This document shows positions 1-64,000 of a stretch of 64,000 nucleotides of DNA, in pieces (the stretch's first letter is position 1; each line of letters starts with the position of its first letter). The position numbers were made by a program, and so were the translations under genes. Source of the stretch: Rathayibacter sp. VKM Ac-2754 (GTDB lineage Bacteria; Actinomycetota; Actinomycetes; Actinomycetales; Microbacteriaceae); contig NZ_WUCC01000004.1 in the NCBI RefSeq assembly GCF_009807095.1, forward strand, positions 248,001 through 312,000, written 5' to 3'. Under the pieces are notes generated by a model. It had not been told where the DNA came from. It saw only the letters and a list, made by a program, of their open reading frames with translations, and ran no database searches.

Positions 1-397
1 AGCCCCAGGGCGCCGGATCGAGCACGTGCACCACCGCGAACGCCGCCCTGGCCCGGGCGTAGAACTCGAGTCGGGGGATCACGCCCCACTGCAGCGGCTC
101 GGGATGCGACGCCCGCGCCAGCTCGAGCACGGCGTCCTGCTCCGGAGTCGTCCGCGACGGATCCCCGTCCACCTCCATCCGCTCGAGCGGCGTCGGCACG
201 AAGACGTCGAGCGGGAACACGCTGAGCACGGCGCCCATCGCGCGGCTCATCGTCGCCTCGCCCAGGCGCACCACCGGCCGGCCGGTCGCCACGGCGGGGA
301 AGTTGCGGTCGACGAGCAGCAGCTGGTCGCCGTGGCCCATGTCGTCGAGGAGGTGCAGCAGCGCGCCCGGGAGGAGGGGGTCGATGCCCTTCAGCAT
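1..397 (-). CDS. RbsD/FucU-family sugar mutarotase, C-terminus cut by window edge
   Basis: Reading the minus strand from ATG at 397 gives 132 residues that run off the left edge. The start MLKGIDPLLPGALLHLL, then DDMGHGDQLLLVDRNFPA, is the typical N-terminus of the RbsD/FucU family, which converts the anomeric or ring form of imported sugars such as ribose or fucose; His22 in the MGHGD motif is the expected catalytic residue. The segment FPLDVFVPTPLERM and the later PEPLQWGVIPRLEFYARA also fit; family members are about 140 residues, so only a few residues are missing. It is divergent from the sugar ABC operon starting at 615, so the pair probably handles the same sugar. Family is confident; ribose versus fucose-type cannot be decided. 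Confidence 0.85.
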   Translation of the reverse strand, partial: MLKGIDPLLPGALLHLLDDMGHGDQLLLVDRNFPAVATGRPVVRLGEATMSRAMGAVLSVFPLDVFVPTPLERMEVDGDPSRTTPEQDAVLELARASHPEPLQWGVIPRLEFYARARAAFAVVHVLDPAPWG

Positions 398-488
398 CGC
401 CGCGCTCCGGCGGATCGGGCGGGGGGCGGGAGAGCGGTCATCGGTCGTCCTTCTCGTCATCGAGCGGCTGAACGGTCGCGAATTGGCG

Positions 489-500
489 AACCGGTTGACA
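489..500 (+). promoter_or_regulatory. candidate LacI-type operator overlapping a -35 box
   Basis: A perfect palindrome AACCGGTT (489-496) with a central CG, as in LacI/GalR operators, overlaps a consensus -35 hexamer TTGACA (495-500) in the divergent spacer between the mutarotase and the sugar transport operon. A -10 box about 17 bp downstream is weak (GGCACC). Binding here would block transcription of the transporter. No LacI gene is visible next to it; it may lie left of the window. Confidence 0.45.
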
Positions 501-614
501 CGCTACCGCGGCGCGTGGCACCGTGACGAGCGACAGGACCCCGCCGGTGCCCCGGATCGGGGGCCGAGCATCCGCCGCCCGTTCACCGCCGAACACCGCT
601 TTGGAGCGACAACG

Positions 615-1252
615 ATGTCCCGATCCTCCCGACGATCCCTGCGACCCTGGATGGTCATCGCCGCGCTGGCGCTCGTCGTCCTCGTGGGGGCGGCGTTCAA
701 CGTCAAGGTCGTCAGCACGTCCGACGCCGACGCGGCCGAGACCCAGGGCCAGCTCGATCCGGCCGCCTACGCCGCCGACCGGTTCGACGACATCGTCGCC
801 CAGGTCGAGGAGGAGGCCGTCCCGCTCCCCGAGCTGCTCACTCAGCTCGCCGGCGGCGCGGACGAGGCCGACTTCGGCAACACGTCCGGCGCCAGCAGCG
901 CCTACGCGTTCCCGGTCACCTTCACCGCGGTCGCGGGAGCGGCGACGCCGCCGATCCTCCCGGTGACCGTCGAGGGCGTCCCCGCCGAGACGACCGTGCA
1001 GGTGCAGGTCGGGCCGGCGCTGAACGGCACGGCGCTCCGCGACGTCACGGGCGAGATCTCGTTCAACGAGTTCACCAACCAGCTCGAGTACCAGAACGTC
1101 TCGACCCAGCTGAACGACCTCGTTCGCTCGGACGTCCTCGCCGACTTCGATGCCGCGGCGGCCGCGGGTCAGACGATCGAGGTCACCGGGGCCTTCCTCC
1201 GGGTGAACCCGAACCTCGTCTCGATCGTCCCCGTCTCGATCGAGGTCGTCGG

Positions 1253-1256
<4 letters not shown>
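615..1256 (+). CDS. DUF2291-family exported protein of a sugar ABC operon
   Basis: 213 residues. The N-terminus RSLRPW is followed by a single hydrophobic segment (about residues 11-32, VIAALALVVLVGAAFNVKVV), so the protein is probably membrane-anchored with an outside domain. The rest, with VTVEGVPAETTVQVQVGPALNGTALRDV and the conserved EISFNEFTNQLEYQNVS, matches my recollection of DUF2291, a family repeatedly found in front of RbsA/RbsC-type transporter genes; its function is not known. ATG at 615 is chosen because GGAG lies 8 bases upstream; open reading upstream is out-of-family sequence. Its stop overlaps the ATPase start as ATGA, indicating translational coupling and a shared role with the transporter. 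Confidence 0.75.
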
Positions 1257-4985
<3,729 letters not shown>

Positions 4986-5006
4986 AGGGTTCTGCGCAGC
5001 GGAAGC

Positions 5007-5044
5007 GACGGAGCGGGGGTGCCGGAGGGCGCCCCCGCTCCGTC
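5007..5044 (+). terminator. strong hairpin terminator of the sugar ABC operon
   Basis: Arms of 17 bases (5007-5023 and 5028-5044) pair fully with one G-T wobble around a GGAG loop, 22 bases after the binding-protein stop; a CT-rich rather than T-pure tract follows. Confidence 0.85.
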
Positions 5045-5071
5045 GTCTCTTCTCTCGGCTCGACCGGCCCC

Positions 5072-5152
5072 ACCTCCGGCTCGTCGAATCACGTTCGGCT
5101 CGTCAAACCGGGCGGATCCTGCGAGCCGAACAGTGTTTCGCGAGCCGGAGGT
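5072..5152. repeat. 81-bp nested palindromic repeat, copy 1
   Basis: Outer arms ACCTCCGGCTCG (5072-5083) and CGAGCCGGAGGT (5141-5152) enclose inner arms TTCGGCTCG (5094-5102) and CGAGCCGAA (5122-5130). Two further copies of the same length and spacing lie at 8923-9003 and 21198-21278. REPIN-like design; no neighbouring transposase. Confidence 0.9.
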
Positions 5153-5634
5153 GCGCCCAGGCGTGGCGGAGGCCGGCACGGAGGTCGTAGTCCTCCGCAG
5201 GGCTCTCTCGGGGTCGAGTCGTCCGGTTCGATGTCCGTGGTCTGGTGGAGCGCTCGATCCGGGCGGAGCTGGCGCTCGCGTCGGGGGTGTCGGAGCGTGA
5301 TGGCGTGTCGTGGGGCGTTCGACCCGGACGCCGCGTCACCACACGACCGACCGCCCTCCCCGGCCGACCACCCGATCCTCGTCCCACCCCGCGATTCGAC
5401 GACGCACCACCGCCCTTCTGACGCGCCCTCGCGCCTCCAGCGGCCGAGCCGGCCTGTCACCCCAGTGGCCACCGGCCTCAGCAGATCGGCATCCCGACCC
5501 GGCCTTCCCGGGGCGTCCGGCGAGGCTCCGGGTCTCGCGCAGCAGCACGGCGCAGACGCCCCTCCGGCTCGCGCCCACGCGCCCGCGTTTCGCGCAACCG
5601 CGTCACAGCGGAGCGGCGCCCCTGTCTCTCAGGC
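5153..5634. other. gene-free spacer with a possible DUF222/HNH-nuclease remnant
   Basis: No credible intact gene. At about 5221-5305 (+ strand) one frame reads VRFDVRGLVERSIRAELALA then SGVSERDG, which resembles the DUF222 segment of actinobacterial HNH-endonuclease (13E12-type) proteins, but a stop lies just upstream and no HNH motif follows, so at most a fragment survives. The rest (about 5330-5620) is C-rich, unstructured-looking sequence whose long open frames are low-complexity Pro/Arg/Ser artefacts. Confidence 0.4.
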
Positions 5635-6087
5635 ATGGCTCCCCTCCGCAGCACCCTCGTCGCGTTCGACGCCCGCGTGGCCGGCGCGCTCTTCACCCGT
5701 TCGGGGCCGTCGAGCCGTCGGCACGACGTGCTCGCGATCGCCACCGCGGCCCTGGTCAACGAGCGCTACCTCGATCGCCGCTTCACGATCGCCGGCCTCA
5801 GCCGCGAGCTGCGTGTCTCCGCCCTCGTGCTGCGCCTGCGCTTCCGCCGCTTCTACGCGCTGCCCCTCGAGGAGCATCTCGCATCGCGCCGACTCGAGCT
5901 CGCGAGCATCCTCATGGCGAGGACGCCGCACCGCCCCGGCGCGCTCGAGGACATCGCCCGCCACGCCGGCTACCGCAGCGCCGCCGACCTCGATCGCGAC
6001 TTCGTCCGCTACCGCCGCACCCCGGCTCTCGCCGCCTGGTTCCGGATGGGCGTCAGCCGCACGACTCCGGTCGACGAGTTCTCGTGA
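5635..6087 (+). CDS. AraC-family transcriptional regulator, DNA-binding domain only
   Basis: 150 residues. The C-terminal two thirds is an AraC-type double helix-turn-helix: first helix pair around FTIAGLSRELRVSALVLRLR (about 50-70), linking helix ASRRLELASILMA, second helix pair LEDIARHAGYRSAADLDRDFVRYR, then the usual TPAAW-like end (TPALAAWFRMG). The roughly 45-residue N-terminus (FDARVAGALFTRSG...) is too short for an AraC ligand-binding domain. It stands alone after a 480-base spacer and is convergent with the zinc-ribbon gene. Target unknown. Confidence 0.8.
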   Translation: MAPLRSTLVAFDARVAGALFTRSGPSSRRHDVLAIATAALVNERYLDRRFTIAGLSRELRVSALVLRLRFRRFYALPLEEHLASRRLELASILMARTPHRPGALEDIARHAGYRSAADLDRDFVRYRRTPALAAWFRMGVSRTTPVDEFS

Positions 6088-6112
6088 CGTGGGCGGCGAT
6101 GGCCGCCGGTCG

Positions 6113-6421
6113 CTACAGCCCGCGACCTCTGCCGGGCGCGAAGGTCATCAGGCACCCGCCCGGCAGCGGAACGAACGAGTACCCGCTCTCGGGCTCGTCG
6201 CTCTCGTACGGGTCGAGCTCGGCGTACTCCTCCGGGGTCGGGTAGCCGTAGAGCTCGCGCCGCGTCGGCAGCGGTGGCACGGCCGGCGGAGTCGTGCTCG
6301 GCAGCCGGGTGCGGACGGCCGCGCGCAGCGGCTCCCCGACGGGCACCTCGGCGCCGCAGGTCGCGCAGACGCGCCCGCCCTGGTTGACGCCCTCGCAGAC
6401 GCGGCACCGCCAGACGCTCAC
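6113..6421 (-). CDS. small double-zinc-ribbon protein
   Basis: 102 residues from GTG at 6421, which overlaps the stop of the preceding kinase fragment (GTGA). The N-terminus VSVWRCRVCEGVNQGGRVCA then TCGAEVP has two CxxC pairs spaced like a zinc ribbon. The rest is Pro-rich and acidic (PTPEEYAELDPYESDEPES), ending in GCLMTFAPGRGRGL. Such ribbons commonly sit beside or within Ser/Thr-kinase genes in actinobacteria, consistent with the remnant upstream. The ribbon is visible; a role in kinase signalling is inference. Confidence 0.65.
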   Translation of the reverse strand: MSVWRCRVCEGVNQGGRVCATCGAEVPVGEPLRAAVRTRLPSTTPPAVPPLPTRRELYGYPTPEEYAELDPYESDEPESGYSFVPLPGGCLMTFAPGRGRGL

Positions 6422-6729
6422 GGTCGGCGCCTGTCGGTGAGCCTGCCGAGGAGCTTCCCGACGAGCCTCCCGGCCGAGGCCGCCGCCGCGGGCGCCTCCG
6501 TCCGCGCTCGACCGACGAGCGTCCCGCGCAGTCCGCTCGAGGGCGCAGGAGCGGTCTCGCCGGGCGGCCGCACGCCCATCAGCGTCGCGTGCACCGCGGC
6601 GATCGTCGGGCGAGCTGTGGGGTCGGCGAGCAGCATCCGGTCGACGAGATCGACCGCGGACCTCACCGTAGGCGTCCCCCGGCAGCACTCGACACGGCGT
6701 TGACAAAGCGCGAACGACCAGAAATCCAC
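6418..6729 (-). pseudogene. C-terminal remnant of a Ser/Thr protein kinase
   Basis: The open frame (about 103 codons from GTG at 6729) contains GTPTVRSAVDLVDRMLLADP then TARPTIAAVHATLMG. This is the end of a eukaryote-type kinase C-lobe (the invariant-Arg region xxDPxxRPT). Everything N-terminal (P-loop, HRD, DFG) is absent; the 15 or so residues before GTPTV look like unrelated junction sequence. The frame begins one base after the stop of the ATPase-LuxR gene, so a deletion probably fused the kinase tail to that operon. A Pro/Ala-rich tail with basic end follows. It may still be translated but cannot be a kinase. Confidence 0.6.
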
Positions 6730-6730
6730 C

Positions 6731-7540
6731 TCAGCGCGCCAGCGCCGCCAGCTCGGCCCGGTTGCGCGCGCCCGCCTTGCGCAGCAGGTTCGAGACGTGG
6801 AACTTCGCCGTGTTCTCGCTGATCCCGAGCTCGTCGGCGATGCGGTGGTTGGAGGCGCCCAGGGTGATCAGGTGCAGCACCTCGCGTTCGCGCGCGCTCA
6901 GCTCGACCACGTCGAGGCCGTCGGGCTGAGCGGGCGGGTCGAGGGGGAGGCGGATCGACAGCGTCGAGCCCCAGCCGGCCGTCGACGTGATCTCGAGCTC
7001 GCCGTCGAGCCCGCTCACCCGCTCGGCGATCGGGCGCAGCGCCTCGTCGCGGGCGGTGAGCTCGCCGCGGCCGTCGTCGCGGATCTCGATCAGCAGGTTG
7101 AGACCGTCGCAGTCCCACTGGATGCGCACGCGGCGGGTCTCCTCCGACTCGACCGAGGCGAGCACGGCGCTGCGCACGATCGCCCGCGCCGCGTGGGCCA
7201 CCTCGCCGGGCAGCGCCCGCCCGGTCGCGGGCGGCTCGACGAACTGCACGTCGAGGTCGCCGAAGCGCACCAGCGGGCGCAGGTCGCTGCGGAGTCGCGC
7301 GAAGGCTCCCACGACGGGCTCGAGCATCGCGCTGCGCTGCTCGTCGGTCGCGGTGCGCAGCTCGACCAGGGCGTTCGTCGCGATCTCCACCGCCTCCGCG
7401 CGGGCGGTCCGGTCGTCGAGCCGCGGCGCGCGCAGGGCCGCGAGCACCGACTCGAGAGCGACGGCGTGGCGGTCGGCCTGCTCGGCGACGAGGCGGGCGT
7501 GCTCGAGCAGCACCGAGCGGGAGGCGGGGGTCGACGTCAT
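6731..7540 (-). CDS. fused histidine-kinase-like ATPase and LuxR-type regulator
   Basis: 269 residues. Residues 1-100 are helical, without recognisable sensor motifs. Residues about 105-195 form a HATPase_c module: a degenerate N-box (AHAARAIVRSAVLASV), G1 IRDDGRGE and G2 GWGSTLSIRLPL. The C-terminus (about 205-269) is a complete LuxR/FixJ helix-turn-helix: LSAREREVLHLITLGASNHR, IADELGISENTAKFHVSNLL, RKAGARNRAELA. There is no receiver domain and no phospho-acceptor His in a recognisable H-box, so ATP binding may directly drive DNA binding. It is divergent from hxlB across a spacer with three CCTACCCG motifs, so hxlBA and itself are the likely targets. Confidence 0.85.
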   Translation of the reverse strand: MTSTPASRSVLLEHARLVAEQADRHAVALESVLAALRAPRLDDRTARAEAVEIATNALVELRTATDEQRSAMLEPVVGAFARLRSDLRPLVRFGDLDVQFVEPPATGRALPGEVAHAARAIVRSAVLASVESEETRRVRIQWDCDGLNLLIEIRDDGRGELTARDEALRPIAERVSGLDGELEITSTAGWGSTLSIRLPLDPPAQPDGLDVVELSAREREVLHLITLGASNHRIADELGISENTAKFHVSNLLRKAGARNRAELAALAR

Positions 7541-7548
7541 GGTCCGAA

Positions 7549-7598
7549 CCTACCCGCCCCTCCTACCCGCGGGCCGCAGAACCACCCGTTCGGGTAGG
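7549..7598. promoter_or_regulatory. three CCTACCCG motifs in the hxlB/regulator divergent promoter
   Basis: CCTACCCG occurs at 7549-7556 and 7562-7569 (direct) and as its complement CGGGTAGG at 7591-7598. The spacing of the outer inverted pair leaves 21 bases between arms. Candidate operator for the adjacent ATPase-LuxR protein. Confidence 0.5.
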
Positions 7599-7654
7599 CA
7601 CTCCTGCTCGGTCAGGGGGCGGCCTCGCCGGCGAGGGAGGCGCACGCTGAGGAG

Positions 7655-8248
7655 ATGCCCGACACCGCGACCCCCGCCGATCCGACCGCTGACCCCACCA
7701 CCGATCCGGCCCGCGCGCTCGCCGCGATCGTCGCCGAGGTCACCGCGGCCGCCGGTGCGCTCGAGGGCCTCGAGCAGGTCGCGGCGCTGCTGGGCGACGC
7801 CGAGCGCGTCTTCGTCCACGGTGCGGGCCGCTCCGGACTCGCCCTGCAGATGACCGCGATGCGGCTGATGCACCTGGGGTTGCGCGTGCACGTGGTCGGC
7901 GACGCGACGACTCCGGCGATCGGCCCGGGCGACGTGCTGCTGACCGCGAGCGGATCGGGGACCACCGGCGGCATCGTCCGCGCCGCGCAGTCGGCGGTCG
8001 ACGCCGGTGCCCGTGTGGCCGCGCTGACCACCGCGCGCGACTCGCCTCTGGCGGGGCTCGCCTCCGCCGTGATCGTCGTGCCCGCCGCCGACAAGCTCGA
8101 CCGCTCGGGAGCCGCCTCGGCGCAGTACTCCGGCGGGCTCTTCGAGCAGGTCGTGGTGCTCACGGGCGACGCGCTCTTCCACGCGCTCTGGAAGCGCGGC
8201 GGCGCGAGTGCCGACGAGCTCTGGCCGCGACACTCCAACCTCGAATGA
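7655..8248 (+). CDS. hxlB: 6-phospho-3-hexuloisomerase
   Basis: 197 residues; SIS-domain isomerase that converts arabino-3-hexulose 6-phosphate to fructose 6-phosphate, the second step of formaldehyde fixation in the ribulose monophosphate pathway. Visible motifs are VFVHGAGRSGLALQMTAMRL with the HGAGRS phosphate loop (about 50-55), LHLGLRVHVVGDATTPAI-like sequence, LLTASGSGTTGGIV, and the end ALFHALWKRGGASADELWPRHSNLE, typical of HxlB. An N-terminal Ala/Pro/Thr stretch of 20 residues is extra. Only a GAGGAG almost touching the ATG is available as ribosome site. hxlA follows after 31 bases. Confidence 0.93.
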   Translation: MPDTATPADPTADPTTDPARALAAIVAEVTAAAGALEGLEQVAALLGDAERVFVHGAGRSGLALQMTAMRLMHLGLRVHVVGDATTPAIGPGDVLLTASGSGTTGGIVRAAQSAVDAGARVAALTTARDSPLAGLASAVIVVPAADKLDRSGAASAQYSGGLFEQVVVLTGDALFHALWKRGGASADELWPRHSNLE

Positions 8249-8279
8249 CTCCCACCCCCACTACAGGAAGCAGAACCCC

Positions 8280-8903
8280 ATGAAGCTCCAGTTCGCCATG
8301 GACACCCTCAGCACCGACGCCGCCCTCGAGCTCGCCGCCGCGGCCGCCCCGCACGTCGACATCCTCGAGCTCGGCACCCCGCTCATCAAGAGCGAGGGCC
8401 TCTCGGCCATCACCGCGATCAAGAAGGCGCACCCCGACAAGATCGTCTTCGCCGACCTCAAGACCATGGACGCCGGCGAGCTCGAGGCCGACATGGCCTT
8501 CAAGGCCGGAGCCGACCTCGTCACCGTCCTCGGCGTCGCGGGCGACAGCACCATCACCGGAGCCGTCACCGCGGCGAAGAAGCACGGCAAGGGCGTCGTC
8601 GTCGACCTCATCGGGGTCCCCGACAAGGCGGCCCGTGCCCAGCAGGTCGTCGCCCTCGGCGCCGAGTTCGTCGAGATGCACGCCGGTCTCGACGAGCAGG
8701 CCGAGGACGGCTACACGCTCGACTCCCTGCTCAGCGACGGCGAGTCCTCCGGAGTGCCGTTCTCGGTGGCCGGCGGAGTGAGCACCGCGACCATCGAGGC
8801 CGTCCAGCGCTCGGGCGCCCAGGTCGCCGTCGCCGGCGGCGCCATCTACGGAGCCCCCGACGTGGGCGAGGCCGCCAAGGCCCTGCGCGCCGCGATCTCC
8901 TGA
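8280..8903 (+). CDS. hxlA: 3-hexulose-6-phosphate synthase
   Basis: 207 residues, the normal length. An OMP-decarboxylase-fold aldolase that condenses formaldehyde with ribulose 5-phosphate; it also runs in reverse to make ribulose 5-phosphate. Visible: MKLQFAMDTLSTDAALELA, ILELGTPLIKSEGL, the catalytic FADLKTMDAGELEADMAF (metal-binding Asp and Lys), VVVDLIGVPD, EMHAGLDEQ and VAGGVSTATIEAVQ with GGAIYGAPD phosphate binding. ATG is chosen on AGGAAG 10 bases upstream. Partner of hxlB. With no methanol or methylamine oxidation gene in the window, the likely jobs are formaldehyde detoxification or pentose-phosphate supply. Confidence 0.95.
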   Translation: MKLQFAMDTLSTDAALELAAAAAPHVDILELGTPLIKSEGLSAITAIKKAHPDKIVFADLKTMDAGELEADMAFKAGADLVTVLGVAGDSTITGAVTAAKKHGKGVVVDLIGVPDKAARAQQVVALGAEFVEMHAGLDEQAEDGYTLDSLLSDGESSGVPFSVAGGVSTATIEAVQRSGAQVAVAGGAIYGAPDVGEAAKALRAAIS

Positions 8904-8922
8904 CCTGCGTCTCCCCGGAGTG

Positions 8923-9003
8923 ACCTCCGGCTCGTGAGACGACGTTCGGCTCGTCGAATCCCCCGGATTCCGCGAGCCGAACGTGTTTCTGCGAGCCGGA
9001 GGT
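8923..9003. repeat. 81-bp nested palindromic repeat, copy 2
   Basis: Outer arms 8923-8934 and 8992-9003, inner arms TTCGGCTCG 8945-8953 and CGAGCCGAA 8973-8981; identical arms and spacing to the copies at 5072 and 21198, while the spacers between arms differ. It starts 19 bases after the hxlA stop and may also act as its transcription end. Confidence 0.9.
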
Positions 9004-9089
9004 ACCGCCGGGACAGGAACCGCGGGGCGACTCGGAGTCGTGACGCCGGCGAAACACCGCGGAAACCGCAGGTGTGGGTTCATTGACGC

Positions 9090-9917
9090 ATGCCCACTCA
9101 GCCCATCTCGGGGGACACCGACACCGCCAGCCCCGCCGCGGTCCTCGACCAGCGCCGGGCCGCTTACCTCGCGATGCGCCGCGCCCGCCCCGCGGAGGGC
9201 TCGCTCCCGCAGACGTCCCCGCGACGGGTCTACACGCTGCTGCGCGCAGCGATCCGCAACGGCGACCTCCCCGCCGACAGTCGGCTCGACGAGGGGCGCC
9301 TCGGCCGCGAGTTCGCGACGTCCCGGAACGCGGTGCGTCTCGCGCTGCAGCAGCTCGACGTCGACGGGCTCGTCACGCGGGTGCCCGGCCGCGGCACGGT
9401 CGTCATCGCCCCGATCCTCGCCTTCCCCGTGTTCGAGTGCGTCGGCCCGTCGCTCGGGCTGAGCGGCGAACTGCGCCTCGTCGAGTCGCGCGAGGTCACC
9501 ACGAACCCCTACCTGGCGCGGCGGCTCGGCGGCCGCAACCCGACGGTCCACATGTCCGAGTTCCTCGTCGAGATCGACGGAGTCGTCGTCGGCATCTTCT
9601 CGAGGTACGGGCACCAGAGGGCGGAGGCGCTCGAGCACGACCGCCCGGTCCTCGGATCCGCCGATGTCAGCTGGTACCGGCGGATCCACGCCGAGGCGCC
9701 CGGAGACATCCGCGTCGTGATCGACGCCACAGGGGCCGACGACCGGACCGCGCGGGTGCTCGGCGTCGACATCGGCCACCCTCTGCTCGTCCGCGAGACC
9801 GTGTACTTCGATGCGCAGCACGCGCCCGCGGAGTTCCACATCACCTACCTCGACAGCCGCAAGGCCTCGCTCAGCGCCGCTGTGAGCGGCGGGGAGCTCC
9901 TGCACACGCAGGCGTAA
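9090..9917 (+). CDS. GntR-family regulator with UTRA ligand domain
   Basis: 275 residues. A winged helix at about 45-110 (RVYTLLRAAIRNGDLPADSR, FATSRNAVRLALQQLDVDGL, then VTRVPGRGTVV) is followed by a C-terminal UTRA/chorismate-lyase-like domain of about 150 residues (HMSEFLVEIDGVVVGIFSRY, GHPLLVRETVYFDA, EFHITYLDSR). This HutC subfamily senses small metabolites. The ribosome site is poor; transcription may start close to the ATG. It precedes the SsuABC-type transporter at 10083 and follows hxlA; which it controls cannot be told. Confidence 0.88.
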   Translation: MPTQPISGDTDTASPAAVLDQRRAAYLAMRRARPAEGSLPQTSPRRVYTLLRAAIRNGDLPADSRLDEGRLGREFATSRNAVRLALQQLDVDGLVTRVPGRGTVVIAPILAFPVFECVGPSLGLSGELRLVESREVTTNPYLARRLGGRNPTVHMSEFLVEIDGVVVGIFSRYGHQRAEALEHDRPVLGSADVSWYRRIHAEAPGDIRVVIDATGADDRTARVLGVDIGHPLLVRETVYFDAQHAPAEFHITYLDSRKASLSAAVSGGELLHTQA

Positions 9918-10082
9918 CCGGGCGCAGAGCGGCGCGGACAGCAGAGTCGGCGCCCACCCGACCGGCGTAACTCCGCCGCAACTGCCGCGTAACCCGCCGC
10001 GATCGCTACCTCCGTACGGTTTCTCTCACCCCCACCGGCGCGCCGCTCTCAGCGGCCTGCGCCCCCGAGAGAGGAACCTGCT

Positions 10083-11210
10083 GTGCCGAACCCCACGAAG
10101 ATCCGCCCGCGTGCCGCCGTGCACGCAGCGACGGCGGTGGTCGGCCTGACGGCCCTGCTGGCCCTCACCGCGTGCAGCGGAGGAGCCTCCGCAGGCCCGG
10201 CCGCCTCGGCCGACTGCGAGACGACCACTCCCGCCCACCTCCTCATCGGCACCGGCGACCTCGACGTGTCGTACATCCCCTACGGCATCCTCGCGAACGA
10301 GCTCGGCTACTTCGCCGACGAGTGCGTCGACATGACCATCGACGCCGCGGCCGACGGCGGGCTCCAGTCGCTGCTCAACGGCCAGGTCGACTTCTCGATG
10401 TCGGCGCCGTCCGAGGCCCTGCTCTCGGGAGGCGGCGCCGCCATGGGCGGGAAGATCGTCTACAACCTGATCCCCGACCTCAACATCAGTCTCGCGGTCT
10501 CGGCGGACTCCGAACTCGACAGCGCCGAGGACCTCGCGGGCAAGACCATCGGAGTGTCCGAGGTCGGCGGCTACTACGACGCCTACATGAACCGCACTCT
10601 CGGCGCATTCGGGCTCGGCCTCGACGACGTCACCCTGATCACGACCGGCTACGGATCCACGCCGATGCAGGCTCTCGAGTCCGGCGAAGTCGACGCGGTG
10701 CTGTACTGGCCCGGCATCTACGCCTCGTGGGAGCTCGCCGGCTCCGACCTCCGCATCCTCGAGGGCACCGAGTGGACGGCCGACCTCGACGGAATCGGGC
10801 TGATGACCCGCGACGACGTCGTCACCGACCAGCCGGAGCTCGTCGAGAGCGTCTCGCGGGCGCTGGCGAAGTCGGCCGTGTACCTCAAGCAGTACCCGGA
10901 GAGCGCCGTCCGCCTGTTCTGGGACGCGTACCCCGAGCGAGCCCCGCTGCCCGGGGCCGACGAGGAGGAGGCGATGACGAAGGACCTCGCGATCCTCGCG
11001 GCGACCACCGGCCCGATGGGCATCGACGACAGGGAGGCCGACTACACCTGGGGCGTCCAGACCCCCGAGCGCTGGGAGAACGCGGTCGAGTTCTTCACCG
11101 AGGGTGGGCTCCTGCCCGCCGACTCCGACGTCACCGTGAGCGACTTCTTCTCGAGCGACCACATCGACGCGGCCAACGACTTCGACCACGACGCGATCGC
11201 GGAGCAGTGA
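10083..11210 (+). CDS. NitT/TauT/SsuA-family substrate-binding lipoprotein
   Basis: 375 residues from GTG, with AGAGAGGA 9 bases upstream. Signal sequence with lipobox LTAC. The mature domain has the NMT1/SsuA-type pattern: VSYIPYGILANELGYFADEC, LLNGQVDFSMSAPSEALL, EDLAGKTIGVSEVGGYYDAY and a late GEVDAVLYWPGIYASWELAG. These receptors bind sulfonates, nitrate, taurine, thiamine precursors or aromatic acids. Its stop overlaps the ATPase start by one base (TGATG). The neighbouring flavin monooxygenase points to an organosulfur or N-containing substrate that needs oxidative cleavage. Confidence 0.88.
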   Translation: MPNPTKIRPRAAVHAATAVVGLTALLALTACSGGASAGPAASADCETTTPAHLLIGTGDLDVSYIPYGILANELGYFADECVDMTIDAAADGGLQSLLNGQVDFSMSAPSEALLSGGGAAMGGKIVYNLIPDLNISLAVSADSELDSAEDLAGKTIGVSEVGGYYDAYMNRTLGAFGLGLDDVTLITTGYGSTPMQALESGEVDAVLYWPGIYASWELAGSDLRILEGTEWTADLDGIGLMTRDDVVTDQPELVESVSRALAKSAVYLKQYPESAVRLFWDAYPERAPLPGADEEEAMTKDLAILAATTGPMGIDDREADYTWGVQTPERWENAVEFFTEGGLLPADSDVTVSDFFSSDHIDAANDFDHDAIAEQ

Positions 11211-11995
11211 TGACGATCCTCGCTCCGACCACCGCGGGCTCGATCCACCTCCGCGACGTCTCGATGGACTTCCGCACCCGCAACGGCTCCGTGATCCACG
11301 CCGTCGAGGACACCGACATCGAGATCCCCGCCGGGCAGTTCGTCTCGGTGCTCGGGCCCTCCGGATGCGGCAAGTCGACCCTGCTGCGGATCATCGCCGG
11401 TCTCGTCACGCCGACCGGCGGCACCGTCGCCATCGGGGACGAGGCGGTCAGCGGGCCCAGCACGCGGGTCGGGATCGCGTTCCAGACCCCGTCGCTGCTG
11501 GACTGGTACACCGTCGCCCAGAACATCGGACTCCCCGCCAGGATGGGCCGGCGGAGGCGCGACCGGGCGGCCGTCGACTCCCGGGTCGACGAGCTGCTCG
11601 GGATGGTGAAGCTCTCGGCCGTCGGCGACAAGTACCCGAGCGAGCTCTCGGGCGGTATGCGGCAGCGCGTCGCCATCGCGCGGTCCCTCGTCAACCGGCC
11701 CGACGTCATCCTGATGGACGAGCCGTTCGGCGCTCTCGACGCCCTCACCCGCGAGCACATGCACGACGAGCTGCTCGCGATCTGGGCCGAATCGCGCGCG
11801 ACGGTCTTCTTCATCACGCACGACATCTCCGAGGCCGTCTACCTCTCGGACCGCGTGCTCGTGATGTCCCCGCGCCCGGGTCGTGTCGTCGCCGACCTCC
11901 CCATCGACCTGCCGCGACCCCGCGGCGAGCAGACCCGTGAGCTCCCCGAGTTCGCGCACCTGGCGGCAGAGCTCCGCCGGCAGATCACCCACTAG
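11210..11995 (+). CDS. NitT/TauT/SsuB-family ABC ATPase
   Basis: 261 residues. Walker A GPSGCGKST (about 46-54), Q-loop VGIAFQTPSLLDWYTVAQNI, signature LSGGMRQRVAIARSLV, Walker B VILMDEPFGALDALTRE and H-loop FFITHDISEAVYLSDRV, all characteristic of SsuB/TauB/NrtD ATPases. Ends with a short tail and is followed at 10 bases by the permease; AGGAG bridging the stop serves the permease GTG. Confidence 0.94.
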   Translation: MTILAPTTAGSIHLRDVSMDFRTRNGSVIHAVEDTDIEIPAGQFVSVLGPSGCGKSTLLRIIAGLVTPTGGTVAIGDEAVSGPSTRVGIAFQTPSLLDWYTVAQNIGLPARMGRRRRDRAAVDSRVDELLGMVKLSAVGDKYPSELSGGMRQRVAIARSLVNRPDVILMDEPFGALDALTREHMHDELLAIWAESRATVFFITHDISEAVYLSDRVLVMSPRPGRVVADLPIDLPRPRGEQTRELPEFAHLAAELRRQITH

Positions 11996-12004
11996 GAGCC
12001 GCGC

Positions 12005-12844
12005 GTGTCCGACAACGCACTCGGGACGAGCACCGTCCGTCTCGCCGCCCAGTCCCTCCGCGCTCCTCGCCTGGGCGCCGTCACCGGAGCCGCGAGGCGC
12101 GTCGGGGTGGTCCTCGCGTACATCCTGGTCGGTCTCCTGCTCTGGCAGGCCGCCGTCGTGGTGTTCGCGATCGATCCCCTGATCGTGCCGGCTCCGCTGC
12201 CCGTGCTCGAGGTCCTCGTGTCGCAGATCCAGTCGCCGGTCATCTGGTCGGCGATCTGGGTCACCTTCCAGGAGGCGATCTTCGGCTTCGCCCTCGGGGC
12301 CGGAGTCGGCATCGTGCTCGCGGCGCTGCTCGCGGAGTTCGACGTGCTCTACCGTCTCCTGAACCCCTACATCGTCGCGTTCCAGGCCGTGCCGAAGGTG
12401 GCGCTCACACCGCTGTTCATCGTCTGGTTCGGCTTCGGGATCTGGTCGAAGGTCATCCTCATCGCGACCTTCACCTTCTTCCCAGTGATGATCAACATGT
12501 ACAGCGGGCTCCGCAGCACCTCGAGCGAGGAGGAGGAGCTGATGCGGGTGTCGCACGCGACCCGCTGGCAGCGGTTCCGCCACCTCCGTCTCTACCGCTC
12601 GCTGCCCTACCTCTTCGCGGCGTTCGAGGCGAGCTTCGTGCTCTGCCTGACGGGCGCAGTGCTCGCCGAGCTGCTCGGCTCGGGCACGAGCGTCGGGCTG
12701 GGCACCCTCGTGCAGATGTATACCTCGCGGTTCGACATGGCGGGGCTGTTCGGAGTGATCACGCTGCTCGCCCTCTTCGGAGTGGTCTTCGACCTCGCCG
12801 TGAAGCTCGCGTCGCGACTGGTCCTGCGGGGCCGGCGGCCCTGA
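12005..12844 (+). CDS. NitT/TauT/SsuC-family ABC permease
   Basis: 279 residues from GTG (AGGAG 6 bases upstream). About six transmembrane segments from residue 38 on. The conserved permease loop is VPKVALTPLFIVWFGFGIWS (about 130-150), then MINMYSGLRSTSSEEEELMR with the EAA contact region and the terminal SFVLCLTGAVLAELLGSGTS typical of the SsuC/TauC family. It completes a binding protein-ATPase-permease unit; the monooxygenase starts 57 bases later on the same strand. Confidence 0.94.
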   Translation: MSDNALGTSTVRLAAQSLRAPRLGAVTGAARRVGVVLAYILVGLLLWQAAVVVFAIDPLIVPAPLPVLEVLVSQIQSPVIWSAIWVTFQEAIFGFALGAGVGIVLAALLAEFDVLYRLLNPYIVAFQAVPKVALTPLFIVWFGFGIWSKVILIATFTFFPVMINMYSGLRSTSSEEEELMRVSHATRWQRFRHLRLYRSLPYLFAAFEASFVLCLTGAVLAELLGSGTSVGLGTLVQMYTSRFDMAGLFGVITLLALFGVVFDLAVKLASRLVLRGRRP

Positions 12845-12901
12845 GCTCCTCCTCCCTTCCCCGCGCCGTCAGGCGCCTCATCGACGACTCCTGGAGGACC
12901 A

Positions 12902-14254
12902 GTGGACACCGCTGACCAGACCCCCGACGCTGCCGACCAGATCCACCTCATCTGCGACATCTCGCTCATCCACACCAACGCCAAGTGGCGCTACCCCGAC
13001 TCGTGGCAGGGCTACGGGATGTACGGCGATCCGGGCATCTACTTCGACATCGCGAAGATCCTCGAGCGCGGACGGTTCGACGGCGCGTTCTTCGCCGACG
13101 TCGCAGGCACCCCGATGGTCAACGGGTCGATGGACCCGACGATCGAGCTCGGAGTCGCGTGGCCCCGGCACGACCCGATCCCGATGGTCTCGGCGATGTC
13201 GGCCGTCACCACCGACCTCGGCTTCGTCACGACGATGTCGATGACGTACAACCACCCCTTCCACACGGCGCGGATGATGGCGAGCCTCGACCACGTCACG
13301 CGCGGGCGGGTCGCCTTCAACGCCGTCGTCAGCGGGTTCCCGCAGGAGGCGCAGAACTACGGTTACGACACCACACCCGACCACGAGTGGCGGTATCAGC
13401 GGGCCACCGAGTTCCAGCAGGTGCTGGCGAAGCTGTTCGCCTCGGTCGAGTCCGATGCGATGGTCTGGAACCGCGAGACCGGTCAGGTCGCCGACCCGTC
13501 GAAGGTGCACCGCATCGACCACGAGGGCGAGTTCTTCAAGGTGATGGGCCCGCTGCCCACCGCTCCGTCTCCCCAGGGCCGGCCGATGCAGGTCATGGCG
13601 GGTCAGTCGGAGTCGGGGATGCGCCTCGCTGCGCAGTTCGCCGAGCTGCAGTTCGCGGGCGGCCGCGGAGTCGCGGGCAAGGCCGCGCACCGGGCACGCC
13701 TCGACGCGAAGCTGGCGGAGGCGGGCCGGTCGCCCCGCGATCTGGGCGTCGTCTGGGCGGGGTCCTTCGACGTCGTCTCCGGTGCGGCGGAGGCGAACGA
13801 GAACGCCCGGCTCTACCGCGAGTCGTTCCCGCCCGGCATGCCGCACGTGTTCCTGAGCCAGTGGTGGGGCCTCGACGGCTGGCCGATGGAGCCGGACGCG
13901 TACGTGCACGAGACCATCGCCGCCGTGCGTGCGGCCGGCGCCGCGCCCAACTGGGGCTACCTGGACATGGCGATGGAGGCGACGACCCCGACGACCACCA
14001 TCCGCGAGTACGCGCTGCAGTGGCTGGTCGAAGGGGCCGAGTACGTGGGCACCCCGGAGCGGCTCGCCGACATGTTCGAGGAGCAGTGGAACGCCAGCGG
14101 GCGCAACGGCGGCTTCATGATCGCACCGCGCTCGGGCGTGCCCGGGGGCATCGAGCGCTTCGTCGACGAAGTGGTGCCGGTGCTTCAGCGTCGCGGACTC
14201 TACAAGTCCGAGTACACGGGCGCGACCATGCGCGAGAACGTGAAGGGGCGATGA
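12902..14254 (+). CDS. FMN-dependent monooxygenase, NtaA/SnaA/DszA family
   Basis: 450 residues from GTG with GGAGG 4 bases upstream. Luciferase-like TIM barrel; the NtaA/DszA/SfnG branch is recognisable from GYGMYGDPGIYFDIAKILER, FDGAFFADVAGTP, the FMN-site region SMTYNHPFHTARMMASLDH, the loop GRVAFNAVVSGFPQEAQNYG, and QVMAGQSESGMRLAAQFAEL. It uses FMNH2 and O2 to oxidise an organic sulfur or amine compound; the flavin reductase is not in the window. It follows a sulfonate/taurine-type transporter and overlaps the MFS gene by 4 bases, so import, oxidation and efflux form one unit. Exact substrate is unknown. Confidence 0.88.
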   Translation: MDTADQTPDAADQIHLICDISLIHTNAKWRYPDSWQGYGMYGDPGIYFDIAKILERGRFDGAFFADVAGTPMVNGSMDPTIELGVAWPRHDPIPMVSAMSAVTTDLGFVTTMSMTYNHPFHTARMMASLDHVTRGRVAFNAVVSGFPQEAQNYGYDTTPDHEWRYQRATEFQQVLAKLFASVESDAMVWNRETGQVADPSKVHRIDHEGEFFKVMGPLPTAPSPQGRPMQVMAGQSESGMRLAAQFAELQFAGGRGVAGKAAHRARLDAKLAEAGRSPRDLGVVWAGSFDVVSGAAEANENARLYRESFPPGMPHVFLSQWWGLDGWPMEPDAYVHETIAAVRAAGAAPNWGYLDMAMEATTPTTTIREYALQWLVEGAEYVGTPERLADMFEEQWNASGRNGGFMIAPRSGVPGGIERFVDEVVPVLQRRGLYKSEYTGATMRENVKGR

Positions 14255-15648
14255 GCGCGCCGGCGCTCGCCGACGTGATCCCGCCCTCCGCCCGCAGGAC
14301 CTCGATGGCGGCCCTGCTGCTGTCCCTGTTCTTCGCGATGGCCTCGAACACCATGGTGCTGACCGGTCTCCCGCAGATCATCCGCGATCTCGACGGGACG
14401 CCGACCGACCACACCTGGATCGTGATGACCTCGCTCCTCGCCCTCGCGGTGACGACGCCGGTCTGGGGTCGCCTCCGCGACCGCTTCGACTCGAAGAGCC
14501 TGCTCTCGCTGTCGCTGGTGCTCTACTTCGCCGGGTCGGTCGGCGCAGGCCTCGCCTCGGAGCCGTGGCTCATCATCGGCTGCCGCGTCCTGATCGGCGC
14601 CGGCGCCGGCGGCATCGTGACTCTGGTCCAGCTCATCGTCACGCAGATCACCACTCCCGCCGAGCGCCCGCGGTTCTTCGGGGCGATAGGAGCGGTGATG
14701 TCGGTCGCGGCGGTCATCGCGCCCGCTCTCGGCGGCGTGATCGTCGACCTCGGCGGCTGGCGGTGGACGTTCTTCTCGACCGCGCCGCTCGCGCTGATCG
14801 CTCTCGCGATGGTCCGGCGCTTCGTGCCGCGCAGCCCGCCCCCGGCGACGGTGCGCGGGGCCTACGACCTGGCGGGCACCCTGCTGATCGCCGCCACGGC
14901 GCTGCTGACGATGATCTGGGTGACGATGCTCCTGCCCGGAGGCCTGCTGTCGGTGCCGTCGATCGTCGCGGCCTCGGCCGTCGTGGCGCTCGCCGCCGCG
15001 GTGGTCGTGGTCGAGCGCACGGCCGAGGCCCCGCTGCTGCCGCTGCGCCTCTTCCGCGACGCCGCCTACGCGCGGGTGCTCCTCGGCTCCGTCGTCGCGG
15101 GGGTCGGGGCGTTCGGCACCTCGGTCTACCTGGCGGTGTACCTGCAGGACGTGCGGGGGATGAGCGCGGGAGCGGCCGGACTGCTCCTGCTCCCCATCTC
15201 GGCAGCGACCTTCGCGGCATCGCTCGGGGCGGGGCGCTTCGTCTCGCGCACCGGGCGCGACAAGCCGCTCCTGGTCGCCGGGATGCTCGCGATCGCCGCG
15301 GGCTACCTGCTGCTGGCGACGATCGGACTCGAGACGCCGCTCGTGGTCGTCGTGCTCGGCAGCCTCCTCGCCGGCGCCGGAGTGGGGGCGGTGACGCAGC
15401 AGATCATCGCCACCGGTCAGGGACTCCTCGCGCCCGGCGACCTCGAGGTCGGCTCCTCGGTCCTGCTCTTCGGCCGCAGCCTCGCCACGGTGATCTGCCT
15501 CTCGGTGTTCGGGCTGCTCGTCGCGCAGGCGTCCGCGGTGTCGCCGGGGGCGGAGGGGTACTCGGAGGGAGTGCGCACGGTGTTCGCGGTGTGCCTGGGG
15601 CTGGCTGTGCTGGGTGTGCTGGCTCTCGCGACGCTGCGGCGCCGCTGA
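14251..15648 (+). CDS. MFS drug/metabolite exporter (DHA2-type)
   Basis: 465 residues with about 13-14 hydrophobic segments. Motif A appears as GRLRDRFDSKSLL (about 70-83) and motif C as GAVMSVAAVIAPALGGVIVDLG (about 148-170, antiporter GxxxGPxxGG-like). This fits the EmrB/QacA-like DHA2 group of proton antiporters. It is coupled by ATGA overlap to the monooxygenase and so probably exports a product or protects from the substrate. Confidence 0.88.
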   Translation: MSAPALADVIPPSARRTSMAALLLSLFFAMASNTMVLTGLPQIIRDLDGTPTDHTWIVMTSLLALAVTTPVWGRLRDRFDSKSLLSLSLVLYFAGSVGAGLASEPWLIIGCRVLIGAGAGGIVTLVQLIVTQITTPAERPRFFGAIGAVMSVAAVIAPALGGVIVDLGGWRWTFFSTAPLALIALAMVRRFVPRSPPPATVRGAYDLAGTLLIAATALLTMIWVTMLLPGGLLSVPSIVAASAVVALAAAVVVVERTAEAPLLPLRLFRDAAYARVLLGSVVAGVGAFGTSVYLAVYLQDVRGMSAGAAGLLLLPISAATFAASLGAGRFVSRTGRDKPLLVAGMLAIAAGYLLLATIGLETPLVVVVLGSLLAGAGVGAVTQQIIATGQGLLAPGDLEVGSSVLLFGRSLATVICLSVFGLLVAQASAVSPGAEGYSEGVRTVFAVCLGLAVLGVLALATLRRR

Positions 15649-15755
15649 TCGGGAGGGCGGCGAGCGCAGGCCGCGCGCCGATCGTCAACCCTCTGGAGGC
15701 CCGGCGCCGTCCGGCGTTCTCTGGAAGCTCCCCTACCGAGAGAAGCCCCACCCCG

Positions 15756-15932
15756 ATGACCACCCCGCACATCGCACCGATCGAGACCTACTCGGACGAG
15801 CACGGCTGGCACAACCGCGTCGCCGAGGCCGCCGTCCCGCTGACCCACCACGGCGACTCCCGCGAGGAGGCCGAGGAGCTCGGCGCCGAGATGGCGTGGC
15901 AGCGCGGAGGCGGCCACATCGTCTTCGACTGA
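15756..15932 (+). CDS. small DUF2188-type protein
   Basis: 58 residues: an N-terminal ETYSDEHGWHNRV, then HHGDSREEAEELGAEMAWQR and the end GGGHIVFD. The WxNRVEG-like strand and the C-terminal Ala-rich helix followed by HxVH-like end fit DUF2188, small proteins of unknown function common in actinobacteria and proteobacteria. GAGAGAAG lies 9-16 bases upstream. Stands alone, with a hairpin at its stop. Confidence 0.65.
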   Translation: MTTPHIAPIETYSDEHGWHNRVAEAAVPLTHHGDSREEAEELGAEMAWQRGGGHIVFD

Positions 15933-15948
15933 GCGCTCCGTAGCGCTC
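15931..15948 (+). terminator. short hairpin at the end of the DUF2188 gene
   Basis: Perfect 7-bp stem GAGCGCT/AGCGCTC with CCGT loop, overlapping the stop codon; no T-tract, so termination efficiency is uncertain. Confidence 0.45.
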
Positions 15949-16042
15949 CCGCCGCCGCCCGGTCAACCGTCTGCCCGGTGAGCGGAGCCGCTGCCTATCG
16001 TTGCCGGTCGCGTGACTCCTGCGCGACGAGGAGAGGACGCCC

Positions 16043-17371
16043 ATGGACCGCGCGACGACGACGACCCCCGCGGCGAGCGGCGAGCAGCCCTCGCTCAAGC
16101 GACGCATCACCGGGCCGCTCCTCTACTTCTTCATCCTCGGCGACGTGCTCGGCGCGGGGATCTACGCCCTCATGGGCACGCTCTCGGCCGAGGTGGGCGG
16201 CGCCGTGTGGATGCCGTTGCTCCTCTCGCTCGGCCTCGCGCTGCTGACCGCCGGCTCGTACGCCGAGCTGGTCACCAAGTACCCGAATGCGGGAGGCGCG
16301 GCCGTCTTCGCGCAGCGAGCCTTCCGCCGTCCGCTGGTCTCGTTCCTCGTGGGCTTCGCGATGCTCGCGGCGGGAGTCACCAGCGCCGCCGGCCTCTCGC
16401 TCGCCTTCGCCGGCGACTACCTCGGCACCTTCCTCGACGTGCCGCCGGTGCCGACCGCGATCGTCTTCCTCGTGCTGGTCGCGCTGCTCAACGCCCGCGG
16501 GGTGGCGGAGTCGCTGCTCAGCAACACGGTGATGACGATCATCGAGGTCGGCGGCCTCCTGATCGTGATCGCCTGCGTCGCGCTGCTCGTGGCGGGCGGC
16601 GGCGGCGACCTCGGCCGGACCGTCGAGCTCAGCTCCGAGCAGGCGCCGGCGCTCGCGGTCCTCGGCGCGGCGATCATCGCGTACTACTCGTTCGTCGGGT
16701 TCGAGACCTCGGCCAACGTCGCCGAGGAGGTGCGCGACCCGAGCCGCGTCTACCCGCGCGCGCTCTTCGGTGCGCTGCTGACCGCCGGCGGCGTCTACCT
16801 CCTGGTCGGTCTCGCGAGCTCGATCGCTCTGCCGTCCGACGAGCTGGCCGACTCCTCCGCGCCGCTGCTCGACGTCGTGACCGCGTCCGGAGTCGGCGTA
16901 CCCGCGTGGCTGTTCAGCCTGATCGCGCTGGTCGCCGTCGCGAACGGCGCCCTGCTCACGATGATCATGGCCAGCCGGGTCACCTACGGCATGGCGAAGG
17001 AGGGGCTCCTGCCCGCCGTGCTCGGCCGCGTGCTGCCGAAGCGCCGGACGCCGTGGGTCGCGATCGCCGTGACGACGCTCGCCGCGGCGCTGCTGACGCT
17101 GGTCGGCGACCTGGCGACGCTCGCCGAGACCGTGGTGCTGCTCCTCCTGCTCGTCTTCATCAGCACGAACGTCGCGGTGCTGGTGCTGCGCCGCGACCGC
17201 GTCGAGCACGACCACTTCCGCGTCTGGACGGCGATCCCGGTGCTCGGAGTCGCGTCATGCGTGCTCCTGCTCACGCAGCAGGACCCCGAGGTGTGGCTGT
17301 ACGCGGCGATCCTGCTCGCGGTCGGCGTCGTGGTGCACCTCGTGACCCGGCGGGCCTCGCGCGCCTCCTGA
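16043..17371 (+). CDS. APC-superfamily amino acid permease
   Basis: 442 residues with about 12 transmembrane segments. The first segment holds the APC signature ILGDVLGAGIYALMGTLSAEVGG (about 28-50), helix 2-3 has TAGSYAELVTKYPNAGGAAVFAQRAF, and helix 6 has AIIAYYSFVGFETSANVAEEVRDPSR, the second family signature with substrate-binding Phe/Gly. Ends in a short basic tail. ATG is preceded by GAGGAGAGG 7 bases upstream. It precedes the guanidine riboswitch by about 65 bases but is not under it. Substrate unknown. Confidence 0.9.
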   Translation: MDRATTTTPAASGEQPSLKRRITGPLLYFFILGDVLGAGIYALMGTLSAEVGGAVWMPLLLSLGLALLTAGSYAELVTKYPNAGGAAVFAQRAFRRPLVSFLVGFAMLAAGVTSAAGLSLAFAGDYLGTFLDVPPVPTAIVFLVLVALLNARGVAESLLSNTVMTIIEVGGLLIVIACVALLVAGGGGDLGRTVELSSEQAPALAVLGAAIIAYYSFVGFETSANVAEEVRDPSRVYPRALFGALLTAGGVYLLVGLASSIALPSDELADSSAPLLDVVTASGVGVPAWLFSLIALVAVANGALLTMIMASRVTYGMAKEGLLPAVLGRVLPKRRTPWVAIAVTTLAAALLTLVGDLATLAETVVLLLLLVFISTNVAVLVLRRDRVEHDHFRVWTAIPVLGVASCVLLLTQQDPEVWLYAAILLAVGVVVHLVTRRASRAS

Positions 17372-17436
17372 CCGCAGGTCCGCCCAGGCCGTGCACAGAG
17401 CCCCGTGGCACGATGGCGGGAGCCGATGACGGCGAG

Positions 17437-17479
17437 CCGGACGAGGGAGCAGTACCCGGCCACACGACAAGACTGACTC
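17437..17479 (+). promoter_or_regulatory. guanidine-III (mini-ykkC class) riboswitch
   Basis: The sequence carries the conserved blocks CCGGACGAGG (17437-17446), GTACCCGG (17452-17459) and ACGACAAGAC (17464-17473). P1 pairs CCGG 17437-17440 with CCGG 17456-17459; the pseudoknot pairs GAGCAGT (17446-17452) with ACTGACTC (17472-17479, one bulged base). This is the layout of guanidine-III RNAs, which bind guanidinium and free the ribosome site. It ends 16 bases before the ATG of an SMR exporter, with GGAG in between, so translational control is expected. Confidence 0.9.
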
Positions 17480-17495
17480 GCTGGAGTGGATCGTC

Positions 17496-17810
17496 ATGTC
17501 CTGGATCGTTCTCGTCGTGTCCGGAGTCCTCGAGGCCGTCTGGGCCACCGCCCTCGGCAAGTCGGAGGGCTTCACCCGCCTCGGCCCCTCGATCGTCTTC
17601 GGCGTCGCGGTGGTCGCGAGCATGGCGGGACTCGCCTTCTCGATGCGCGAGCTGCCCACCGGCACCGCCTACGCGGTCTGGGTCGGGATCGGCGCCTCCC
17701 TCACCGTGCTCTACGGCATGTTCTTCGGCGGCGAGGGCTTCTCGGTGGTGCGGACGCTGCTCGTGCTCGGCATCGTCGCCTGCGTGATCGGGCTGAAGAT
17801 CCTGCACTGA
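17496..17810 (+). CDS. gdx: SMR-family guanidinium exporter (Gdx/SugE type)
   Basis: 104 residues, four transmembrane helices, standard SMR length. Helix 1 has the essential Glu13 in VSGVLEAVWATALGKSEGF, and the Gdx-type features W-A-T-A-L-K/GxSEGFTRLGPSI and later MRELPTGTAYAVWVGIGAS then LTVLYGMFFGGE match SugE/Gdx rather than EmrE. These export guanidinium in exchange for protons. The guanidine-III riboswitch directly upstream fixes the likely substrate. ATG at 17496 has TGGAG 10 bases upstream. Works as a homodimer; there is no second SMR gene. Confidence 0.93.
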   Translation: MSWIVLVVSGVLEAVWATALGKSEGFTRLGPSIVFGVAVVASMAGLAFSMRELPTGTAYAVWVGIGASLTVLYGMFFGGEGFSVVRTLLVLGIVACVIGLKILH

Positions 17811-17828
17811 CCGCGCGAGCGGCATTGC

Positions 17829-17880
17829 GAGAGAACGCTCGTTCCCCTAGGCTCGGATCATCCGGAGAGAACGCTCGTTC
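17829..17880. promoter_or_regulatory. two identical palindromic operators upstream of osmC
   Basis: The 16-base sequence GAGAGAACGCTCGTTC occurs at 17829-17844 and 17865-17880, exactly 36 bases apart. Each contains the palindrome GAACGCTCGTTC (arms GAACG/CGTTC, 2-base centre), the form of TetR-family operators. The second ends 34 bases before the osmC ATG. No TetR gene is nearby. Confidence 0.6.
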
Positions 17881-17914
17881 TACGACGCGCGTCCTCCGTC
17901 CCGAAGGAGGAACC

Positions 17915-18355
17915 ATGCCCACTCGTTCTGCACGCACCGCCTGGAACGGCTCGCTCGAGACCGGCGAGGGCCAGGTCGAGCTCTCGAGCTCGAAGCTCGG
18001 CACCTACGACGTCTCGTTCCCCAAGCGCGCCGCTGACGACGCCAACGGGGCCACCAGCCCCGAGGAGCTCCTCGGCGCCGCCCACTCCGCCTGCTACGCC
18101 ATGCAGTTCTCGGCCGTCCTCGGCCAGGCCGGCGGCACCGTCGAGGCGCTCGACGTGCGCGCCGACGTCTCGCTCGGCCCGGACTCGGCCGGAGGCTTCA
18201 AGCTGACCGGCATCAAGCTCGTCGTCAGCGGCGAGGTCAGCGGCATCGACGAGGCGGCCTTCCTGAAGGCGGCCGAAGAGGCCAAGGCCACCTGCCCCGT
18301 CAGCAAGGCGCTGACCGGAGTCGAGATCACCCTCGACGCGACTTTCGAGAGCTGA
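17915..18355 (+). CDS. osmC: OsmC-family peroxiredoxin
   Basis: 146 residues with AAGGAGG 6 bases before the ATG. Thiol peroxidase that reduces organic hydroperoxides. The two redox cysteines are visible: Cys about 54 in LLGAAHSACYAMQFSAVLGQ and Cys about 121 in EEAKATCPVSKALTGVEITL. The N-terminal TAWNGSLETGEGQV is typical of the OsmC rather than the Ohr subgroup. Monocistronic between paired palindromes upstream and a bidirectional hairpin downstream; expression is probably controlled by the repressor that binds the palindromes. Confidence 0.93.
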   Translation: MPTRSARTAWNGSLETGEGQVELSSSKLGTYDVSFPKRAADDANGATSPEELLGAAHSACYAMQFSAVLGQAGGTVEALDVRADVSLGPDSAGGFKLTGIKLVVSGEVSGIDEAAFLKAAEEAKATCPVSKALTGVEITLDATFES

Positions 18356-18374
18356 CCCTGCGGTTCTCGGACAT

Positions 18375-18415
18375 ACAGAGGCACCCCGTCGCGCACTGCG
18401 GCGGGGTGCCTCTGT
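18375..18415. terminator. bidirectional hairpin terminator between osmC and the monooxygenase gene
   Basis: Perfect 14-bp stem ACAGAGGCACCCCG (18375-18388) / CGGGGTGCCTCTGT (18402-18415), 13-base loop, lying between convergent genes. Confidence 0.85.
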
Positions 18416-18423
18416 GTTCGGGG

Positions 18424-19800
18424 TCAGTCCTGCGCGCGGTAGCGGAACCCGGCGCCCAGGTGCTCCTCCGGGAGCCTGTCGCCGCGGCCGTGCAGCTTGT
18501 GGCGGAGGCTGCCCTCGACGTACTCCTCGGGGTACGCGCCGCGGCGGCGCAGCTCGGGGACGATGTACTCGACCACGTCCTCGAAGGTGCCCGGAGTGAT
18601 CGCGTAGGCGAGGTTGAAGCCGTCGACGTCGGTGTCCTCGACCCACTCCTGCAGGTGGTCGGCCACCTCCGACGGTGAGCCGACGATGAACGGCCCGAGC
18701 CCGCCGATGGCGCCGAGCTTGGCGATGTCGCGCACCTTCCACTCCGAGCCGTCCTCGTTCGCCTCCTGGAAGTTCGCGACCGTCGACTGGATCGCGTTGC
18801 TCTTCACGTTGCCGATCGGCTCGTCGAGGTCGTACTGCGAGAGGTCGATGCCCATCCAGCCCGACATGAAGACCAGCGCGCCCTCCTCGCTCGCGTACGA
18901 GAGGTAGTCGCGGTGCTTGGCGTGCGCCTTCTCGCTGGTCTCGTCGGTGATGATCGTGAGCAGCGTGTAGATCTTCGCCGAGTGCCGGTCGCGGCCCGCG
19001 GCCTCCAGGGCGTCGCGGATGCGCGAGACGGTGGCCGCGAGGCCCGCCTTCGTCGAGGAGGCGACGAAGATCGCTTCGGCGTTGCCCGCCGCGAAGCGGA
19101 TGCCGCGGGGCGACGCGCCGGCCTGGTAGATCACGGGCGTGCGCTGCACCGACGGCTCCGAGAGGTGGATGCCGGGCACCGTGAAGTTCTTGCCGCTGTG
19201 GCCGATCTCGTGCACCTTCGCCGGGTCGGTGAAGACGCCGGAGTCGCGGTCGCGGATCACGGCGTCGTCCTCCCACGACCCCTCCCACAGCTTGTAGAGC
19301 ACCTCGAGGTACTCGTCGGCGACGTCGTAGCGGTCGTCGTGCTCGAGCTGGTCCTCGTGGCCCATGTTGCGGGCGGCGCTCGGCAGGTAGCCGGTGACCA
19401 CGTTCCAGCCGACGCGCCCCTTCGTCAGGTGGTCGAGCGTCGACATCCGGCGGGCGAAGGGGTACGGGTGCTCGTAGGCGGTGCCGGCGGTGATGCCGAA
19501 GCCGAGGTTCTCGGTCGCGGCGGCCATCGCCGAGACGAGGAGGATCGGGTCGTTGACGGGGACCTGCGCGCCGTGGCGGATCGCGGCCTCGTTGGAGCCT
19601 CCGTAGACGTCGTAGGTGCCCAGCACGTCGGCGATGAAGACGCCGTCGAAGGTGCCTCGTTCGAGCAGCTTCGCGAGGTCGGTCCAGTACGAGAGGTCCT
19701 TGTAGCGCCAGGACTGGTCCTGGGGGTGGCGCCACATGCCGGAGGACTGATGGGCGACGCAGTTCATGTCGAAGGCGTTGAAGCGGATCTGGCGGGTCAT
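18424..19800 (-). CDS. FMN-dependent monooxygenase, NtaA/SnaA/DszA family (second copy)
   Basis: 458 residues from ATG at 19800. Same luciferase-like branch as the enzyme at 12902, but only distantly alike. Visible: FDMNCVAHQSSGMWRHPQDQ, YWTDLAKLLERGTFDGVFIA, the loop TAYEHPYPFARRMSTLDHLT, then GRVGWNVVTGYLPSAARNMG, and QAGASPRGIRFAAGNAEAIF. Expected to cleave a C-S or C-N bond with reduced FMN and O2. Stands alone, divergent from the Fic gene; the spacer between them holds the tandem inverted repeats at 19888-19959. Substrate unknown. Confidence 0.87.
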   Translation of the reverse strand: MTRQIRFNAFDMNCVAHQSSGMWRHPQDQSWRYKDLSYWTDLAKLLERGTFDGVFIADVLGTYDVYGGSNEAAIRHGAQVPVNDPILLVSAMAAATENLGFGITAGTAYEHPYPFARRMSTLDHLTKGRVGWNVVTGYLPSAARNMGHEDQLEHDDRYDVADEYLEVLYKLWEGSWEDDAVIRDRDSGVFTDPAKVHEIGHSGKNFTVPGIHLSEPSVQRTPVIYQAGASPRGIRFAAGNAEAIFVASSTKAGLAATVSRIRDALEAAGRDRHSAKIYTLLTIITDETSEKAHAKHRDYLSYASEEGALVFMSGWMGIDLSQYDLDEPIGNVKSNAIQSTVANFQEANEDGSEWKVRDIAKLGAIGGLGPFIVGSPSEVADHLQEWVEDTDVDGFNLAYAITPGTFEDVVEYIVPELRRRGAYPEEYVEGSLRHKLHGRGDRLPEEHLGAGFRYRAQD

Positions 19801-19887
19801 GCGTCGATGGTGGCGAGTGCACCTGCGAGCCGGCGATGACGCGCGACTCGCGGCGTCACAAAGCGACGGCCGTCGTGCTGACCGCAC

Positions 19888-19959
19888 AACCCGAATCACG
19901 ACGTGCGATAATTCGGGTTGAGCCCATAACCCGAATTGACGATGCCGCTGATTCGGGTT
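19888..19959. promoter_or_regulatory. two tandem 32-bp inverted repeats upstream of the Fic gene
   Basis: AACCCGAAT occurs at 19888-19896 and 19928-19936, its complement ATTCGGGTT at 19911-19919 and 19951-19959. This gives two inverted repeats with 14-base centres, repeated with an exact 40-base period. The last arm ends 15 bases before the Fic ATG. Likely operator, perhaps for the Fic protein's own winged-helix domain. Confidence 0.7.
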
Positions 19960-19974
19960 CTCGAAAGGAGCCGC

Positions 19975-21180
19975 ATGACCTTCGAGTGGACGGCGCACGA
20001 GTACGAGACGCGCCCGTGGAGGCAGGTGTCCCGTGCCGGCTCCCGGGCCGACCGAATGCTCAGCGAGGTCGTCGTCTCGCTGCCTCCCCTGATCGCGGCG
20101 TCCTCATGGGTGGCGCCCCCGTCCTCCCGGCCGGCCCTCGACGCCGCCGCGCGGGCGATCATCACTCTGGATGCCGGATCCGGAAGCCGGCTCGGAGCAC
20201 TCGGCCGGCTCCTCATCCGGACCGAGGCCGTCTCCTCCTCGAAGATCGAGGACGAGAACGCGAGCCTCGACGACTACGCCCGCGCCACGGTCGGCATCAG
20301 GGCGAATGCGAGTGCCACGTCGATGGTCGCGGCAGCCGAGGCGCTGACCGGCATGGTCGACGCAGCCGGCAGCACGGGCCTGATCGACGAGGTCTCGATC
20401 TTCGCTGCCCATCGAGTCCTGATGGCCGACGACCCGGTGGACGACCGGTATGCCGGGGCCTACCGGTCGATGCAGAACTGGATCGGGGGAAGCGACCACT
20501 CGCCACGCGATGCAGTGCACGTCCCGCCCCCAGCAGAGATCGTCCCGGCGCTCATGGCCGATCTGATCGCATTCTCGAACCGGAGCGACCTCGACCCGAT
20601 AGTGCAGGCGGCGATCGCGCACGCGCAGTTCGAGTCCATCCATCCCTTCACCGATGGCAACGGCAGGATCGGTCGAGCGCTGATCAATGCGATCCTCCGG
20701 CGCCGGGGTCTGACGACGACGACGGTGGTGCCGGTGGCGTCGGCGCTGGTCGCCGATCGCGAACGCTACTTCTCTCTCGTGAACGGCTATCGGGAGGGGG
20801 CGCTCGCGCCGTTCGTCGACGAGCTCGCCCGCGCCTGCGTCGTGGCGGCGCCGGAGGCCATGCGGACGGCCGCCTCGCTCGAGGAGCTCCCGGCCGCCTG
20901 GGCGGCTGCGGTCCGGCCCCGTGCGGGCAGTGCCGCGGACCTCCTGCTCCGGGGCCTCCTCGACCATCCGATCCTCACGACCGCCCGGGCGCTCGAGATC
21001 ACCGGACGCGTGCCCTCGAGCGTCGGTGCGGCTCTGCGCCAGCTGGTCGATGCGCAGGTGCTCGCTCCTCTGACCGAGCGGAGGAGGGACCAGGTCTGGG
21101 TCGCCGCCGACATTCTGGACGAGCTGGCCGATCTGGAGGACCGCATCGGCACCGCGATGCTCGCGGCATCGGACGCCTGA
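19975..21180 (+). CDS. Fic-domain protein with C-terminal DNA-binding-like domain
   Basis: 401 residues; ATG chosen on AAAGGAG 5 bases upstream, in preference to an ATG 39 bases earlier inside the operator. Catalytic loop HPFTDGNGRIGRALI (about 221-235) is complete: His, Asp, the phosphate-binding GNGR. An N-terminal inhibitory helix is visible as SSSKIEDENASLDDYARA (class II pattern S-x-x-x-E), so AMP transfer should be held off by Glu. The C-terminus (about 325-401, ILTTARALEITGRVPSSVGA, ALRQLVDAQVLAPLTERRRD) is a winged helix. The flap GAYRSMQNWIGGSDHSPRDA matches the Fic substrate-docking hairpin. Probable self-regulated AMP-transferase; its target protein is unknown. Confidence 0.9.
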   Translation: MTFEWTAHEYETRPWRQVSRAGSRADRMLSEVVVSLPPLIAASSWVAPPSSRPALDAAARAIITLDAGSGSRLGALGRLLIRTEAVSSSKIEDENASLDDYARATVGIRANASATSMVAAAEALTGMVDAAGSTGLIDEVSIFAAHRVLMADDPVDDRYAGAYRSMQNWIGGSDHSPRDAVHVPPPAEIVPALMADLIAFSNRSDLDPIVQAAIAHAQFESIHPFTDGNGRIGRALINAILRRRGLTTTTVVPVASALVADRERYFSLVNGYREGALAPFVDELARACVVAAPEAMRTAASLEELPAAWAAAVRPRAGSAADLLLRGLLDHPILTTARALEITGRVPSSVGAALRQLVDAQVLAPLTERRRDQVWVAADILDELADLEDRIGTAMLAASDA

Positions 21181-21197
21181 CCGAGACCGACGCCGGC

Positions 21198-21278
21198 ACC
21201 TCCGGCTCGTCGGATCACCTTCGGCTCGTCGAAGTCGTCCGATCCTGCGAGCCGAACGCGATTCTGCGAGCCGGAGGT
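21198..21278. repeat. 81-bp nested palindromic repeat, copy 3
   Basis: Outer arms 21198-21209 and 21267-21278, inner arms TTCGGCTCG 21220-21228 and CGAGCCGAA 21248-21256, with the same offsets (22 and 50 bases from the start) as the other two copies. It lies between the convergent Fic and esterase genes. Confidence 0.9.
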
Positions 21279-21292
21279 CGGCCGGGCGCGGG

Positions 21293-22276
21293 CTACGCCA
21301 GCGCGCGCGCCAGGAAGCGCACGTGCTCGGCCGACTGGAACGCCTCGCCGTTCTCGTGCCCGTTGAAGGGATAGACGCGGATCTCGCGCGGCCCGGAGTA
21401 GCGGTTGTAGGACGCGTAGACCGTCGACGGCGGGCAGATGTCGTCGAGCAGTCCGACCGAGAACATCGCCGGCACCTCGGCGTGCGGGGCGAACGAGGTC
21501 CCGTCGAAGTAGGCGAGGGTGTCGAACACGAACGACTCGGAGCCGCGGTGGGTGCGCAGGTAGCGCCCGACCTCGCCGTAGGGCATCGTGTCGATGATCC
21601 GCACCGCGTGGCTCATGTGGCTGAGGAACGGCACATCGATGATCGCCGCCCGCGCCGACGACGACTCGCCCAGCAGCCCGAGGATGCCGGCGACGGCGAG
21701 GCAGATCCCGCCGCCCTGGCTGCCGCCCGAGATCGCGACGCGCGAGGGATCGACGGCCGGGTGCGCGCGCAGCACGTCGAGCGCGCGGACCGCGTCGGTG
21801 AAGACGCGGCGGTAGTAGTAGTCGTCGGGCGACTCGATGCCCTGCGTCATGAACCCGGTCGCCCGCGGACCGCTGCCGACGGGGTCGGGCGTGACTCCGG
21901 TGCGGTGGCCGGAGCCCTGACCGCGGGTGTCCATCACGAGGTGCGCGTAGCCCGCGGCGCTCAGGGCCGTCCACTCGTCGAGGAGGCCGCGCCCGCCGCC
22001 GTAGCCGATGTAGGTGACCACGGCGGGGAGGGGGCCCTCGATGCCGCGCGGGAGGATCAGCCAGCCGCGGATCGGGTGGCCGCCGAACCCGGAGTAGGTC
22101 ACGTCGTAGGTGTCGAGCAGTGCGTAGCCCGCGTCGACCGCTTCGAAGCGCGGCTCGGTCGCGCTCGCGCGCGCCTCGGCGACCGTCGACCGCCAGAACT
22201 CGGCGAAGCCCTCGGGCACGGGCAGGTCCGGGACGTACTGCTCGAGGAGCTCGAGCGGGAGGTCGAACTGCGGCAT
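21293..22276 (-). CDS. acetyl-xylan esterase / cephalosporin-C deacetylase family (CE7)
   Basis: 327 residues, the usual CE7 length. The start MPQFDLPLELLEQYVPDLPV then PEGFAEFW is diagnostic. The catalytic triad is visible as nucleophile Ser in ISGGSQGGG (about 185-193), Asp in LLDDICPPST (about 273) and His in NGHENG (about 305); the oxyanion Tyr is in VTYIGYGGGRGL, and the RGQG motif in MDTRGQGSG. It is cytoplasmic (no signal peptide) and removes acetyl groups from imported oligosaccharides. Stands alone but fits the plant-polymer theme of the window. Confidence 0.93.
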   Translation of the reverse strand: MPQFDLPLELLEQYVPDLPVPEGFAEFWRSTVAEARASATEPRFEAVDAGYALLDTYDVTYSGFGGHPIRGWLILPRGIEGPLPAVVTYIGYGGGRGLLDEWTALSAAGYAHLVMDTRGQGSGHRTGVTPDPVGSGPRATGFMTQGIESPDDYYYRRVFTDAVRALDVLRAHPAVDPSRVAISGGSQGGGICLAVAGILGLLGESSSARAAIIDVPFLSHMSHAVRIIDTMPYGEVGRYLRTHRGSESFVFDTLAYFDGTSFAPHAEVPAMFSVGLLDDICPPSTVYASYNRYSGPREIRVYPFNGHENGEAFQSAEHVRFLARALA

Positions 22277-22446
22277 CAGGTCTCCTTCTGGCGGGGCGGC
22301 GACGGTGCGCGCCCTCTGTCGACGTCGAACGCTCGAAACTACCGCAGAAAGCGCTATCCCGGATCGCCGCAGCGGGCGAGCCTGGACGCGCCGTGGGAGA
22401 AGGCGGGGAGCCGGAATGCCTCGCCGGCACACGCGTTGGCCTCGGT

Positions 22447-23088
22447 ATGACGACGTACGGAATCATCGGAGCAGGACACATCGGCAGCCAGATCGCGCGC
22501 GCGGTCATCGGCCTCGGGGACGAGGTCGTGATCGCCAACTCGCGCGGTCCCGAGACGCTCGCCGACCTCATCGCGGAGCTCGGCCCGAAGGCGCGCGCGG
22601 CGACGGCGCAGGAGGCGGCGGAGGCCGCCGAGATCGCGGTCGTGACGGTGCCGCTGAAGGCGCTCGACGCGATCCCGGTCGAGCCGCTCGCCGGCAAGAT
22701 CGTGCTCGACACGAACAACTACTACTTCGAGCGGGACGGGCGGATCGAGGCGCTCGACAAGGGCGAGACCACCGTCAACGAGATGCTGCAGGAGCGGCTC
22801 CCCGAGTCGAAGGTGGTGAAGGCCTTCAACCACATCACGGCGGCCGACATCACGACCACCGGGACGCCGGCGCGCACCCCCGACCGCCGCGCGCTGGCGA
22901 CCTCCAGCGACTACCCCGAGGCGATCCACTTCGTGACCGACCTCTACGACCGCCTCGGCTTCGACACCGTCGCGATCACTCCGCTGAACGAGTCGTGGCG
23001 CGTCGAGCGCGACCGCCCGGCCTACGGGGTGCGCCAGAACCACGACGAGCTCGTCGCGAACCTCGCGAAGGCTCCGCGCACGGTCTGA
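22447..23088 (+). CDS. NADPH-dependent F420-reductase-like oxidoreductase
   Basis: 213 residues. N-terminal Rossmann motif YGIIGAGHIGSQIARAV (about 4-20), then VIANSRGPETLADLIAELG, the recognition loop of the NADP-oxidoreductase/F420-dependent family, VVTVPLKALDAIP, IVLDTNNYYFERDGRIEALD and VVKAFNHITAADI. This family transfers hydride between NADPH and a deazaflavin or other acceptor. No good ribosome site precedes ATG at 22447. The substrate is uncertain; several family members act on small ketones. Confidence 0.85.
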   Translation: MTTYGIIGAGHIGSQIARAVIGLGDEVVIANSRGPETLADLIAELGPKARAATAQEAAEAAEIAVVTVPLKALDAIPVEPLAGKIVLDTNNYYFERDGRIEALDKGETTVNEMLQERLPESKVVKAFNHITAADITTTGTPARTPDRRALATSSDYPEAIHFVTDLYDRLGFDTVAITPLNESWRVERDRPAYGVRQNHDELVANLAKAPRTV

Positions 23089-23102
23089 CGCACGACGAGG
23101 AG

Positions 23103-23130
23103 GGGGCGGTGCCGGGAGGCGCCGCCCCTT
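23103..23130 (+). terminator. hairpin terminator after the oxidoreductase gene
   Basis: 11-bp stem (23103-23113 with 23118-23128, one G-T pair), GGGA loop, followed by TTCTCT. Confidence 0.8.
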
Positions 23131-23149
23131 CTCTGTGTCGCGCCACCGG

Positions 23150-23163
23150 TATGCGAATGCATA
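23150..23163. promoter_or_regulatory. palindrome TATGC-GAAT-GCATA upstream of the HTH gene
   Basis: Perfect 5-bp arms around GAAT, in a locally AT-richer stretch 31 bases before the HTH start codon; plausible autoregulatory operator at the promoter of the HTH-nucleotidyltransferase pair. Confidence 0.5.
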
Positions 23164-23194
23164 ACAGCTCGGTACTCTGGCCACGGAGGTACTG

Positions 23195-23752
23195 ATGACA
23201 CTGATCCGCGCCATGAGGAACGCCCGCGTGCAGAACGGCTGGAGTCTACGGAAGGCCGCCGCGAAGAGCGGGCTGGCCGCCCCCAACCTCTCGGCGATCG
23301 AGACGGGGCGGCGCGGCGCGACCGTCGGCACACTCGAGCGCGTCGCCGAATCGCTCGGCCTCGTGTTCGTGCCCGTGCAGTCCGGAGGACGCGCCACTGT
23401 CGCCGACGCGGTCGAGTCGATCAGGGGGCAGGACGACAGCACGGCCTACCGCGTCCTGATCCAGGTCGCCGACGATCTCTCGGCGGTCGAGCCCTTCGTG
23501 CGCGCGCTTCTCGCCGCCGAGCGCCCCGCTGCGGTGTCGCCTCGGTGGGACGCGGCAGTGGCGGGGATCGTCGAGTGGCGGCTCGCCGCCGTCGGGCTGC
23601 CCTCTCCCGCCTGGGTCGTCGAGACGGCGGGCGACGTCGGATGGCGGTGGGTGCCCTCCTCCGGCCCCCTCCCCGTGCGGACCGACCGGGTTCCCGCGCC
23701 GCTTCTGCGTCGCGGCGTCCTCCTCGAGGCCGATGAGCTGGTGTCGGTGTGA
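23195..23752 (+). CDS. XRE-type helix-turn-helix protein, antitoxin-like
   Basis: 185 residues with GGAGG 5 bases upstream. An XRE helix-turn-helix fills residues 1-60: MRNARVQNGWSLRKAAAKSG, LAAPNLSAIETGRRGATVGT, LERVAESLGLVFV. The remaining 120 residues have no family I recognise (helical VADAVESIRGQDDSTAYRVL, then a W-rich strand region VGWRWVPSS). Its stop overlaps the GTG of the nucleotidyltransferase-like gene (GTGTGA), a coupling typical of antitoxin-toxin pairs. Autoregulation through the palindrome at 23150 is likely. Confidence 0.7.
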   Translation: MTLIRAMRNARVQNGWSLRKAAAKSGLAAPNLSAIETGRRGATVGTLERVAESLGLVFVPVQSGGRATVADAVESIRGQDDSTAYRVLIQVADDLSAVEPFVRALLAAERPAAVSPRWDAAVAGIVEWRLAAVGLPSPAWVVETAGDVGWRWVPSSGPLPVRTDRVPAPLLRRGVLLEADELVSV

Positions 23753-24342
23753 CCGCGAGGCAGGTTCTTCTCGACCGGGACGCGATCGTCGACGGCCTCC
23801 GTGAGCTGGTTCGGGAGCTTCGCAGGCGCGACGCCCCGGCGCGCATCAGCATCGTCGGGGGCGCAGCCATCGCACTCACGATCACGGCCGAGCGGCGAGC
23901 GACGGTGGACGTCGACGGACCGATGGTCCCCGCCGAGCACATCCGGGCTGCCGCCCGAGATGTCGCACGACGCCGCGGATGGCGCGACGACTGGATCAAC
24001 GATGCCGCGGCGATCTTCCTCCCCTCCGGCCTCGGCACCCGATCCGCGGTCTGGACGATCCTTCACGACGAGGGTGACGTGGTGGTCGAGGTCGCCTCGC
24101 CCGAGACCCTCCTCGCGATGAAGCTCCATGCCGCGCAGCACCGAGGCAACCGAGAGGCGGAGGATCTCTCCGCGCTGCTCGCCGTCTGCGACGTCACGTC
24201 CGTCAGTGAGGCTGAGGAGCTGTACGCGGCCCACTATCCGGGCGATGATCTCTCGGAGCGGACGTCGGATCTCGTCGACCAGCTCCTCCGGAGACCGCGT
24301 GCTGCGATCACCAGACCAGGGGCGCCCGACCTCTCGATGTGA
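23749..24342 (+). CDS. nucleotidyltransferase-like protein (DUF6036/AbiEii-like), possible toxin
   Basis: 197 residues from GTG. Residues 34-65 read ISIVGGAAIALTITAERRAT VDVDG in two runs: a GG-x-A-x-x-L segment and then D-x-D, the minimal core of MNT-type transferases. Further on are LLAMKLHAAQHRGNREAEDL (about 124-143), the K-x-x-A-x-x-x-R...D-L pattern found in AbiEii/DUF6036-type proteins, and a helical C-terminus. The T of the usual xTxDxD core is kept. Coupled to the HTH gene, it may form a type IV or nucleotidyltransferase toxin-antitoxin unit; the assignment is by pattern and not firm. Confidence 0.6.
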   Translation: MTARQVLLDRDAIVDGLRELVRELRRRDAPARISIVGGAAIALTITAERRATVDVDGPMVPAEHIRAAARDVARRRGWRDDWINDAAAIFLPSGLGTRSAVWTILHDEGDVVVEVASPETLLAMKLHAAQHRGNREAEDLSALLAVCDVTSVSEAEELYAAHYPGDDLSERTSDLVDQLLRRPRAAITRPGAPDLSM

Positions 24343-24429
24343 CCGGGTGCTGTCGGAGGCGGCTGCGATAGTGGAGGGAGACCACCGCACACCGCGAGCC
24401 CGCCGGCTCCGAGAGGAGAGGTCTGCTCC

Positions 24430-26028
24430 ATGGCTTCAGAATCCCGCTCCACCGCGCCACGACGCGCACCATCACGCCCGGCCCTGTCCCGACGCAGTGT
24501 CGTCGTGGGGCTGTCGGTCCTGCCGCTGCTGAGCGGCTGCACTTTCGACGCGCCCGAGCCTGCGGCGTCGTCGGACGCGCCGCGCACCCGCACCGCCGCG
24601 CCGGGCGGGCCCGTGGCGCTCGCCGCCGATTCCGTCGCCGCGAGCGCACTGCTCTTCACCGAGGCGCCGCTCGTCGTGGTCGTCGAGGACGTGCCCGCGT
24701 CGGTGCTCCTCGCCGCGCAGCTCGGGATCGCGTGGGGCGTGCCGCTGCTCGTCGAGACCGCGGGCCCGACCCTCGCCGATGAGCTCGCGCGGCTCGGAAC
24801 GCGCCGCATCGTCGCGGTCGGGGCCGTCGCCGACCCGGGCGAGGGCGTCGAGGTCGTGCGCTCGGCCGCCGATCCCGCGGCCCTCGAGGAGGCGACCGGC
24901 ATCGTCGTCGCCGATCTCGACCTCGACGCCCTCGCCTCCTTCTCGCCGGGAACGCCCGGCGAGCCGCCGTTCGGCGAGCTGCCCGGCCGGGCCGACGCGC
25001 TCGTGGGAGTGGCGGCTCTCGCGCAGCCCGTCGACTCGGATGTCGCCGCTCTCGCCACTGCGCGGGCCGCGGGCGTGCTCGTGACGCTCGTCGAGGCCGC
25101 CGACCTGCTCGCCTCGGGAGCCGCGGTGACCGCGATCGCCGGCGCGCGCGCCTCCTGCACCCTGCTGCTCGGCCCGGGGCTCGCGACGCAGCCCGCGCCC
25201 GAGTGGTCGGTGCGCGCCGCCGCGACCGGCTGGCAGCTGCCGGGCGGCGGTCAGCGCCTCTTCGGCGGCCACCTGTTCGTCGCGATCTACGGCACCCCGG
25301 GCGCTCCGGTGCTCGGGGTCCTCGGTGAGCAGGGACTCGCCGCGACGATCGAGCGCGCCGCCGCCGTCGCCGAGCCGTACCGGTCGCTCACCGAGCTGCA
25401 GGTGGTGCCGAGCCTCGAGATCATCACCACGGTGGCGGCGGGCAGCGCGGGCGACGACGGCGACTACTCCAACGAGCTGTCCGCGGACGGGATCCGCCCC
25501 TACATCGACGCCGCGGCCGAGGCCGGGATGTACGTGGTGCTCGATCTGCAGCCGGGTCGCTCCGACTTCCTGACCCAGGCGAAGGCCTACGAGGAGCTGC
25601 TGCGGCTGCCGAACGTCGGGCTCGCGCTCGATCCCGAGTGGCGACTGCTGCCCGACCAGGTGCCGCTCGCGCAGATCGGCCGGGTCGAGGCCGCCGAGGT
25701 CGACAGCGTGTCGGAGTGGCTCGCCGACCTCGTGCAGGCCGAGGGGCTGCCGCCGAAGATGTTCGTGCTGCACCAGTTCCGCTCGTCGATGCTGCAGGAC
25801 CGCGCGAGCATCCGCCGCGACCGGCCGGAGCTCGAGTTCCTGATCCACGTCGACGGGCAGGGCGGGCAGCCCGACAAGCAGGCGACGTGGGAGGCGCTGC
25901 ACGAGGGGGCTCCGGAGGGCATCGCCTGGGGATGGAAGAACTTCTACGACGAGGACCTGCCGATGCTGACCCCGGCCGAGACGATGGCCGAGGTCGCACC
26001 GCTGCCGGATCTGATCACCTACCAGTAG
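24430..26028 (+). CDS. secreted lipoprotein with cell-wall-binding-2-like domain
   Basis: 532 residues. The leader SRRSVVVGLSVLPLLSGCTF has a twin-Arg pair and lipobox LSGC (Cys about 37). Residues about 60-290 repeat the logic of CW_binding_2 domains: ASVLLAAQLGIAWGVPLLVE, then LADELARLGTRRIVAVGAVA. The C-terminal half (about 300-532) is a conserved-looking, barrel-like region with LEIITTVAAGSAGDDGDYSN, YVVLDLQPGRSDFLTQAKAY, ALDPEWRL and FLIHVDGQGGQPDKQ; I cannot assign an enzyme family, though the Asp/Glu-rich strand ends suggest a glycosidase-like fold. Alone and convergent with the GH105 gene. Confidence 0.6.
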   Translation: MASESRSTAPRRAPSRPALSRRSVVVGLSVLPLLSGCTFDAPEPAASSDAPRTRTAAPGGPVALAADSVAASALLFTEAPLVVVVEDVPASVLLAAQLGIAWGVPLLVETAGPTLADELARLGTRRIVAVGAVADPGEGVEVVRSAADPAALEEATGIVVADLDLDALASFSPGTPGEPPFGELPGRADALVGVAALAQPVDSDVAALATARAAGVLVTLVEAADLLASGAAVTAIAGARASCTLLLGPGLATQPAPEWSVRAAATGWQLPGGGQRLFGGHLFVAIYGTPGAPVLGVLGEQGLAATIERAAAVAEPYRSLTELQVVPSLEIITTVAAGSAGDDGDYSNELSADGIRPYIDAAAEAGMYVVLDLQPGRSDFLTQAKAYEELLRLPNVGLALDPEWRLLPDQVPLAQIGRVEAAEVDSVSEWLADLVQAEGLPPKMFVLHQFRSSMLQDRASIRRDRPELEFLIHVDGQGGQPDKQATWEALHEGAPEGIAWGWKNFYDEDLPMLTPAETMAEVAPLPDLITYQ

Positions 26029-26029
26029 C

Positions 26030-26050
26030 GGTCGTCAGCCCCGGACGACC
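26030..26050. terminator. short hairpin between convergent genes
   Basis: GGTCGTC (26030-26036) pairs with GACGACC (26044-26050), loop of 7, just after the lipoprotein stop and covering the end of the GH105 gene. Confidence 0.45.
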
Positions 26051-28182
26051 AGGGCGTCGAGGAGGAGGGTCTTCCCTCTCGCCGCGGGGTTGCGGTCGGC
26101 GGTGCCCCGGAGTGAGACGGTGTGCACTCCGGCGGGCAGCACGCCGCTGCTCCACACCGTCTGGGCGTACCGGGTGCTGCTGCTGTACCGGTCGATCCGG
26201 GCGACCCGGACGCCGTCGAGGTACACCTCGTTGATGCCGCCGGACGGCGAGAGCCGGCTGATCCACTCCACCGAGGTGCCGGTGAACGTCAGCGTCGCGG
26301 AGGCGGTGGCGTTCGAGCTGTAGGTCGAACCGCCTCCGTCGTCGGACTTGGCCGCCACGGAGGTCCAGGTGCCGGAGAGCGTGACGGCGGGGGAGCCGTC
26401 CTGGTACCGACCGGCTCCGACAGCGGCGGGCGTCGGCGAGGTGCTGGGCCGCGGGGTCGCGGTGGGGGTCGGGGTCCTGGTGGGAGTCGGGGTCGCGGTG
26501 GGAGTCGGGGTCCGGGTCGGCGTCGGCGTCGCGGTGGGTCGCGGGGTCGCGGTCGGGGTCGTCACCGGACCCGAGTTGTCGATGGTGATGCTGTAGGTCC
26601 GGCTGACTCCGGTGTTGCGGGCGGGGTCCTTCGCCTTCGCGGTCACCTGGTAGGCGCCGTCGGCGTACGCCGACGAGTCGAAGGCGTACGTGTAGGTGTC
26701 GTCCGGCCCAGGGACGCCGCGTCCCAGCACCGAGGATCCCAGGTAGAAGTTCATGCTGTAGATGCCCGAGGCGTCCGCGGCCGTCGCGACGAAGGTGATG
26801 GTTCCCGAGACCCTCGCGTTCGCGGTCGGGGTGAGCAGGACGACCTTCGGCTTGACGGTGTCCGGCACGGTGGGCGTCGGGGTGACGGTCGGGGTGGCGG
26901 AGGCCGTCGGGGTGCGTGTCGGAGTGGCGGTGGGAGTCGCGGTCGGCGTGCGCGTGGGCGTCGGTGTCGCGGTGGGCGTCGGCGTCGGTGTCCCGGGCGA
27001 GCTCAGCGCCGCGATCGCGCTCCCCGCGAGCAGGAACGCGCCGACGCAGAACGGCGGCGAATCGGCGATCAGCGTGCCGGCCGACGACGCCGTCGGCGCC
27101 GTCCGGGGAGCCGCGGCGGTGTAGCTCTTGGCGGGCTGGAAGCCGACCGCCTGGCATCCGGTCACGAAACCGCTCGGCTGGAGCGACACGGAGGCGAGCC
27201 CGTCCCACGCTCGGCTGACCGAGGGCAGGTAGGTCGCGCGGTCGAGAGTGCCCGACGAGATCCCGGAGGCGAGTGCGTACGCGATCAGGGCGGTGGCGCT
27301 CGTCTCGGGCGCGGGGAAGAGGCTGCTGTTCAGGAGGCTCGAGCGCCAGAATCCGTCGGAGCCCTGCAGCTCGACCAGTCGGGCGGCCATCGTCCGCAGC
27401 ATGTCCCGGTAAGGGACGGCGCGCGCGTCTCCGGCCGGCAGCGCGGTGACGACATCGGCCATCGCCGCGATCGCCCAGCCGTTGCCGCGCCCCCAGAAGA
27501 TCTTGTTCCCGCCGGCGTCCGTCGTCCCGACGTAGCGGCAGTCGCGGTACCACAGCCCCTCGGCGGCGTCGAAGAGACCGGACTGGGGCTTCGCCGCTCC
27601 CGCGCACCGGTCGCTCAGGGCACCCTCGTCGCGGGACCACTCGTACAGGGCGTCCATCTTTGCGAGGTAGGCGGTGTCGCCGGTGCGCTCCGACCACGAG
27701 GCCCAGTTGGGAAGCCCCATGAAGAGCGCGTCCGACCAGTCGTACTGGTCGAGCGGGAGGGTCGCCAGTCCCTGCGCCATCCGGGCGTCCATCGATGTCA
27801 GGGAGGCTCGCGGGTCGGACTCGTTCAGCGAGTGGTAGACCTGCCCGGCCTTGAGGTCGTCGGGGTCGAGGCCTGACGTCGAGACCTTCCACGAGGTCAG
27901 GCCTCCCCATGTCATCCCGTCGGCGAGGTAGGCGGGGTCGCCCGATTCGGCGAAGAGCGCGTTCTCGCCCTGGGCGAAGGTCGCCCAGGACCAGCCGTTG
28001 AGCGACGGCTGCGGTGCGAGCGGGATCATCGGCCGGTAGTAGTCGGCCGCCAGGGACGTCTTCGACAGGATCGCCGAGGACGACGGCAGCGCCGAGGGTG
28101 CCGCGGAGTCGGTCGCGGAGACGGTGCCCGCCGTCAGGAGGGGGACGAGGACGAGGGCGAGAGCCGCTCGGACAGCTGACAT
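26035..28182 (-). CDS. secreted GH105 unsaturated rhamnogalacturonyl hydrolase with Ig-like and carbohydrate-binding modules
   Basis: 715 residues from ATG at 28182 (GGAG 6 bases upstream; an upstream in-frame ATG lacks a site). Signal peptide to about 25. Residues 40-385 are a GH105 (alpha/alpha)6 barrel: ENALFAESGDPAYLADGMTW, the catalytic-Asp segment DWSDALFMGLPNWA, then NKIFWGRGNGWAIAAMADVV and QGSDGFWRSSLLN. Two Thr-Pro linkers, (TPTPTxTPTR)n, bracket an Ig-like domain (VVLLTPTANARVSGTITFVA, FVATAADASGIYSMNF). The last 140 residues are a beta-sandwich (GAGRYQDGSPAVTLSGTW, STRYAQTVWSSGVLPAGVH). The enzyme removes the unsaturated uronic acid left by pectin lyases such as the PL11 at 49590; secretion is unusual, since many relatives are cytoplasmic. 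Confidence 0.88.
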   Translation of the reverse strand: MSAVRAALALVLVPLLTAGTVSATDSAAPSALPSSSAILSKTSLAADYYRPMIPLAPQPSLNGWSWATFAQGENALFAESGDPAYLADGMTWGGLTSWKVSTSGLDPDDLKAGQVYHSLNESDPRASLTSMDARMAQGLATLPLDQYDWSDALFMGLPNWASWSERTGDTAYLAKMDALYEWSRDEGALSDRCAGAAKPQSGLFDAAEGLWYRDCRYVGTTDAGGNKIFWGRGNGWAIAAMADVVTALPAGDARAVPYRDMLRTMAARLVELQGSDGFWRSSLLNSSLFPAPETSATALIAYALASGISSGTLDRATYLPSVSRAWDGLASVSLQPSGFVTGCQAVGFQPAKSYTAAAPRTAPTASSAGTLIADSPPFCVGAFLLAGSAIAALSSPGTPTPTPTATPTPTRTPTATPTATPTRTPTASATPTVTPTPTVPDTVKPKVVLLTPTANARVSGTITFVATAADASGIYSMNFYLGSSVLGRGVPGPDDTYTYAFDSSAYADGAYQVTAKAKDPARNTGVSRTYSITIDNSGPVTTPTATPRPTATPTPTRTPTPTATPTPTRTPTPTATPRPSTSPTPAAVGAGRYQDGSPAVTLSGTWTSVAAKSDDGGGSTYSSNATASATLTFTGTSVEWISRLSPSGGINEVYLDGVRVARIDRYSSSTRYAQTVWSSGVLPAGVHTVSLRGTADRNPAARGKTLLLDALVVRG

Positions 28183-28390
28183 GGTCGCTCCAGACGTCGC
28201 GCGCACAGAAGGGGAGGATCGGTGAAGGATTCGCCCGGACACAGGAGCTGCATGTGTGTGGATCCCCGGTTCAGCGCGCGATGGTCAGCGGCAGCGAGGC
28301 CGACACTAGACCTCGGCCGCTCGCGCCCGCGTCCCAGTTCCGGTGATATTCGCGAACTCGTCCGGCGCCGTCCGTGCGGTGCGCCGAGGC

Positions 28391-28490
28391 TCAGTAGTGG
28401 TAGCGCGCCTGGAGGATCGTGACCCGCTCGGCGTCGGCGACGGAGACCAGCCGGCGCCGAGTCACGGCTCCAGGAGGTCCCGCTCGACAT
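28391..28490 (-). pseudogene. frameshifted C-terminal remnant of a YoeB-type toxin
   Basis: On the minus strand one frame ends RRLVSVADAERVTILQARYH Y-stop (28391-28455), matching the YoeB end HRLVYxVxDxxxxIxACRYHY. Just upstream another frame gives SGTSWSRDS (about 28456-28485), matching the YoeB LSGxWSRRI block, so a frameshift separates them. No N-terminal half and no YefM-type antitoxin are present. The remainder of this 330-base spacer (28183-28512) holds the GH105 promoter region and nothing else I recognise. Confidence 0.6.
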
Positions 28491-28512
28491 CAGGATCGCG
28501 GAGCCGCGCCCG

Positions 28513-29556
28513 TCAGCGGGCGTCCGCGCCCTCGCGCAGGCCCTCCTCGCGGGCCTGGGCGACCAGCTGCGCGATGCGGCGGCGCGAGCGCGAGCGGCCG
28601 GCGAGCAGGGCGGCCAGGATCAGCGCGACTCCGAGCAGCACGAGCAGCTGGGGGAGCGGCACCGCGAGCACGGTGGCGGAGGCGGTCACCGGCGCGATCG
28701 ACGCGGGGTCGACTCCGTCGGGCGTCACCACGGTCGGCGAGACGGTCACGTCGGTGCCGATCGCGAACAGCGGCCAGACGCCGTCGAGGGCGACCGAGAT
28801 CGTGCGGCGGTCGCCGGGCAGCAGCTCCTGGGCCGCGGCGTCCTCGGCCACCAGGGGAGTGTCGGCGCCCTGCGCGGTGACCGCCCCGTCGAGCAGCAGG
28901 CGCACGTTGCCGGTGTTGACGATCTCGGCGTCGACCGAGAGCGATCCCGGCGCGAAGGGGTTCCACGAGAGGCGGTAGTCGGTGTCGATGCTCTCGACGG
29001 CGAGGGAGGGGGCGACGTCGCCGGTCACGCGGGTCATCACGCGGAAGCCGATGCGGCTCTCGACCCCGACCGACGAGCCGCCGGCATCGGCGCCGACCGA
29101 GACGAGGGAGGCGGCGAGACCGGCCGCGTGGTCGCCGGGCTCGGCGTTGTCGGGGACGGTCACCGTGAACGGGACGACGGCGACCGCTCCCGGCTCGACG
29201 GTCACGGTCTCGGGGGCCTGGATCCAGGTGCCGGCGTCGACCGACTCCTGGTCCGAGGGGAGCATGTTGAAGCGGCCCTTGTCGGTGAAGTAGCCGTCGG
29301 CGGCGTCGATCCGGAAGGTGACGGTCTGGTCGCTGAGGTTGGTGACGGCGGCCTCCTCCGAGGCCACGGCGCCGGGATCGAGGTCGAGCTCGATCCAGGA
29401 GCGGTTGTCGGGAGCGCCGTCGGTGGCGGGGCTCACCGCCCACGAGATCCGGTCGGCTGCGGCGGCCGGGGGAGCGGCACTGAGCGCCAGCACGCCGACG
29501 AGGAGCGCGAGCAGGGCGCTGACGGGACGGACGGGGGATCGACGCTGATCGGTCAT
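28513..29556 (-). CDS. DUF916-like surface protein with C-terminal membrane anchor
   Basis: 347 residues. Signal peptide to about 33 (SAAPPAAAADRISW). Residues 35-180 look like the WxL-protein peptidoglycan-binding/DUF916 domain: WIELDLDPGAVASEEAAVTN, TFRIDAADGYFTDKGRFNML, VTVEPGAVAVVPFTVTVPDN, AEPGDHAAGLAASL. A second beta domain follows to about 300. A transmembrane helix at about 308-327 (LPQLLVLLGVALILAALLAG) is followed by a basic cytoplasmic tail, RSRSRRRIAQLVAQAREEGL. It is downstream of the WxL-like gene at 29650, the arrangement known from Firmicutes WxL clusters. Probably helps anchor that partner at the cell surface. Confidence 0.75.
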   Translation of the reverse strand: MTDQRRSPVRPVSALLALLVGVLALSAAPPAAAADRISWAVSPATDGAPDNRSWIELDLDPGAVASEEAAVTNLSDQTVTFRIDAADGYFTDKGRFNMLPSDQESVDAGTWIQAPETVTVEPGAVAVVPFTVTVPDNAEPGDHAAGLAASLVSVGADAGGSSVGVESRIGFRVMTRVTGDVAPSLAVESIDTDYRLSWNPFAPGSLSVDAEIVNTGNVRLLLDGAVTAQGADTPLVAEDAAAQELLPGDRRTISVALDGVWPLFAIGTDVTVSPTVVTPDGVDPASIAPVTASATVLAVPLPQLLVLLGVALILAALLAGRSRSRRRIAQLVAQAREEGLREGADAR

Positions 29557-29581
29557 GGCACCCTCAGGATCTCACGGAGGA

Positions 29582-29622
29582 CGCACGATGCGGCCGGGCG
29601 GAGGGCTCGGCCGCATCGTGCG
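29582..29622 (-). terminator. perfect 15-bp hairpin between the WxL-like gene and its partner
   Basis: CGCACGATGCGGCCG (29582-29596) pairs with CGGCCGCATCGTGCG (29608-29622), 11-base loop. Lying inside what looks like a two-gene unit, it may be an attenuator that lowers expression of the second gene; no T-tract is present. Confidence 0.6.
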
Positions 29623-29649
29623 CGGAGGGGGGCGTTCCCGCCCGGGGGG

Positions 29650-30303
29650 TCACTCGAAGAGCGACAGGGTGAGCGTCGAGCTGTACTGGCCGGCGTCGAC
29701 GGTGGGCTCGGTGCGGAGGAACAGCTCGGCGTCCGCGGTCCAGGAGCCCTCCTCGGCGATCGCCGCGGAGTCGTTGGTGATCGCGAGGAGCTCCTGGTCG
29801 ACGAGGCCGACGTTGTCCGGCCCGGGGTCGACGGCGGTGTCGACGACATCGCCCTCGGCGACGAGGCCGCTGTCGCCGCCGTCGATCAGGTTCGGGGCCC
29901 AGCCGAAGTTCTCGGCGCCGATGACGCCGCCGTCGGTGGAGGTGAAGTCGCTGGCGGTGCCGAGCACGTACCAGCCGGCGCCGGCGGGGATGTCGGCGGG
30001 GTCGCGGGTGTCGGTGACCGTCACCGTGGGCAGGGTGCCGGTGAACTGGCGGATGACGCTGGTGGAGCCCTCCTCGGTCAGGGCGGTGGAGGTGCCGGCG
30101 ACCGACATCGAGAGGGAGCCGGGGGTGGTCAGCGGCGCGATGTCGACATTGACGTCGACGTCATCGTTGCCGACCTCGATCTCGGCGGCCATGGCGGTCC
30201 CGGCGACGCCGAGCAGGAGGAGTCCTCCGGCGAGGCCTGCGGCTCCGCGGACCAGAAGGGGTCGGACCGGCAGAGGTCGGTGCTGTAGGGAGCGAGTGTT
30301 CAT
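29650..30303 (-). CDS. WxL-like secreted surface protein
   Basis: 217 residues. A long basic leader and hydrophobic segment (LVRGAAGLAGGLLLLGVAGT AMAAE, cleavage about residue 40). The mature part is acidic and all-beta: LSMSVAGTSTALTEEGSTSV, RQFTGTLPTVTVTDTRDPAD, AGWYVLGTASDFTS, and the end TVDAGQYSSTLTLSLFE, which resembles the C-terminal strand of WxL domains (AGxYxxxLTxTL). The W of a first WxL-like motif is in AGWYVLG; the second is not obvious. Partner of the DUF916-like gene downstream. Probably a non-covalent wall or surface protein; function unknown. Confidence 0.65.
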   Translation of the reverse strand: MNTRSLQHRPLPVRPLLVRGAAGLAGGLLLLGVAGTAMAAEIEVGNDDVDVNVDIAPLTTPGSLSMSVAGTSTALTEEGSTSVIRQFTGTLPTVTVTDTRDPADIPAGAGWYVLGTASDFTSTDGGVIGAENFGWAPNLIDGGDSGLVAEGDVVDTAVDPGPDNVGLVDQELLAITNDSAAIAEEGSWTADAELFLRTEPTVDAGQYSSTLTLSLFE

Positions 30304-30376
30304 TGCGGGTGTTCTCCGTTCTCCGGTCGGCTGCGTCGCCGACTCGATGGTGGGGTGTTCCGGGTGCGGGCCGTCG

Positions 30377-33300
30377 TCAGCCGCAGCTGGCAGCGGAGTA
30401 GGGGGCGGTGGCGGAGGCCGTGGCCGGCTTCCCCGCGACGAACGCGGTCGCCGTCGCGGTCGCCTGGCCGGCGGGGATGCTCGCCTCACGCGTGGTGAAG
30501 GAGTGAGTCGCCGACTTGCCCGCGGCCACCTCGGCGATCGTCTTCGAGCCGTAGGTCGATCCGATGACCACCTTCACGGGGAAGGCGTTCGGGTTCGTCA
30601 CGAGCACCGAGAGGACGACCTTGCCCGAGATGCAGCGGGTGCTCGCCGAGGCGGTCACGGCGATCGCGGGAGCGGCCACCGGGACCTTCTGCGGAGCGAC
30701 GCTCTCGAGGGTCGGCACGACCTTCTGCATCAGACCCGTCGCGGGGTCGAAGGTGACCCTGTCGATCGTGGTCTCGCGGTTGGTCCCGTTGCCACCGGGG
30801 ATGGCGAAGCGGTGGTAGGCGATGTACCAGTCGTCGGTGCCGGGGACGGTGATGATCGAGTTGTGGCCGGTCGCGAGGATACCGAGCGAGGGGTCCTTCT
30901 CGAGGATCACGCCGCGGTAGGTCCACGGGCCGTCGATGCTCGTCGAGGTGGCGTAGCCGACCTTGTAGTTCTCGCTGCCGGTGTCGTCGATCGAGTAGGT
31001 CAGGTGGTAGAGGCCCTTGCGGAAGTTGACGAAGGCGCCCTCGCGGAAGTCGGTGAGGCCGCTGATCCGCTTGATCGTGCCAGCCTTGATCGAGAGCATG
31101 TCGTCGGACAGCTCGGCGTAGACCGGTGAGCCGTTGCCCCAGAAGAGGTAGCTCTTGCCGGTGGCCGGGTCGGTGAAGGCGGCGGGGTCGATGGCCTGGC
31201 CCGAGTTCACGGACTCGCCGTTGGTGATCATCGGGGCCTGCTGCGCCGTGAACGGGCCGGTCGGGCTGCTCGCCACCGCGACTCCGATGGTCTTGCGGTT
31301 CAGCGCCGCGTTGTGACCCGAGAAGTAGAAGTAGTACTTGCCGCCCTTCTCGATGATCGTCGGCGCCCACGCGTTGCCGGTCGCCCAAGGGACGTTGCCG
31401 TTCGCGCCGTCGAGGGTGAGGATCGGCGTCGCCGAGCGGGTCCAGTCGACGAGGTTCTTCGACGACCAGACGTAGAAGTCCTTGCCGCCCCAGCCCGGGG
31501 TGCCGTCGGTGGTCGCGTAGATGTAGTACGTGTCGCCGAAGACAGCGATGTTCGGGTCGGCGTAGAGGCCGGGGATGACCGGGCTCTTCATCTCGACGGA
31601 CTTCAGCGTCCAGGTGGTGCTCGCTCCGCCGCCGGCCGGAGTCAGGATCACGGTCTTCGGGGTGGTGAGGTCGCGCACGGTGCCGGAGGCGGGGCTCGCG
31701 GTGACGCCCGCGGCCGTCGAGTACGTCGGGGTGAGCTTCGTGCGGTCGGTGCCGGGCTTCACCGGGAAGGTGACGACGCGGTTCGTCTGGTCGACGATCG
31801 GAGCGGTCTTCAGCACGTCGCCGGTCAGCGTCGCCTCGGCGAGGACGGTGGTGTTGCCGGAGGAGGCCAGCACCTCGGCCGAGCTCAGTGCCCGGTTGTA
31901 GATCGCGAACTCGCGGATCTGCCCGCGGAAGCGGTTGTCGGCGTCGTAGTTCGAGCGCCCGATCGAGTTGGCGGTGGTGACTCCGCCGCCGATGTCCTTC
32001 GGGTCGGCGGTGACGGTGCTGCTGCCGACCCTGACGCCGTCGAGGTAGACCGTCGCGGTGGTGCCGGCGAGCGTGTAGGTCAGGTGCGCCCACTTCCCGC
32101 GCGGCAGGGCCGAGCCGGAGGAGACGGTCTGCTCGGTGGTCCAGTTGCCGGTGGCGAGGCTGGTGCGGTAGTTGTTCCCGGAGGTGAAGAGGTAGCCGTC
32201 ACCGGCGCCGGCGGTCGTGTTGCCGAGGCCGTAGAGGAAGTAGGCGCCGCTCTGGGCCGAGTCGATCCAGACGTCGGCCTGCACCGTGATGTCGGTGACT
32301 CCCGTGAGCAGGTCGTCGGGCAGGTCGATGTAGTCGTCGGTGCCATCGAGCTTCACCGAGCCGCTCTGCCAGGCGGCGCCCGAGACGAGCGTGCCGTTGA
32401 GCCCGTGACCGGTGACGTCCTGGACGGTCGTGCCCGATCCTCCGTCGAAGGAGTAGCGAAGGATCTCGCCCGCGGCGTTCACGGGCTTGGGGGTCGGACC
32501 GGTGGTCGTGCCGTAGGCGGCGGTGATGCGCGCCTCCTCGGCGCTCGAGAGGCGCAGGACCGAGCCGTGGCGGAACGGCTTCGAGAAGGAGTAGGTGCTC
32601 GCGCCGGTCGTGCCGACCGGCAGCGCGGTGAACCGCATGTCCGCGAGGGTGTCGGTGACGTAGGCGGAGTAGCCGAACGAGTCGCCCATCGCCACCCAGC
32701 GGCCGTCGGGCAGCTGGTAGACGGTGAGGCCCTCGAGGTGGTCGGAGAGGCCGCGGGCCGTCTCCTCTCCGCGGGCGATGACGCGGGTCCACGGGCCGGC
32801 GAGGCTCGAGGCCTTGTCGACCACGGTGCGCCAGTCGGAGGTGGAGAAGCGGTAGTAGACGCCGTTCTCCTCCGCGATGGTCGTGTCGATGATGTTCGGG
32901 CCGTCGGCGTTGTTGGTCGGCGAGTTCTCGTCGAGCCACACCGTCGGGGTCGAGAAGGTCGTGAAGTCGCGGGTGGTGCTGACGTAGACGCGCAGCGCCC
33001 AGCCGTCGGTGCCGACCTGCGTCTTGTCACGACCCGACCAGTAGACGTAGTACTGGCCGGTCGCCTCGTCCCACATCGCCTCGGGAGCCCAGACGTTGCC
33101 CGCGTTCGGGGAGCCGGCGAAGACGAGGCTCTGGTCGCTCCAGGTCACGAGGTCGGTCGAGCGCCAGACGACCAGCTTCTGGCTGGCGTTCACCTGGTCC
33201 CACGAGCCTCCGCCCGCGGTGCCCTCGGCGTGCAGGTCGGTGCCGAGGATCCAGTACTCGTCTCCGGTGGGGGAGCGCACGAGGTGCGGGTCGCGGACGC

Positions 33301-34693
33301 CGAGGGTGCCGGCGAGGTTGGCGAGCACGGCCTTGTCGCCGTTGAGCTTCGACCAGTGCAGGCCGTCGGTGCTCGAGCCGAAGTAGACCTTCTCGTAGTC
33401 GGTCGCGGCGAAGTGGGTCCAGAGGTATCCGGCGTCGTAGTCGGTGTCGAGGCCGGCGGGAGCGGCGGTGACGGTGACGGGGATCCGCCGGGTGGCGATG
33501 GTGCCGGCGACGGTCGCGGTGAGCGTGACGGGAGTGCTCGCGGCCTGGCGCGTCACGACTCCGGTCGCCGAGACCACGGCGGTGTTCGAGGAGGACCAGG
33601 AGACGTCGTAGGCGCCGGCCTTCGCGGGCAGCGTGACGTTGCCGCGGACGTCTCCCGCGTTGACGATGGTGAGCGCGTCGAGGGCCTTCTGCGCGTCGGC
33701 GTTCACGTCCTGCGCGGGGACGGTCGCGGTGAAGGTCCGGGTCTGCGTCGCGGAGCCGCGCGTCGTGGTCGCGGTGAGCGTGACGGTGGAGACTCCGCTG
33801 GCGGGGCGGGTGACGACTCCGCTGGTCGAGATCACGGCCGGATCGCTCGAGGACCAGGCGATGGCGGAGCCGTTCGCACCCGTGGTCGGCAGCGTGAGGT
33901 TCGCGGTGACCGAGCTGAGGTCGCCGAGGTCGAGGGCGGCGGAGTCGCGGGCGACCCTCGTGGCGTCGGTGGCCTGCAGGCCTGCGACGTCGGAGGCGGT
34001 GAGTGCGCTGCTGTAGATGCGGAAGTCGCGGACCGAGCCCGAGAGGGTCTTGTCGGCGGTGTAGACCGAGCGCCCGATGGCGTTCGCGGTCGTCTTCCCG
34101 CCGCCGATCGCGCCGGGGGTGGTGGTGACTCCGGTCTGCTGCGCGACCTGGGTGCCGTCGAGGTAGAGGCGCGCGGTGTCGGAGGCGTCGTCGAGCGTGT
34201 AGGTGAGCGTCTTCCAGACGCCGCGCGCGAGGTTCGCGCCTGAGTTCACGGTCTGCTCGGTGCTCCAGTTGCCGGTCGCGATCGAGGCCTTGTAGCTGTT
34301 GCCCGTCGTGTACAGGTAGCCGTTGCCGGCGCCCGAGGTCGTGTTGCCGAGGCCCCAGATGAAGTACGGCGTGCCCTGCGTGGGACTCACCAGGACCTCG
34401 GCGCTGACCGTGATCGAGGTGAGCCCGGCGAGCACGTCGTCGGGGAGCTTCACGAAGTCGTCCACGCCGTCGAGCCTCACGCCCGAGGTGCCGGAGGCGA
34501 CGGCGCCGCCCGAGAGGGTGCCGTTGCGGCCCCTGCCCGAGCTGTCGACGGCGACGGTGCCGCTCGTCTCGTCGAGGGCGTAGCGGAGGATCAGATCGTC
34601 GGACGGCGCCGCGGCGGCGGTCTGCGCCGTGAGGAGGGGGACGGCGAGCGCGAGTGTCGTCGCGAGGACGAGCGGTCGCAGGAAGGGCTTCAT
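30377..34693 (-). CDS. large secreted protein with two LamG and two GH43 modules
   Basis: 1438 residues, AGGAG 8 bases before the ATG. Signal peptide 1-30; LamG domain about 31-230; two Ig-like domains about 240-400 (SSSDPAVISTSGVVTRPASG); first GH43 about 405-715, with acids in GVRDPHLVRS, DGPNIIDTTI and EGLTVYQLPDG; second LamG about 735-930; second GH43 about 1035-1340 with the classic triad in YADPNI, IDPAAF and REGAFVN; a 92-residue C-terminal domain from TRC to the last residues SCG. The second module looks like an alpha-L-arabinofuranosidase, so the protein acts on arabinan or arabinoxylan outside the cell. Two operator-like sites lie upstream (34754-34784). Confidence 0.9.
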   Translation of the reverse strand: MKPFLRPLVLATTLALAVPLLTAQTAAAAPSDDLILRYALDETSGTVAVDSSGRGRNGTLSGGAVASGTSGVRLDGVDDFVKLPDDVLAGLTSITVSAEVLVSPTQGTPYFIWGLGNTTSGAGNGYLYTTGNSYKASIATGNWSTEQTVNSGANLARGVWKTLTYTLDDASDTARLYLDGTQVAQQTGVTTTPGAIGGGKTTANAIGRSVYTADKTLSGSVRDFRIYSSALTASDVAGLQATDATRVARDSAALDLGDLSSVTANLTLPTTGANGSAIAWSSSDPAVISTSGVVTRPASGVSTVTLTATTTRGSATQTRTFTATVPAQDVNADAQKALDALTIVNAGDVRGNVTLPAKAGAYDVSWSSSNTAVVSATGVVTRQAASTPVTLTATVAGTIATRRIPVTVTAAPAGLDTDYDAGYLWTHFAATDYEKVYFGSSTDGLHWSKLNGDKAVLANLAGTLGVRDPHLVRSPTGDEYWILGTDLHAEGTAGGGSWDQVNASQKLVVWRSTDLVTWSDQSLVFAGSPNAGNVWAPEAMWDEATGQYYVYWSGRDKTQVGTDGWALRVYVSTTRDFTTFSTPTVWLDENSPTNNADGPNIIDTTIAEENGVYYRFSTSDWRTVVDKASSLAGPWTRVIARGEETARGLSDHLEGLTVYQLPDGRWVAMGDSFGYSAYVTDTLADMRFTALPVGTTGASTYSFSKPFRHGSVLRLSSAEEARITAAYGTTTGPTPKPVNAAGEILRYSFDGGSGTTVQDVTGHGLNGTLVSGAAWQSGSVKLDGTDDYIDLPDDLLTGVTDITVQADVWIDSAQSGAYFLYGLGNTTAGAGDGYLFTSGNNYRTSLATGNWTTEQTVSSGSALPRGKWAHLTYTLAGTTATVYLDGVRVGSSTVTADPKDIGGGVTTANSIGRSNYDADNRFRGQIREFAIYNRALSSAEVLASSGNTTVLAEATLTGDVLKTAPIVDQTNRVVTFPVKPGTDRTKLTPTYSTAAGVTASPASGTVRDLTTPKTVILTPAGGGASTTWTLKSVEMKSPVIPGLYADPNIAVFGDTYYIYATTDGTPGWGGKDFYVWSSKNLVDWTRSATPILTLDGANGNVPWATGNAWAPTIIEKGGKYYFYFSGHNAALNRKTIGVAVASSPTGPFTAQQAPMITNGESVNSGQAIDPAAFTDPATGKSYLFWGNGSPVYAELSDDMLSIKAGTIKRISGLTDFREGAFVNFRKGLYHLTYSIDDTGSENYKVGYATSTSIDGPWTYRGVILEKDPSLGILATGHNSIITVPGTDDWYIAYHRFAIPGGNGTNRETTIDRVTFDPATGLMQKVVPTLESVAPQKVPVAAPAIAVTASASTRCISGKVVLSVLVTNPNAFPVKVVIGSTYGSKTIAEVAAGKSATHSFTTREASIPAGQATATATAFVAGKPATASATAPYSAASCG

Positions 34694-34753
34694 CGCACTT
34701 GCTCCTAGTTCGGCACCATTGCTGAAGTGAGGGGGTCCGACACGAGTCGGCGA

Positions 34754-34784
34754 TGTTCACGGTAACACGATGTTGACGTCAACG
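34754..34784 (-). promoter_or_regulatory. double LacI-type operator at the promoter of the double-GH43 gene
   Basis: TGTTCACGGTAACA (34754-34767, complement TGTTACCGTGAACA) and TGTTGACGTCAACG (34771-34784) are 17 bases apart. On the minus strand TTGACG forms a -35 box with a 17-base spacer to TGAACA, so the sites cover the whole core promoter. The first is identical in sequence to the sites at 40267 and 59306. Confidence 0.8.
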
Positions 34785-34834
34785 CGATGGGTGATCTGGG
34801 CGCTTCCTCAGGCCGCGGGCAGGCTGCGCACGCC

Positions 34835-35239
34835 TCAGGAGGCGAGCTGCTGGACGCGCTGCTTCGAGAGTCCGAGGACGACACCGGCTTCGGCCTGGCT
34901 CATGTGCGTCTGGCTGAGGAGGCCCCGAACCGCCTCTCGACGCAGCAGCGCCGCGCGGGACTCCGCTTCCTCTGCCTGCGCGCGGAGCGACTCGGCCTCG
35001 CGCCAGGCGGCGGCTACCTCGGCGGGCAGCTCGTAGGCGAGGTGGATGGTCAGGTCGTCCTCGTCGACATCGAGGAGTGCGGAGACGACTCCCGTCGCCA
35101 TCGCGGGAACCTCGCGGAGGGATCGCGCCTGGGTCACCGCGTCGAGCGCCTCGACGCGGATCATCCACCAGCGCCCTTCCCGGGTCACCACTGCCTCGAA
35201 GGTCCGCTCTGTCGTGCTGAGTCGCTCCGTGCTCGTCAC
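34835..35239 (-). CDS. HicB/antitoxin-like helix-turn-helix protein
   Basis: 134 residues from GTG at 35239, chosen because AAGGAGGAGG lies 6 bases upstream. N-terminal strands TFEAVVTREGRWWMIRVEAL and helix AVTQARSLREVPAMATGVVS resemble the partial RNase-H fold of HicB-type antitoxins; a coiled-coil-like linker AEVAAAWREAESLRAQAEEA follows; the C-terminus MSQAEAGVVLGLSKQRVQQL is a helix-turn-helix. No HicA toxin adjoins it. A long perfect-looking inverted repeat just upstream (35266-35303) is a likely self-operator. Function unknown. Confidence 0.65.
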   Translation of the reverse strand: MTSTERLSTTERTFEAVVTREGRWWMIRVEALDAVTQARSLREVPAMATGVVSALLDVDEDDLTIHLAYELPAEVAAAWREAESLRAQAEEAESRAALLRREAVRGLLSQTHMSQAEAGVVLGLSKQRVQQLAS

Positions 35240-35265
35240 GATGTCCTCCTCCTTCGATGCGCCCG

Positions 35266-35303
35266 ACAATACCCCCTTGTCAAGTAAGGCAAGGGGGCAT
35301 TGT
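35266..35303. promoter_or_regulatory. 38-bp inverted repeat upstream of the HicB-like gene
   Basis: ACAATACCCCCTTG (35266-35279) and CAAGGGGGCATTGT (35290-35303) match in 13 of 14 positions around a 10-base AT-rich centre that carries TTGACA on the minus strand. Flanking bases GCGACA-like extend symmetry slightly. Candidate operator-promoter. Confidence 0.65.
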
Positions 35304-35336
35304 CGCGCCCTGGGACGCAGGTGGCGCGGAGCCGCG

Positions 35337-36374
35337 TCAGGTCTTGTTGCGGGCCATCACCGCGCGCTGCAGGAGCACGAAGACCAGGAGGATGCCTCCG
35401 GTGATGATGGTCGTCGCCTCGGGCGGGATGCCTCCGTCGCGGGTGATCAGGACGTTCATCAGACCCAGCACCAGCGCGCCGATGACCGAGCCGAGGACGA
35501 AGCCGACGCCGCCGGTGAGCAGCGTGCCTCCGATGACGGTCGCCGCGATCGCGTCGAGCTCCCAGCCGTTGCCCGTGATGTTCTGGGCGCTGCCGAGCCG
35601 GGCGGTGTAGACGACGCCGGCGAGGCCCGCCAGGGTGCCGCTGATCACGTAGATGAGCAGCTTGGTCCGCAGCACCGGGAGGCCCATCAGGGCCGCCGAC
35701 TGCTCGGATCCGCCCATCGCGTAGACGGTGCGGCCGAGGCGCGTGCGGTGCAGCACGAAGAACGCTGCAGCGACGACCAGCAGCGCGATGATCACGCCGG
35801 GGCTGATCACGAAGTCGTTGACCTTCGGGCCGTCGATCAGCTTGATCGGAGTGGCGAGGCTCAGCACGGGCGAGTCCTCGGGGAGGCGCTCCGGCACGGT
35901 GCTCAGCATCGAGGCGAGACCCCGGGCGAGGAACATCATCGCCAGCGTGGCGATGAACGGCTGCACGTTGAAGTACTGGATCAGCACGCCCGACACGAGG
36001 CCGAAGCCCGAGCCGATCAGCACCATCAGCACCATCACGAGCCAGGGGTTCCAGCCCGCGTTGATGAGCAGCACGCCGCTCACGCTGCTGAAGGCGATGA
36101 TCGCGCCGACCGAGAGGTCGATGCCTCCGGTCAGGATCACGAAGGTGAGCCCGACGGCCAGGATGATCAGGTGCGCGTTGTTGATCAGCAGGTTCGACAC
36201 GGTGCTCGCCTGCAGGATGCGGCCGTAGGCGGCCTCTCCGTAGACGATCATCGCGAGGAAGATGATCAGCGCCGCGAGGGTCGGCAGCTTGTCGAGGTGC
36301 TGGGTCAGCCACGACCGCGCCGAGGAGCGCGCGGGGCTCGTCGGAGGGGCGGATCGGGTCATCACGGCGCTCAT
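35337..36374 (-). CDS. yjfF: furanose ABC transporter permease (YjfF type)
   Basis: 345 residues from ATG at 36374, overlapping the previous permease's stop (ATGA). About nine transmembrane segments. RbsC-family signatures are [40 protein letters not shown] and TGNGWELDAIAATVIGGTLL then TGGVGFVLGSVIGA. Two unequal permease genes after one ATPase is the YtfQRT-YjfF layout, known in E. coli to import galactofuranose. In this GH43-rich setting arabinofuranose or arabinose is at least as likely. Last gene of the operon. Confidence 0.88.
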   Translation of the reverse strand: MSAVMTRSAPPTSPARSSARSWLTQHLDKLPTLAALIIFLAMIVYGEAAYGRILQASTVSNLLINNAHLIILAVGLTFVILTGGIDLSVGAIIAFSSVSGVLLINAGWNPWLVMVLMVLIGSGFGLVSGVLIQYFNVQPFIATLAMMFLARGLASMLSTVPERLPEDSPVLSLATPIKLIDGPKVNDFVISPGVIIALLVVAAAFFVLHRTRLGRTVYAMGGSEQSAALMGLPVLRTKLLIYVISGTLAGLAGVVYTARLGSAQNITGNGWELDAIAATVIGGTLLTGGVGFVLGSVIGALVLGLMNVLITRDGGIPPEATTIITGGILLVFVLLQRAVMARNKT

Positions 36375-37447
36375 GCGGGGATCGCCTCTTTCTGCGGAGC
36401 GCTGCGGCGCGCCTCGCGACGTTGAGTGAAGGCCGAGCGGACGCGCTCCGACTGCAGCAGGCAGAGCGCGACGATGACGATCGCCTTGAAGGCGGGCGTC
36501 GCCGACGACGAGACGCCGAGGAAGACGACCGTCTTGTCGAGCGTGGCGATCAGGAGGGCGCCGACGGCGGCTCCGGTGATGTTGAACTTGCCGCCCGCGA
36601 GCGAGGTGCCGCCGACCACGACGGCGAGGATCGCGTCGAGCTCGAGCTGGTAGCCCGTCCGCGACACGTCCACGGTCATCACACTGGCGGTGGCGAAGAC
36701 GCCGGCGACTCCGGCGAGCAGGCCGCTGCCGATGTAGGCGGTCATCAGGAGGCCGCTGCGGTTGATGCCGGCGAGCCGGGCCGCCTTCGGGTCCATGCCG
36801 ATCGCCTCGATCATCAGGCCGAGGGCGGTGCGGCGCACCAGCACCCCGACGACGACGACGATCGCGATGGCGAGGAGGAAGACGACGGGGAGTCCGAGGA
36901 CGTAGCCGTTCGCGATCCAGCGGAAGGGCTCGTTCGTCGCGGCGGTGTTCTGGCCGCCGGTGATCACCTTGGCGAGACCGCGGCCGGCGAGCATCACCAC
37001 GAGGGTGCTGATGAAGGGCTGGAGCCCCACGACCGAGACCAGGATGCCGTTCACCGCCCCGAGGACCCCGGCGACGAGCAGCGCGACGGCGAAGGCCGCG
37101 GCGGCGGCTCCGAGCGAGTCGGGAGCGCCGTTCGCGTTGAGGAACTCCATCGACACGGCACCGGCGACGACCATGATCGAGCCGACCGAGAGGTCGATGC
37201 CCCCGGTCGCGACCACGAGGCACATGCCGACCGCGATCATCAGGATCGGCGCTGCCGCCCTCGCGATGTCGATCACGTTGCCGACCAGGTAGCCCGTGCT
37301 CGGGCTGACCGAGACGGCCAGGTAGCTCGGATCCTTGACGACGTTGACGAGCAGCAGCAGCAGGATCGCCACCGCTCCCCAGAAGTACTGACGGCGGATC
37401 AGCCCGGAGAGGAAGGAACCCCGGCCGGGTCTGGTGTCGCTGCTCAT
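36371..37447 (-). CDS. ytfT: furanose ABC transporter permease (YtfT type)
   Basis: 358 residues. About nine transmembrane segments after a basic start (TRPGRGSFLSGLIRRQYFWG). Signatures: [60 protein letters not shown] (a loop typical of YtfT), SRTGYQLELDAILAVVVGGT then SLAGGKFN. ATGA overlap with both the ATPase gene before and yjfF after it gives tight coupling and implies a heterodimeric channel. Confidence 0.9.
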   Translation of the reverse strand: MSSDTRPGRGSFLSGLIRRQYFWGAVAILLLLLVNVVKDPSYLAVSVSPSTGYLVGNVIDIARAAAPILMIAVGMCLVVATGGIDLSVGSIMVVAGAVSMEFLNANGAPDSLGAAAAAFAVALLVAGVLGAVNGILVSVVGLQPFISTLVVMLAGRGLAKVITGGQNTAATNEPFRWIANGYVLGLPVVFLLAIAIVVVVGVLVRRTALGLMIEAIGMDPKAARLAGINRSGLLMTAYIGSGLLAGVAGVFATASVMTVDVSRTGYQLELDAILAVVVGGTSLAGGKFNITGAAVGALLIATLDKTVVFLGVSSSATPAFKAIVIVALCLLQSERVRSAFTQRREARRSAPQKEAIPA

Positions 37448-39018
37448 GATGCGGCCTCCTGCGTGGCGCCCTGGAGAACGACGACGTCCTCGTCGACGAC
37501 TCCCTCTGCGGCGATGGTAGTGACGATCGACTCCGCGGTGACAGCCGGGCCGTTGAGGATCTCCGCGATCACGCGGTGATCCTTCAGCACGATGATGCGG
37601 TCGCTGAGCCGGACGACCTCGTCGAGCTCGGACGAGATGAACACGACGGCGACGCCCTCGCCCGCGAGAGCGACGACCTTCTCCTGGATCTCGGCCTTGG
37701 CTCCCACGTCGATGCCGCGGGTGGGCTCGTCGAGGATGAGGATCTCGGGAGCGGTCGCCAGCCAGCGTCCGAGGAGGACCTTCTGCTGGTTGCCGCCGGA
37801 CAGCTTGCTGATGGGGCGGTCGGGGTCGGCCGGTCGCACGTTCAGCTCGACCAGGTACTTGCCGACGATCTCGTCCTTCTCCTTCTTGGAGAGGGGGCGG
37901 GCCCAGCCGCGCTTGGCCTGCACCGCGAGGATGAGGTTCTCGCGGACCGAGAGGTCGCGGATGATGCCCTCGTCGCGGCGGTTCTCGCTCGAGAAGGCGA
38001 TCTTGTGCGCGAGGCCGGCGGTCGGCGTGGGGATGTCGGCCTTCTTGCCGTGCAGCGTGATCTCGCCGGTGTCGGGCTTGTCGACGCCGTAGACGAGGCG
38101 CGCGAGCTCGGTGCGGCCGGAGCCGAGGAGGCCGGCGAGTCCGACGACCTCTCCGCGGTGCAGGGTGAGGTTCGTCGGCTCGATCGAGCCCTTCTTGCCG
38201 ATGCCCTGGGCGGAGTAGAGCGGCGCCTCGCGGTAGAGGTGGTCGCTGTTCTCGCGCTCCGAGTCGAGCGAGCGGAGGGCGGCGATGTCCTTGCCGATCA
38301 TCTTCGAGATGAGCGAGGTGCGATCGAGCTCCGGAGTCAGGTACTCGCCGACGTACTGGCCGTTGCGCAGCACCGTCAGGCGGTCGCTGATCGCGTAGAC
38401 CTGGTCGAGGAAGTGCGAGACGAAGAGGATCGCCACGCCCTCCGCGCGGAGGCGGCGGATGACGACGAAGAGGTTCTCGACCTCGTTCGCGTCGAGGCTC
38501 GAGGTCGGCTCGTCGAGGATCAGGACCCGGGAGTCGCTGACGGTCGAGCGGCTGATGGCGACGAGCTGCTGCATCGCGATCGACAGCGAGGCGAGCGGCC
38601 GGCGCGGGTCGAGGTGGCCGAGGCCGAGCTTCTCGAGGGCGGTGCGCGCGGCCTCGTGGGTCGCGCGCCAGTTGATGCCGAAGGGGCCCCGCACCTCGTA
38701 GCCGAGCATGACGTTCTCGCCGATGCTCAGGTTGGTGCAGAGGTTGACCTCCTGGTACACGGTCGAGATGCCGGCGGCCTGCGCATCGGCCGTGCCGTTG
38801 AGGCGCCGCGTCTCGCCGCCGACGACGATGTCGCCGCTGTCGATCCGGTAGACGCCCGTGAGCGCCTTGATGAGGGTGGACTTGCCGGCGCCGTTCTCGC
38901 CCATGAGGGTGTGGACCTCGCCCGGGAACAGGCGGAAGTCGACTCCGTCGAGGGCTTTCACGCCGGGGAAGCTGATCGAGATGTTCTTCATCTCGACGAT
39001 CGGAGGCGAACCTGTCAT
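37444..39018 (-). CDS. ytfR: furanose ABC transporter, double-domain ATPase (YtfR type)
   Basis: 524 residues. First half: Walker A GENGAGKST (about 38-46), Q-loop TVYQEVNLCTNLSIGENVML, signature LSIAMQQLVAISRS, Walker B VLILDEPTSSLDANE. Second half: degenerate P-loop GLLGSGRTELARLVYG, SSENRRDEGII, LSGGNQQKVLLGRWL and ILILDEPTRGIDVGAK. The sequence YEVRGPFGINWRATHEAART is shared with the orphan ATPase at 53045, its close paralogue. Lies 99 bases behind the binding-protein gene. Confidence 0.93.
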   Translation of the reverse strand: MTGSPPIVEMKNISISFPGVKALDGVDFRLFPGEVHTLMGENGAGKSTLIKALTGVYRIDSGDIVVGGETRRLNGTADAQAAGISTVYQEVNLCTNLSIGENVMLGYEVRGPFGINWRATHEAARTALEKLGLGHLDPRRPLASLSIAMQQLVAISRSTVSDSRVLILDEPTSSLDANEVENLFVVIRRLRAEGVAILFVSHFLDQVYAISDRLTVLRNGQYVGEYLTPELDRTSLISKMIGKDIAALRSLDSERENSDHLYREAPLYSAQGIGKKGSIEPTNLTLHRGEVVGLAGLLGSGRTELARLVYGVDKPDTGEITLHGKKADIPTPTAGLAHKIAFSSENRRDEGIIRDLSVRENLILAVQAKRGWARPLSKKEKDEIVGKYLVELNVRPADPDRPISKLSGGNQQKVLLGRWLATAPEILILDEPTRGIDVGAKAEIQEKVVALAGEGVAVVFISSELDEVVRLSDRIIVLKDHRVIAEILNGPAVTAESIVTTIAAEGVVDEDVVVLQGATQEAAS

Positions 39019-39117
39019 GCCGCGTCGTTCCGTTCTCGAGTGGCGCTTCGCTGCGCCGTAGGCCGGAGAGACCGGGACCCGCTGGGGCCCCGGTCGCTCC
39101 GCGTGGAGTGGTGCTGA

Positions 39118-40119
39118 CTAGAACTTGCGGTCGGGCAGGGCGGCCGAGGCGGCCTCGGGCGAGTCGAAGGTCTCGCTCGGGACGACGATCGAGGACTCGA
39201 CCGTCTCGCCGGCGAGGGTCGCCTCGACGGCCTCGAGGGCGGTCTCGCCGAACAGCGGGTTGTACTCGGCGACGAAGCTGAGCTTGCTGTCGGCGAGGGC
39301 CTGCAGGGCGTTCTTGGTGCCGTCGATCGTCGCGATCTTGACGTCGACGCCCGGGGTGAGTCCGGCCTCCTCGACGGCCTGGACCGCACCGAGACCCATC
39401 TCGTCGTTCTGGGCGAAGACCATCTGCACGTCGTTGTTGTTCGACTTCAGGACGGTCTCGAAGACGCTCTTCGCCTCTTCGGTCGACCAGTTGGCGGTCT
39501 GCGCGCCGACCTTGGTGAAGGCGGAGTCGGCGCCGATGACCTCGTCCCAGCCCTCGTTGCGCTCGTTGACGACCGAGACGCCCGCGGGGCCCTCGAGCGT
39601 GAAGTACTTGGCGCCGTCGGGGAACGCGGTCTTCGCCCAGTCGGCGACCGAGGTGCTGACCGCGATGTTGTCGGGCGCGATGCGGGTGACGTAGAGGTCG
39701 GTGTCGTCGGGCTCGATGCCGCGGTCGATCAGGATGACCGGGATCTCGGCCTCCTGAGCGCGCTCGAGCGAGTCCTCCCAGCCGGAGCCCTCGGTCGCCG
39801 ACAGCAGGATCACGTCGACGCCCTCGTCCACGAAGGAGGTGAAGGAGTCGATCTGCGACTTCTGGTCTCCGTTGGTGGCGGGGGCGTACTTGAGCTCGTA
39901 GCCGGCGTCCTCGGTGAACGTCTCCTCGATGTTGGTCTCGTTGGCCTGGCGCCAGGCGCCCTCGGGGCCGACGGCGACGAAGCCGATGGTGGTCAGGTCT
40001 CCGCCGGAGCCCGCGTCGGATCCTGAGTCGGACCCGCCGGAGCAGCCGGCGAGGCCGAGCGCCAGGGCGCCGACTGCTGCGAATCCGAAGAACTGGCCGA
40101 AACGCCTCGTGTTGTACAT
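39118..40119 (-). CDS. ytfQ: furanose-binding lipoprotein (YtfQ type)
   Basis: 333 residues from ATG at 40119 (AGGAGG 6 bases upstream). Lipobox LAGC at about residue 26. The mature start IGFVAVGPEGAWRQANETNI closely follows YtfQ (GFSQVGSESGWRAAETN), as do VDVILLSATEGSGWEDSLER, AEIPVILIDRGIEPDDTDLY, the ligand loop NEGWDEV and AQNDEMGLGAVQAVEEAGLT with IDGTKNALQAL. These receptors select the furanose form of a sugar. First gene of the operon; its promoter carries the TGTTACCGTGAACA operator, linking uptake to the GH43 genes. Confidence 0.92.
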   Translation of the reverse strand: MYNTRRFGQFFGFAAVGALALGLAGCSGGSDSGSDAGSGGDLTTIGFVAVGPEGAWRQANETNIEETFTEDAGYELKYAPATNGDQKSQIDSFTSFVDEGVDVILLSATEGSGWEDSLERAQEAEIPVILIDRGIEPDDTDLYVTRIAPDNIAVSTSVADWAKTAFPDGAKYFTLEGPAGVSVVNERNEGWDEVIGADSAFTKVGAQTANWSTEEAKSVFETVLKSNNNDVQMVFAQNDEMGLGAVQAVEEAGLTPGVDVKIATIDGTKNALQALADSKLSFVAEYNPLFGETALEAVEATLAGETVESSIVVPSETFDSPEAASAALPDRKF

Positions 40120-40266
40120 GGATCTCCTCCTTGAGATCACGGGCGCGCAGGAGCGCCCGTGCGGGTGCGGGCCCGAGGGCCCCGATGTAGTGCGGGCCTG
40201 GCGGCCCGAGGTGCAGTGAGTGCAGGATGTGCAGTGGGCAGCGACTGAGCGCGTCCTCGTTCGGAA

Positions 40267-40280
40267 TGTTACCGTGAACA
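40267..40280 (-). promoter_or_regulatory. LacI-type operator at the ytfQRT-yjfF promoter
   Basis: TGTTACCGTGAACA on the + strand. On the minus strand TTGCGT and TAACAT, 18 bases apart, form the likely promoter, and the operator spans the -10 box, the usual position for repression. Confidence 0.8.
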
Positions 40281-40350
40281 ATTCTTGTGACGCAACAGCG
40301 TCGTCGACGGGTCGTGTAACGGTTGGGTACGTCGTGCCGGGTGGTGCGTC

Positions 40351-40962
40351 TCAGCCCCGCGTCACCGGCTGACGGAGGATCGTCCGGAGCTTCTCGGGAG
40401 CGGCCCGTCTCGGGTCGCCGAGGTAGATCTCGTGGTGCTTCCCCGTCATCCGGAGCCCGCTGGCCGGGAGGAAGTCGTCGTGCATCGCCGCGAGGACGGG
40501 GCCCTCGGCGTCGTAAGGGCCGAGGTGGAGGGTCTGCACGGCGAGGCCCTCGTCGAGGGTGGCCGTGCGGAGGCGGTCGAGCGCGGGCACCTTGTGGCGG
40601 ACGGCGCCGACCGACTCCGCGACGTGCTCGTCGGTGAGCCAATCGGGAGTCAGGATCATGGCCGTCCAGCTCCACCGGGCCTTGTCGCGGGCGCTGGTGA
40701 AAGCGCTCATGTCGTCCGACCACCACAGCGCCTCGAGCGGCATCACCGTGTAGTCGCGGCCGAGGTCGTTCTTGCTGAGGAACTTGAGCGCGTAGGCCAC
40801 GGGGTAGAGCGTGGCGACGGCGTCGGAGTAGGCGGTCGCGGTGTTCGGATCGCCGTGTCCGTCGATCATGAGGAAGCGGGCGGGCACGACCTCGACGACC
40901 TCGAACCGGCCGTGCGGCGCGCGGTAGGTCGCGATCCGCTTCTTGAGGTCGAGCGTCGCCAT
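40351..40962 (-). CDS. GyrI-like small-molecule-binding domain protein
   Basis: 203 residues. Start ATLDLKKRIATYRAPHGRFE, then VVEVVPARFLMIDGHGDPNT; LYPVAYALKFLSKND; VMPLEALWWSDDMSAFTSAR; QTLHLGPYDAEGPVLAAMHD; GKHHEIYLGDPRRAAPEKLR. This is the stand-alone GyrI-like (SOUL/BacTR fold) group, in which the two-repeat domain binds drugs or hydrolyses toxic small molecules; the conserved Glu/Trp pair EALWW and H-x-G-P-Y are present. No regulatory DNA-binding domain. Alone after a 44-base gap from the amidohydrolase gene, so possibly cotranscribed with it. Confidence 0.82.
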   Translation of the reverse strand: MATLDLKKRIATYRAPHGRFEVVEVVPARFLMIDGHGDPNTATAYSDAVATLYPVAYALKFLSKNDLGRDYTVMPLEALWWSDDMSAFTSARDKARWSWTAMILTPDWLTDEHVAESVGAVRHKVPALDRLRTATLDEGLAVQTLHLGPYDAEGPVLAAMHDDFLPASGLRMTGKHHEIYLGDPRRAAPEKLRTILRQPVTRG

Positions 40963-41006
40963 CGTGTCCTCCGGAACACCATGATGCCGCCGCGATCGAT
41001 GCGGCG

Positions 41007-42215
41007 TCAGACGAGGATGCCGCCCGCGGCGACGACGCGGCCGCGGTGCACCACGAGGCGGTCGGGGTCGCGGTCCATCACGGCGGCGGTCGGGGTGTCG
41101 CCGCGGAGGACGACGAGCTCGGACGGGTCGCCGACGGCGAGGCCCGGGCGGTCGTCGACGGAGGCGAGGCGGTGCAGCCCGCCGTCGATGACGGAGGCTC
41201 CTCCCCAGGTCGCGACGGCGAGCGCGTGCTCGATGTCGACGTCGTCGTCGAAGCCCTGGCCGTGCGAGAGCAGGAACGCGCGCTCGAGCATGTCGCCGTT
41301 GCCCCACGGCGACCAGTAGTCGCGCTGGCCGTCCATGCCGAGGCCGACGCGGACGCCTGCGGCGAGCAGATCGAGCAGGGGGAGCTCGGCGCCGTGGCCG
41401 GGGGCGATCGTGGTGAGCGCGACGTCGAGGGAGGCGAGCGTCTCGATCGCGGCGGCGACGCCGCGATCGGGTGAGGACAGGGCGAAGGCGTGCGAGATCG
41501 AGACGCGGCCCTGCAGGCCGTGGGCGCGGATCCGCTCGGCGATCAGGTCCATCGAGAACAGGCCGAGCGAGCCGCGCTCGTGCAGGTGGATGTCGAGACC
41601 GACGCCGTGCTTCTCGGCGAGGGCGAAGACGGCGTCGAGGTGGCGCACCGGATCGCGGTCGATCTCGCACGGGTCGATGCCGCCGATCAGGTCGCCGCCG
41701 AGCGAGAGGGCCTCGTCGAGCAGCTCGACGACTCCGGGCTCGACGAAGACGCCGACCTGGGGGAACACGACGATCTCGACGTCGGCGCGATCGCGGTGCG
41801 CCTCGCGGGCGGCGAGCACGCCCTCGAACTTCTCGAGCCCGGAGTCGGCATCGACCTGCGCGTGACTGCGGACGCGGGTCGCGCCCTTCTCGATCATGGT
41901 GCGGAGGGTCGCGGTCGCGCGGTCGGCGACCGGGGCCTCGGCGCTGCGCCAGTGCGCGCGGTCGTTCATGATGCGACCCCAGCGCCCCTCCTCTCCGGTG
42001 CGCGGACGGAAGGGCAGGCCGAGCCGGGTGGAGTCGAGGTGCACGTGGACGTCCGAGAAGGAGGGGACCAGGATGCCGCCGCGGCCGTCGACGACCGAGT
42101 CGGCGCTGCCCTCGCCGACCGGGGCGATCGCGAGGATGCCGGTCTCGTCGACGACGACGTCGCGCGCCTCGCCTCCCCAGGGGCGGACGTCGCGGAGGAG
42201 CGTGGTGTTCGGCAT
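41007..42215 (-). CDS. cytosine-deaminase-like amidohydrolase
   Basis: 402 residues. Metal and catalytic motifs in order: VHVHLDSTRLG (about 55-62), RSHAQVDAD, IHLHERGSLGLF with catalytic Glu, SHAFALSS and GMDGQRDYWSPWGNGDMLER, which follows the CodA pattern HxDxxxDPWYPxGxxxML. So it is a cytosine-deaminase/N-isopropylammelide-type hydrolase acting on a cyclic or amide-bearing N compound. The last metal Asp is in GMDG. It lies directly before a dipeptide-type ABC transporter on the same strand with a 43-base gap, so its substrate is probably imported by it. Confidence 0.83.
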   Translation of the reverse strand: MPNTTLLRDVRPWGGEARDVVVDETGILAIAPVGEGSADSVVDGRGGILVPSFSDVHVHLDSTRLGLPFRPRTGEEGRWGRIMNDRAHWRSAEAPVADRATATLRTMIEKGATRVRSHAQVDADSGLEKFEGVLAAREAHRDRADVEIVVFPQVGVFVEPGVVELLDEALSLGGDLIGGIDPCEIDRDPVRHLDAVFALAEKHGVGLDIHLHERGSLGLFSMDLIAERIRAHGLQGRVSISHAFALSSPDRGVAAAIETLASLDVALTTIAPGHGAELPLLDLLAAGVRVGLGMDGQRDYWSPWGNGDMLERAFLLSHGQGFDDDVDIEHALAVATWGGASVIDGGLHRLASVDDRPGLAVGDPSELVVLRGDTPTAAVMDRDPDRLVVHRGRVVAAGGILV

Positions 42216-42258
42216 GGGGTGGAGCCTTTCAGATCGAGGAGGAGTCGGCGGCAAGCGG

Positions 42259-43779
42259 TCAGTCGGTGAACGACACGTCGCTCAGGACGTACTCGCCGTC
42301 GGCGCGGGGGGTCCACTCGATGCCGGGGGCGACCGCGTAGTCGGCGTCGGGCGTGAACAGCGGGTCGATGAAGGCGTTGTCGATGTTGGTCTGCGCGATC
42401 TCGCCGAAGACGGCGTCGCGCTCGTCGCCGGTCACGGTGCGCTGCTTCTCGACGAGGGCCGCGAGCTCGGGCGACTTCGCGTAGTCGTTCTGACCGCCCG
42501 CGAAGAGGTTCGTGGCGGGCATGTCGCCGTCCATCGTCGACGGCGCCCAGGTGTTGAGGTAGAGGCCCTCGACCGAGACGGTGCCGTAGATGATGTTCGA
42601 GAGGCTCGCCTGGTCGGTCCCCTTGAGCTCGACCGTCATGCCGGCCGCCTCGAGATAGCCGCCGATCGCCTGCGCGATCTCGGACGAGAGCGGGATGCGC
42701 CCCTCCGTCGCGTACTGGAGCGGGATGGTCTCGCCGCTGTAGCCCGCCTCGGCGAGGAGCGCCTTCGCGGCGTCGGGGTCGTACTCGGTGGCGTCGATGT
42801 CGGCGTAGCCCGTCACATCCGGAGCCACGATCTGGTCGTTCGCCACCGCGCGGCCGCTGAGCACGCCGTCGACCAGGGACTGCTTGTCGATGGCGAGCCG
42901 GATCGCCTGGCGGATGCGCGCGTCGGCGAGCACTCCGGTGCTCGAGTTCATGCCGAGGAAGGTCACGCCGTTGGCGGTGCGCGAGGCGACCTCGACGCCG
43001 CTCCCGCTCAGCGAGTCGACCTGGTTCGGCGAGATGAGGGCGATGTCGAGGCTGCCGGAGGACACTCCGTTCAGCCGCGCGTCGGAGTCGCCGACCGTCT
43101 GGAAGGTCACCTTCTCGACCTCGGGCTCCTCGCCCCAGTAGTCGGGGTTCTTCTCGATGACGTACTCGACTCCGCGGGTGTAGCTGACGAAGCGGAACGG
43201 GCCGCTGCCCACGGGGGCTGCCGCGAAGCCCTCCGAGCCGAGCTCGGTGTAGACCGTCTCGGGAACGATCGAGATCGCGGTCGTGATCGAGGGCCACGGC
43301 GAGAACGGCGCGTTCAGGGTGAAGACGACGGTCGTGTCGTCGGTCGCCTCCACCGACTGCAGCACGCCCATGTAGCCGAGGTTGTCGGAGTCGGGCGAGG
43401 CCAGGATCGTGCTGTAGGTGAAGGCGACGTCGCCCGCCGTGACGGGGTCGCCGTTCGAGAAGGCCGCGTCCTCGCGCAGGGTGAACGTCCACGTCGTGAG
43501 GTCCGCGCTCGGCGTCCACTCGGTGGCGAGCGACGGCTCGATCGCGCCGTCGGCGTCGAGCTTCGTGAGCTGGTCGAACACGTTGTAGTAGTAGTTGTAG
43601 CCCGCCAGAGACCCGTCCATGATCGGATCGGGCGCGCTCTCCGGCTCCGCCACCTGGCCGATGACGATGTCGCGGTCGGCCGAGGCTCCGCTCGAGGCGC
43701 CCGAGCAGCCGGTGAGGGCCGCGATCGTGAGCGCGAGGGTCGTGAGGGCGATGACGGGCGTGGCGCGGTTCCTGGTCAT
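42259..43779 (-). CDS. dipeptide/oligopeptide-type ABC binding lipoprotein (family 5)
   Basis: 506 residues. Lipobox LTGC (Cys about 25). Family-5 receptor features: LATEWTPSADLTTWTFTLRE, DAAFSNGDPVTAGDVAFTYS, YVIEKNPDYWGEEPEVEKVT, RQAIRLAIDKQSLVDGVLSG, ALLAEAGYSGETIPLQYATE. Such proteins bind peptides, nickel, opines or other amides. The gene lies between the amidohydrolase and the two ATPase genes; AGGAACC precedes ATG. Substrate unknown, but neighbours suggest a nitrogen-rich compound. Confidence 0.92.
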   Translation of the reverse strand: MTRNRATPVIALTTLALTIAALTGCSGASSGASADRDIVIGQVAEPESAPDPIMDGSLAGYNYYYNVFDQLTKLDADGAIEPSLATEWTPSADLTTWTFTLREDAAFSNGDPVTAGDVAFTYSTILASPDSDNLGYMGVLQSVEATDDTTVVFTLNAPFSPWPSITTAISIVPETVYTELGSEGFAAAPVGSGPFRFVSYTRGVEYVIEKNPDYWGEEPEVEKVTFQTVGDSDARLNGVSSGSLDIALISPNQVDSLSGSGVEVASRTANGVTFLGMNSSTGVLADARIRQAIRLAIDKQSLVDGVLSGRAVANDQIVAPDVTGYADIDATEYDPDAAKALLAEAGYSGETIPLQYATEGRIPLSSEIAQAIGGYLEAAGMTVELKGTDQASLSNIIYGTVSVEGLYLNTWAPSTMDGDMPATNLFAGGQNDYAKSPELAALVEKQRTVTGDERDAVFGEIAQTNIDNAFIDPLFTPDADYAVAPGIEWTPRADGEYVLSDVSFTD

Positions 43780-43794
43780 GAGAGGTTCCTTCGG

Positions 43795-44601
43795 TCAGAG
43801 GTGAGCGGGCGCGTCGGGGCGCTGCCGGGGGTCGGAGAGGGGGATCGAGTCGAGGAGCGAGCGCGTGTAGGGGTGCGCGGGGGAGTCGAAGACCTGGTCG
43901 CGGGTGCCGACCTCGACGAACTCGCCTCGGTTCATCACCGCGACGCGATCGGAGAGGTAGCGCACCACGGCCAGGTCGTGGGCGATGAAGAGGTACGAGA
44001 GCCCGCGGGCGGCCTGCAGGTCCTTCAGCAGGTTGATGACCTGCGCCTGCACCGACACGTCGAGGGCCGAGACCGGCTCGTCGAGCACCAGCACGTCGGG
44101 CTCGAGCGCGAGGGCGCGGGCGATGCCGATCCGCTGACGCTGGCCGCCCGAGAACTGACCGGGCCTCCGCTCGAGCGCATCCGCTCCGAGGCCGACGTCG
44201 TCGAGGAGCGAGACCACGCGCTCGCGGGAGTAGCGGCCGGCGATGCGCAGCGGCTCCGCGACGATCTCGTGCGCCGTCAGCCGGGGGTTCAGAGCCGAGT
44301 ACGGATCCTGGAACACCAGCTGCATCCGGTTCTGCACGCTCCGCCGCTCGCGGCTCGAGAGGGAGTCGAGCCGGCGCCCGAGCACCTCGATGGAGCCGCT
44401 CGCGACGGGGTTGAGACCGAAGATCGTGCGGACGAGGGTCGACTTGCCGCAGCCGGACTCGCCGACGAGCCCGAGGGTCTCGCCCCGCCCGAGTTCGAAC
44501 GAGACGCCCTTGACGGCCTCGATGACGCGGCGCGAGCGGAGGCCGGTCCGCTGGCGGAACCGCACGTGCAGGTCGTCGACCCTGAGCACCGGCGCGCTCA
44601 C
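43795..44601 (-). CDS. dipeptide-type ABC ATPase (DppF/OppF type)
   Basis: 268 residues from GTG at 44601, overlapping the preceding ATPase stop (GTGA). Walker A GESGCGKST (about 48-56), VFQDPYSALNPRLTAHEIVA, signature FSGGQRQRIGIARALAL, Walker B VLVLDEPVSALDVSVQ, and the DppF-type end SPAHPYTRSLLDSIPLSDPR. Slightly shorter than typical DppF (about 320), lacking the long C-terminal Cys-motif tail. Works with the DppD-type ATPase upstream. Confidence 0.93.
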   Translation of the reverse strand: MSAPVLRVDDLHVRFRQRTGLRSRRVIEAVKGVSFELGRGETLGLVGESGCGKSTLVRTIFGLNPVASGSIEVLGRRLDSLSSRERRSVQNRMQLVFQDPYSALNPRLTAHEIVAEPLRIAGRYSRERVVSLLDDVGLGADALERRPGQFSGGQRQRIGIARALALEPDVLVLDEPVSALDVSVQAQVINLLKDLQAARGLSYLFIAHDLAVVRYLSDRVAVMNRGEFVEVGTRDQVFDSPAHPYTRSLLDSIPLSDPRQRPDAPAHL

Positions 44602-45638
44602 GCGGTCACCTCGGCGGCGAACCGCGGGGTCTGCTGCGCGAAGTGGCAGGCGGCCCACTGGTGGTCTCCGACGTCCTCGAGAAGCGGCTCGAGCTGAGTG
44701 CAGAGCTCCGACTTGGCCGGGAGCTCGCAGCGCGGCGCGAACGGGCAGCCGCGCGGGCGGTTCTGCGGCGACGGAGGCGACCCCGGGATCGCGTAGACCC
44801 GTTCGCCGCTGTGCTCGGCCGAGAGCAGGCTGCCCAGCAGCCCCGCCGTGTAGGGGTGCGTCGGGTGGGCGAACACGTCCCAGACCGAGCCGCGCTCGAC
44901 GACGCGCCCGGAGTAGAGGATGCAGACCACGTCGGCGACCTCGGCCACGAGCCCCAGATCGTGCGTGATCAGCACCATCGCGGCGTCGGTCTTCGCGCGC
45001 ACCGTGCCGAGGACCGTCATGATCTGCGCCTGGATGGTGACATCGAGGGCGGTCGTCGGCTCGTCGGCGATGAGCACCGACGGCTCGTTCGCCATCGCCA
45101 TCGCGATGACGGCGCGCTGCCGCATGCCTCCCGACCACTGGTGCGGGTACGCCTTGGCGCGCTGCTCCGGATCGGGGACCCCGACGTCGGTCAGGAGTCC
45201 GGTGACCTTCTCGCGCACCTCGGCCCGGCCGAGCGAGCGGTCGTGCACCTTCAGGGCGCGGCCGATCTGGCCGCCGACCCGCTTGACCGGGTTGAGCGCG
45301 GTCATCGGGTCCTGGAAGATCATCGCCAGCTCGCTGCCGCGCAGGCCCCGCAGCTCCGGCTCGGGCATCCCGAGAACGTCGCGGCCGCGGTAGTGCACGG
45401 TGCCGCCGAGCACCTCGAGCCCCGCGGGGAGCAGGCCCAGCACGGCGAGCATCGTGACGCTCTTGCCCGAGCCCGACTCGCCGACGAGGCAGAGCACCTC
45501 GCGCTCGTGCAGGGTGAACGAGACGCGGTCGACGAGGGTGACGGTGTCGCCGTGCTCGTCGGTGTAGCCGACGCTGAGGCTCTGCACATCGAGAAGGACT
45601 GCGCGGTCTGGAGTGGTCGTGTCGTCGGGGGTGGTCAT
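44598..45638 (-). CDS. dipeptide-type ABC ATPase (DppD/OppD type)
   Basis: 346 residues. Walker A GESGSGKSV (about 53-61), IFQDPMTALNPVKRVGGQIG, signature WSGGMRQRAVIAMAMA, Walker B VLIADEPTTALDVTIQAQIM and H-loop LITHDLGLVAEVAD. The tail carries the DppD cysteine pattern GCPFAPRCELPAKSELC (about 300-316), which binds an iron-sulfur cluster in some relatives, and C in WAACHF. Overlaps both neighbours by 4 bases. Confidence 0.94.
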   Translation of the reverse strand: MTTPDDTTTPDRAVLLDVQSLSVGYTDEHGDTVTLVDRVSFTLHEREVLCLVGESGSGKSVTMLAVLGLLPAGLEVLGGTVHYRGRDVLGMPEPELRGLRGSELAMIFQDPMTALNPVKRVGGQIGRALKVHDRSLGRAEVREKVTGLLTDVGVPDPEQRAKAYPHQWSGGMRQRAVIAMAMANEPSVLIADEPTTALDVTIQAQIMTVLGTVRAKTDAAMVLITHDLGLVAEVADVVCILYSGRVVERGSVWDVFAHPTHPYTAGLLGSLLSAEHSGERVYAIPGSPPSPQNRPRGCPFAPRCELPAKSELCTQLEPLLEDVGDHQWAACHFAQQTPRFAAEVTA

Positions 45639-46555
45639 CGGAGGCTCCGCTTCACGGATCGTCGAGACGTGCGTCGGACAGTGGTCGCCGAGCCCTCGGC
45701 GGTGAAGCGCTGGCTCAGCAGATTGGTGCCGGCGACCGTGAGGAAGATCGCGACGCCGGGGATGATCGCGAGGTGCGGTGCCTGGCGGACGTAGTCCTGC
45801 CCCTCGCTGATCATCAGTCCCCAGCTGGGTGTCGGCGCCTGCACGCCGAGGCCGAGGAAGTCGAAGGAGGAGGTGAGCAGCATGACCGCGCCGATGTCGC
45901 TGGAGGCGAGGATCATCATCTGCACCGCCACGTTCGGGACGATGTGGCGCCGCACCGTCCACAGCCCGCCCGCGCCCTGGATCCGCGGAGCGAGCACGAA
46001 GTCGCGGTCCCGCAGCGCCATCGCGGTGCTGCGGGCGACCCGGGCGTAGCCGACCCAGTACGTCGCGGCGAGCACGCCGATCATCAGCCAGACGCTCGGG
46101 CCGAGCGAGGCCGCGAGGGCGATCAGCACCAGGATGACGGGCATCGCGAGCTGGATGTCGGCGAGCCCCATCAGCACGTTGTCGGTCTTCCCGCCCACGT
46201 AGCCCGACCAGGTGCCGATCGCCATGCCGACGAGGCTGTTGACCACGACGATCAGCAGGACGATCCCCAGCGTGACCCGGCCGGCGAGGGCGAGGCGGCT
46301 GGCCTCGTCGCGACCCAGCGCATCCGTGCCCAGCCAGTGCTCGGCGAACGTGCCCGGTGCCGCGAGGACCTTCGAGAGGTCCTGCGCGAAGGGGTCGTAG
46401 CCGGGCAGGAGCGGGTAGACGAGCGAGAAGAGGACGATCGAGCCGACCATGACGGCGCCGAGGGCCTGCAGGGCGGGCACCCGGCGCCCGCGGGTGAAGG
46501 CGGTGGCGATGCCGGCGCGCAGGGCGCCGGTGCGGATGATCTCGGTGGTGGTCAT
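45635..46555 (-). CDS. dipeptide-type ABC permease (DppC type)
   Basis: 306 residues, six transmembrane helices. The first is at about 29-50 (LQALGAVMVGSIVLFSLVYP), followed by the periplasmic segment HWLGTDALGRDEASRLALAG, diagnostic of DppC/OppC (LGTDxxGRD). The cytoplasmic EAA loop is FVLAPRIQGAGGLWTVRRHI, then VPNV. A basic tail TVRRTSRRSVKRSL ends the protein. ATGA overlaps tie it to dppB- and dppD-like genes. Confidence 0.93.
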   Translation of the reverse strand: MTTTEIIRTGALRAGIATAFTRGRRVPALQALGAVMVGSIVLFSLVYPLLPGYDPFAQDLSKVLAAPGTFAEHWLGTDALGRDEASRLALAGRVTLGIVLLIVVVNSLVGMAIGTWSGYVGGKTDNVLMGLADIQLAMPVILVLIALAASLGPSVWLMIGVLAATYWVGYARVARSTAMALRDRDFVLAPRIQGAGGLWTVRRHIVPNVAVQMMILASSDIGAVMLLTSSFDFLGLGVQAPTPSWGLMISEGQDYVRQAPHLAIIPGVAIFLTVAGTNLLSQRFTAEGSATTVRRTSRRSVKRSLR

Positions 46556-47472
46556 GCGAGCCTCACTCGGGGATCGATGAGCCCGGACACGAGGTCGACG
46601 AGCAGGTTGGCGAGGATGAACAGCAGGGCGACCACGATCAGCCCCGACTGCACCACCGGGAAGTCGCGCGAGTAGACCGCGCCGAGCATCAGCTGCCCCA
46701 TCCCGGGCCAGGCGAAGACGTTCTCGACGATCACGAGGCCGCCGAGGAACGAGCCGAGGCTGATGCCGGCGACGGTCAGCACGGGCAGGAACGCGTTGGG
46801 CAGCAGCTCGCCGACCACCACGCGGAGGCGGTTCTCGCCGCGGGCGAAGGCGGTGCGGGCGTAGTCCTGCGTCGACTGCTCGGTCAGCGCGTTGTCGAGC
46901 AGTCGCGTGTAGAGCACGAACTGGCCTGTCGCGATGGTGAGCGCCGGCATGATGATCGCCAGCGGATCGCGGTTGCCGAGCGAGGGCAGCAGGCCCAGCC
47001 AGACCGAGAGGATCAGCACCAGCAGCAGGCCGAAGAAGAAGTCGGGGATCGCCTGGCGGGTCGAGCCGAGGCCGAGCGAGAGGGCGCGGAGCCCGCGGGA
47101 CCGGGTGAGCTGGATGACGACTCCGGCCACGAGCGCGAGCGCCAGGCCGAGCACGAGGCCGACCGCGCCGAGCGAGAGCGACGCGGGGAGCCGCTCGAGG
47201 ACCAGCTGCATCGACGAGACGCCGACCTGGCGGTACGAGTCGCCGAAGTCGCCGGTGACGAGCCCGCCGAGGTACTGCAGGTACTGCTGCCAGAGCGGCA
47301 GGTCGAAGCCGAGGCGGTGGTTCAGATCGGCGATCTGCTCGGGCGACGCGTTCTCGGTGAGCAGGAGCGCGGCGGGGCTGCCGCTGAGACGACCCAGCGC
47401 GAAGGCGATCGTGACGACGGCGAAGATCGTCGCGAGACCCTGCGCGAGTCGTCTGGCGATGTAGGGGCCCAT
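46552..47472 (-). CDS. dipeptide-type ABC permease (DppB type)
   Basis: 306 residues, six transmembrane helices. Start YIARRLAQGLATIFAVVTIA then FALGRLSGSP, the DppB/OppB N-terminus; LGFDLPLWQQYLQYLGGLVT GDFG periplasmic motif; EAA loop YARTAFARGENRLRVVVGEL then LPNAFLPVLT. First gene of the five-gene transport operon, divergent from the ornithine-cyclodeaminase-like gene. An operator-like ATACAGAAT motif lies 40 bases upstream. Confidence 0.93.
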   Translation of the reverse strand: MGPYIARRLAQGLATIFAVVTIAFALGRLSGSPAALLLTENASPEQIADLNHRLGFDLPLWQQYLQYLGGLVTGDFGDSYRQVGVSSMQLVLERLPASLSLGAVGLVLGLALALVAGVVIQLTRSRGLRALSLGLGSTRQAIPDFFFGLLLVLILSVWLGLLPSLGNRDPLAIIMPALTIATGQFVLYTRLLDNALTEQSTQDYARTAFARGENRLRVVVGELLPNAFLPVLTVAGISLGSFLGGLVIVENVFAWPGMGQLMLGAVYSRDFPVVQSGLIVVALLFILANLLVDLVSGLIDPRVRLA

Positions 47473-47512
47473 GGCGCCGCCTCCGTTCGTGTGGGTGCCG
47501 GTCGTGCTGTCG

Positions 47513-47720
47513 GTATACAGAATCGCGGGTTCTCTGTTTCGTGCGCATCAACGGAGGTTTCGACGGTGTAAACACTTCGGCGCCGGTTTGTATCCGAAAG
47601 TGGCCCGTACACCCCGTAAATCCGCGTGTTCTCACGAGAGGTCGCCTCTATTGCATACCGATGAGAGTCGAGTTCGCGAGCCGAGCCGGGATGCGATCTT
47701 CCTCGTACTGCATACAGAAT
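47513..47720. promoter_or_regulatory. ATACAGAAT motifs flanking the divergent promoter region
   Basis: GTATACAGAAT (47513-47523) lies 40 bases before the dppB-type start, GCATACAGAAT (47710-47720) 17 bases before the cyclodeaminase start; a third, GCATACCGAT, is at 47653-47662. The GTATAC core fits FadR/FCD-type GntR operators. The GntR gene at 48787 is the natural candidate; the three motifs share orientation rather than forming one palindrome. Confidence 0.5.
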
Positions 47721-47737
47721 GAGCGAAGGAGGACGAC

Positions 47738-48733
47738 ATGTCGACACGCATCATCACGTCGGAGGAGTGCGAGGCGCTCACCGAGTGGCCCGGGCTCATC
47801 GCCGCGCTCGCCGACGCACACCGGGCGCTCGCCGAGGGAGGGGCGGTGCAGCCGGTCCCCGAGGCCCTGCGCATCCCGGGGGACTCCAGCGCCGACGGCC
47901 CCGCCGCGGTGCCCATGAGCGCCTTCGCGCCCTACCTCGGTCTCGCCTCGGTCAAGCTGCTGATCGACGCGCCGCGCAACCGCGCGAGCGGGCTGCCTCC
48001 GCAGCGCTCGACGGTCTCCCTCTACTCCGCCGAGACCGCCGAGTGCCTCGCGCTGATCGACGGACGGGCGCTGACCCGGCTGCGGACGGCCGCGGTGTCG
48101 GCCCTCGCGACGTCGGTGCTCGCCCGCCCCGACTCCCGAGTCCTCACCCTCGTCGGCGCCGGCCCGCTCGCCCGCGAGCACGCGCTCGCCGTCGGCTCGG
48201 TCCTCGAGCTCGACGAGGTGCGCGTGTGGTCGCCGTCGGGATCCTCGGCGCAGGTGCTCGCCGCCGAGCTCGTCGCGAACGGCGTCCCGGCGACGGCGCG
48301 CGGCGACCTGGAGGACGCGGTGCGCGACTCCGACGTCGTGTGCACCCTGACGCCGTCGGTCGAGCCCGTGCTCGACGCGGGATGGTTCGCCGATGGTCTG
48401 CACGTCAACGCCGTCGGGTCGCCGCCGCGGCACGGCTACCGCGAGCTCGGCGCCGACGCCCTCGCCCGGGCCGACCGGGTGGTGGTCGACACTCGTGGCA
48501 TCGCCTTCTCGGAGTCGGACAACATCCGCCTCTCGGGGCTCCGGCCCGCCGACGTGGTCGAGCTCGGCGAGGTGCTGGCCGGCCGCGCGACCGGGCGCCG
48601 CTCGGCTGCCGACGTGACGGTCTTCAACTCCGTCGGCATCGGACTGCAGGATCTCGCCGCGGGCGCGTACGTGCTCGCCCGGGCCGAGCGGGCGGCGCTC
48701 GGCATCGAGGTCGAGACGCGGGCGGCGCGGTGA
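47738..48733 (+). CDS. ornithine-cyclodeaminase/mu-crystallin-family NAD enzyme
   Basis: 331 residues with AAGGAGG 7 bases upstream. Typical features: CEALTEWPGLIAALADAHRA, LGLASVKLLIDAPRNRASGL then PPQRSTVSLYS, ALIDGRALTRLRTAAVSALA with the TxxRTAAxSALA motif, the Rossmann loop TLVGAGPLAREHALAV (about 139-154), VVCTLTPSVEPVLDAGWF and HVNAVGSPPRHGYRELG. Family members deaminate-cyclise ornithine or dehydrogenate amino acids, opines and ketimines. Together with the amide-type hydrolase and transporter it suggests a pathway for an amino-acid-derived compound. Confidence 0.9.
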   Translation: MSTRIITSEECEALTEWPGLIAALADAHRALAEGGAVQPVPEALRIPGDSSADGPAAVPMSAFAPYLGLASVKLLIDAPRNRASGLPPQRSTVSLYSAETAECLALIDGRALTRLRTAAVSALATSVLARPDSRVLTLVGAGPLAREHALAVGSVLELDEVRVWSPSGSSAQVLAAELVANGVPATARGDLEDAVRDSDVVCTLTPSVEPVLDAGWFADGLHVNAVGSPPRHGYRELGADALARADRVVVDTRGIAFSESDNIRLSGLRPADVVELGEVLAGRATGRRSAADVTVFNSVGIGLQDLAAGAYVLARAERAALGIEVETRAAR

Positions 48734-48786
48734 CCGCGAGCGCGCCGACCCGCTTGAATAGGAGGAGTCGAGCGAAGGAGGCCCGC

Positions 48787-49452
48787 GTGACGAGCATCGC
48801 CCCCGAGGAGTCGCTGACCGCTCAGACCTATCGCACGCTCCGGCGCGAGATCATCCTCGGCCGCTACCCGCAGGGGTCGCGGCTGGTCGAGTCGACGCTG
48901 GCGAGCGAGCTGAACGTGTCACGCCTGCCGATCCGCGAGGCGGTGCCGCAGCTCGAGAACGAGGGCTTCGTGCGCACCCTGCCGCGGCGCAGCTCCCGGG
49001 TGACCGAGTGGACCGCGGCCGATGTGACGGAGCTGTTCGACGTGCGGCTGAGCCTCGAGACGCTCGCCGCCCGGCTCGCGGCCCGACGCGTCGCCGAGGG
49101 CGTCTCGCCCGATCCGCTGCACGAGGCGATCGCCGCCGAGCACCGCGCCCTCGACAGCGAGGACTGGCTGCTGGTCGCCGAGACGAGCACCGTCGTGCAC
49201 GAGGCGATCGTCGACATCGCCGGCAGCGCGCTGCTCGGCTCGCTCATGCGGGCGGTGAGCGGGCGGATGACGTGGCTGTTCTACCTGACGTCCGCGCGCG
49301 ACCAGCACCAGCAGTCCGACGAGCACCAGGGCCTGCTCGAGGCGATCCTCGCCGGCAACGACCGGCTCGCCGAGTCGATCGCCTTCACCCACATCGAGAA
49401 GGGGCGCGCCCCGTCGCTGCAGCTGCTCGGCGCGGGGCCGCGCGACGCCTGA
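48787..49452 (+). CDS. GntR-family regulator, FadR/FCD type
   Basis: 221 residues from GTG (AAGGAGG 6 bases upstream). Winged helix at about 10-75: AQTYRTLRREIILGRYPQGS, ASELNVSRLPIREAVPQLEN, EGFVRTLPRR. The C-terminal FCD helical domain has the metal-binding pattern FDVRLSLETLAARLAARR, VVHEAIVDIAGSALLGSLMR and DEHQGLLEAI. Directly follows the cyclodeaminase gene (53 bases) and probably senses the substrate of this block, acting at ATACAGAAT sites in the divergent promoter. Confidence 0.9.
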   Translation: MTSIAPEESLTAQTYRTLRREIILGRYPQGSRLVESTLASELNVSRLPIREAVPQLENEGFVRTLPRRSSRVTEWTAADVTELFDVRLSLETLAARLAARRVAEGVSPDPLHEAIAAEHRALDSEDWLLVAETSTVVHEAIVDIAGSALLGSLMRAVSGRMTWLFYLTSARDQHQQSDEHQGLLEAILAGNDRLAESIAFTHIEKGRAPSLQLLGAGPRDA

Positions 49453-49578
49453 CGGCAGTGGGTCTCGACACGCCCCCGCGGGGCTGCTCGACCAGCAGCC
49501 AGGCGGGGGAGTCCTCTTGCCGCCTGCCTGCTGATCGAGTAGCCCGCGCAGCGGGCGTATCGAGATCCCCCTCCGTCA
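49451..49578. repeat. pair of inverted palindromic repeat units (GATACGCC family)
   Basis: Unit GTGGGTCTCGACACGCC...GGGGCTGCTCGACCAGC (49459-49496) faces its complement CTGATCGAGTAGCCCGC... GCGGGCGTATCGAGATC (49531-49567). Fills the spacer between the GntR and PL11 genes. Confidence 0.75.
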
Positions 49579-49589
49579 GCGGGTGATGC

Positions 49590-52196
49590 TCACGCGCCGT
49601 GGCGCAGGCGGCGACGGAGGAGCATCATCCCGCCTCCGAGTAGGAGCGCGAGAGCGCCCGCCGGGAGGAGCGACAGGTCGGCGCCCGTCGCGGCGAGGGC
49701 GTCGTGCGTGCCCGGCTTCTGAGCGACGGGCGTGGCCGTCGGAGTCGTCACGGGGACGACGACCGCGGTCGGCTCGGGCGACGGAGCGGGAGCGGGCGTC
49801 ACCGCGGGCTCCGTCGGCACGGGCGTCGGCGCCGGCGTCGGCACCGTGCCCTCCTGGGCGAGCACGGGCACGGTCGACCAGTCGATGTCGCTCGCCAGGC
49901 CGTACGAGGTGTACGAGGCCTGGTTGTAGGCCGTGTTCTGGCGCGCGACCTCGACCCGGTACTGCGGGTCGTGCATCAGCGTCGTCAGCTTGCGGTCGGT
50001 GACCTCGGTGCTCGAGTAGATCCGGATCGCGCTCGAGTCGGCCGTCGGCAGCAGGAGCTCCTCGCGCCAGTCGCCGAGCACGTCGGCGACGAGCGACGGG
50101 TTGCCCTTGGTGCCGTTGTTCGTGACGGTCCCGTCGGCCGAGAGCAGCACCGTGCCGTCGCCGGTGACGATCGTCGGAGTGACGGGGGTCGCGTCCTGCA
50201 TCGTGGTGCTCGCGACGATCTGCGTCGTCATGTCGGCGGCCCAGCGGATGCTCTGGTTGGTGCCGGGCTGCGTGTCCGAGATCGGCGCGCCGGCGGCCGA
50301 GAGCTCGCCGATCGCCCACACCTCCTGGCCCGGGACCGCCGGGTCGATGTCGCCGATCATCCCGCGGCCGGTGTCCTTGCCGGAGTAGGCGCCGAAGAGC
50401 ACCTCGCCGGTCGCGGCGTCGCGCAGTGCGTAGCCGTAGGGGGCTCCGACGCCTCCCTCGTGCACGGTGAAGGTCTCGAGACCGGGGTTCGCCGGGTCGA
50501 TGTCGGTCACGTGCATCGCGTCGCCGTGGCCGAGCTTCGCCGAGGTGCCGGGAGCCGAGCTGCCCTCGGGGAGGGTGTCGTACGAGCTGTAGAGCAGGCT
50601 GCCGTCGTCGTCGAGGGTCGCGGAGCCGTAGACGATCTCCTGGCGGCCGTCGCCGTCGACGTCCGCCGCGCTGAGCGAGTGGAAGCCCTGGGTGGTGAGC
50701 GTCGCCCACTCGGGGCTGGTCCCCTCCCGGCCGTGCGGGGTGTCGTTGAAGGGGTTCGTCATCGGGACGTGACCGCTGTCGGCCGTCCAGCGCTTCGTGA
50801 GCGAGGTGCCGTCCCAGTCGTAGGCGACGACGACCGCGCGGGTGTAGTAGCCGCGGGCGAAGACGGCCGACTGCGTCTCGCCGTCGAACGACGCGACTCC
50901 GGCGAGGAAGCGGTCGTTGCGGTTGCCCGGCTCGATCCGCGAGTAGGCGTAGTCGCCCCAGAGCAGGCCGTCGTCGCCGCGGGCGGGCTCGTAGGCGACG
51001 GTCTCGAGCTCGGCACCCGACTCGCCGTCGAAGACGGTGAGGTACTCGGGGCCGGTGAGGATGAAGCCCTCGAAGGTGGTGAGGTCGTTGCGGTCGCTGC
51101 GGCTGGGCGCGTAGACGTCGATGAAGTAGTCGACGAGCTCCTCCGCGCCCGTGCGATCGAGGGGGTACGAGTGGGTCGGAGCGGTGCCGAACGCCTCCTC
51201 GAGGGTCGCGGGCCACTGGCCGCTCGTCACCTCCTCGCGGGTGCTCCAGCCCTCGAACACCCCGATCAGGTGCTCGCGGTAGTCGGCGGCCGACATCCGG
51301 TAGTCGTCGGCGGGAGTGACGCCGGCGGCGACGTCCTCGGGGAGCAGCGTGATCGACTCCGCGCGCGAGGGGTCGCCGCCCGGGATCGTCACCGTGCCCG
51401 GGGCGGTCTTCGTCATGATCTCCGAGCGGCCGTCGCCGTCGAAGTCCGACACCATGAACTGCGTGTAGTGGGCCCCCGAGCGGATGTTCACGCCCAGGTC
51501 GATGCGGTGCAGCAGCGTGCCGTCGGCCTCGTAGGTGTCGAGGTAGGTGCTGCCGGTGTAGCCCTTCTGCGAGACGTCCTTCGCGTTCGAGGGGTACCAC
51601 TTCACGACGTACTCGTAGTCGCCGTCGCCGTCCATGTCGCCGACGCTCATGTCATTGGCGCTGTAGGTGTACGCCTCGCCGGCGGGAGTGACTCCGTCGG
51701 CCGGCTTCTGCAGCGTGAGCGTCTCGAAGGCGTCGGCGGAGGCGGTGGCGGGCGCGCTGGGCTCGCCCGGCTCGCCGTCGACGACCGGCACCACGCGGTA
51801 CTCGTCGCCGGGGGCGCCGGCGGGGTCGTGCAGGTTGGTGCTGTCGGTGACGACTCCGACGCGCTCCGCACCGCGGTAGACGGCGAAGTCGGCGCCGACC
51901 ATCCCGGTGTCGGAGGATCCGGTGACCTCGGTCGCGAGCAGTCGCCAGCTGACGAAGACGCCGCCGTCGGGCGAGGCGAGGGCGACGACGCCGCGGTCGA
52001 GGTCCTCGAGCTGCGCGGTGAGCGCGGGGTTCGCGGAGGCGGTCGGCGCGGTGGTCTGCGCGACGGCCGGGCCTGCGGCGGCGAGCGCGACGCCCGCCAC
52101 CAGCGCGAGGCCCAGTCCGGAGCGGAGGGCGGAGTGCCGCGGCGGGCGCCCGCCTCGGAGTGTCGGGGCAGGAGTGAACGGACGTGAATTCGGCAT
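49590..52196 (-). CDS. wall-anchored PL11 rhamnogalacturonan lyase
   Basis: 868 residues; ATG at 52196 has GAGGG 6 bases upstream, preferred over an in-frame ATG 60 bases earlier. Signal peptide to about 48. The catalytic part (about 55-800) shows the beta-propeller of PL11 (YesW/YesX): SWRLLATEV, TNLHDPAGAPGDEYRVVPVV, and calcium loops DMDGDGDYEYVVKWYPSNAK, DFDGDGRSEIMTK, DVDGDGRQEIVYGSA, with LGHGDAMHVTDIDP and the end DWREELLLP, ASYTSYGLASDIDW. A Pro/Thr linker leads to the sorting signal LAATG, a hydrophobic helix and RRRLRHG, so a class E-type sortase should anchor it. It cuts the rhamnogalacturonan-I backbone of pectin; GH105 at 26035 handles its products. Confidence 0.92.
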   Translation of the reverse strand: MPNSRPFTPAPTLRGGRPPRHSALRSGLGLALVAGVALAAAGPAVAQTTAPTASANPALTAQLEDLDRGVVALASPDGGVFVSWRLLATEVTGSSDTGMVGADFAVYRGAERVGVVTDSTNLHDPAGAPGDEYRVVPVVDGEPGEPSAPATASADAFETLTLQKPADGVTPAGEAYTYSANDMSVGDMDGDGDYEYVVKWYPSNAKDVSQKGYTGSTYLDTYEADGTLLHRIDLGVNIRSGAHYTQFMVSDFDGDGRSEIMTKTAPGTVTIPGGDPSRAESITLLPEDVAAGVTPADDYRMSAADYREHLIGVFEGWSTREEVTSGQWPATLEEAFGTAPTHSYPLDRTGAEELVDYFIDVYAPSRSDRNDLTTFEGFILTGPEYLTVFDGESGAELETVAYEPARGDDGLLWGDYAYSRIEPGNRNDRFLAGVASFDGETQSAVFARGYYTRAVVVAYDWDGTSLTKRWTADSGHVPMTNPFNDTPHGREGTSPEWATLTTQGFHSLSAADVDGDGRQEIVYGSATLDDDGSLLYSSYDTLPEGSSAPGTSAKLGHGDAMHVTDIDPANPGLETFTVHEGGVGAPYGYALRDAATGEVLFGAYSGKDTGRGMIGDIDPAVPGQEVWAIGELSAAGAPISDTQPGTNQSIRWAADMTTQIVASTTMQDATPVTPTIVTGDGTVLLSADGTVTNNGTKGNPSLVADVLGDWREELLLPTADSSAIRIYSSTEVTDRKLTTLMHDPQYRVEVARQNTAYNQASYTSYGLASDIDWSTVPVLAQEGTVPTPAPTPVPTEPAVTPAPAPSPEPTAVVVPVTTPTATPVAQKPGTHDALAATGADLSLLPAGALALLLGGGMMLLRRRLRHGA

Positions 52197-52262
52197 TGAA
52201 TCCCTCGGCATCGATGGTGCCGGGCTGCAGGAATGCGCTTTCCCCGGCCGTGCCACCCTATG

Positions 52263-52274
52263 TGAAACCTTTCA
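52263..52274. promoter_or_regulatory. LacI-type operator TGAAACCTTTCA upstream of the PL11 gene
   Basis: Perfect arms TGAAA/TTTCA around CC, 67 bases before the PL11 start, of the kind bound by rhamnose/pectin LacI regulators (TGAAACGTTTCA class). Differs from the TGTTACCGTGAACA sites, so PL11 belongs to another regulon. Confidence 0.6.
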
Positions 52275-52319
52275 GAGAGGTCAACATCCGCCGAGTCGGC
52301 CGGCTTGCGGGCTGATGAC

Positions 52320-52393
52320 CCGCACAACTGAGGCCAGGAGGCTCAGATCAGCCGATTCTCGAGTTTCTCGTCAAGCTGGCCTTAGTTGTGCGG
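52320..52393. repeat. 18-bp inverted repeat with 38-base centre
   Basis: CCGCACAACTGAGGCCAG (52320-52337) and CTGGCCTTAGTTGTGCGG (52376-52393) differ at one position. It abuts the DUF1016 remnant and could be a recombination or transposon-end scar, or a terminator for that lost gene. Confidence 0.65.
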
Positions 52394-52419
52394 CTGGTCA
52401 CGCGACGACGGGTGGTCGA

Positions 52420-52655
52420 GGCGTCGACGATCCGGGCCTCGTCGGGCAGCGCGGCCTGGGCGTCCTCGGAGAACTCGCAGCAGCTTCCCGCTCGTGCAGC
52501 CGGGTCTCGATCTGGTGCGCGAGGACGGGCCGACTCCACCCGTGAACCACGTCCTCCGCGGCGTACCACTCACGCAGATCCTGGTCGTCGAGCTTGTCGA
52601 GCAGCTCGAGGACGTGGCCCCAAGGCAGTTGTCCAACGGGTCGTTGGACTACTGC
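52420..52655 (-). pseudogene. remnant of a DUF1016/YhcG-type nuclease-associated protein
   Basis: The minus strand encodes VVQRPVGQLPWGHVLELLDK, LDDQDLREWYAAEDVVHGWS, RPVLAHQIETRLHEREAAAS (52473-52655), which closely follows the DUF1016 N-terminal domain (QLPWGHN...LLxKLxDxxxREWYxxxxIEHGWSRxVLxxQIExRL). After this the frame is lost; another frame continues with FSEDAQAALPDEARIVDAS. The N-terminal start and the PDDEXK nuclease domain are missing, and repeat units border it at 52696. A decayed gene fragment. Confidence 0.7.
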
Positions 52656-52695
52656 GTCCTCGTCGGGCCCTGCCGTGGCCGGCGCATGGAGAACC

Positions 52696-53035
52696 TGCTG
52701 GTCGAGCCCGCAGCCCCGCAGGGGCGTATCGGGACCCGCCACCATCAGCAGATCAGGGCCTTGACCCGGCATTCTGACGCTGGTGGATCTCGATACGCCC
52801 GCTGCGCGGGCTACTCGATCAGCAAGACTGAGGCGATACCGGTGAGGTGAATCCTGACTCGGCCTTCGGACGCTGGTGGATCTATTTGGAGGAGATCATC
52901 CGCAAGCCTGTTGGTCGAGTAGCCCCGGAGGGGCGTATCGAGACCCACCACCGTCAGCAGATCGGAACGCCGATCCGCAGGTCTGAAGCTGGTGGATCTC
53001 GATACGCCCGCTGCGCGGGCTACTCGATCAGCGAG
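52696..53035. repeat. cluster of GATACGCC-family inverted repeat units
   Basis: At least four units: 52696-52740 and 52908-52965 read CTGGTCGAGxAGCCCxxxxGGGGCGTAT-type, while 52773-52826 and 52983-53035 carry the facing version GGTGGATCTCGATACGCC then GCTGCGCGGGCTACTCGATC. A partial unit (GGACGCTGGTGGATCT) is at 52867-52882. The pairs face each other, giving long hairpins. No gene in 52656-53044. Confidence 0.8.
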
Positions 53036-53044
53036 GGGCGCTGC

Positions 53045-54619
53045 TCACCAGCCGTCGTCGGAGTCGGCCTCGTCGGAGGTGTCGGCGGCGATCATCTCGA
53101 CGATGGTGTCGACGGTCAGCCACGGGCCGTTGCTGACCTCGCCGATCTTCTCGCGGTCCTTGAAGACGACGATGCGGTCGCTGAGGCGCACCACCTCCTC
53201 GAGCTCGGAGGAGATGTAGACGACCGACACGCCCTCCTTCGCGAGCTGCGCGATGTGCGCCTGGATCTCGACCTTCGACGCGACGTCGATGCCGCGCGCG
53301 GGCTCGTCGAGCACGAGCAGGCGCGGCCGGGTGGCGAGCCAGCGCGCGAGGACCACCTTCTGCTGGTTGCCTCCGGAGAGGTACTTGACCGGCAGGTCCG
53401 GGTCGGCCGGAGTGATGTTGAGCGCCTCGACGTAGGTCGCGACGAGCGTGTCCGTCTCGGCCGCCGACAGCGGGTGCGCCCAGCCGCGCAGCGCCTGCAG
53501 GCCCAGCACGAGGTTCTCGCGGAGGGAGAGGTCGCCGATGATGCCGTCCTCGCGGCGGTTCTCGCTCGAGTGGGCGATGCGGTGGCGCAGGCCCGACACC
53601 GGGTCGGTGATCTGCGCGGGCTCGCCGTCGATCAGCACCCGGCCGCTGTCGGCCTTCTCCACTCCGCTGAGGAGGGAGGCGAGCTCGGTGCGCCCGGAGC
53701 CGCGCAGCCCCGCGAAGCCCACGATCTCGCCGCGGTGCAGCTCCAGATCGGTCGGCGCGACCGCTCCGCGCCGGCCGATGCCGTACGCGCGGTAGATCGC
53801 AGGCCCGGTCGGCTGCCGGCGGTGCTCGCGGCGGTCGGAGCCGATCTGCCGCAGCGCCTCGATGTCCTCGCCGATCATCTTCGCGATCAGCTCCGCGCGG
53901 TCCATCGCGCGCGCCGGGTACTCGCCGACGGTGCGGCCGTCGCGCAGCACCGTCACCCGGTCGGACAGCGTGAGGACCTGCTCGAGGAAGTGCGACACGA
54001 ACACGATCGCGACGCCCTGGTCGCGCAGCCTCCGCAGCACGGCGAACAGGCGTGCCACGTCGCCGAGGTCGAGGCTCGACGTCGGCTCGTCGAGGATCAG
54101 CACCCGGGGCCGGTCGACCATGGCGCGGCCGATGGCGACCAGCTGGCGGATGGCGGGGGAGAGGGAGCGCAGCGGCAGGTGCGGGTCGAGGTCTCCGAGG
54201 CCGAGCTCGGCGAGCATCTCGGCCGCTCTGGCGTGGGTGCGCGACCACGAGATGCCGAGGCGGCCGCGGATCTCGTGGCCGATCATCACGTTCTCGCCGA
54301 TGCTGAGGTTGTCGGTCAGCCGCTCGTCCTGGAAGACGGCGGTGATGCCGGCCGCCTTCGCATCGGCGGGCCCGGAGAAGCGGCGCGCGACTCCGTCGAG
54401 CACGATCGAGCCGGCATCGGGCTGGTGGATGCCGGTGAGGGTCTTGATCAGCGTCGACTTGCCGGCGCCGTTCTCGCCCATCAGCCCGTGGATCTCGCCC
54501 GGGACCAGCCGCAGACTCGCCCCCGCGAGCGCCGGGCCCGAGGAGAAGGCGACGCTGATGCCCGACATCTCGACCACGGGGTCGGCGCATCTCGGAGTCG
54601 TCCTCGACTGGAATGCCAC
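53045..54619 (-). CDS. orphan YtfR-like double-domain sugar ABC ATPase
   Basis: 524 residues. First half: Walker A GENGAGKST, Q-loop TAVFQDERLTDNLSIGENVM, signature LSPAIRQLVAIGRAM, Walker B VLILDEPTSSLDLGD. Second half: GLRGSGRTELASLLSG, SSENRREDGII, LSGGNQQKVVLARWL and LLVLDEPARGIDVASK. The stretch IRGRLGISWSRTHARAAEML parallels IRGPFGINW-type sequence in the ATPase at 37444, so the two are paralogues of equal length. There is no permease or binding protein beside it; it sits between a repeat cluster and the LacI gene. It may serve the ytfQ/ytfT/yjfF system under other conditions or be what is left of a second transporter. Confidence 0.88.
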   Translation of the reverse strand: MAFQSRTTPRCADPVVEMSGISVAFSSGPALAGASLRLVPGEIHGLMGENGAGKSTLIKTLTGIHQPDAGSIVLDGVARRFSGPADAKAAGITAVFQDERLTDNLSIGENVMIGHEIRGRLGISWSRTHARAAEMLAELGLGDLDPHLPLRSLSPAIRQLVAIGRAMVDRPRVLILDEPTSSLDLGDVARLFAVLRRLRDQGVAIVFVSHFLEQVLTLSDRVTVLRDGRTVGEYPARAMDRAELIAKMIGEDIEALRQIGSDRREHRRQPTGPAIYRAYGIGRRGAVAPTDLELHRGEIVGFAGLRGSGRTELASLLSGVEKADSGRVLIDGEPAQITDPVSGLRHRIAHSSENRREDGIIGDLSLRENLVLGLQALRGWAHPLSAAETDTLVATYVEALNITPADPDLPVKYLSGGNQQKVVLARWLATRPRLLVLDEPARGIDVASKVEIQAHIAQLAKEGVSVVYISSELEEVVRLSDRIVVFKDREKIGEVSNGPWLTVDTIVEMIAADTSDEADSDDGW

Positions 54620-54719
54620 GTGCCGTCCTCGGTTCGTGTCGGGCGCGCCGTCGGGAACGGAACGCCAGGGTGCCGCCGATGATACGCGAGCGCGGCCCCG
54701 CGGATCACCCCCTCCCGCG

Positions 54720-55721
54720 TCAGGCGCGCGGGGGAGCCGTCGACTCGCGGACGACGAGCTCGGTGGGGATGCGGGTGCGCTGCGGGATCTCCTGGCCGCG
54801 GATCCGCGCGTGGATCACCTCGGCGACAGTGGTGCCGAGCCGGTCGAAGTCCTGCCGCACCGTCGTGAGGGGAGGCAGGAAGTGCCGCGCGGTCGGCAGG
54901 TCGTCGAAGCCGACGATGCTGACGTCCTCGGGAACGCGGATGCCGCGCTCGACGAGTCCGTGGATCACTCCGAGCGCCATCTCGTCGTTCGCGACGACCA
55001 TGGCGGTGAAGTCGGGGACCGAGCGCAGGCTCTTCGCGAAGTCGTAGCCGGAGTCGGGGGTCCAGTCGCCGACGACGATCGGGCGCTCGTGCATCCCCCA
55101 CTCCTTCGCGCGGGTGTGGAAGGCGCGCTCGCGGGCGCGCGCGTCGAGCCAGTCGAGGGGGCCCGAGAGGTGCAGCACGTCGCGGTGCCCGAGCGAGGCG
55201 AGGTGGTCGACGGCCTGGCTCATGCCGCCCTGCTGATCGACCGAGACGGTGAGGAAGCTCGGGTCCTTGTCGGACTTGACGACCAGGGTCGGCACGCCGA
55301 TCTCGACGGTGCGCAGCGTCGCGACGGAGGAGGAGCGCGGCGCGATCACGCACAGCGCGTCGATCCCGAGGCCCGACAGGTGGTTGATGGCGTCGACCGG
55401 CGACATGTCCTGGTCGTCGCGGAGGGCGACGGAGGTGACCGAGTAGCCCTTCTCGCGGGCGGCCCGCTCGATCGCGCGCAGGGTGCTCGAGGGGCCGAAC
55501 TCGGCTCCGCTCTCGATCATCACGCCGATGCGGTCGGTGCGCTGGGTGACGAGCGAGCGGGCGGCGATGTTGGGCCGGTAGTTGAGCTCGTCGACGGCCT
55601 CGAGGACCTTCTGCCGGGTCGACTCCTTGATGTTCGGGTGCCCGCTGAGCACCCGCGACACCGTCATGTGCGAGACGCCCGCGACCGCGGCGACATGGCG
55701 GAGGTTCGGCCGATCGGCCAT
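54720..55721 (-). CDS. LacI-family transcriptional regulator
   Basis: 333 residues. The helix-turn-helix NLRHVAAVAGVSHMTVSRVL (about 6-25) and hinge helix IAARSLVTQRT are complete, with Tyr/Gln positions replaced by His-Met-Thr in the recognition helix. The sugar-binding domain has IGVMIESGAEFGPSSTLRAI, GIDALCVIAPRSSSVATLRT, VDQQGGMSQAVDHLASLGHR, VVANDEMALGVIHGLVERGI and IVGFDDLPTARHFLPPLTTV. Lies 100 bases downstream of the start of the orphan ATPase and 0.5 kb from a GH43 gene with an upstream operator. It is the only LacI gene in the window and the candidate regulator of the TGTTACCGTGAACA sites. Confidence 0.93.
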   Translation of the reverse strand: MADRPNLRHVAAVAGVSHMTVSRVLSGHPNIKESTRQKVLEAVDELNYRPNIAARSLVTQRTDRIGVMIESGAEFGPSSTLRAIERAAREKGYSVTSVALRDDQDMSPVDAINHLSGLGIDALCVIAPRSSSVATLRTVEIGVPTLVVKSDKDPSFLTVSVDQQGGMSQAVDHLASLGHRDVLHLSGPLDWLDARARERAFHTRAKEWGMHERPIVVGDWTPDSGYDFAKSLRSVPDFTAMVVANDEMALGVIHGLVERGIRVPEDVSIVGFDDLPTARHFLPPLTTVRQDFDRLGTTVAEVIHARIRGQEIPQRTRIPTELVVRESTAPPRA

Positions 55722-55847
55722 GAGAGGACCTCCTCCGCTCCCCGGGCGGGTGAGCCGCGCACCCCCGGTGCGGGCGAGGTCGGGTGCCGGCGCCGTCGAG
55801 AGTGCGTCCAGCATAGTCAAGCAGGGTTGCGCGGCCGCGGCCTGCAT

Positions 55848-56167
55848 GCTGGTCGAGTAGCCCGCAGGGGCGTATCGAGCGACGAGAAGTCGGCCCCTGT
55901 CGCCGCCCATGCTGGTCGAGCAGCCCCGCAGGGGCGTATCGAGACCCGCGAGCTTCAGGAGACCAAGCGCCTGACCGGGTCTTCTGAAGGACGTGGATCT
56001 CGATACGCCGCGTTCCGCGGCTACTCGATCAGCGAGGAGGGGCCACACGCAGGAGGCCACTCTTCTCGACAGACCCACCAGCTTCAGTGGATCATACTTC
56101 TGACCTGGACTTCTGAAGCTGGTGGATCTCGATACGCCCGCTGCGCGGGCTACTCGATCAGCGAGGA
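55848..56167. repeat. large cluster of GATACGCC-family repeat units
   Basis: Units at 55848-55887, 55909-55957 (CTGGTCGAGxAGCCC orientation) and 55982-56037, 56112-56167 (GTGGATCTCGATACGCC orientation), plus a fragment CCACCAGCTTCAG at 56072. Together they fill the spacer 55722-56205 between the LacI gene and the GH43 gene; I see no gene there. They would fold into long hairpins and could end transcription of the GH43 gene. Confidence 0.85.
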
Positions 56168-56205
56168 GTGGGCGGCCTCAGCTGACAGCGGGCCGCTGCG
56201 AGGGG

Positions 56206-59133
56206 TCAGCCGCAGCTCCGCGCGGCGTACGGTGCCGTGGTCGTCGCGGTGACGGGGGCGCCTCCGACGGTCGCCGTCGCGGTGACCGCGGCCTCGCCCG
56301 CGGCGAGCTGCGCCGCGCGCACGGTGTACGCGGCCGAGGCGCTCGAGCCCGGCTTCACGGCGGTGAACGTCTTCACGCCCTCCGCCGTCCGCACGGTCAC
56401 GTCCATCGGCACGGTGTCGCCGTTCTTCGCGACGACCGTCAGCACCGGCTTGCCCGCGACGCAGCGCGAGGAGGCGGTGGCCGTGACCTTCAGCGACGCC
56501 TGGACGGTGACCGTGGCGGTCACCGGCATCCGCGACGCGTCCTGCGCGACTCCCGAGACCGTGAAGGTCCCGGCTGCGGCGTAGGAGCTCGGCGCGACGG
56601 CGTCCCACGTGACTCCGACCGACTGCCTCGCACCGGTCTTCGTCGTGATCTCGGCGCCGGGGAGCACGGGCGCGGTGCCCGCCTTGGTCGTCACCGCGAT
56701 CGGAGCGACCGAGGCCACCGCGATCGAGGGCGCGAAGCCCTCGAGCACCTTCTGGTACTCGGCGCGGGTCACCGGGATGACCGTGCCGTGGCGGGGCGTC
56801 CCTCCGTCGGAGTTCTGCGGGAGGTTCGTCCGCAGCTTCGCTCCGAGCGGCTGCCACGAGTCGCCGTCCGCCAGGTCGTCGGAGCCGAACGGGATGTAGT
56901 GGTTCGGGCCGGCGTGGTAGTCGGGCTGGTCGATGAACAGGAACCAGTCGAGTCCGTTCACGTCGCCCTCGTTCGCCGGGAACACGTTGGGGCCCTCACC
57001 GCTCGTGAAGGTGCCGCCGGGCTCGCCGTTGGGCAGGCCCGAGGCGACGCGCTCCTTGACCAGGGTCCACTCGTCCGCGGGCCCCGTGGTGCCGGGCAGT
57101 GTGCCGCTCACGGTGGCGAGCAGATCCGTGCTCTTCTCCTCGCGCAGCGTCATCGACGCCTCGTCCTTGGTGAAGCGGTAGTAGGTGTCGCCGTCCTTCG
57201 CGATCGTCGAGTCGATGGTGCCCCGGCCGGTGCCGCGCTTGACGTCGATCCACGGCTTCGCCTCCGAGAAGGTGACGAAGTCGTCGGTCGTCGCGTACAT
57301 CATCTGGTTGTAGGTGACCGCGGTGCGGTCGGCCGCGTTCGTCGTCGGGTACATGTTCGAGGCCCAGAACACCACGTAGGTGTCGAGCTCGTCGTCCCAG
57401 TACGCCTCCGGGGCCCAGGTGTTGCCGGCGAAGTCGGTCGAGACCTTCACGTGGCGCTGCGCCGACCAGTCGACGAGGTCGGTCGACTCCCACACCTCGA
57501 TGTACTTCGAGCCCGACTTCTGGGCCGTGTCGAAGCCGCCGGCGAGGCCGTCGATCTTGAGGTCGGTGGCGAGCATGAAGAACGTGTCGCCCTCGGGGGA
57601 GCGGACGATGAACGGGTCGCGCAGGCCCTGAGTGCCCTGCGTCGAGGTGAACACCGGCTGGCCGCTGTTGAGCGTGTTCCAGCTCAGCGCGTCGTCGCCC
57701 TTCGAGGCGGCGAGGCTGACGCGCTCGGCGCCGGCGCCCTCACCGGTGAAGAAGGCCCACACGTAGGCCTCGGTGTCCTCGGTGCCGGTGGGGAGCGGCT
57801 GGAGGCGCAGCGTGAAGTCGCGCGTCTTCACGACGGATCCGCTGGTCGCCGTCGCTCGGACCACGACGTCGGTCGCCGGGGAGCTCGCCTGCGGCCGGTC
57901 GACGACGATCGTGCGGCTGTCGGCGGTGCTGCCGGCGCGCACGGTGGTGGTGCTCGATCCGACGACGCTCCACTCGATGCTGGAGCCGAGCGCGCCGCGC
58001 GCGGGCACCGAGACGTTCGTGCGGACGTTGGAGGCGTTCGGGATGCTGATCGCGTCGAGGTCGCGCTGGGCCTTGTCGGCGTCGGCGACGTCGGCGACGA
58101 CCTTCACGAGGTAGTCGACCGAGCGGGTGTCGGTGCCCGAGGTGTAGGTCGCGGTGAGCACGACGGAGGCGTCGGGGGAGCCGGCCGCGGGGCGGGTGAC
58201 CGCAGCGGTCGCTCCGCTCACCGCGATCGCCGGGCTGTTCGAGCGCCAGGTGATGGCGACCCCGGAGGAGCTGGCGGGCAGCGCGAAGTCGGCCGTCGCC
58301 TCCGTCGGGATCGTCACCGAGGCGACGGCGCGGTCGAGGGCCTCGGAGGAGTAGAGCGCCTTCACGGCGTCGGCGCTGAGCGCGCTGCCGTAGACGGCGA
58401 AGTCGTCCACGTCGCCGCTCCAGCCGGGGTCGTTGTAGGTGGAGCGCGCGAGGTAGGCGACGAGGGAGGTGCCGAACGAGGCGACATCGCGCGCGATCGC
58501 GTTCTGGCTGATGCGGGTGCCGTTGAGGTAGACCGACAGGGTCCCGGTCGTGCCGTCGATGACGGTCGTGTAGAGCGAGAGGCCCGACGGGGTGCGGGCT
58601 CCCGTGGTGCCGGCGTTGGTCGATCCGGGCCCGACCTCGGTGCCCCACGGCGCGCCCGCGTTCACGGAGTTCGTGACGACCGACTTCACGTAGCCCGACG
58701 GGTTGCTCGGGTTGAGCAGCCAGTAGCCGGACGAGTTCGAGGCGCCGGAGGCGACGGGCGCGCCCACGAAGGCCGCTGCGACGTTGCCGGGGCCCGAGCG
58801 GGGCGAGAGCCAGGTCGAGAACGTGAGGTCCTTCTTGCCGACGAGGCCCGCCGTGGGGATGTCGAGGTAGGGGGCGGCCGAGGCGGAGCCGCCGGGAAGG
58901 CTGATCAGCCCGTCGCGGAACGTGGCGCCGGTGCGACGCAGCGTCGCGTCGTAGCCGTTGCCGCTCGAGTCGGCGACCGTCGTGCCGGTCGGCGCGGTGT
59001 CGAAGGTGTAGTGCAGGAGGGGCTGCTCCGTCGCTCCGGAGGCGGAGGCGGGAACCGTGGCGCCGAGCAGCGCCGTGGCAGCGACGGTGGCGACCGCCAG
59101 AGCGGTCCTCACCGCCGATCGTGATCGTGTCAT
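56206..59133 (-). CDS. secreted LamG-Ig-GH43 arabinan-type hydrolase
   Basis: 975 residues from ATG at 59133 (GAGGA about 10 bases upstream). Signal peptide to about 32; LamG domain about 38-240 (LLHYTFDTAPTGTTVADSSG); Ig-like domains about 250-410; GH43 about 415-815 with acids in LRDPFIVRS, IDSTIAKDG and GEGPNVFPAN, and TWAPEAYWDDELDTYVVFWA; a Big_4-type Ig domain (SVGVTWDAVAPSSYAAAG) about 820-880; then a 92-residue C-terminal domain beginning SSRCVAGKPVLTVV and ending SCG. The same domain closes the proteins at 30377 and 59384. An operator lies 73 bases upstream. Likely extracellular arabinofuranosidase or arabinanase. Confidence 0.88.
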   Translation of the reverse strand: MTRSRSAVRTALAVATVAATALLGATVPASASGATEQPLLHYTFDTAPTGTTVADSSGNGYDATLRRTGATFRDGLISLPGGSASAAPYLDIPTAGLVGKKDLTFSTWLSPRSGPGNVAAAFVGAPVASGASNSSGYWLLNPSNPSGYVKSVVTNSVNAGAPWGTEVGPGSTNAGTTGARTPSGLSLYTTVIDGTTGTLSVYLNGTRISQNAIARDVASFGTSLVAYLARSTYNDPGWSGDVDDFAVYGSALSADAVKALYSSEALDRAVASVTIPTEATADFALPASSSGVAITWRSNSPAIAVSGATAAVTRPAAGSPDASVVLTATYTSGTDTRSVDYLVKVVADVADADKAQRDLDAISIPNASNVRTNVSVPARGALGSSIEWSVVGSSTTTVRAGSTADSRTIVVDRPQASSPATDVVVRATATSGSVVKTRDFTLRLQPLPTGTEDTEAYVWAFFTGEGAGAERVSLAASKGDDALSWNTLNSGQPVFTSTQGTQGLRDPFIVRSPEGDTFFMLATDLKIDGLAGGFDTAQKSGSKYIEVWESTDLVDWSAQRHVKVSTDFAGNTWAPEAYWDDELDTYVVFWASNMYPTTNAADRTAVTYNQMMYATTDDFVTFSEAKPWIDVKRGTGRGTIDSTIAKDGDTYYRFTKDEASMTLREEKSTDLLATVSGTLPGTTGPADEWTLVKERVASGLPNGEPGGTFTSGEGPNVFPANEGDVNGLDWFLFIDQPDYHAGPNHYIPFGSDDLADGDSWQPLGAKLRTNLPQNSDGGTPRHGTVIPVTRAEYQKVLEGFAPSIAVASVAPIAVTTKAGTAPVLPGAEITTKTGARQSVGVTWDAVAPSSYAAAGTFTVSGVAQDASRMPVTATVTVQASLKVTATASSRCVAGKPVLTVVAKNGDTVPMDVTVRTAEGVKTFTAVKPGSSASAAYTVRAAQLAAGEAAVTATATVGGAPVTATTTAPYAARSCG

Positions 59134-59205
59134 CAAGAACGTCCTCGTGGTCGATGCGGCGACGGAGGCGCGATCCACGACGGACCTGTGCGCCCTCGCA
59201 CGGAT

Positions 59206-59319
59206 TGTTAACGTGAACACCATAGGTCCGCGGGACTCTCCTCGACCAGCCCCCGAGGGCCGCGAAGCGGGACGCCTCTCGACGATTGACCGCGTCCACG
59301 GGCGCTGTTACCGTGAACA
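59206..59319. promoter_or_regulatory. two LacI-type operators in the divergent GH43 promoter
   Basis: TGTTAACGTGAACA (59206-59219) faces the minus-strand GH43 gene and TGTTACCGTGAACA (59306-59319) the plus-strand one. Exactly 100 bases separate the starts, so looping by a LacI tetramer or two dimers is possible. A TTGACC -35 box (59286) precedes the second site. Confidence 0.8.
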
Positions 59320-59383
59320 AAATTCTGACGATGGAGTCACCATCAGCACTCGACCGACCGACCGCGCTCTTCAGCCACCGGCG

Positions 59384-61567
59384 GTGCGCCGGCGTTCCAC
59401 GGCCTGGCTGCTGATCCTCCTGGCGGCGATCGTCGCCCTGCCGCTCGCCGCCGCGAGCCCCGCGGTCGCGCTCGGTGAGCCGACCTTCACCAACCCGATC
59501 GAGCCGGACACCGCCGACCCGACCATCGAGTTCCACGACGGCAACTACTACCTGGTCGCCACCACGTGGGACAACCGCGTGGTGATGCGGAAGGCGCCGA
59601 CCCTCGCGGCGCTCGGCACCGCGACTCCGACGACCGTCTACTCCGACACGAACCCCGGCCGGAACGCCAACATGTGGGCGCCCGAGCTGCAGCGCCTCAA
59701 CGGCCCGAACGGCTGGCGCTGGTACCTGATGTACACGATGGGCACGGCCGGGAACTTCGACCGCCAGCACCTCCAGGTGATCGAGAGCGCGGGCGACGAC
59801 CCGATGGGTCCGTACACCTACAAGGGGCGGCCGATCCCGACCGACGACTGGAACATCGACGGCTCCTACCTCGAGCTCAACGGCGAGCTCTTCATCACCT
59901 GGTCGGCGTTCTCGGCCGGGCCGAACCGTCTGCAGAACAACTACATCGCCCGGATGTCCGACCCGTGGACCGCCACCGGGCCGCTGAACGTGCTCTCGCA
60001 GCCGGTCGAGTCGTGGGAGACCATCGGCGCACCGGTGAACGAGGGCCCGGTCCCGCTCCAGAAGGACGGCCGCACCTGGATCGTCTACTCGGCCAGCTTC
60101 TGCGGCACCGAGGACTACCAGCTCGCCACCCTCGAGTACGGCGGGGGCGACCCCGTGCTCGCCTCCTCGTGGACGAAGAGCGACGGCCCGGTCTTCTCGA
60201 AGGCCAACGGCGAGTACGGCACCGGCCACAACGACTTCTTCGACTCGCCCGACGGCACCGAGACGTGGAACCTCTACCACGCCAACGCCCGCCCCGACGG
60301 GGGCTGCGGCCGTGAGCGCTCGGCCCGCGCGCACCTCGTCGAGTGGGCCGCCGACGGCGAGCCCGAGTTCGGCACCCCGCTCGGCACCTCGGCGCAGATC
60401 CCCGTGCCCAGCGGAGAGAACGCGCCGATCACCGCCCGCATCGAGGGCGCCCCGTGGCAGCTCGTCAGCCGCAGCACCGGCCTCTGCGCGACGGTCTCGT
60501 CGGCCCAGAGCGGCGACGGCGCCTCCGTGGTGCAGGGACCGTGCTCGACTCCGCGCGCGAACTGGACGCTCGACCCCACCGGCGACGGCTACCTCCGGAT
60601 CGTGAACGCCAGCAGCGGCAAGTCCCTCGGACCGGTCGGCTGCTCCACCGCCCCCGGAACGGCGCTGCAGCAGTCGGCGTGGCTCGCGGGCGGCTGCCAG
60701 CAGTGGACGGTGGCGCCCGGCGCGGGCGGGTACTCGACGCTGACCAGCCGCACGGGCGGCACGGTGCTCGATGCTGTCGGAGGCGCCGTCCGGCAGTCGA
60801 CCCCGACCGCCGCCGCCTCGCAGGAGTGGGCGCTGCGCCCCTCCGGAGCGGTCGCCGTGACCTCGTTCGTCACCGGCAAGTCGTTCGATCTGCCGAACTG
60901 CTCCACCGCCGACGGCGCGGTGCTGCAGCAGCAGGAGTGGCTCGGCTCGCCGTGCCAGCGCGTCACCTTCACCGCCGCGGCGAACGGCGCCGTCGAGATC
61001 CACCCGGTCTCGGCCGCCGCCAAGTGCCTGTCGGTGACCGGAGGCTCCACCGCCGACGGAGCGACCGTCACCCAGGGCGCGTGCGGCATCACCGGGAGCG
61101 CCTGGCGCCTCCAGCCGCGCACCGACGGCACGATCGAGCTGCGCGCCGTGCACAGCGGCAAGGCTCTCGACCTCTCGAACTGCTCGGCCGAGAACGGCAC
61201 GCGGATCGGCCAGTGGAGCGTGCTGAACAACGACTGCCAGCGCTTCCGCGTCTCGCTCGGTGCTCCGGCGCCGACCGTCGCGCTGCAGGTCGTCGCCACC
61301 TCGACGGTGCGCTGCGTGGCGGGCAAGCCGGTCATCACGACGACGGTGAAGAACACCGACGACCTGCCGGCCGACATCACGATCACCACCGCGGCCGGCA
61401 CGAAGACCTTCCCGGCGGTCGCCGGCGGGAAGAACGCCACGGCGAGCTCGACGGTGCGGCAGGCGACGCTCGTCGCGGGGTCCGCCACCGTGTCGGGCGC
61501 CGGAGTCGACGACCAGGGGCGCGCGGTCACCACGACGGCGGCGTATCCGGCGATCACCTGCGGCTGA
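59384..61567 (+). CDS. secreted GH43 with ricin-type lectin domains
   Basis: 727 residues if the in-frame GTG at 59384 is used, giving RRRSTAWLLILLAAIVALPL as signal peptide. That GTG lacks a ribosome site, whereas GGAG at 59333 stands 5 bases before ATC at 59342 in the same frame, so a rare ATC start (14 more residues) is possible. GH43 about 35-345: TADPTIEFHDGNYY, WNIDGSYLELNGELF and NEGPVPLQKDGRTW provide the triad; exo-arabinofuranosidase-like. Two ricin-B-like beta-trefoils follow about 360-630 (SRSTGLCATVSSAQSGDGAS, QQW/CQRF repeats). The last 92 residues are the shared RCVAGKPV...TCG domain. Operator at 59306. Confidence 0.85.
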   Translation: MRRRSTAWLLILLAAIVALPLAAASPAVALGEPTFTNPIEPDTADPTIEFHDGNYYLVATTWDNRVVMRKAPTLAALGTATPTTVYSDTNPGRNANMWAPELQRLNGPNGWRWYLMYTMGTAGNFDRQHLQVIESAGDDPMGPYTYKGRPIPTDDWNIDGSYLELNGELFITWSAFSAGPNRLQNNYIARMSDPWTATGPLNVLSQPVESWETIGAPVNEGPVPLQKDGRTWIVYSASFCGTEDYQLATLEYGGGDPVLASSWTKSDGPVFSKANGEYGTGHNDFFDSPDGTETWNLYHANARPDGGCGRERSARAHLVEWAADGEPEFGTPLGTSAQIPVPSGENAPITARIEGAPWQLVSRSTGLCATVSSAQSGDGASVVQGPCSTPRANWTLDPTGDGYLRIVNASSGKSLGPVGCSTAPGTALQQSAWLAGGCQQWTVAPGAGGYSTLTSRTGGTVLDAVGGAVRQSTPTAAASQEWALRPSGAVAVTSFVTGKSFDLPNCSTADGAVLQQQEWLGSPCQRVTFTAAANGAVEIHPVSAAAKCLSVTGGSTADGATVTQGACGITGSAWRLQPRTDGTIELRAVHSGKALDLSNCSAENGTRIGQWSVLNNDCQRFRVSLGAPAPTVALQVVATSTVRCVAGKPVITTTVKNTDDLPADITITTAAGTKTFPAVAGGKNATASSTVRQATLVAGSATVSGAGVDDQGRAVTTTAAYPAITCG

Positions 61568-61725
61568 GCTTCTGACTGACGTAGGTCTCGATACGCCGCT
61601 GCGCGGCTACTCGACCAGCAGGCACTGCCCCGCCGACAGGCACTCTGCTGAATCCGCAGGCCCCGCGTTTCTTGCTGATCGAGTAGCCCGCGCAGCGGGC
61701 GTATCGAGATCCACCAGCGTCAGAC
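61568..61725. repeat. facing pair of GATACGCC-family repeat units
   Basis: TAGGTCTCGATACGCCGCTG...GGCTACTCGACCAGC (61583-61620) and the complement CTGATCGAGTAGCCCGCGCA ... GGCGTATCGAGATCCACC (61675-61715), directly after the GH43 stop. Probably a transcript end or stabiliser between the two GH43 genes. Confidence 0.8.
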
Positions 61726-61757
61726 ATCACCCCTCCAGCACTGTGCGAAGGAGCACC

Positions 61758-64000
61758 ATGCCCACCACCTCCAGGCGCGCGCCCCTGCGCGCCGTCCTCG
61801 CCGCCCTCGGGATCGGGGCGGTGCTCGCCTCGGGTCTCGTCGCGCCCGCCGCCACCGCCGCCGAGGCGCAGATCCCGTCCTCCGGACTCCTCGCCGACTA
61901 CCGCTTCACGCAGACCACCGGCGCGAGTGTCCCGAACACCGCGGGAGGCGCCGTGGGACCCGCCCGTGTCGTGAACGGGACCGACGCGCTCTGGACCGGC
62001 ACGTCGCTCCGTCTCACCGGCGGCGCCAAGACGAGCGCCGCACCCTGGGTCGAGCTGCCGGACGACCTGCTGAAGGGGAAGTCCTCGGCGACGGTCACCG
62101 TCGAGACGCGGGCCGACGCGTCGATGCTCTCGACCTTCCACTTCCTCTGGAACCTCGGCAGCGACAGCACCTCGCAGTACTGGTTCGCGTCGGTGCGCGA
62201 CAGGGTGCGCACCGCGATCACGACCGGCGGAGGCGGCGCCGAGATCAACGCGCGCAGTGCCTCCGGCATCGCGGCCGACCGCTGGTACAGCCTCACCTCG
62301 GTGATCGACGGCCCGGCCGGCACGATCTCGTTCTTCGTCGACGGCGTGCGCGTCGCGTCGGCGCCGACCGCGCTGCGCCCCTCCTCCGTGACCGACCAGT
62401 CGCTGAACACGATCGGCCGCGCGCCCTACCCCGACCCGTTCTACAAGGGGGAGGTCTCGGCGTTCCGCGTGTACGACCGGGCGCTGAGCGCCCAGGAGAT
62501 CGTCGACGTCTCGACCGTGGACGCGAAGCCCCACGCGGCGACCTTCGCGCCGCTCGTCGCAGGGGTGCTCGACTCCGTCGCGGTTCCGGTGACAGTCGAC
62601 GACTCGACCACGACCCTGCCTGACTACGGTGGAGCCGTGACCTGGGCCTCGAGCGACCCGGCCCTCCGCGTGACCGACGGCCGGACCCTTCAGGCGGACC
62701 GGCCCGCCGCGGGACAGGCCGCCCGGGCCTCGACGCTCACCGCCACCGCCTCGATCCGCGGAGTCGCGCAGACCCGGCAGATCGCCGTGACGGTCGAGCC
62801 GCAGGTCGGCGTCGACACCCCCTACGGCTATCTCATGGTGCACTTCATCGAGGATGCGGCGGGCTACGCCGAGAAGATCTACCTCGACGTCTCCCGCGGC
62901 GACGACCCCGAGAAGTGGGACCCGCTGAACGGCGGGAAGCCGATCCTCGCCTCCGACCTCGGCACGACCGGCGTGCGCGACCCGTACCTCACCTTCAACC
63001 CCGAGACGAAGAAGTACTACATCATCGCCACCGATCTGCGGGTCTTCGGCGGCGACCAGGGCTCGGGCTCGTGCACCACGTGGTGCTACTGGACCACGCA
63101 GGGCAGCACGAGGATGAACGTCTGGGAGTCGACCGACCTGGTGTCGTGGAGCGACCTGCGCCAGTTCGACGTGGCGCTCGACGGCGCGGGCGCGAAGGCG
63201 CTCGAGGCCGGCATGATGTGGGCGCCCGAGGCGACCTGGGTGCCCGACTACTACGCGGCGGGCAGGGGCGCGTTCGTCGTCTACTGGTCCTCCACCGTCT
63301 ACGGCAGCGCCGCGCACACGCCGGGCACCGGCTCGTCGCGCGTTCTCTGGGGCGTGACCACCGACTTCACCCAGGCGACGTACTCGTACGGGGGCACGTT
63401 CATCGACACCGGGGCGGATGTCATCGACACGACCCTCATCCAGGACGACGGCACGACCTACCGGATCTCGAAGGACAACGGCACCGGCCGCGGCATCTAC
63501 ATGGAGTCGACGACGGCTCCGAAGTGGTGGCTGCCGGCGACGACGTGGACGCCGCTGCAGGACCGCATCGGCGCGGTCTGGGCGGGTGGGAACGCCGGGG
63601 GAGTGGAAGGGCCGGCCGTGTTCAAGGATCACGACACCGACCGCTGGTACCTCTACGTCGACGTGATCCCCTCCACCGGCTACCGGCCGATGGTGACCAC
63701 CGACCTCGACGCGGGCTGGACGCAGCTGAACGACCCCGGCTTCTCGATGGCGCCGTCGACCAAGCACGGCGGCATCGTCTCGCTCACCGCGGGACAGTAC
63801 GCCGAGGTCCGCGCGGCCGATGCGGCCTCGGCGGTGCGGTCCGACCTCGGCGAGGTCGGCTCCGTCGCGGAGCTGCCCGCCCGCGCCGACGTGGTGCTCG
63901 CCTACGGGCGCGGCACGGCCTCGCAGCCGGTGACGTGGGACGTCTCGACGGTGGGCACGGCTCCCGGCCGCTACGCGGTGAGCGGAGTCGTGCGGACTCT
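61758..64000 (+). CDS. secreted LamG-Ig-GH43 protein, C-terminus beyond the window
   Basis: 747 residues visible; GAAGGAG 6 bases before the ATG. Signal peptide about 1-35 (RAVLAALGIGAVLASGLVAP). LamG domain about 40-255 (GLLADYRFTQTTGASVPNTA, FYKGEVSAFRVYDRALSAQE); Ig-like domain about 265-350 (VTWASSDPALRVTDGRTLQA); GH43 about 355-690 with acids in GVRDPYLTF, VIDTTLIQDDG and GVEGPAVFKD and MMWAPEATWVPDYYAA; another Ig-like domain begins at about 705 (YGRGTASQPVTWDVSTVGTA). Same layout as the gene at 56206. No TGTTACCGTGAACA site precedes it, so it may be read through from the gene upstream. Confidence 0.9.
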   Translation, partial: MPTTSRRAPLRAVLAALGIGAVLASGLVAPAATAAEAQIPSSGLLADYRFTQTTGASVPNTAGGAVGPARVVNGTDALWTGTSLRLTGGAKTSAAPWVELPDDLLKGKSSATVTVETRADASMLSTFHFLWNLGSDSTSQYWFASVRDRVRTAITTGGGGAEINARSASGIAADRWYSLTSVIDGPAGTISFFVDGVRVASAPTALRPSSVTDQSLNTIGRAPYPDPFYKGEVSAFRVYDRALSAQEIVDVSTVDAKPHAATFAPLVAGVLDSVAVPVTVDDSTTTLPDYGGAVTWASSDPALRVTDGRTLQADRPAAGQAARASTLTATASIRGVAQTRQIAVTVEPQVGVDTPYGYLMVHFIEDAAGYAEKIYLDVSRGDDPEKWDPLNGGKPILASDLGTTGVRDPYLTFNPETKKYYIIATDLRVFGGDQGSGSCTTWCYWTTQGSTRMNVWESTDLVSWSDLRQFDVALDGAGAKALEAGMMWAPEATWVPDYYAAGRGAFVVYWSSTVYGSAAHTPGTGSSRVLWGVTTDFTQATYSYGGTFIDTGADVIDTTLIQDDGTTYRISKDNGTGRGIYMESTTAPKWWLPATTWTPLQDRIGAVWAGGNAGGVEGPAVFKDHDTDRWYLYVDVIPSTGYRPMVTTDLDAGWTQLNDPGFSMAPSTKHGGIVSLTAGQYAEVRAADAASAVRSDLGEVGSVAELPARADVVLAYGRGTASQPVTWDVSTVGTAPGRYAVSGVVRT

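What the first reader, a model, noticed from the sequence alone, without database searches (positions are those of the whole stretch)
34754..59319. A single 14-bp operator ties GH43 enzymes to a furanose transporter across 25 kb
TGTTACCGTGAACA is present exactly at 34754 (reverse), 40267 and 59306, with variants TGTTAACGTGAACA at 59206 and TGTTGACGTCAACG at 34771. Each lies at a promoter of a secreted GH43 gene or of ytfQRT-yjfF; two overlap a plausible -35/-10. One LacI gene (54720) is present. This defines an arabinan/arabinofuranoside regulon visible from sequence alone.
Basis: partly seen in the sequence, partly recalled or inferred. Interest (0 to 1): 0.75.

Follow-up and report, generated by a model that had tools for sequence, protein, structure and literature searches.

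The report
LacI-controlled plant arabinan-use regulon
A short DNA switch sits in front of secreted arabinan-cutting enzymes and a sugar importer in an actinobacterium, and comparison with relatives points to the repressor that probably works it; this is a solid new example of a familiar kind of sugar control.

Summary
TGTTACCGTGAACA occurs exactly at 34754(-), 40267 and 59306; TGTTAACGTGAACA at 59206. The 14-mer has four exact copies in the 3.97-Mb genome (Rathayibacter, inferred), all within 33 kb; the fourth precedes a GH127 beta-L-arabinofuranosidase gene just past the window, and a one-mismatch copy precedes an arabinofuranosidase-like gene on C11. In 15 genomes of the genus TGTTAMCGTGAACA has 58 sites, reversed control 0. 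The genome has 33 LacI genes, not one, yet 54720 is the best candidate: orthologues stand beside the same kind of operator and ytfQ in relatives, it alone of the 33 has recognition residues His-Met, and the 13 genomes with an orthologue are the 13 with sites. The forecast of sites at araBAD fails: the ara genes have another LacI and another operator. A third LacI with very similar operators lies by GH35/GH30 genes, and 34771 resembles that type. Verdict: a conserved LacI regulon for extracellular arabinan breakdown and arabinofuranose import, on which I found no paper in the held library; new member of a known kind. Side find: a conserved extra ABC ATPase between LacI and ytfQ.

The parts
34754..34767 (-). 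operator TGTTACCGTGAACA, 60 nt before GH43A
   Evidence: TGTTAMCGTGAACA in 13 of 13 aligned GH43A upstream regions
34771..34784 (.). second palindrome TGTTGACGTCAACG, 3 nt from the first; perhaps a site of the GQ-type LacI, or part of the -35 region
   Evidence: TTGACGTSAACA kept in 10 of 13 rows; GQ-type motif TGTTSACGTSAACA
30377..34693 (-). GH43A: Laminin_G_3 + aBig_2 + two GH43 stretches, signal peptide by eye
   Evidence: Pfam; nearest solved chains are GH43 xylanase/xylosidase/arabinofuranosidase entries
40267..40280 (+). operator TGTTACCGTGAACA before ytfQ (in gene direction TGTTCACGGTAACA), overlapping a TTGC-18-TAACAT promoter-like pair
   Evidence: a TGTTNNCGNNAACA site within 260 nt upstream of ytfQ in 65 of 80 loci
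39118..40119 (-). ytfQ/gafA, probable furanose-binding protein
   Evidence: Peripla_BP_4; closest solved chains 6hbd/6hbm, then 2vk2 and 5ocp
37444..39018 (-). ytfR/gafB ATPase
36371..37447 (-). ytfT/gafC permease
35337..36374 (-). yjfF/gafD permease
59206..59219 (+). operator TGTTAACGTGAACA, 72 nt before GH43B
   Evidence: same kind of place before GH43B in G004
56206..59133 (-). GH43B: GH43-like with Laminin_G_3, aBig_2, Big_4
   Evidence: GH43 below the curated cut-off; best NCBIfam model alpha-arabinofuranosidase, below its cut-off
59306..59319 (+). operator TGTTACCGTGAACA before GH43C
59384..61567 (+). GH43C: GH43 + ricin-type lectin (start codon uncertain)
   Evidence: nearest solved chain 3akf, putative secreted alpha-L-arabinofuranosidase II
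54720..55721 (-). LacI-family protein with recognition residues His-Met
53045..54619 (-). second YtfR-like ABC ATPase, directly downstream of LacI

Best explanation
The 14-bp palindrome is the operator of the LacI-family protein encoded at 54720-55721. Without inducer the repressor sits on the operator, which overlaps the core promoter, and blocks transcription of (a) secreted alpha- and beta-L-arabinofuranosidase/arabinanase-type enzymes (three GH43-type genes here, GH127 just outside, an arabinofuranosidase-like gene on C11) and (b) gafABCD (ytfQRT-yjfF), which would import L-arabinofuranose before it turns into the pyranose. A sugar released from arabinan, most likely L-arabinose or its furanose form, would lift repression. 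Shown by computation: the sites, their conservation and places, and the linkage of this LacI to them. Inferred: binding, repression, promoter overlap, inducer, enzyme and transporter specificities. The cytoplasmic ara genes are outside this regulon.
For: Placement: 6 of 6 TGTTAMCGTGAACA sites of G000 lie 59-147 nt before GH43-type, GH127 or ytfQ genes. Genus: 58 sites in 13 of 15 genomes, reversed control 0; of the 52 outside G000, 45 lead into homologues of the same genes (one at only 38% identity), 4 into a further GH43 gene (2 of the 4 run through Pfam, 2 judged by eye), 1 into an ORF with a signal-like start cut by a contig end, 2 unexplained. Footprint: the 14-mer stands out in diverged upstream DNA of GH43A (13 of 13 rows) and ytfQ (10 of 11 rows TGTTCACGGTAACA, the other TGTTCCCGGTAACA). 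Regulator: LacI orthologue (72-98% identity; in G005 split over two frames) in the same 13 genomes that have sites; G002 and G003 (best 41%) have none. In G001 the order is LacI - ATPase2 - operator - ytfQ; in G006 and G010 an operator lies between LacI and divergent GH43C. Among 80 ytfQ loci 65 have a nearest LacI within 3.8 kb upstream: 54 of the 57 with His-Met have TGTTNNCGNNAACA before ytfQ, 0 of the 8 with His-Gln do. Two of the 8 with His-Gln, read by eye, show a TGTG half instead (L107, L133), as the three His-Met exceptions show one TGTT half (L077, L125, L127). Of 33 LacI genes only this one is His-Met. Transporter: close to proteins described with L-arabinofuranose and D-galactofuranose.
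Against: No operator was found upstream of LacI 54720 itself in the window (best score there is background), although 12 of 58 relative LacI rows have one. In the window the LacI gene lies 14.6 kb from the ytfQ start. In G007 a different LacI (38%) is divergent from ytfQ across the operator. G002 and G003 may simply lack the target genes (not tested), so their lack of sites is weak evidence. Two sites, in G001 and G005, lead into an unexplained ORF of about 150 residues. Some Microbacterium loci carry a second His-Met LacI (54-55% identity); in L115, L117 and L137 a TGTTGACGTCAACA site lies near it, so His-Met alone does not fix the operator. No binding or expression data.
Confidence: 0.82

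Rival explanations
1. Another of the 33 LacI proteins, first of all the GQ-type LacI at C19:177454-178491, reads these operators too or instead; the operators differ by only a base or two per half.
For: GQ-type sites TGTTSACGTSAACA share the half TGTTCAC; the site at 34771 and one before a GH43A paralogue in G005 (TGTTGACGTGAACA) are GQ-like.
Against: The two sets segregate: G003 has the GQ LacI and a GQ site but no His-Met LacI orthologue and no TGTTAMCGTGAACA site; GQ sites occur in 14 of 14 genomes with the GQ orthologue and in 0 of 1 without. This rests on one discordant genome.
Confidence: 0.1
2. Dual control at GH43A: the paired sites 34754/34771 let the arabinan (HM) and the GQ repressor both gate this enzyme.
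For: Fixed 3-nt spacing and conservation in 10 of 13 GH43A upstream regions; the GQ LacI stands next to ABC sugar and GH35 genes, with more sites before a GH30 gene.
Against: 34771 deviates from the GQ pattern at one outer base; conservation may instead reflect a -35 box (TTGACG).
Confidence: 0.35
3. The 14-mer is a repeated element without regulatory role, copied along with the genes.
For: The targets share modules (LamG, Big) and could have arisen by duplication.
Against: Flanks of the sites are diverged while the 14-mer is kept; a site of the same kind also precedes the unrelated ytfQ in 65 of 80 actinobacterial loci.
Confidence: 0.02

Closest known systems
AauR / AbfR / BauR LacI regulons of Bifidobacterium (PMC5928203; abstract and section 9 read)
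   Same: LacI-family local repressors predicted to control GH43 and other arabinofuranosidases/arabinanases (AauR, AbfR) or beta-L-arabinofuranoside enzymes (BauR) together with an ABC importer.
   Different: Those importers are predicted arabino-oligosaccharide systems; here it is the monosaccharide furanose importer GafABCD, and alpha- and beta-type enzymes share one operator. Their motifs and protein sequences were not compared.
GafABCD (ytfQRT-yjfF) furanose importer (PMC10191376; passages and sections 15 and 20 read)
   Same: All four genes present; binding protein close to crystallised GafA proteins; lies among arabinofuranosidase genes, as that paper reports for several bacteria.
   Different: In E. 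coli the operon is said there to be regulated by AraC; here a LacI is implicated, and an extra ATPase gene is linked.
LacI recognition code by residues 15/16 and operator bases 4/5 (PMC2978694; abstract, sections 7 and 9 read)
   Same: The residue pair goes with the operator: HM and GQ with TGTT halves, YQ and HQ with TGTG halves next to them.
   Different: Its table for the HM class was not available to me, so this is not a test of that table.

Membership tests
LacI-family repressor | N-terminal LacI HTH plus periplasmic-binding-like sugar domain | tested here: met
   PF00356 63.1 bits, PF13377 131.5 bits
LacI-family repressor | CG-centred palindromic operator in upstream regions of linked genes | tested here: met
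LacI-family repressor | binds the operator and is released by a sugar | not testable with these tools
   no experiment possible
GafABCD (YtfQRT-YjfF) importer | binding protein, double-NBD ATPase and two permeases in one operon | tested here: met
GafABCD (YtfQRT-YjfF) importer | binding protein is specific for furanoses | tested here: inconclusive
   sequence closest to 6hbd/6hbm, but 195 bits against the NCBIfam YtfQ cut-off of 510
GH43 | GH43 catalytic domain in GH43A and GH43C | tested here: met
   218 and 159 bits against a cut-off of 32.2
GH43 | GH43 catalytic domain in GH43B and the C11 gene | tested here: inconclusive
   GH43B 21.2 bits, below cut-off; C11 gene no GH43 Pfam hit; both match an NCBIfam alpha-arabinofuranosidase model below its cut-off
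GH127 beta-L-arabinofuranosidase (outside window) | GH127 catalytic domain | tested here: met
   PF07944 252 bits; 8k7x beta-L-arabinofuranosidase E 4e-178
AauR/AbfR/BauR orthologue | orthology to the bifidobacterial regulators | not tested
   no sequences of them were fetched

The most novel reading that the evidence does not exclude
The extra ATPase encoded between LacI and ytfQ is not a spare transport motor but a regulatory partner: an ABC ATPase freed from its permeases that reports transporter traffic to, or tunes, the His-Met LacI repressor (as MalK does to MalT in enterobacteria, recalled). It lies on one side of a branch apart from YtfR, occurs in 48 of 80 ytfQ loci, beside a His-Met LacI in 47 of the 48 (the other is cut by a contig end), and its first-domain motifs vary while YtfR's are nearly fixed. 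Six loci with a His-Gln LacI carry another ATPase, a third clade, on the opposite strand next to that LacI, so a LacI-ATPase pair beside ytfQ is seen in two forms. Against: 9 loci with a His-Met LacI of at least 50% identity lack it, so it is not needed for the operator to be kept.
Probability: 0.12. Interest if true: 0.65.

Novelty: new member of a known kind. Interest (0 to 1): 0.4.

Why it matters
It gives a testable regulator-operator pair for plant arabinan use across actinobacteria (sites before ytfQ in Rathayibacter, Clavibacter, Microbacterium, Glycomyces, Jiangella and others), suggests that hydrolysis plus furanose uptake and cytoplasmic arabinose catabolism are under separate LacI proteins, and offers a natural set of sister LacI proteins (HM, GQ, YQ, HQ) whose operators differ by one or two bases per half, useful for testing the LacI recognition code. 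The conserved LacI-linked extra ATPase is an open question made visible.

Tried and rejected
One search used a wrong frame for LacI (54720-55722), and one search used the same wrong translation for its LacI 54720 rows; both are void and were redone with 54720-55721. A regex caught 17 helices in the 30 LacI loci then held, and misread minus-strand loci; one search covers all 33 (its letters for L021 and L237 are off, the printed helices read IS and AS, and L026 reads RQ before TVT; none is HM). The ATPase tree had left out six opposite-strand ATPases by a strand filter; they were added. Strict sigma-70 scans gave nothing. The araA (C12) and GH51 (C2) loci were checked for the operator: none. 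Literature: no held paper had Rathayibacter+LacI+operator or ytfQ+LacI+Actinobacteria+regulon; from their listings, searches showed nothing on this regulon. Of PMC4052901 I saw passages only. CRP-like sites were considered for the TGTGA palindromes and set aside, by reasoning alone, because these are 14 bp and CG-centred.
Full report
Observation. In the whole genome (3,972,026 bases, 24 contigs; the window is C19:248001-312000) the 14-mer has four exact copies, all on C19 between 282754 and 315736, and two one-mismatch copies (59206 in the window and C11:17272); the reversed control has none. The looser palindrome TGTTNNCGNNAACA has ten places, control none.

The organism. ytfQ is 95% identical to that of Rathayibacter sp. 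Leaf185, and the genome search offered 14 further genomes as the same genus (80 were asked for). The genus name is thus inferred, not given.

Targets in this genome. GH43A (30377-34693), gafABCD/ytfQRT-yjfF (35337-40119), GH43B (56206-59133), GH43C (59384-61567), a GH127 gene 3.8 kb beyond the window (L007:10810-14952) and a gene on C11 (start about L009:9346; I submitted it from 9343, one residue early) whose only NCBIfam match is an alpha-arabinofuranosidase model below its cut-off. Operator-to-start distances are 60, 147, 72, 64, 73 and about 59 nt (sequence). A neighbouring GH43-like gene at window 61743 (L007:4743-7382) has no such site. Nearest solved chains: GH43C to 3akf, named putative secreted alpha-L-arabinofuranosidase II; GH127 to 8k7x, beta-L-arabinofuranosidase; GH43A to GH43 xylanase, xylosidase and arabinofuranosidase entries; GH43B to none at E 1e-4. 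The label 'arabinan' therefore rests on family, not on assay.

Conservation in the genus. TGTTAMCGTGAACA: 58 sites in 13 of 15 genomes, reversed control 0. I fetched 40 stretches, which hold all 52 sites outside G000, and placed the sites by tblastn: 45 precede homologues of the six targets (one of them at 38% identity; one, GH43A in G014, was placed by its start), 4 precede a roughly 1,100-residue GH43 gene (Pfam run on 2 of the 4; the other 2 judged alike by eye), 1 precedes an ORF with a signal-like start cut by a contig end (G005) and 2 (G001, G005) precede an unexplained ORF of about 150 residues. In alignments the operator is the kept island in 13 of 13 GH43A rows; in 10 of 11 ytfQ rows as TGTTCACGGTAACA, with TGTTCCCGGTAACA in the other (G012); in 6 of 7 GH127 rows (G009 lacks it). 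The 10 GH43C rows are less clean: the site shifts in place, G009 has TGTTACCGGGAACA, and in G007 and G014 it lies beyond the 215 nt aligned.

Which LacI. The genome has 33 LacI-type HTH matches over the cut-off, so presence in the window proves little. Four lines point to 54720. First, synteny: in G001 the order is LacI - ATPase2 - operator - ytfQ; in G006 LacI - ATPase2 - rhamnogalacturonan lyase - operator - ytfQ; in the window strain and in G004, G007, G008, G010, G011 and G013 a longer stretch separates ATPase2 from ytfQ. Second, breadth: of 80 ytfQ loci (the best 80 of 102), 57 have a LacI of at least 50% identity within 3.8 kb upstream on the same strand, 54 of them with TGTTNNCGNNAACA within 260 nt upstream of ytfQ; 8 have a LacI below 50%, none with the site; 7 have no such LacI although enough DNA is held (4 with the site, which are Rathayibacter L058-L061, where LacI lies further off; 3 without); 8 have too little upstream DNA (7 with the site). 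Third, recognition residues: sorted by the two residues before TVSR, 54 of 57 His-Met loci have the site and 0 of 8 His-Gln loci do; of the 33 LacI genes here only 54720 is His-Met. Read by eye, the three His-Met exceptions have palindromes with one TGTT half, and two His-Gln loci whose upstream DNA was printed have TGTG halves. A caveat: some Microbacterium loci hold a second His-Met LacI, in three of them near TGTTGACGTCAACA. Fourth, co-occurrence: 13 genomes with an orthologue, the same 13 with sites, 2 with neither. In G005 the LacI matches in two frames; it was left as found.

Sister regulons. TGTTSACGTSAACA tracks the GQ-type LacI at C19:177454: 14 of 14 genomes with the orthologue have sites, 1 of 1 without has none; G003 has this pair but not the His-Met pair. 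Here its sites lie between that LacI and an ABC sugar operon with a GH35 gene, and before a GH30 gene; a galactan role is inferred. TGTGACCGTTCACA lies at C12:12278, between a YQ-type LacI and the ara genes (araA by Pfam; araB and araD named by eye), at the 5' edge of the listed araB ORF. TGTGANCGNTCACA occurs in 15 of 15 genomes, and the exact TGTGACCGTTCACA in all 15; the reversed control gives one forward and one reverse count in G002. The neighbours of these sites in the other 14 genomes were not examined.

Mechanism. The ytfQ operator overlaps the -10 of a conserved TTGC-18-TAACAT pair, which suits occlusion of RNA polymerase by a LacI repressor, but the consensus scan reported no promoter there; binding, repression and the inducer are inferred. 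YtfQ is closest to 6hbd/6hbm, which PMC10191376 (passages and two sections read) describes as a GafA protein seen with D-galactofuranose and L-arabinofuranose; it scores well below the NCBIfam YtfQ cut-off, so the substrate is likely, not shown.

Extra ATPase. 53045-54619 is 59% identical to YtfR. Of 80 loci 48 have such a gene, aligned over at least 450 columns, upstream of ytfQ; with the window copies, 49 ATPase2 and 77 YtfR rows fall on two sides of one branch (support 100, quick method, several long branches). With six opposite-strand ATPases from His-Gln loci added, ATPase2 (97), YtfR (98) and these six (100) each hold together. ATPase2 goes with a LacI of at least 50% identity, all His-Met, in 47 of 48 loci; 10 loci with such a LacI (9 His-Met, 1 His-Gln) lack it. 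YtfR's first Walker A is GENGAGKST in 77 of 77, ATPase2's in 34 of 49. Its role is unknown; a spare motor for GafCD is the plain guess.

Known or new. Bifidobacterial LacI regulons for arabino-oligosaccharides (PMC5928203) are the nearest known kind. In the held library, searches found no paper and the listings of 23, 67, 68, 83 and 84 showed none on this operator or on a LacI of ytfQ in these bacteria; subscription papers and RegPrecise were not searched, so it may be known there.

Noticed in passing
window 53045-54619: Second YtfR-like ABC ATPase with no permease gene beside it, co-directional with and directly after LacI; present in 48 of 80 actinobacterial ytfQ loci as a clade of its own.
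   Followed up: partly
window 40351-52300: Between ytfQ and the ATPase2-LacI pair lie genes that look like a peptide ABC operon, an amidohydrolase and a GntR regulator (by eye) and a PL11 rhamnogalacturonan lyase; G001 lacks this stretch and G006 has only the lyase, so the locus may have grown stepwise.
   Followed up: partly
C12:8000-13400 (L240): araBDA-like operon with its own YQ-type LacI and site TGTGACCGTTCACA; the exact site occurs in 15 of 15 genomes of the genus.
   Followed up: partly
C18:41092-43132: HQ-type LacI with TGTGATCGCTCACA between it and sugar ABC genes (by eye); the exact palindrome occurs in 13 of 15 genomes.
   Followed up: no
C18:49296 (L045:7297): TGTTTGCGTGAACA just before another GH43 gene; an off-consensus site that could belong to either TGTT-type LacI.
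   Followed up: no
L107, L133 (upstream of ytfQ): Loci whose LacI is His-Gln have TGTG-half palindromes (TGTGAGCGCTCACA, TGTGACCGGTAACA) where His-Met loci have TGTT: a natural swap of residue and base (by eye).
   Followed up: partly
window 59325-59346: Terminator-like hairpin on the minus strand between the 59306 operator and GH43C (1 found, 0.1 expected).
   Followed up: no
L227 and L225: In G005 LacI and ytfR, and in G014 ytfR, match in two frames; assembly error or decay.
   Followed up: no
window 52750-53010 and 55840-56170: Dispersed repeat of about 50 bp (ctggtggatctcgatacgcc...gctactcgatcagcgag) flanks the LacI-ATPase2 pair (by eye).
   Followed up: no
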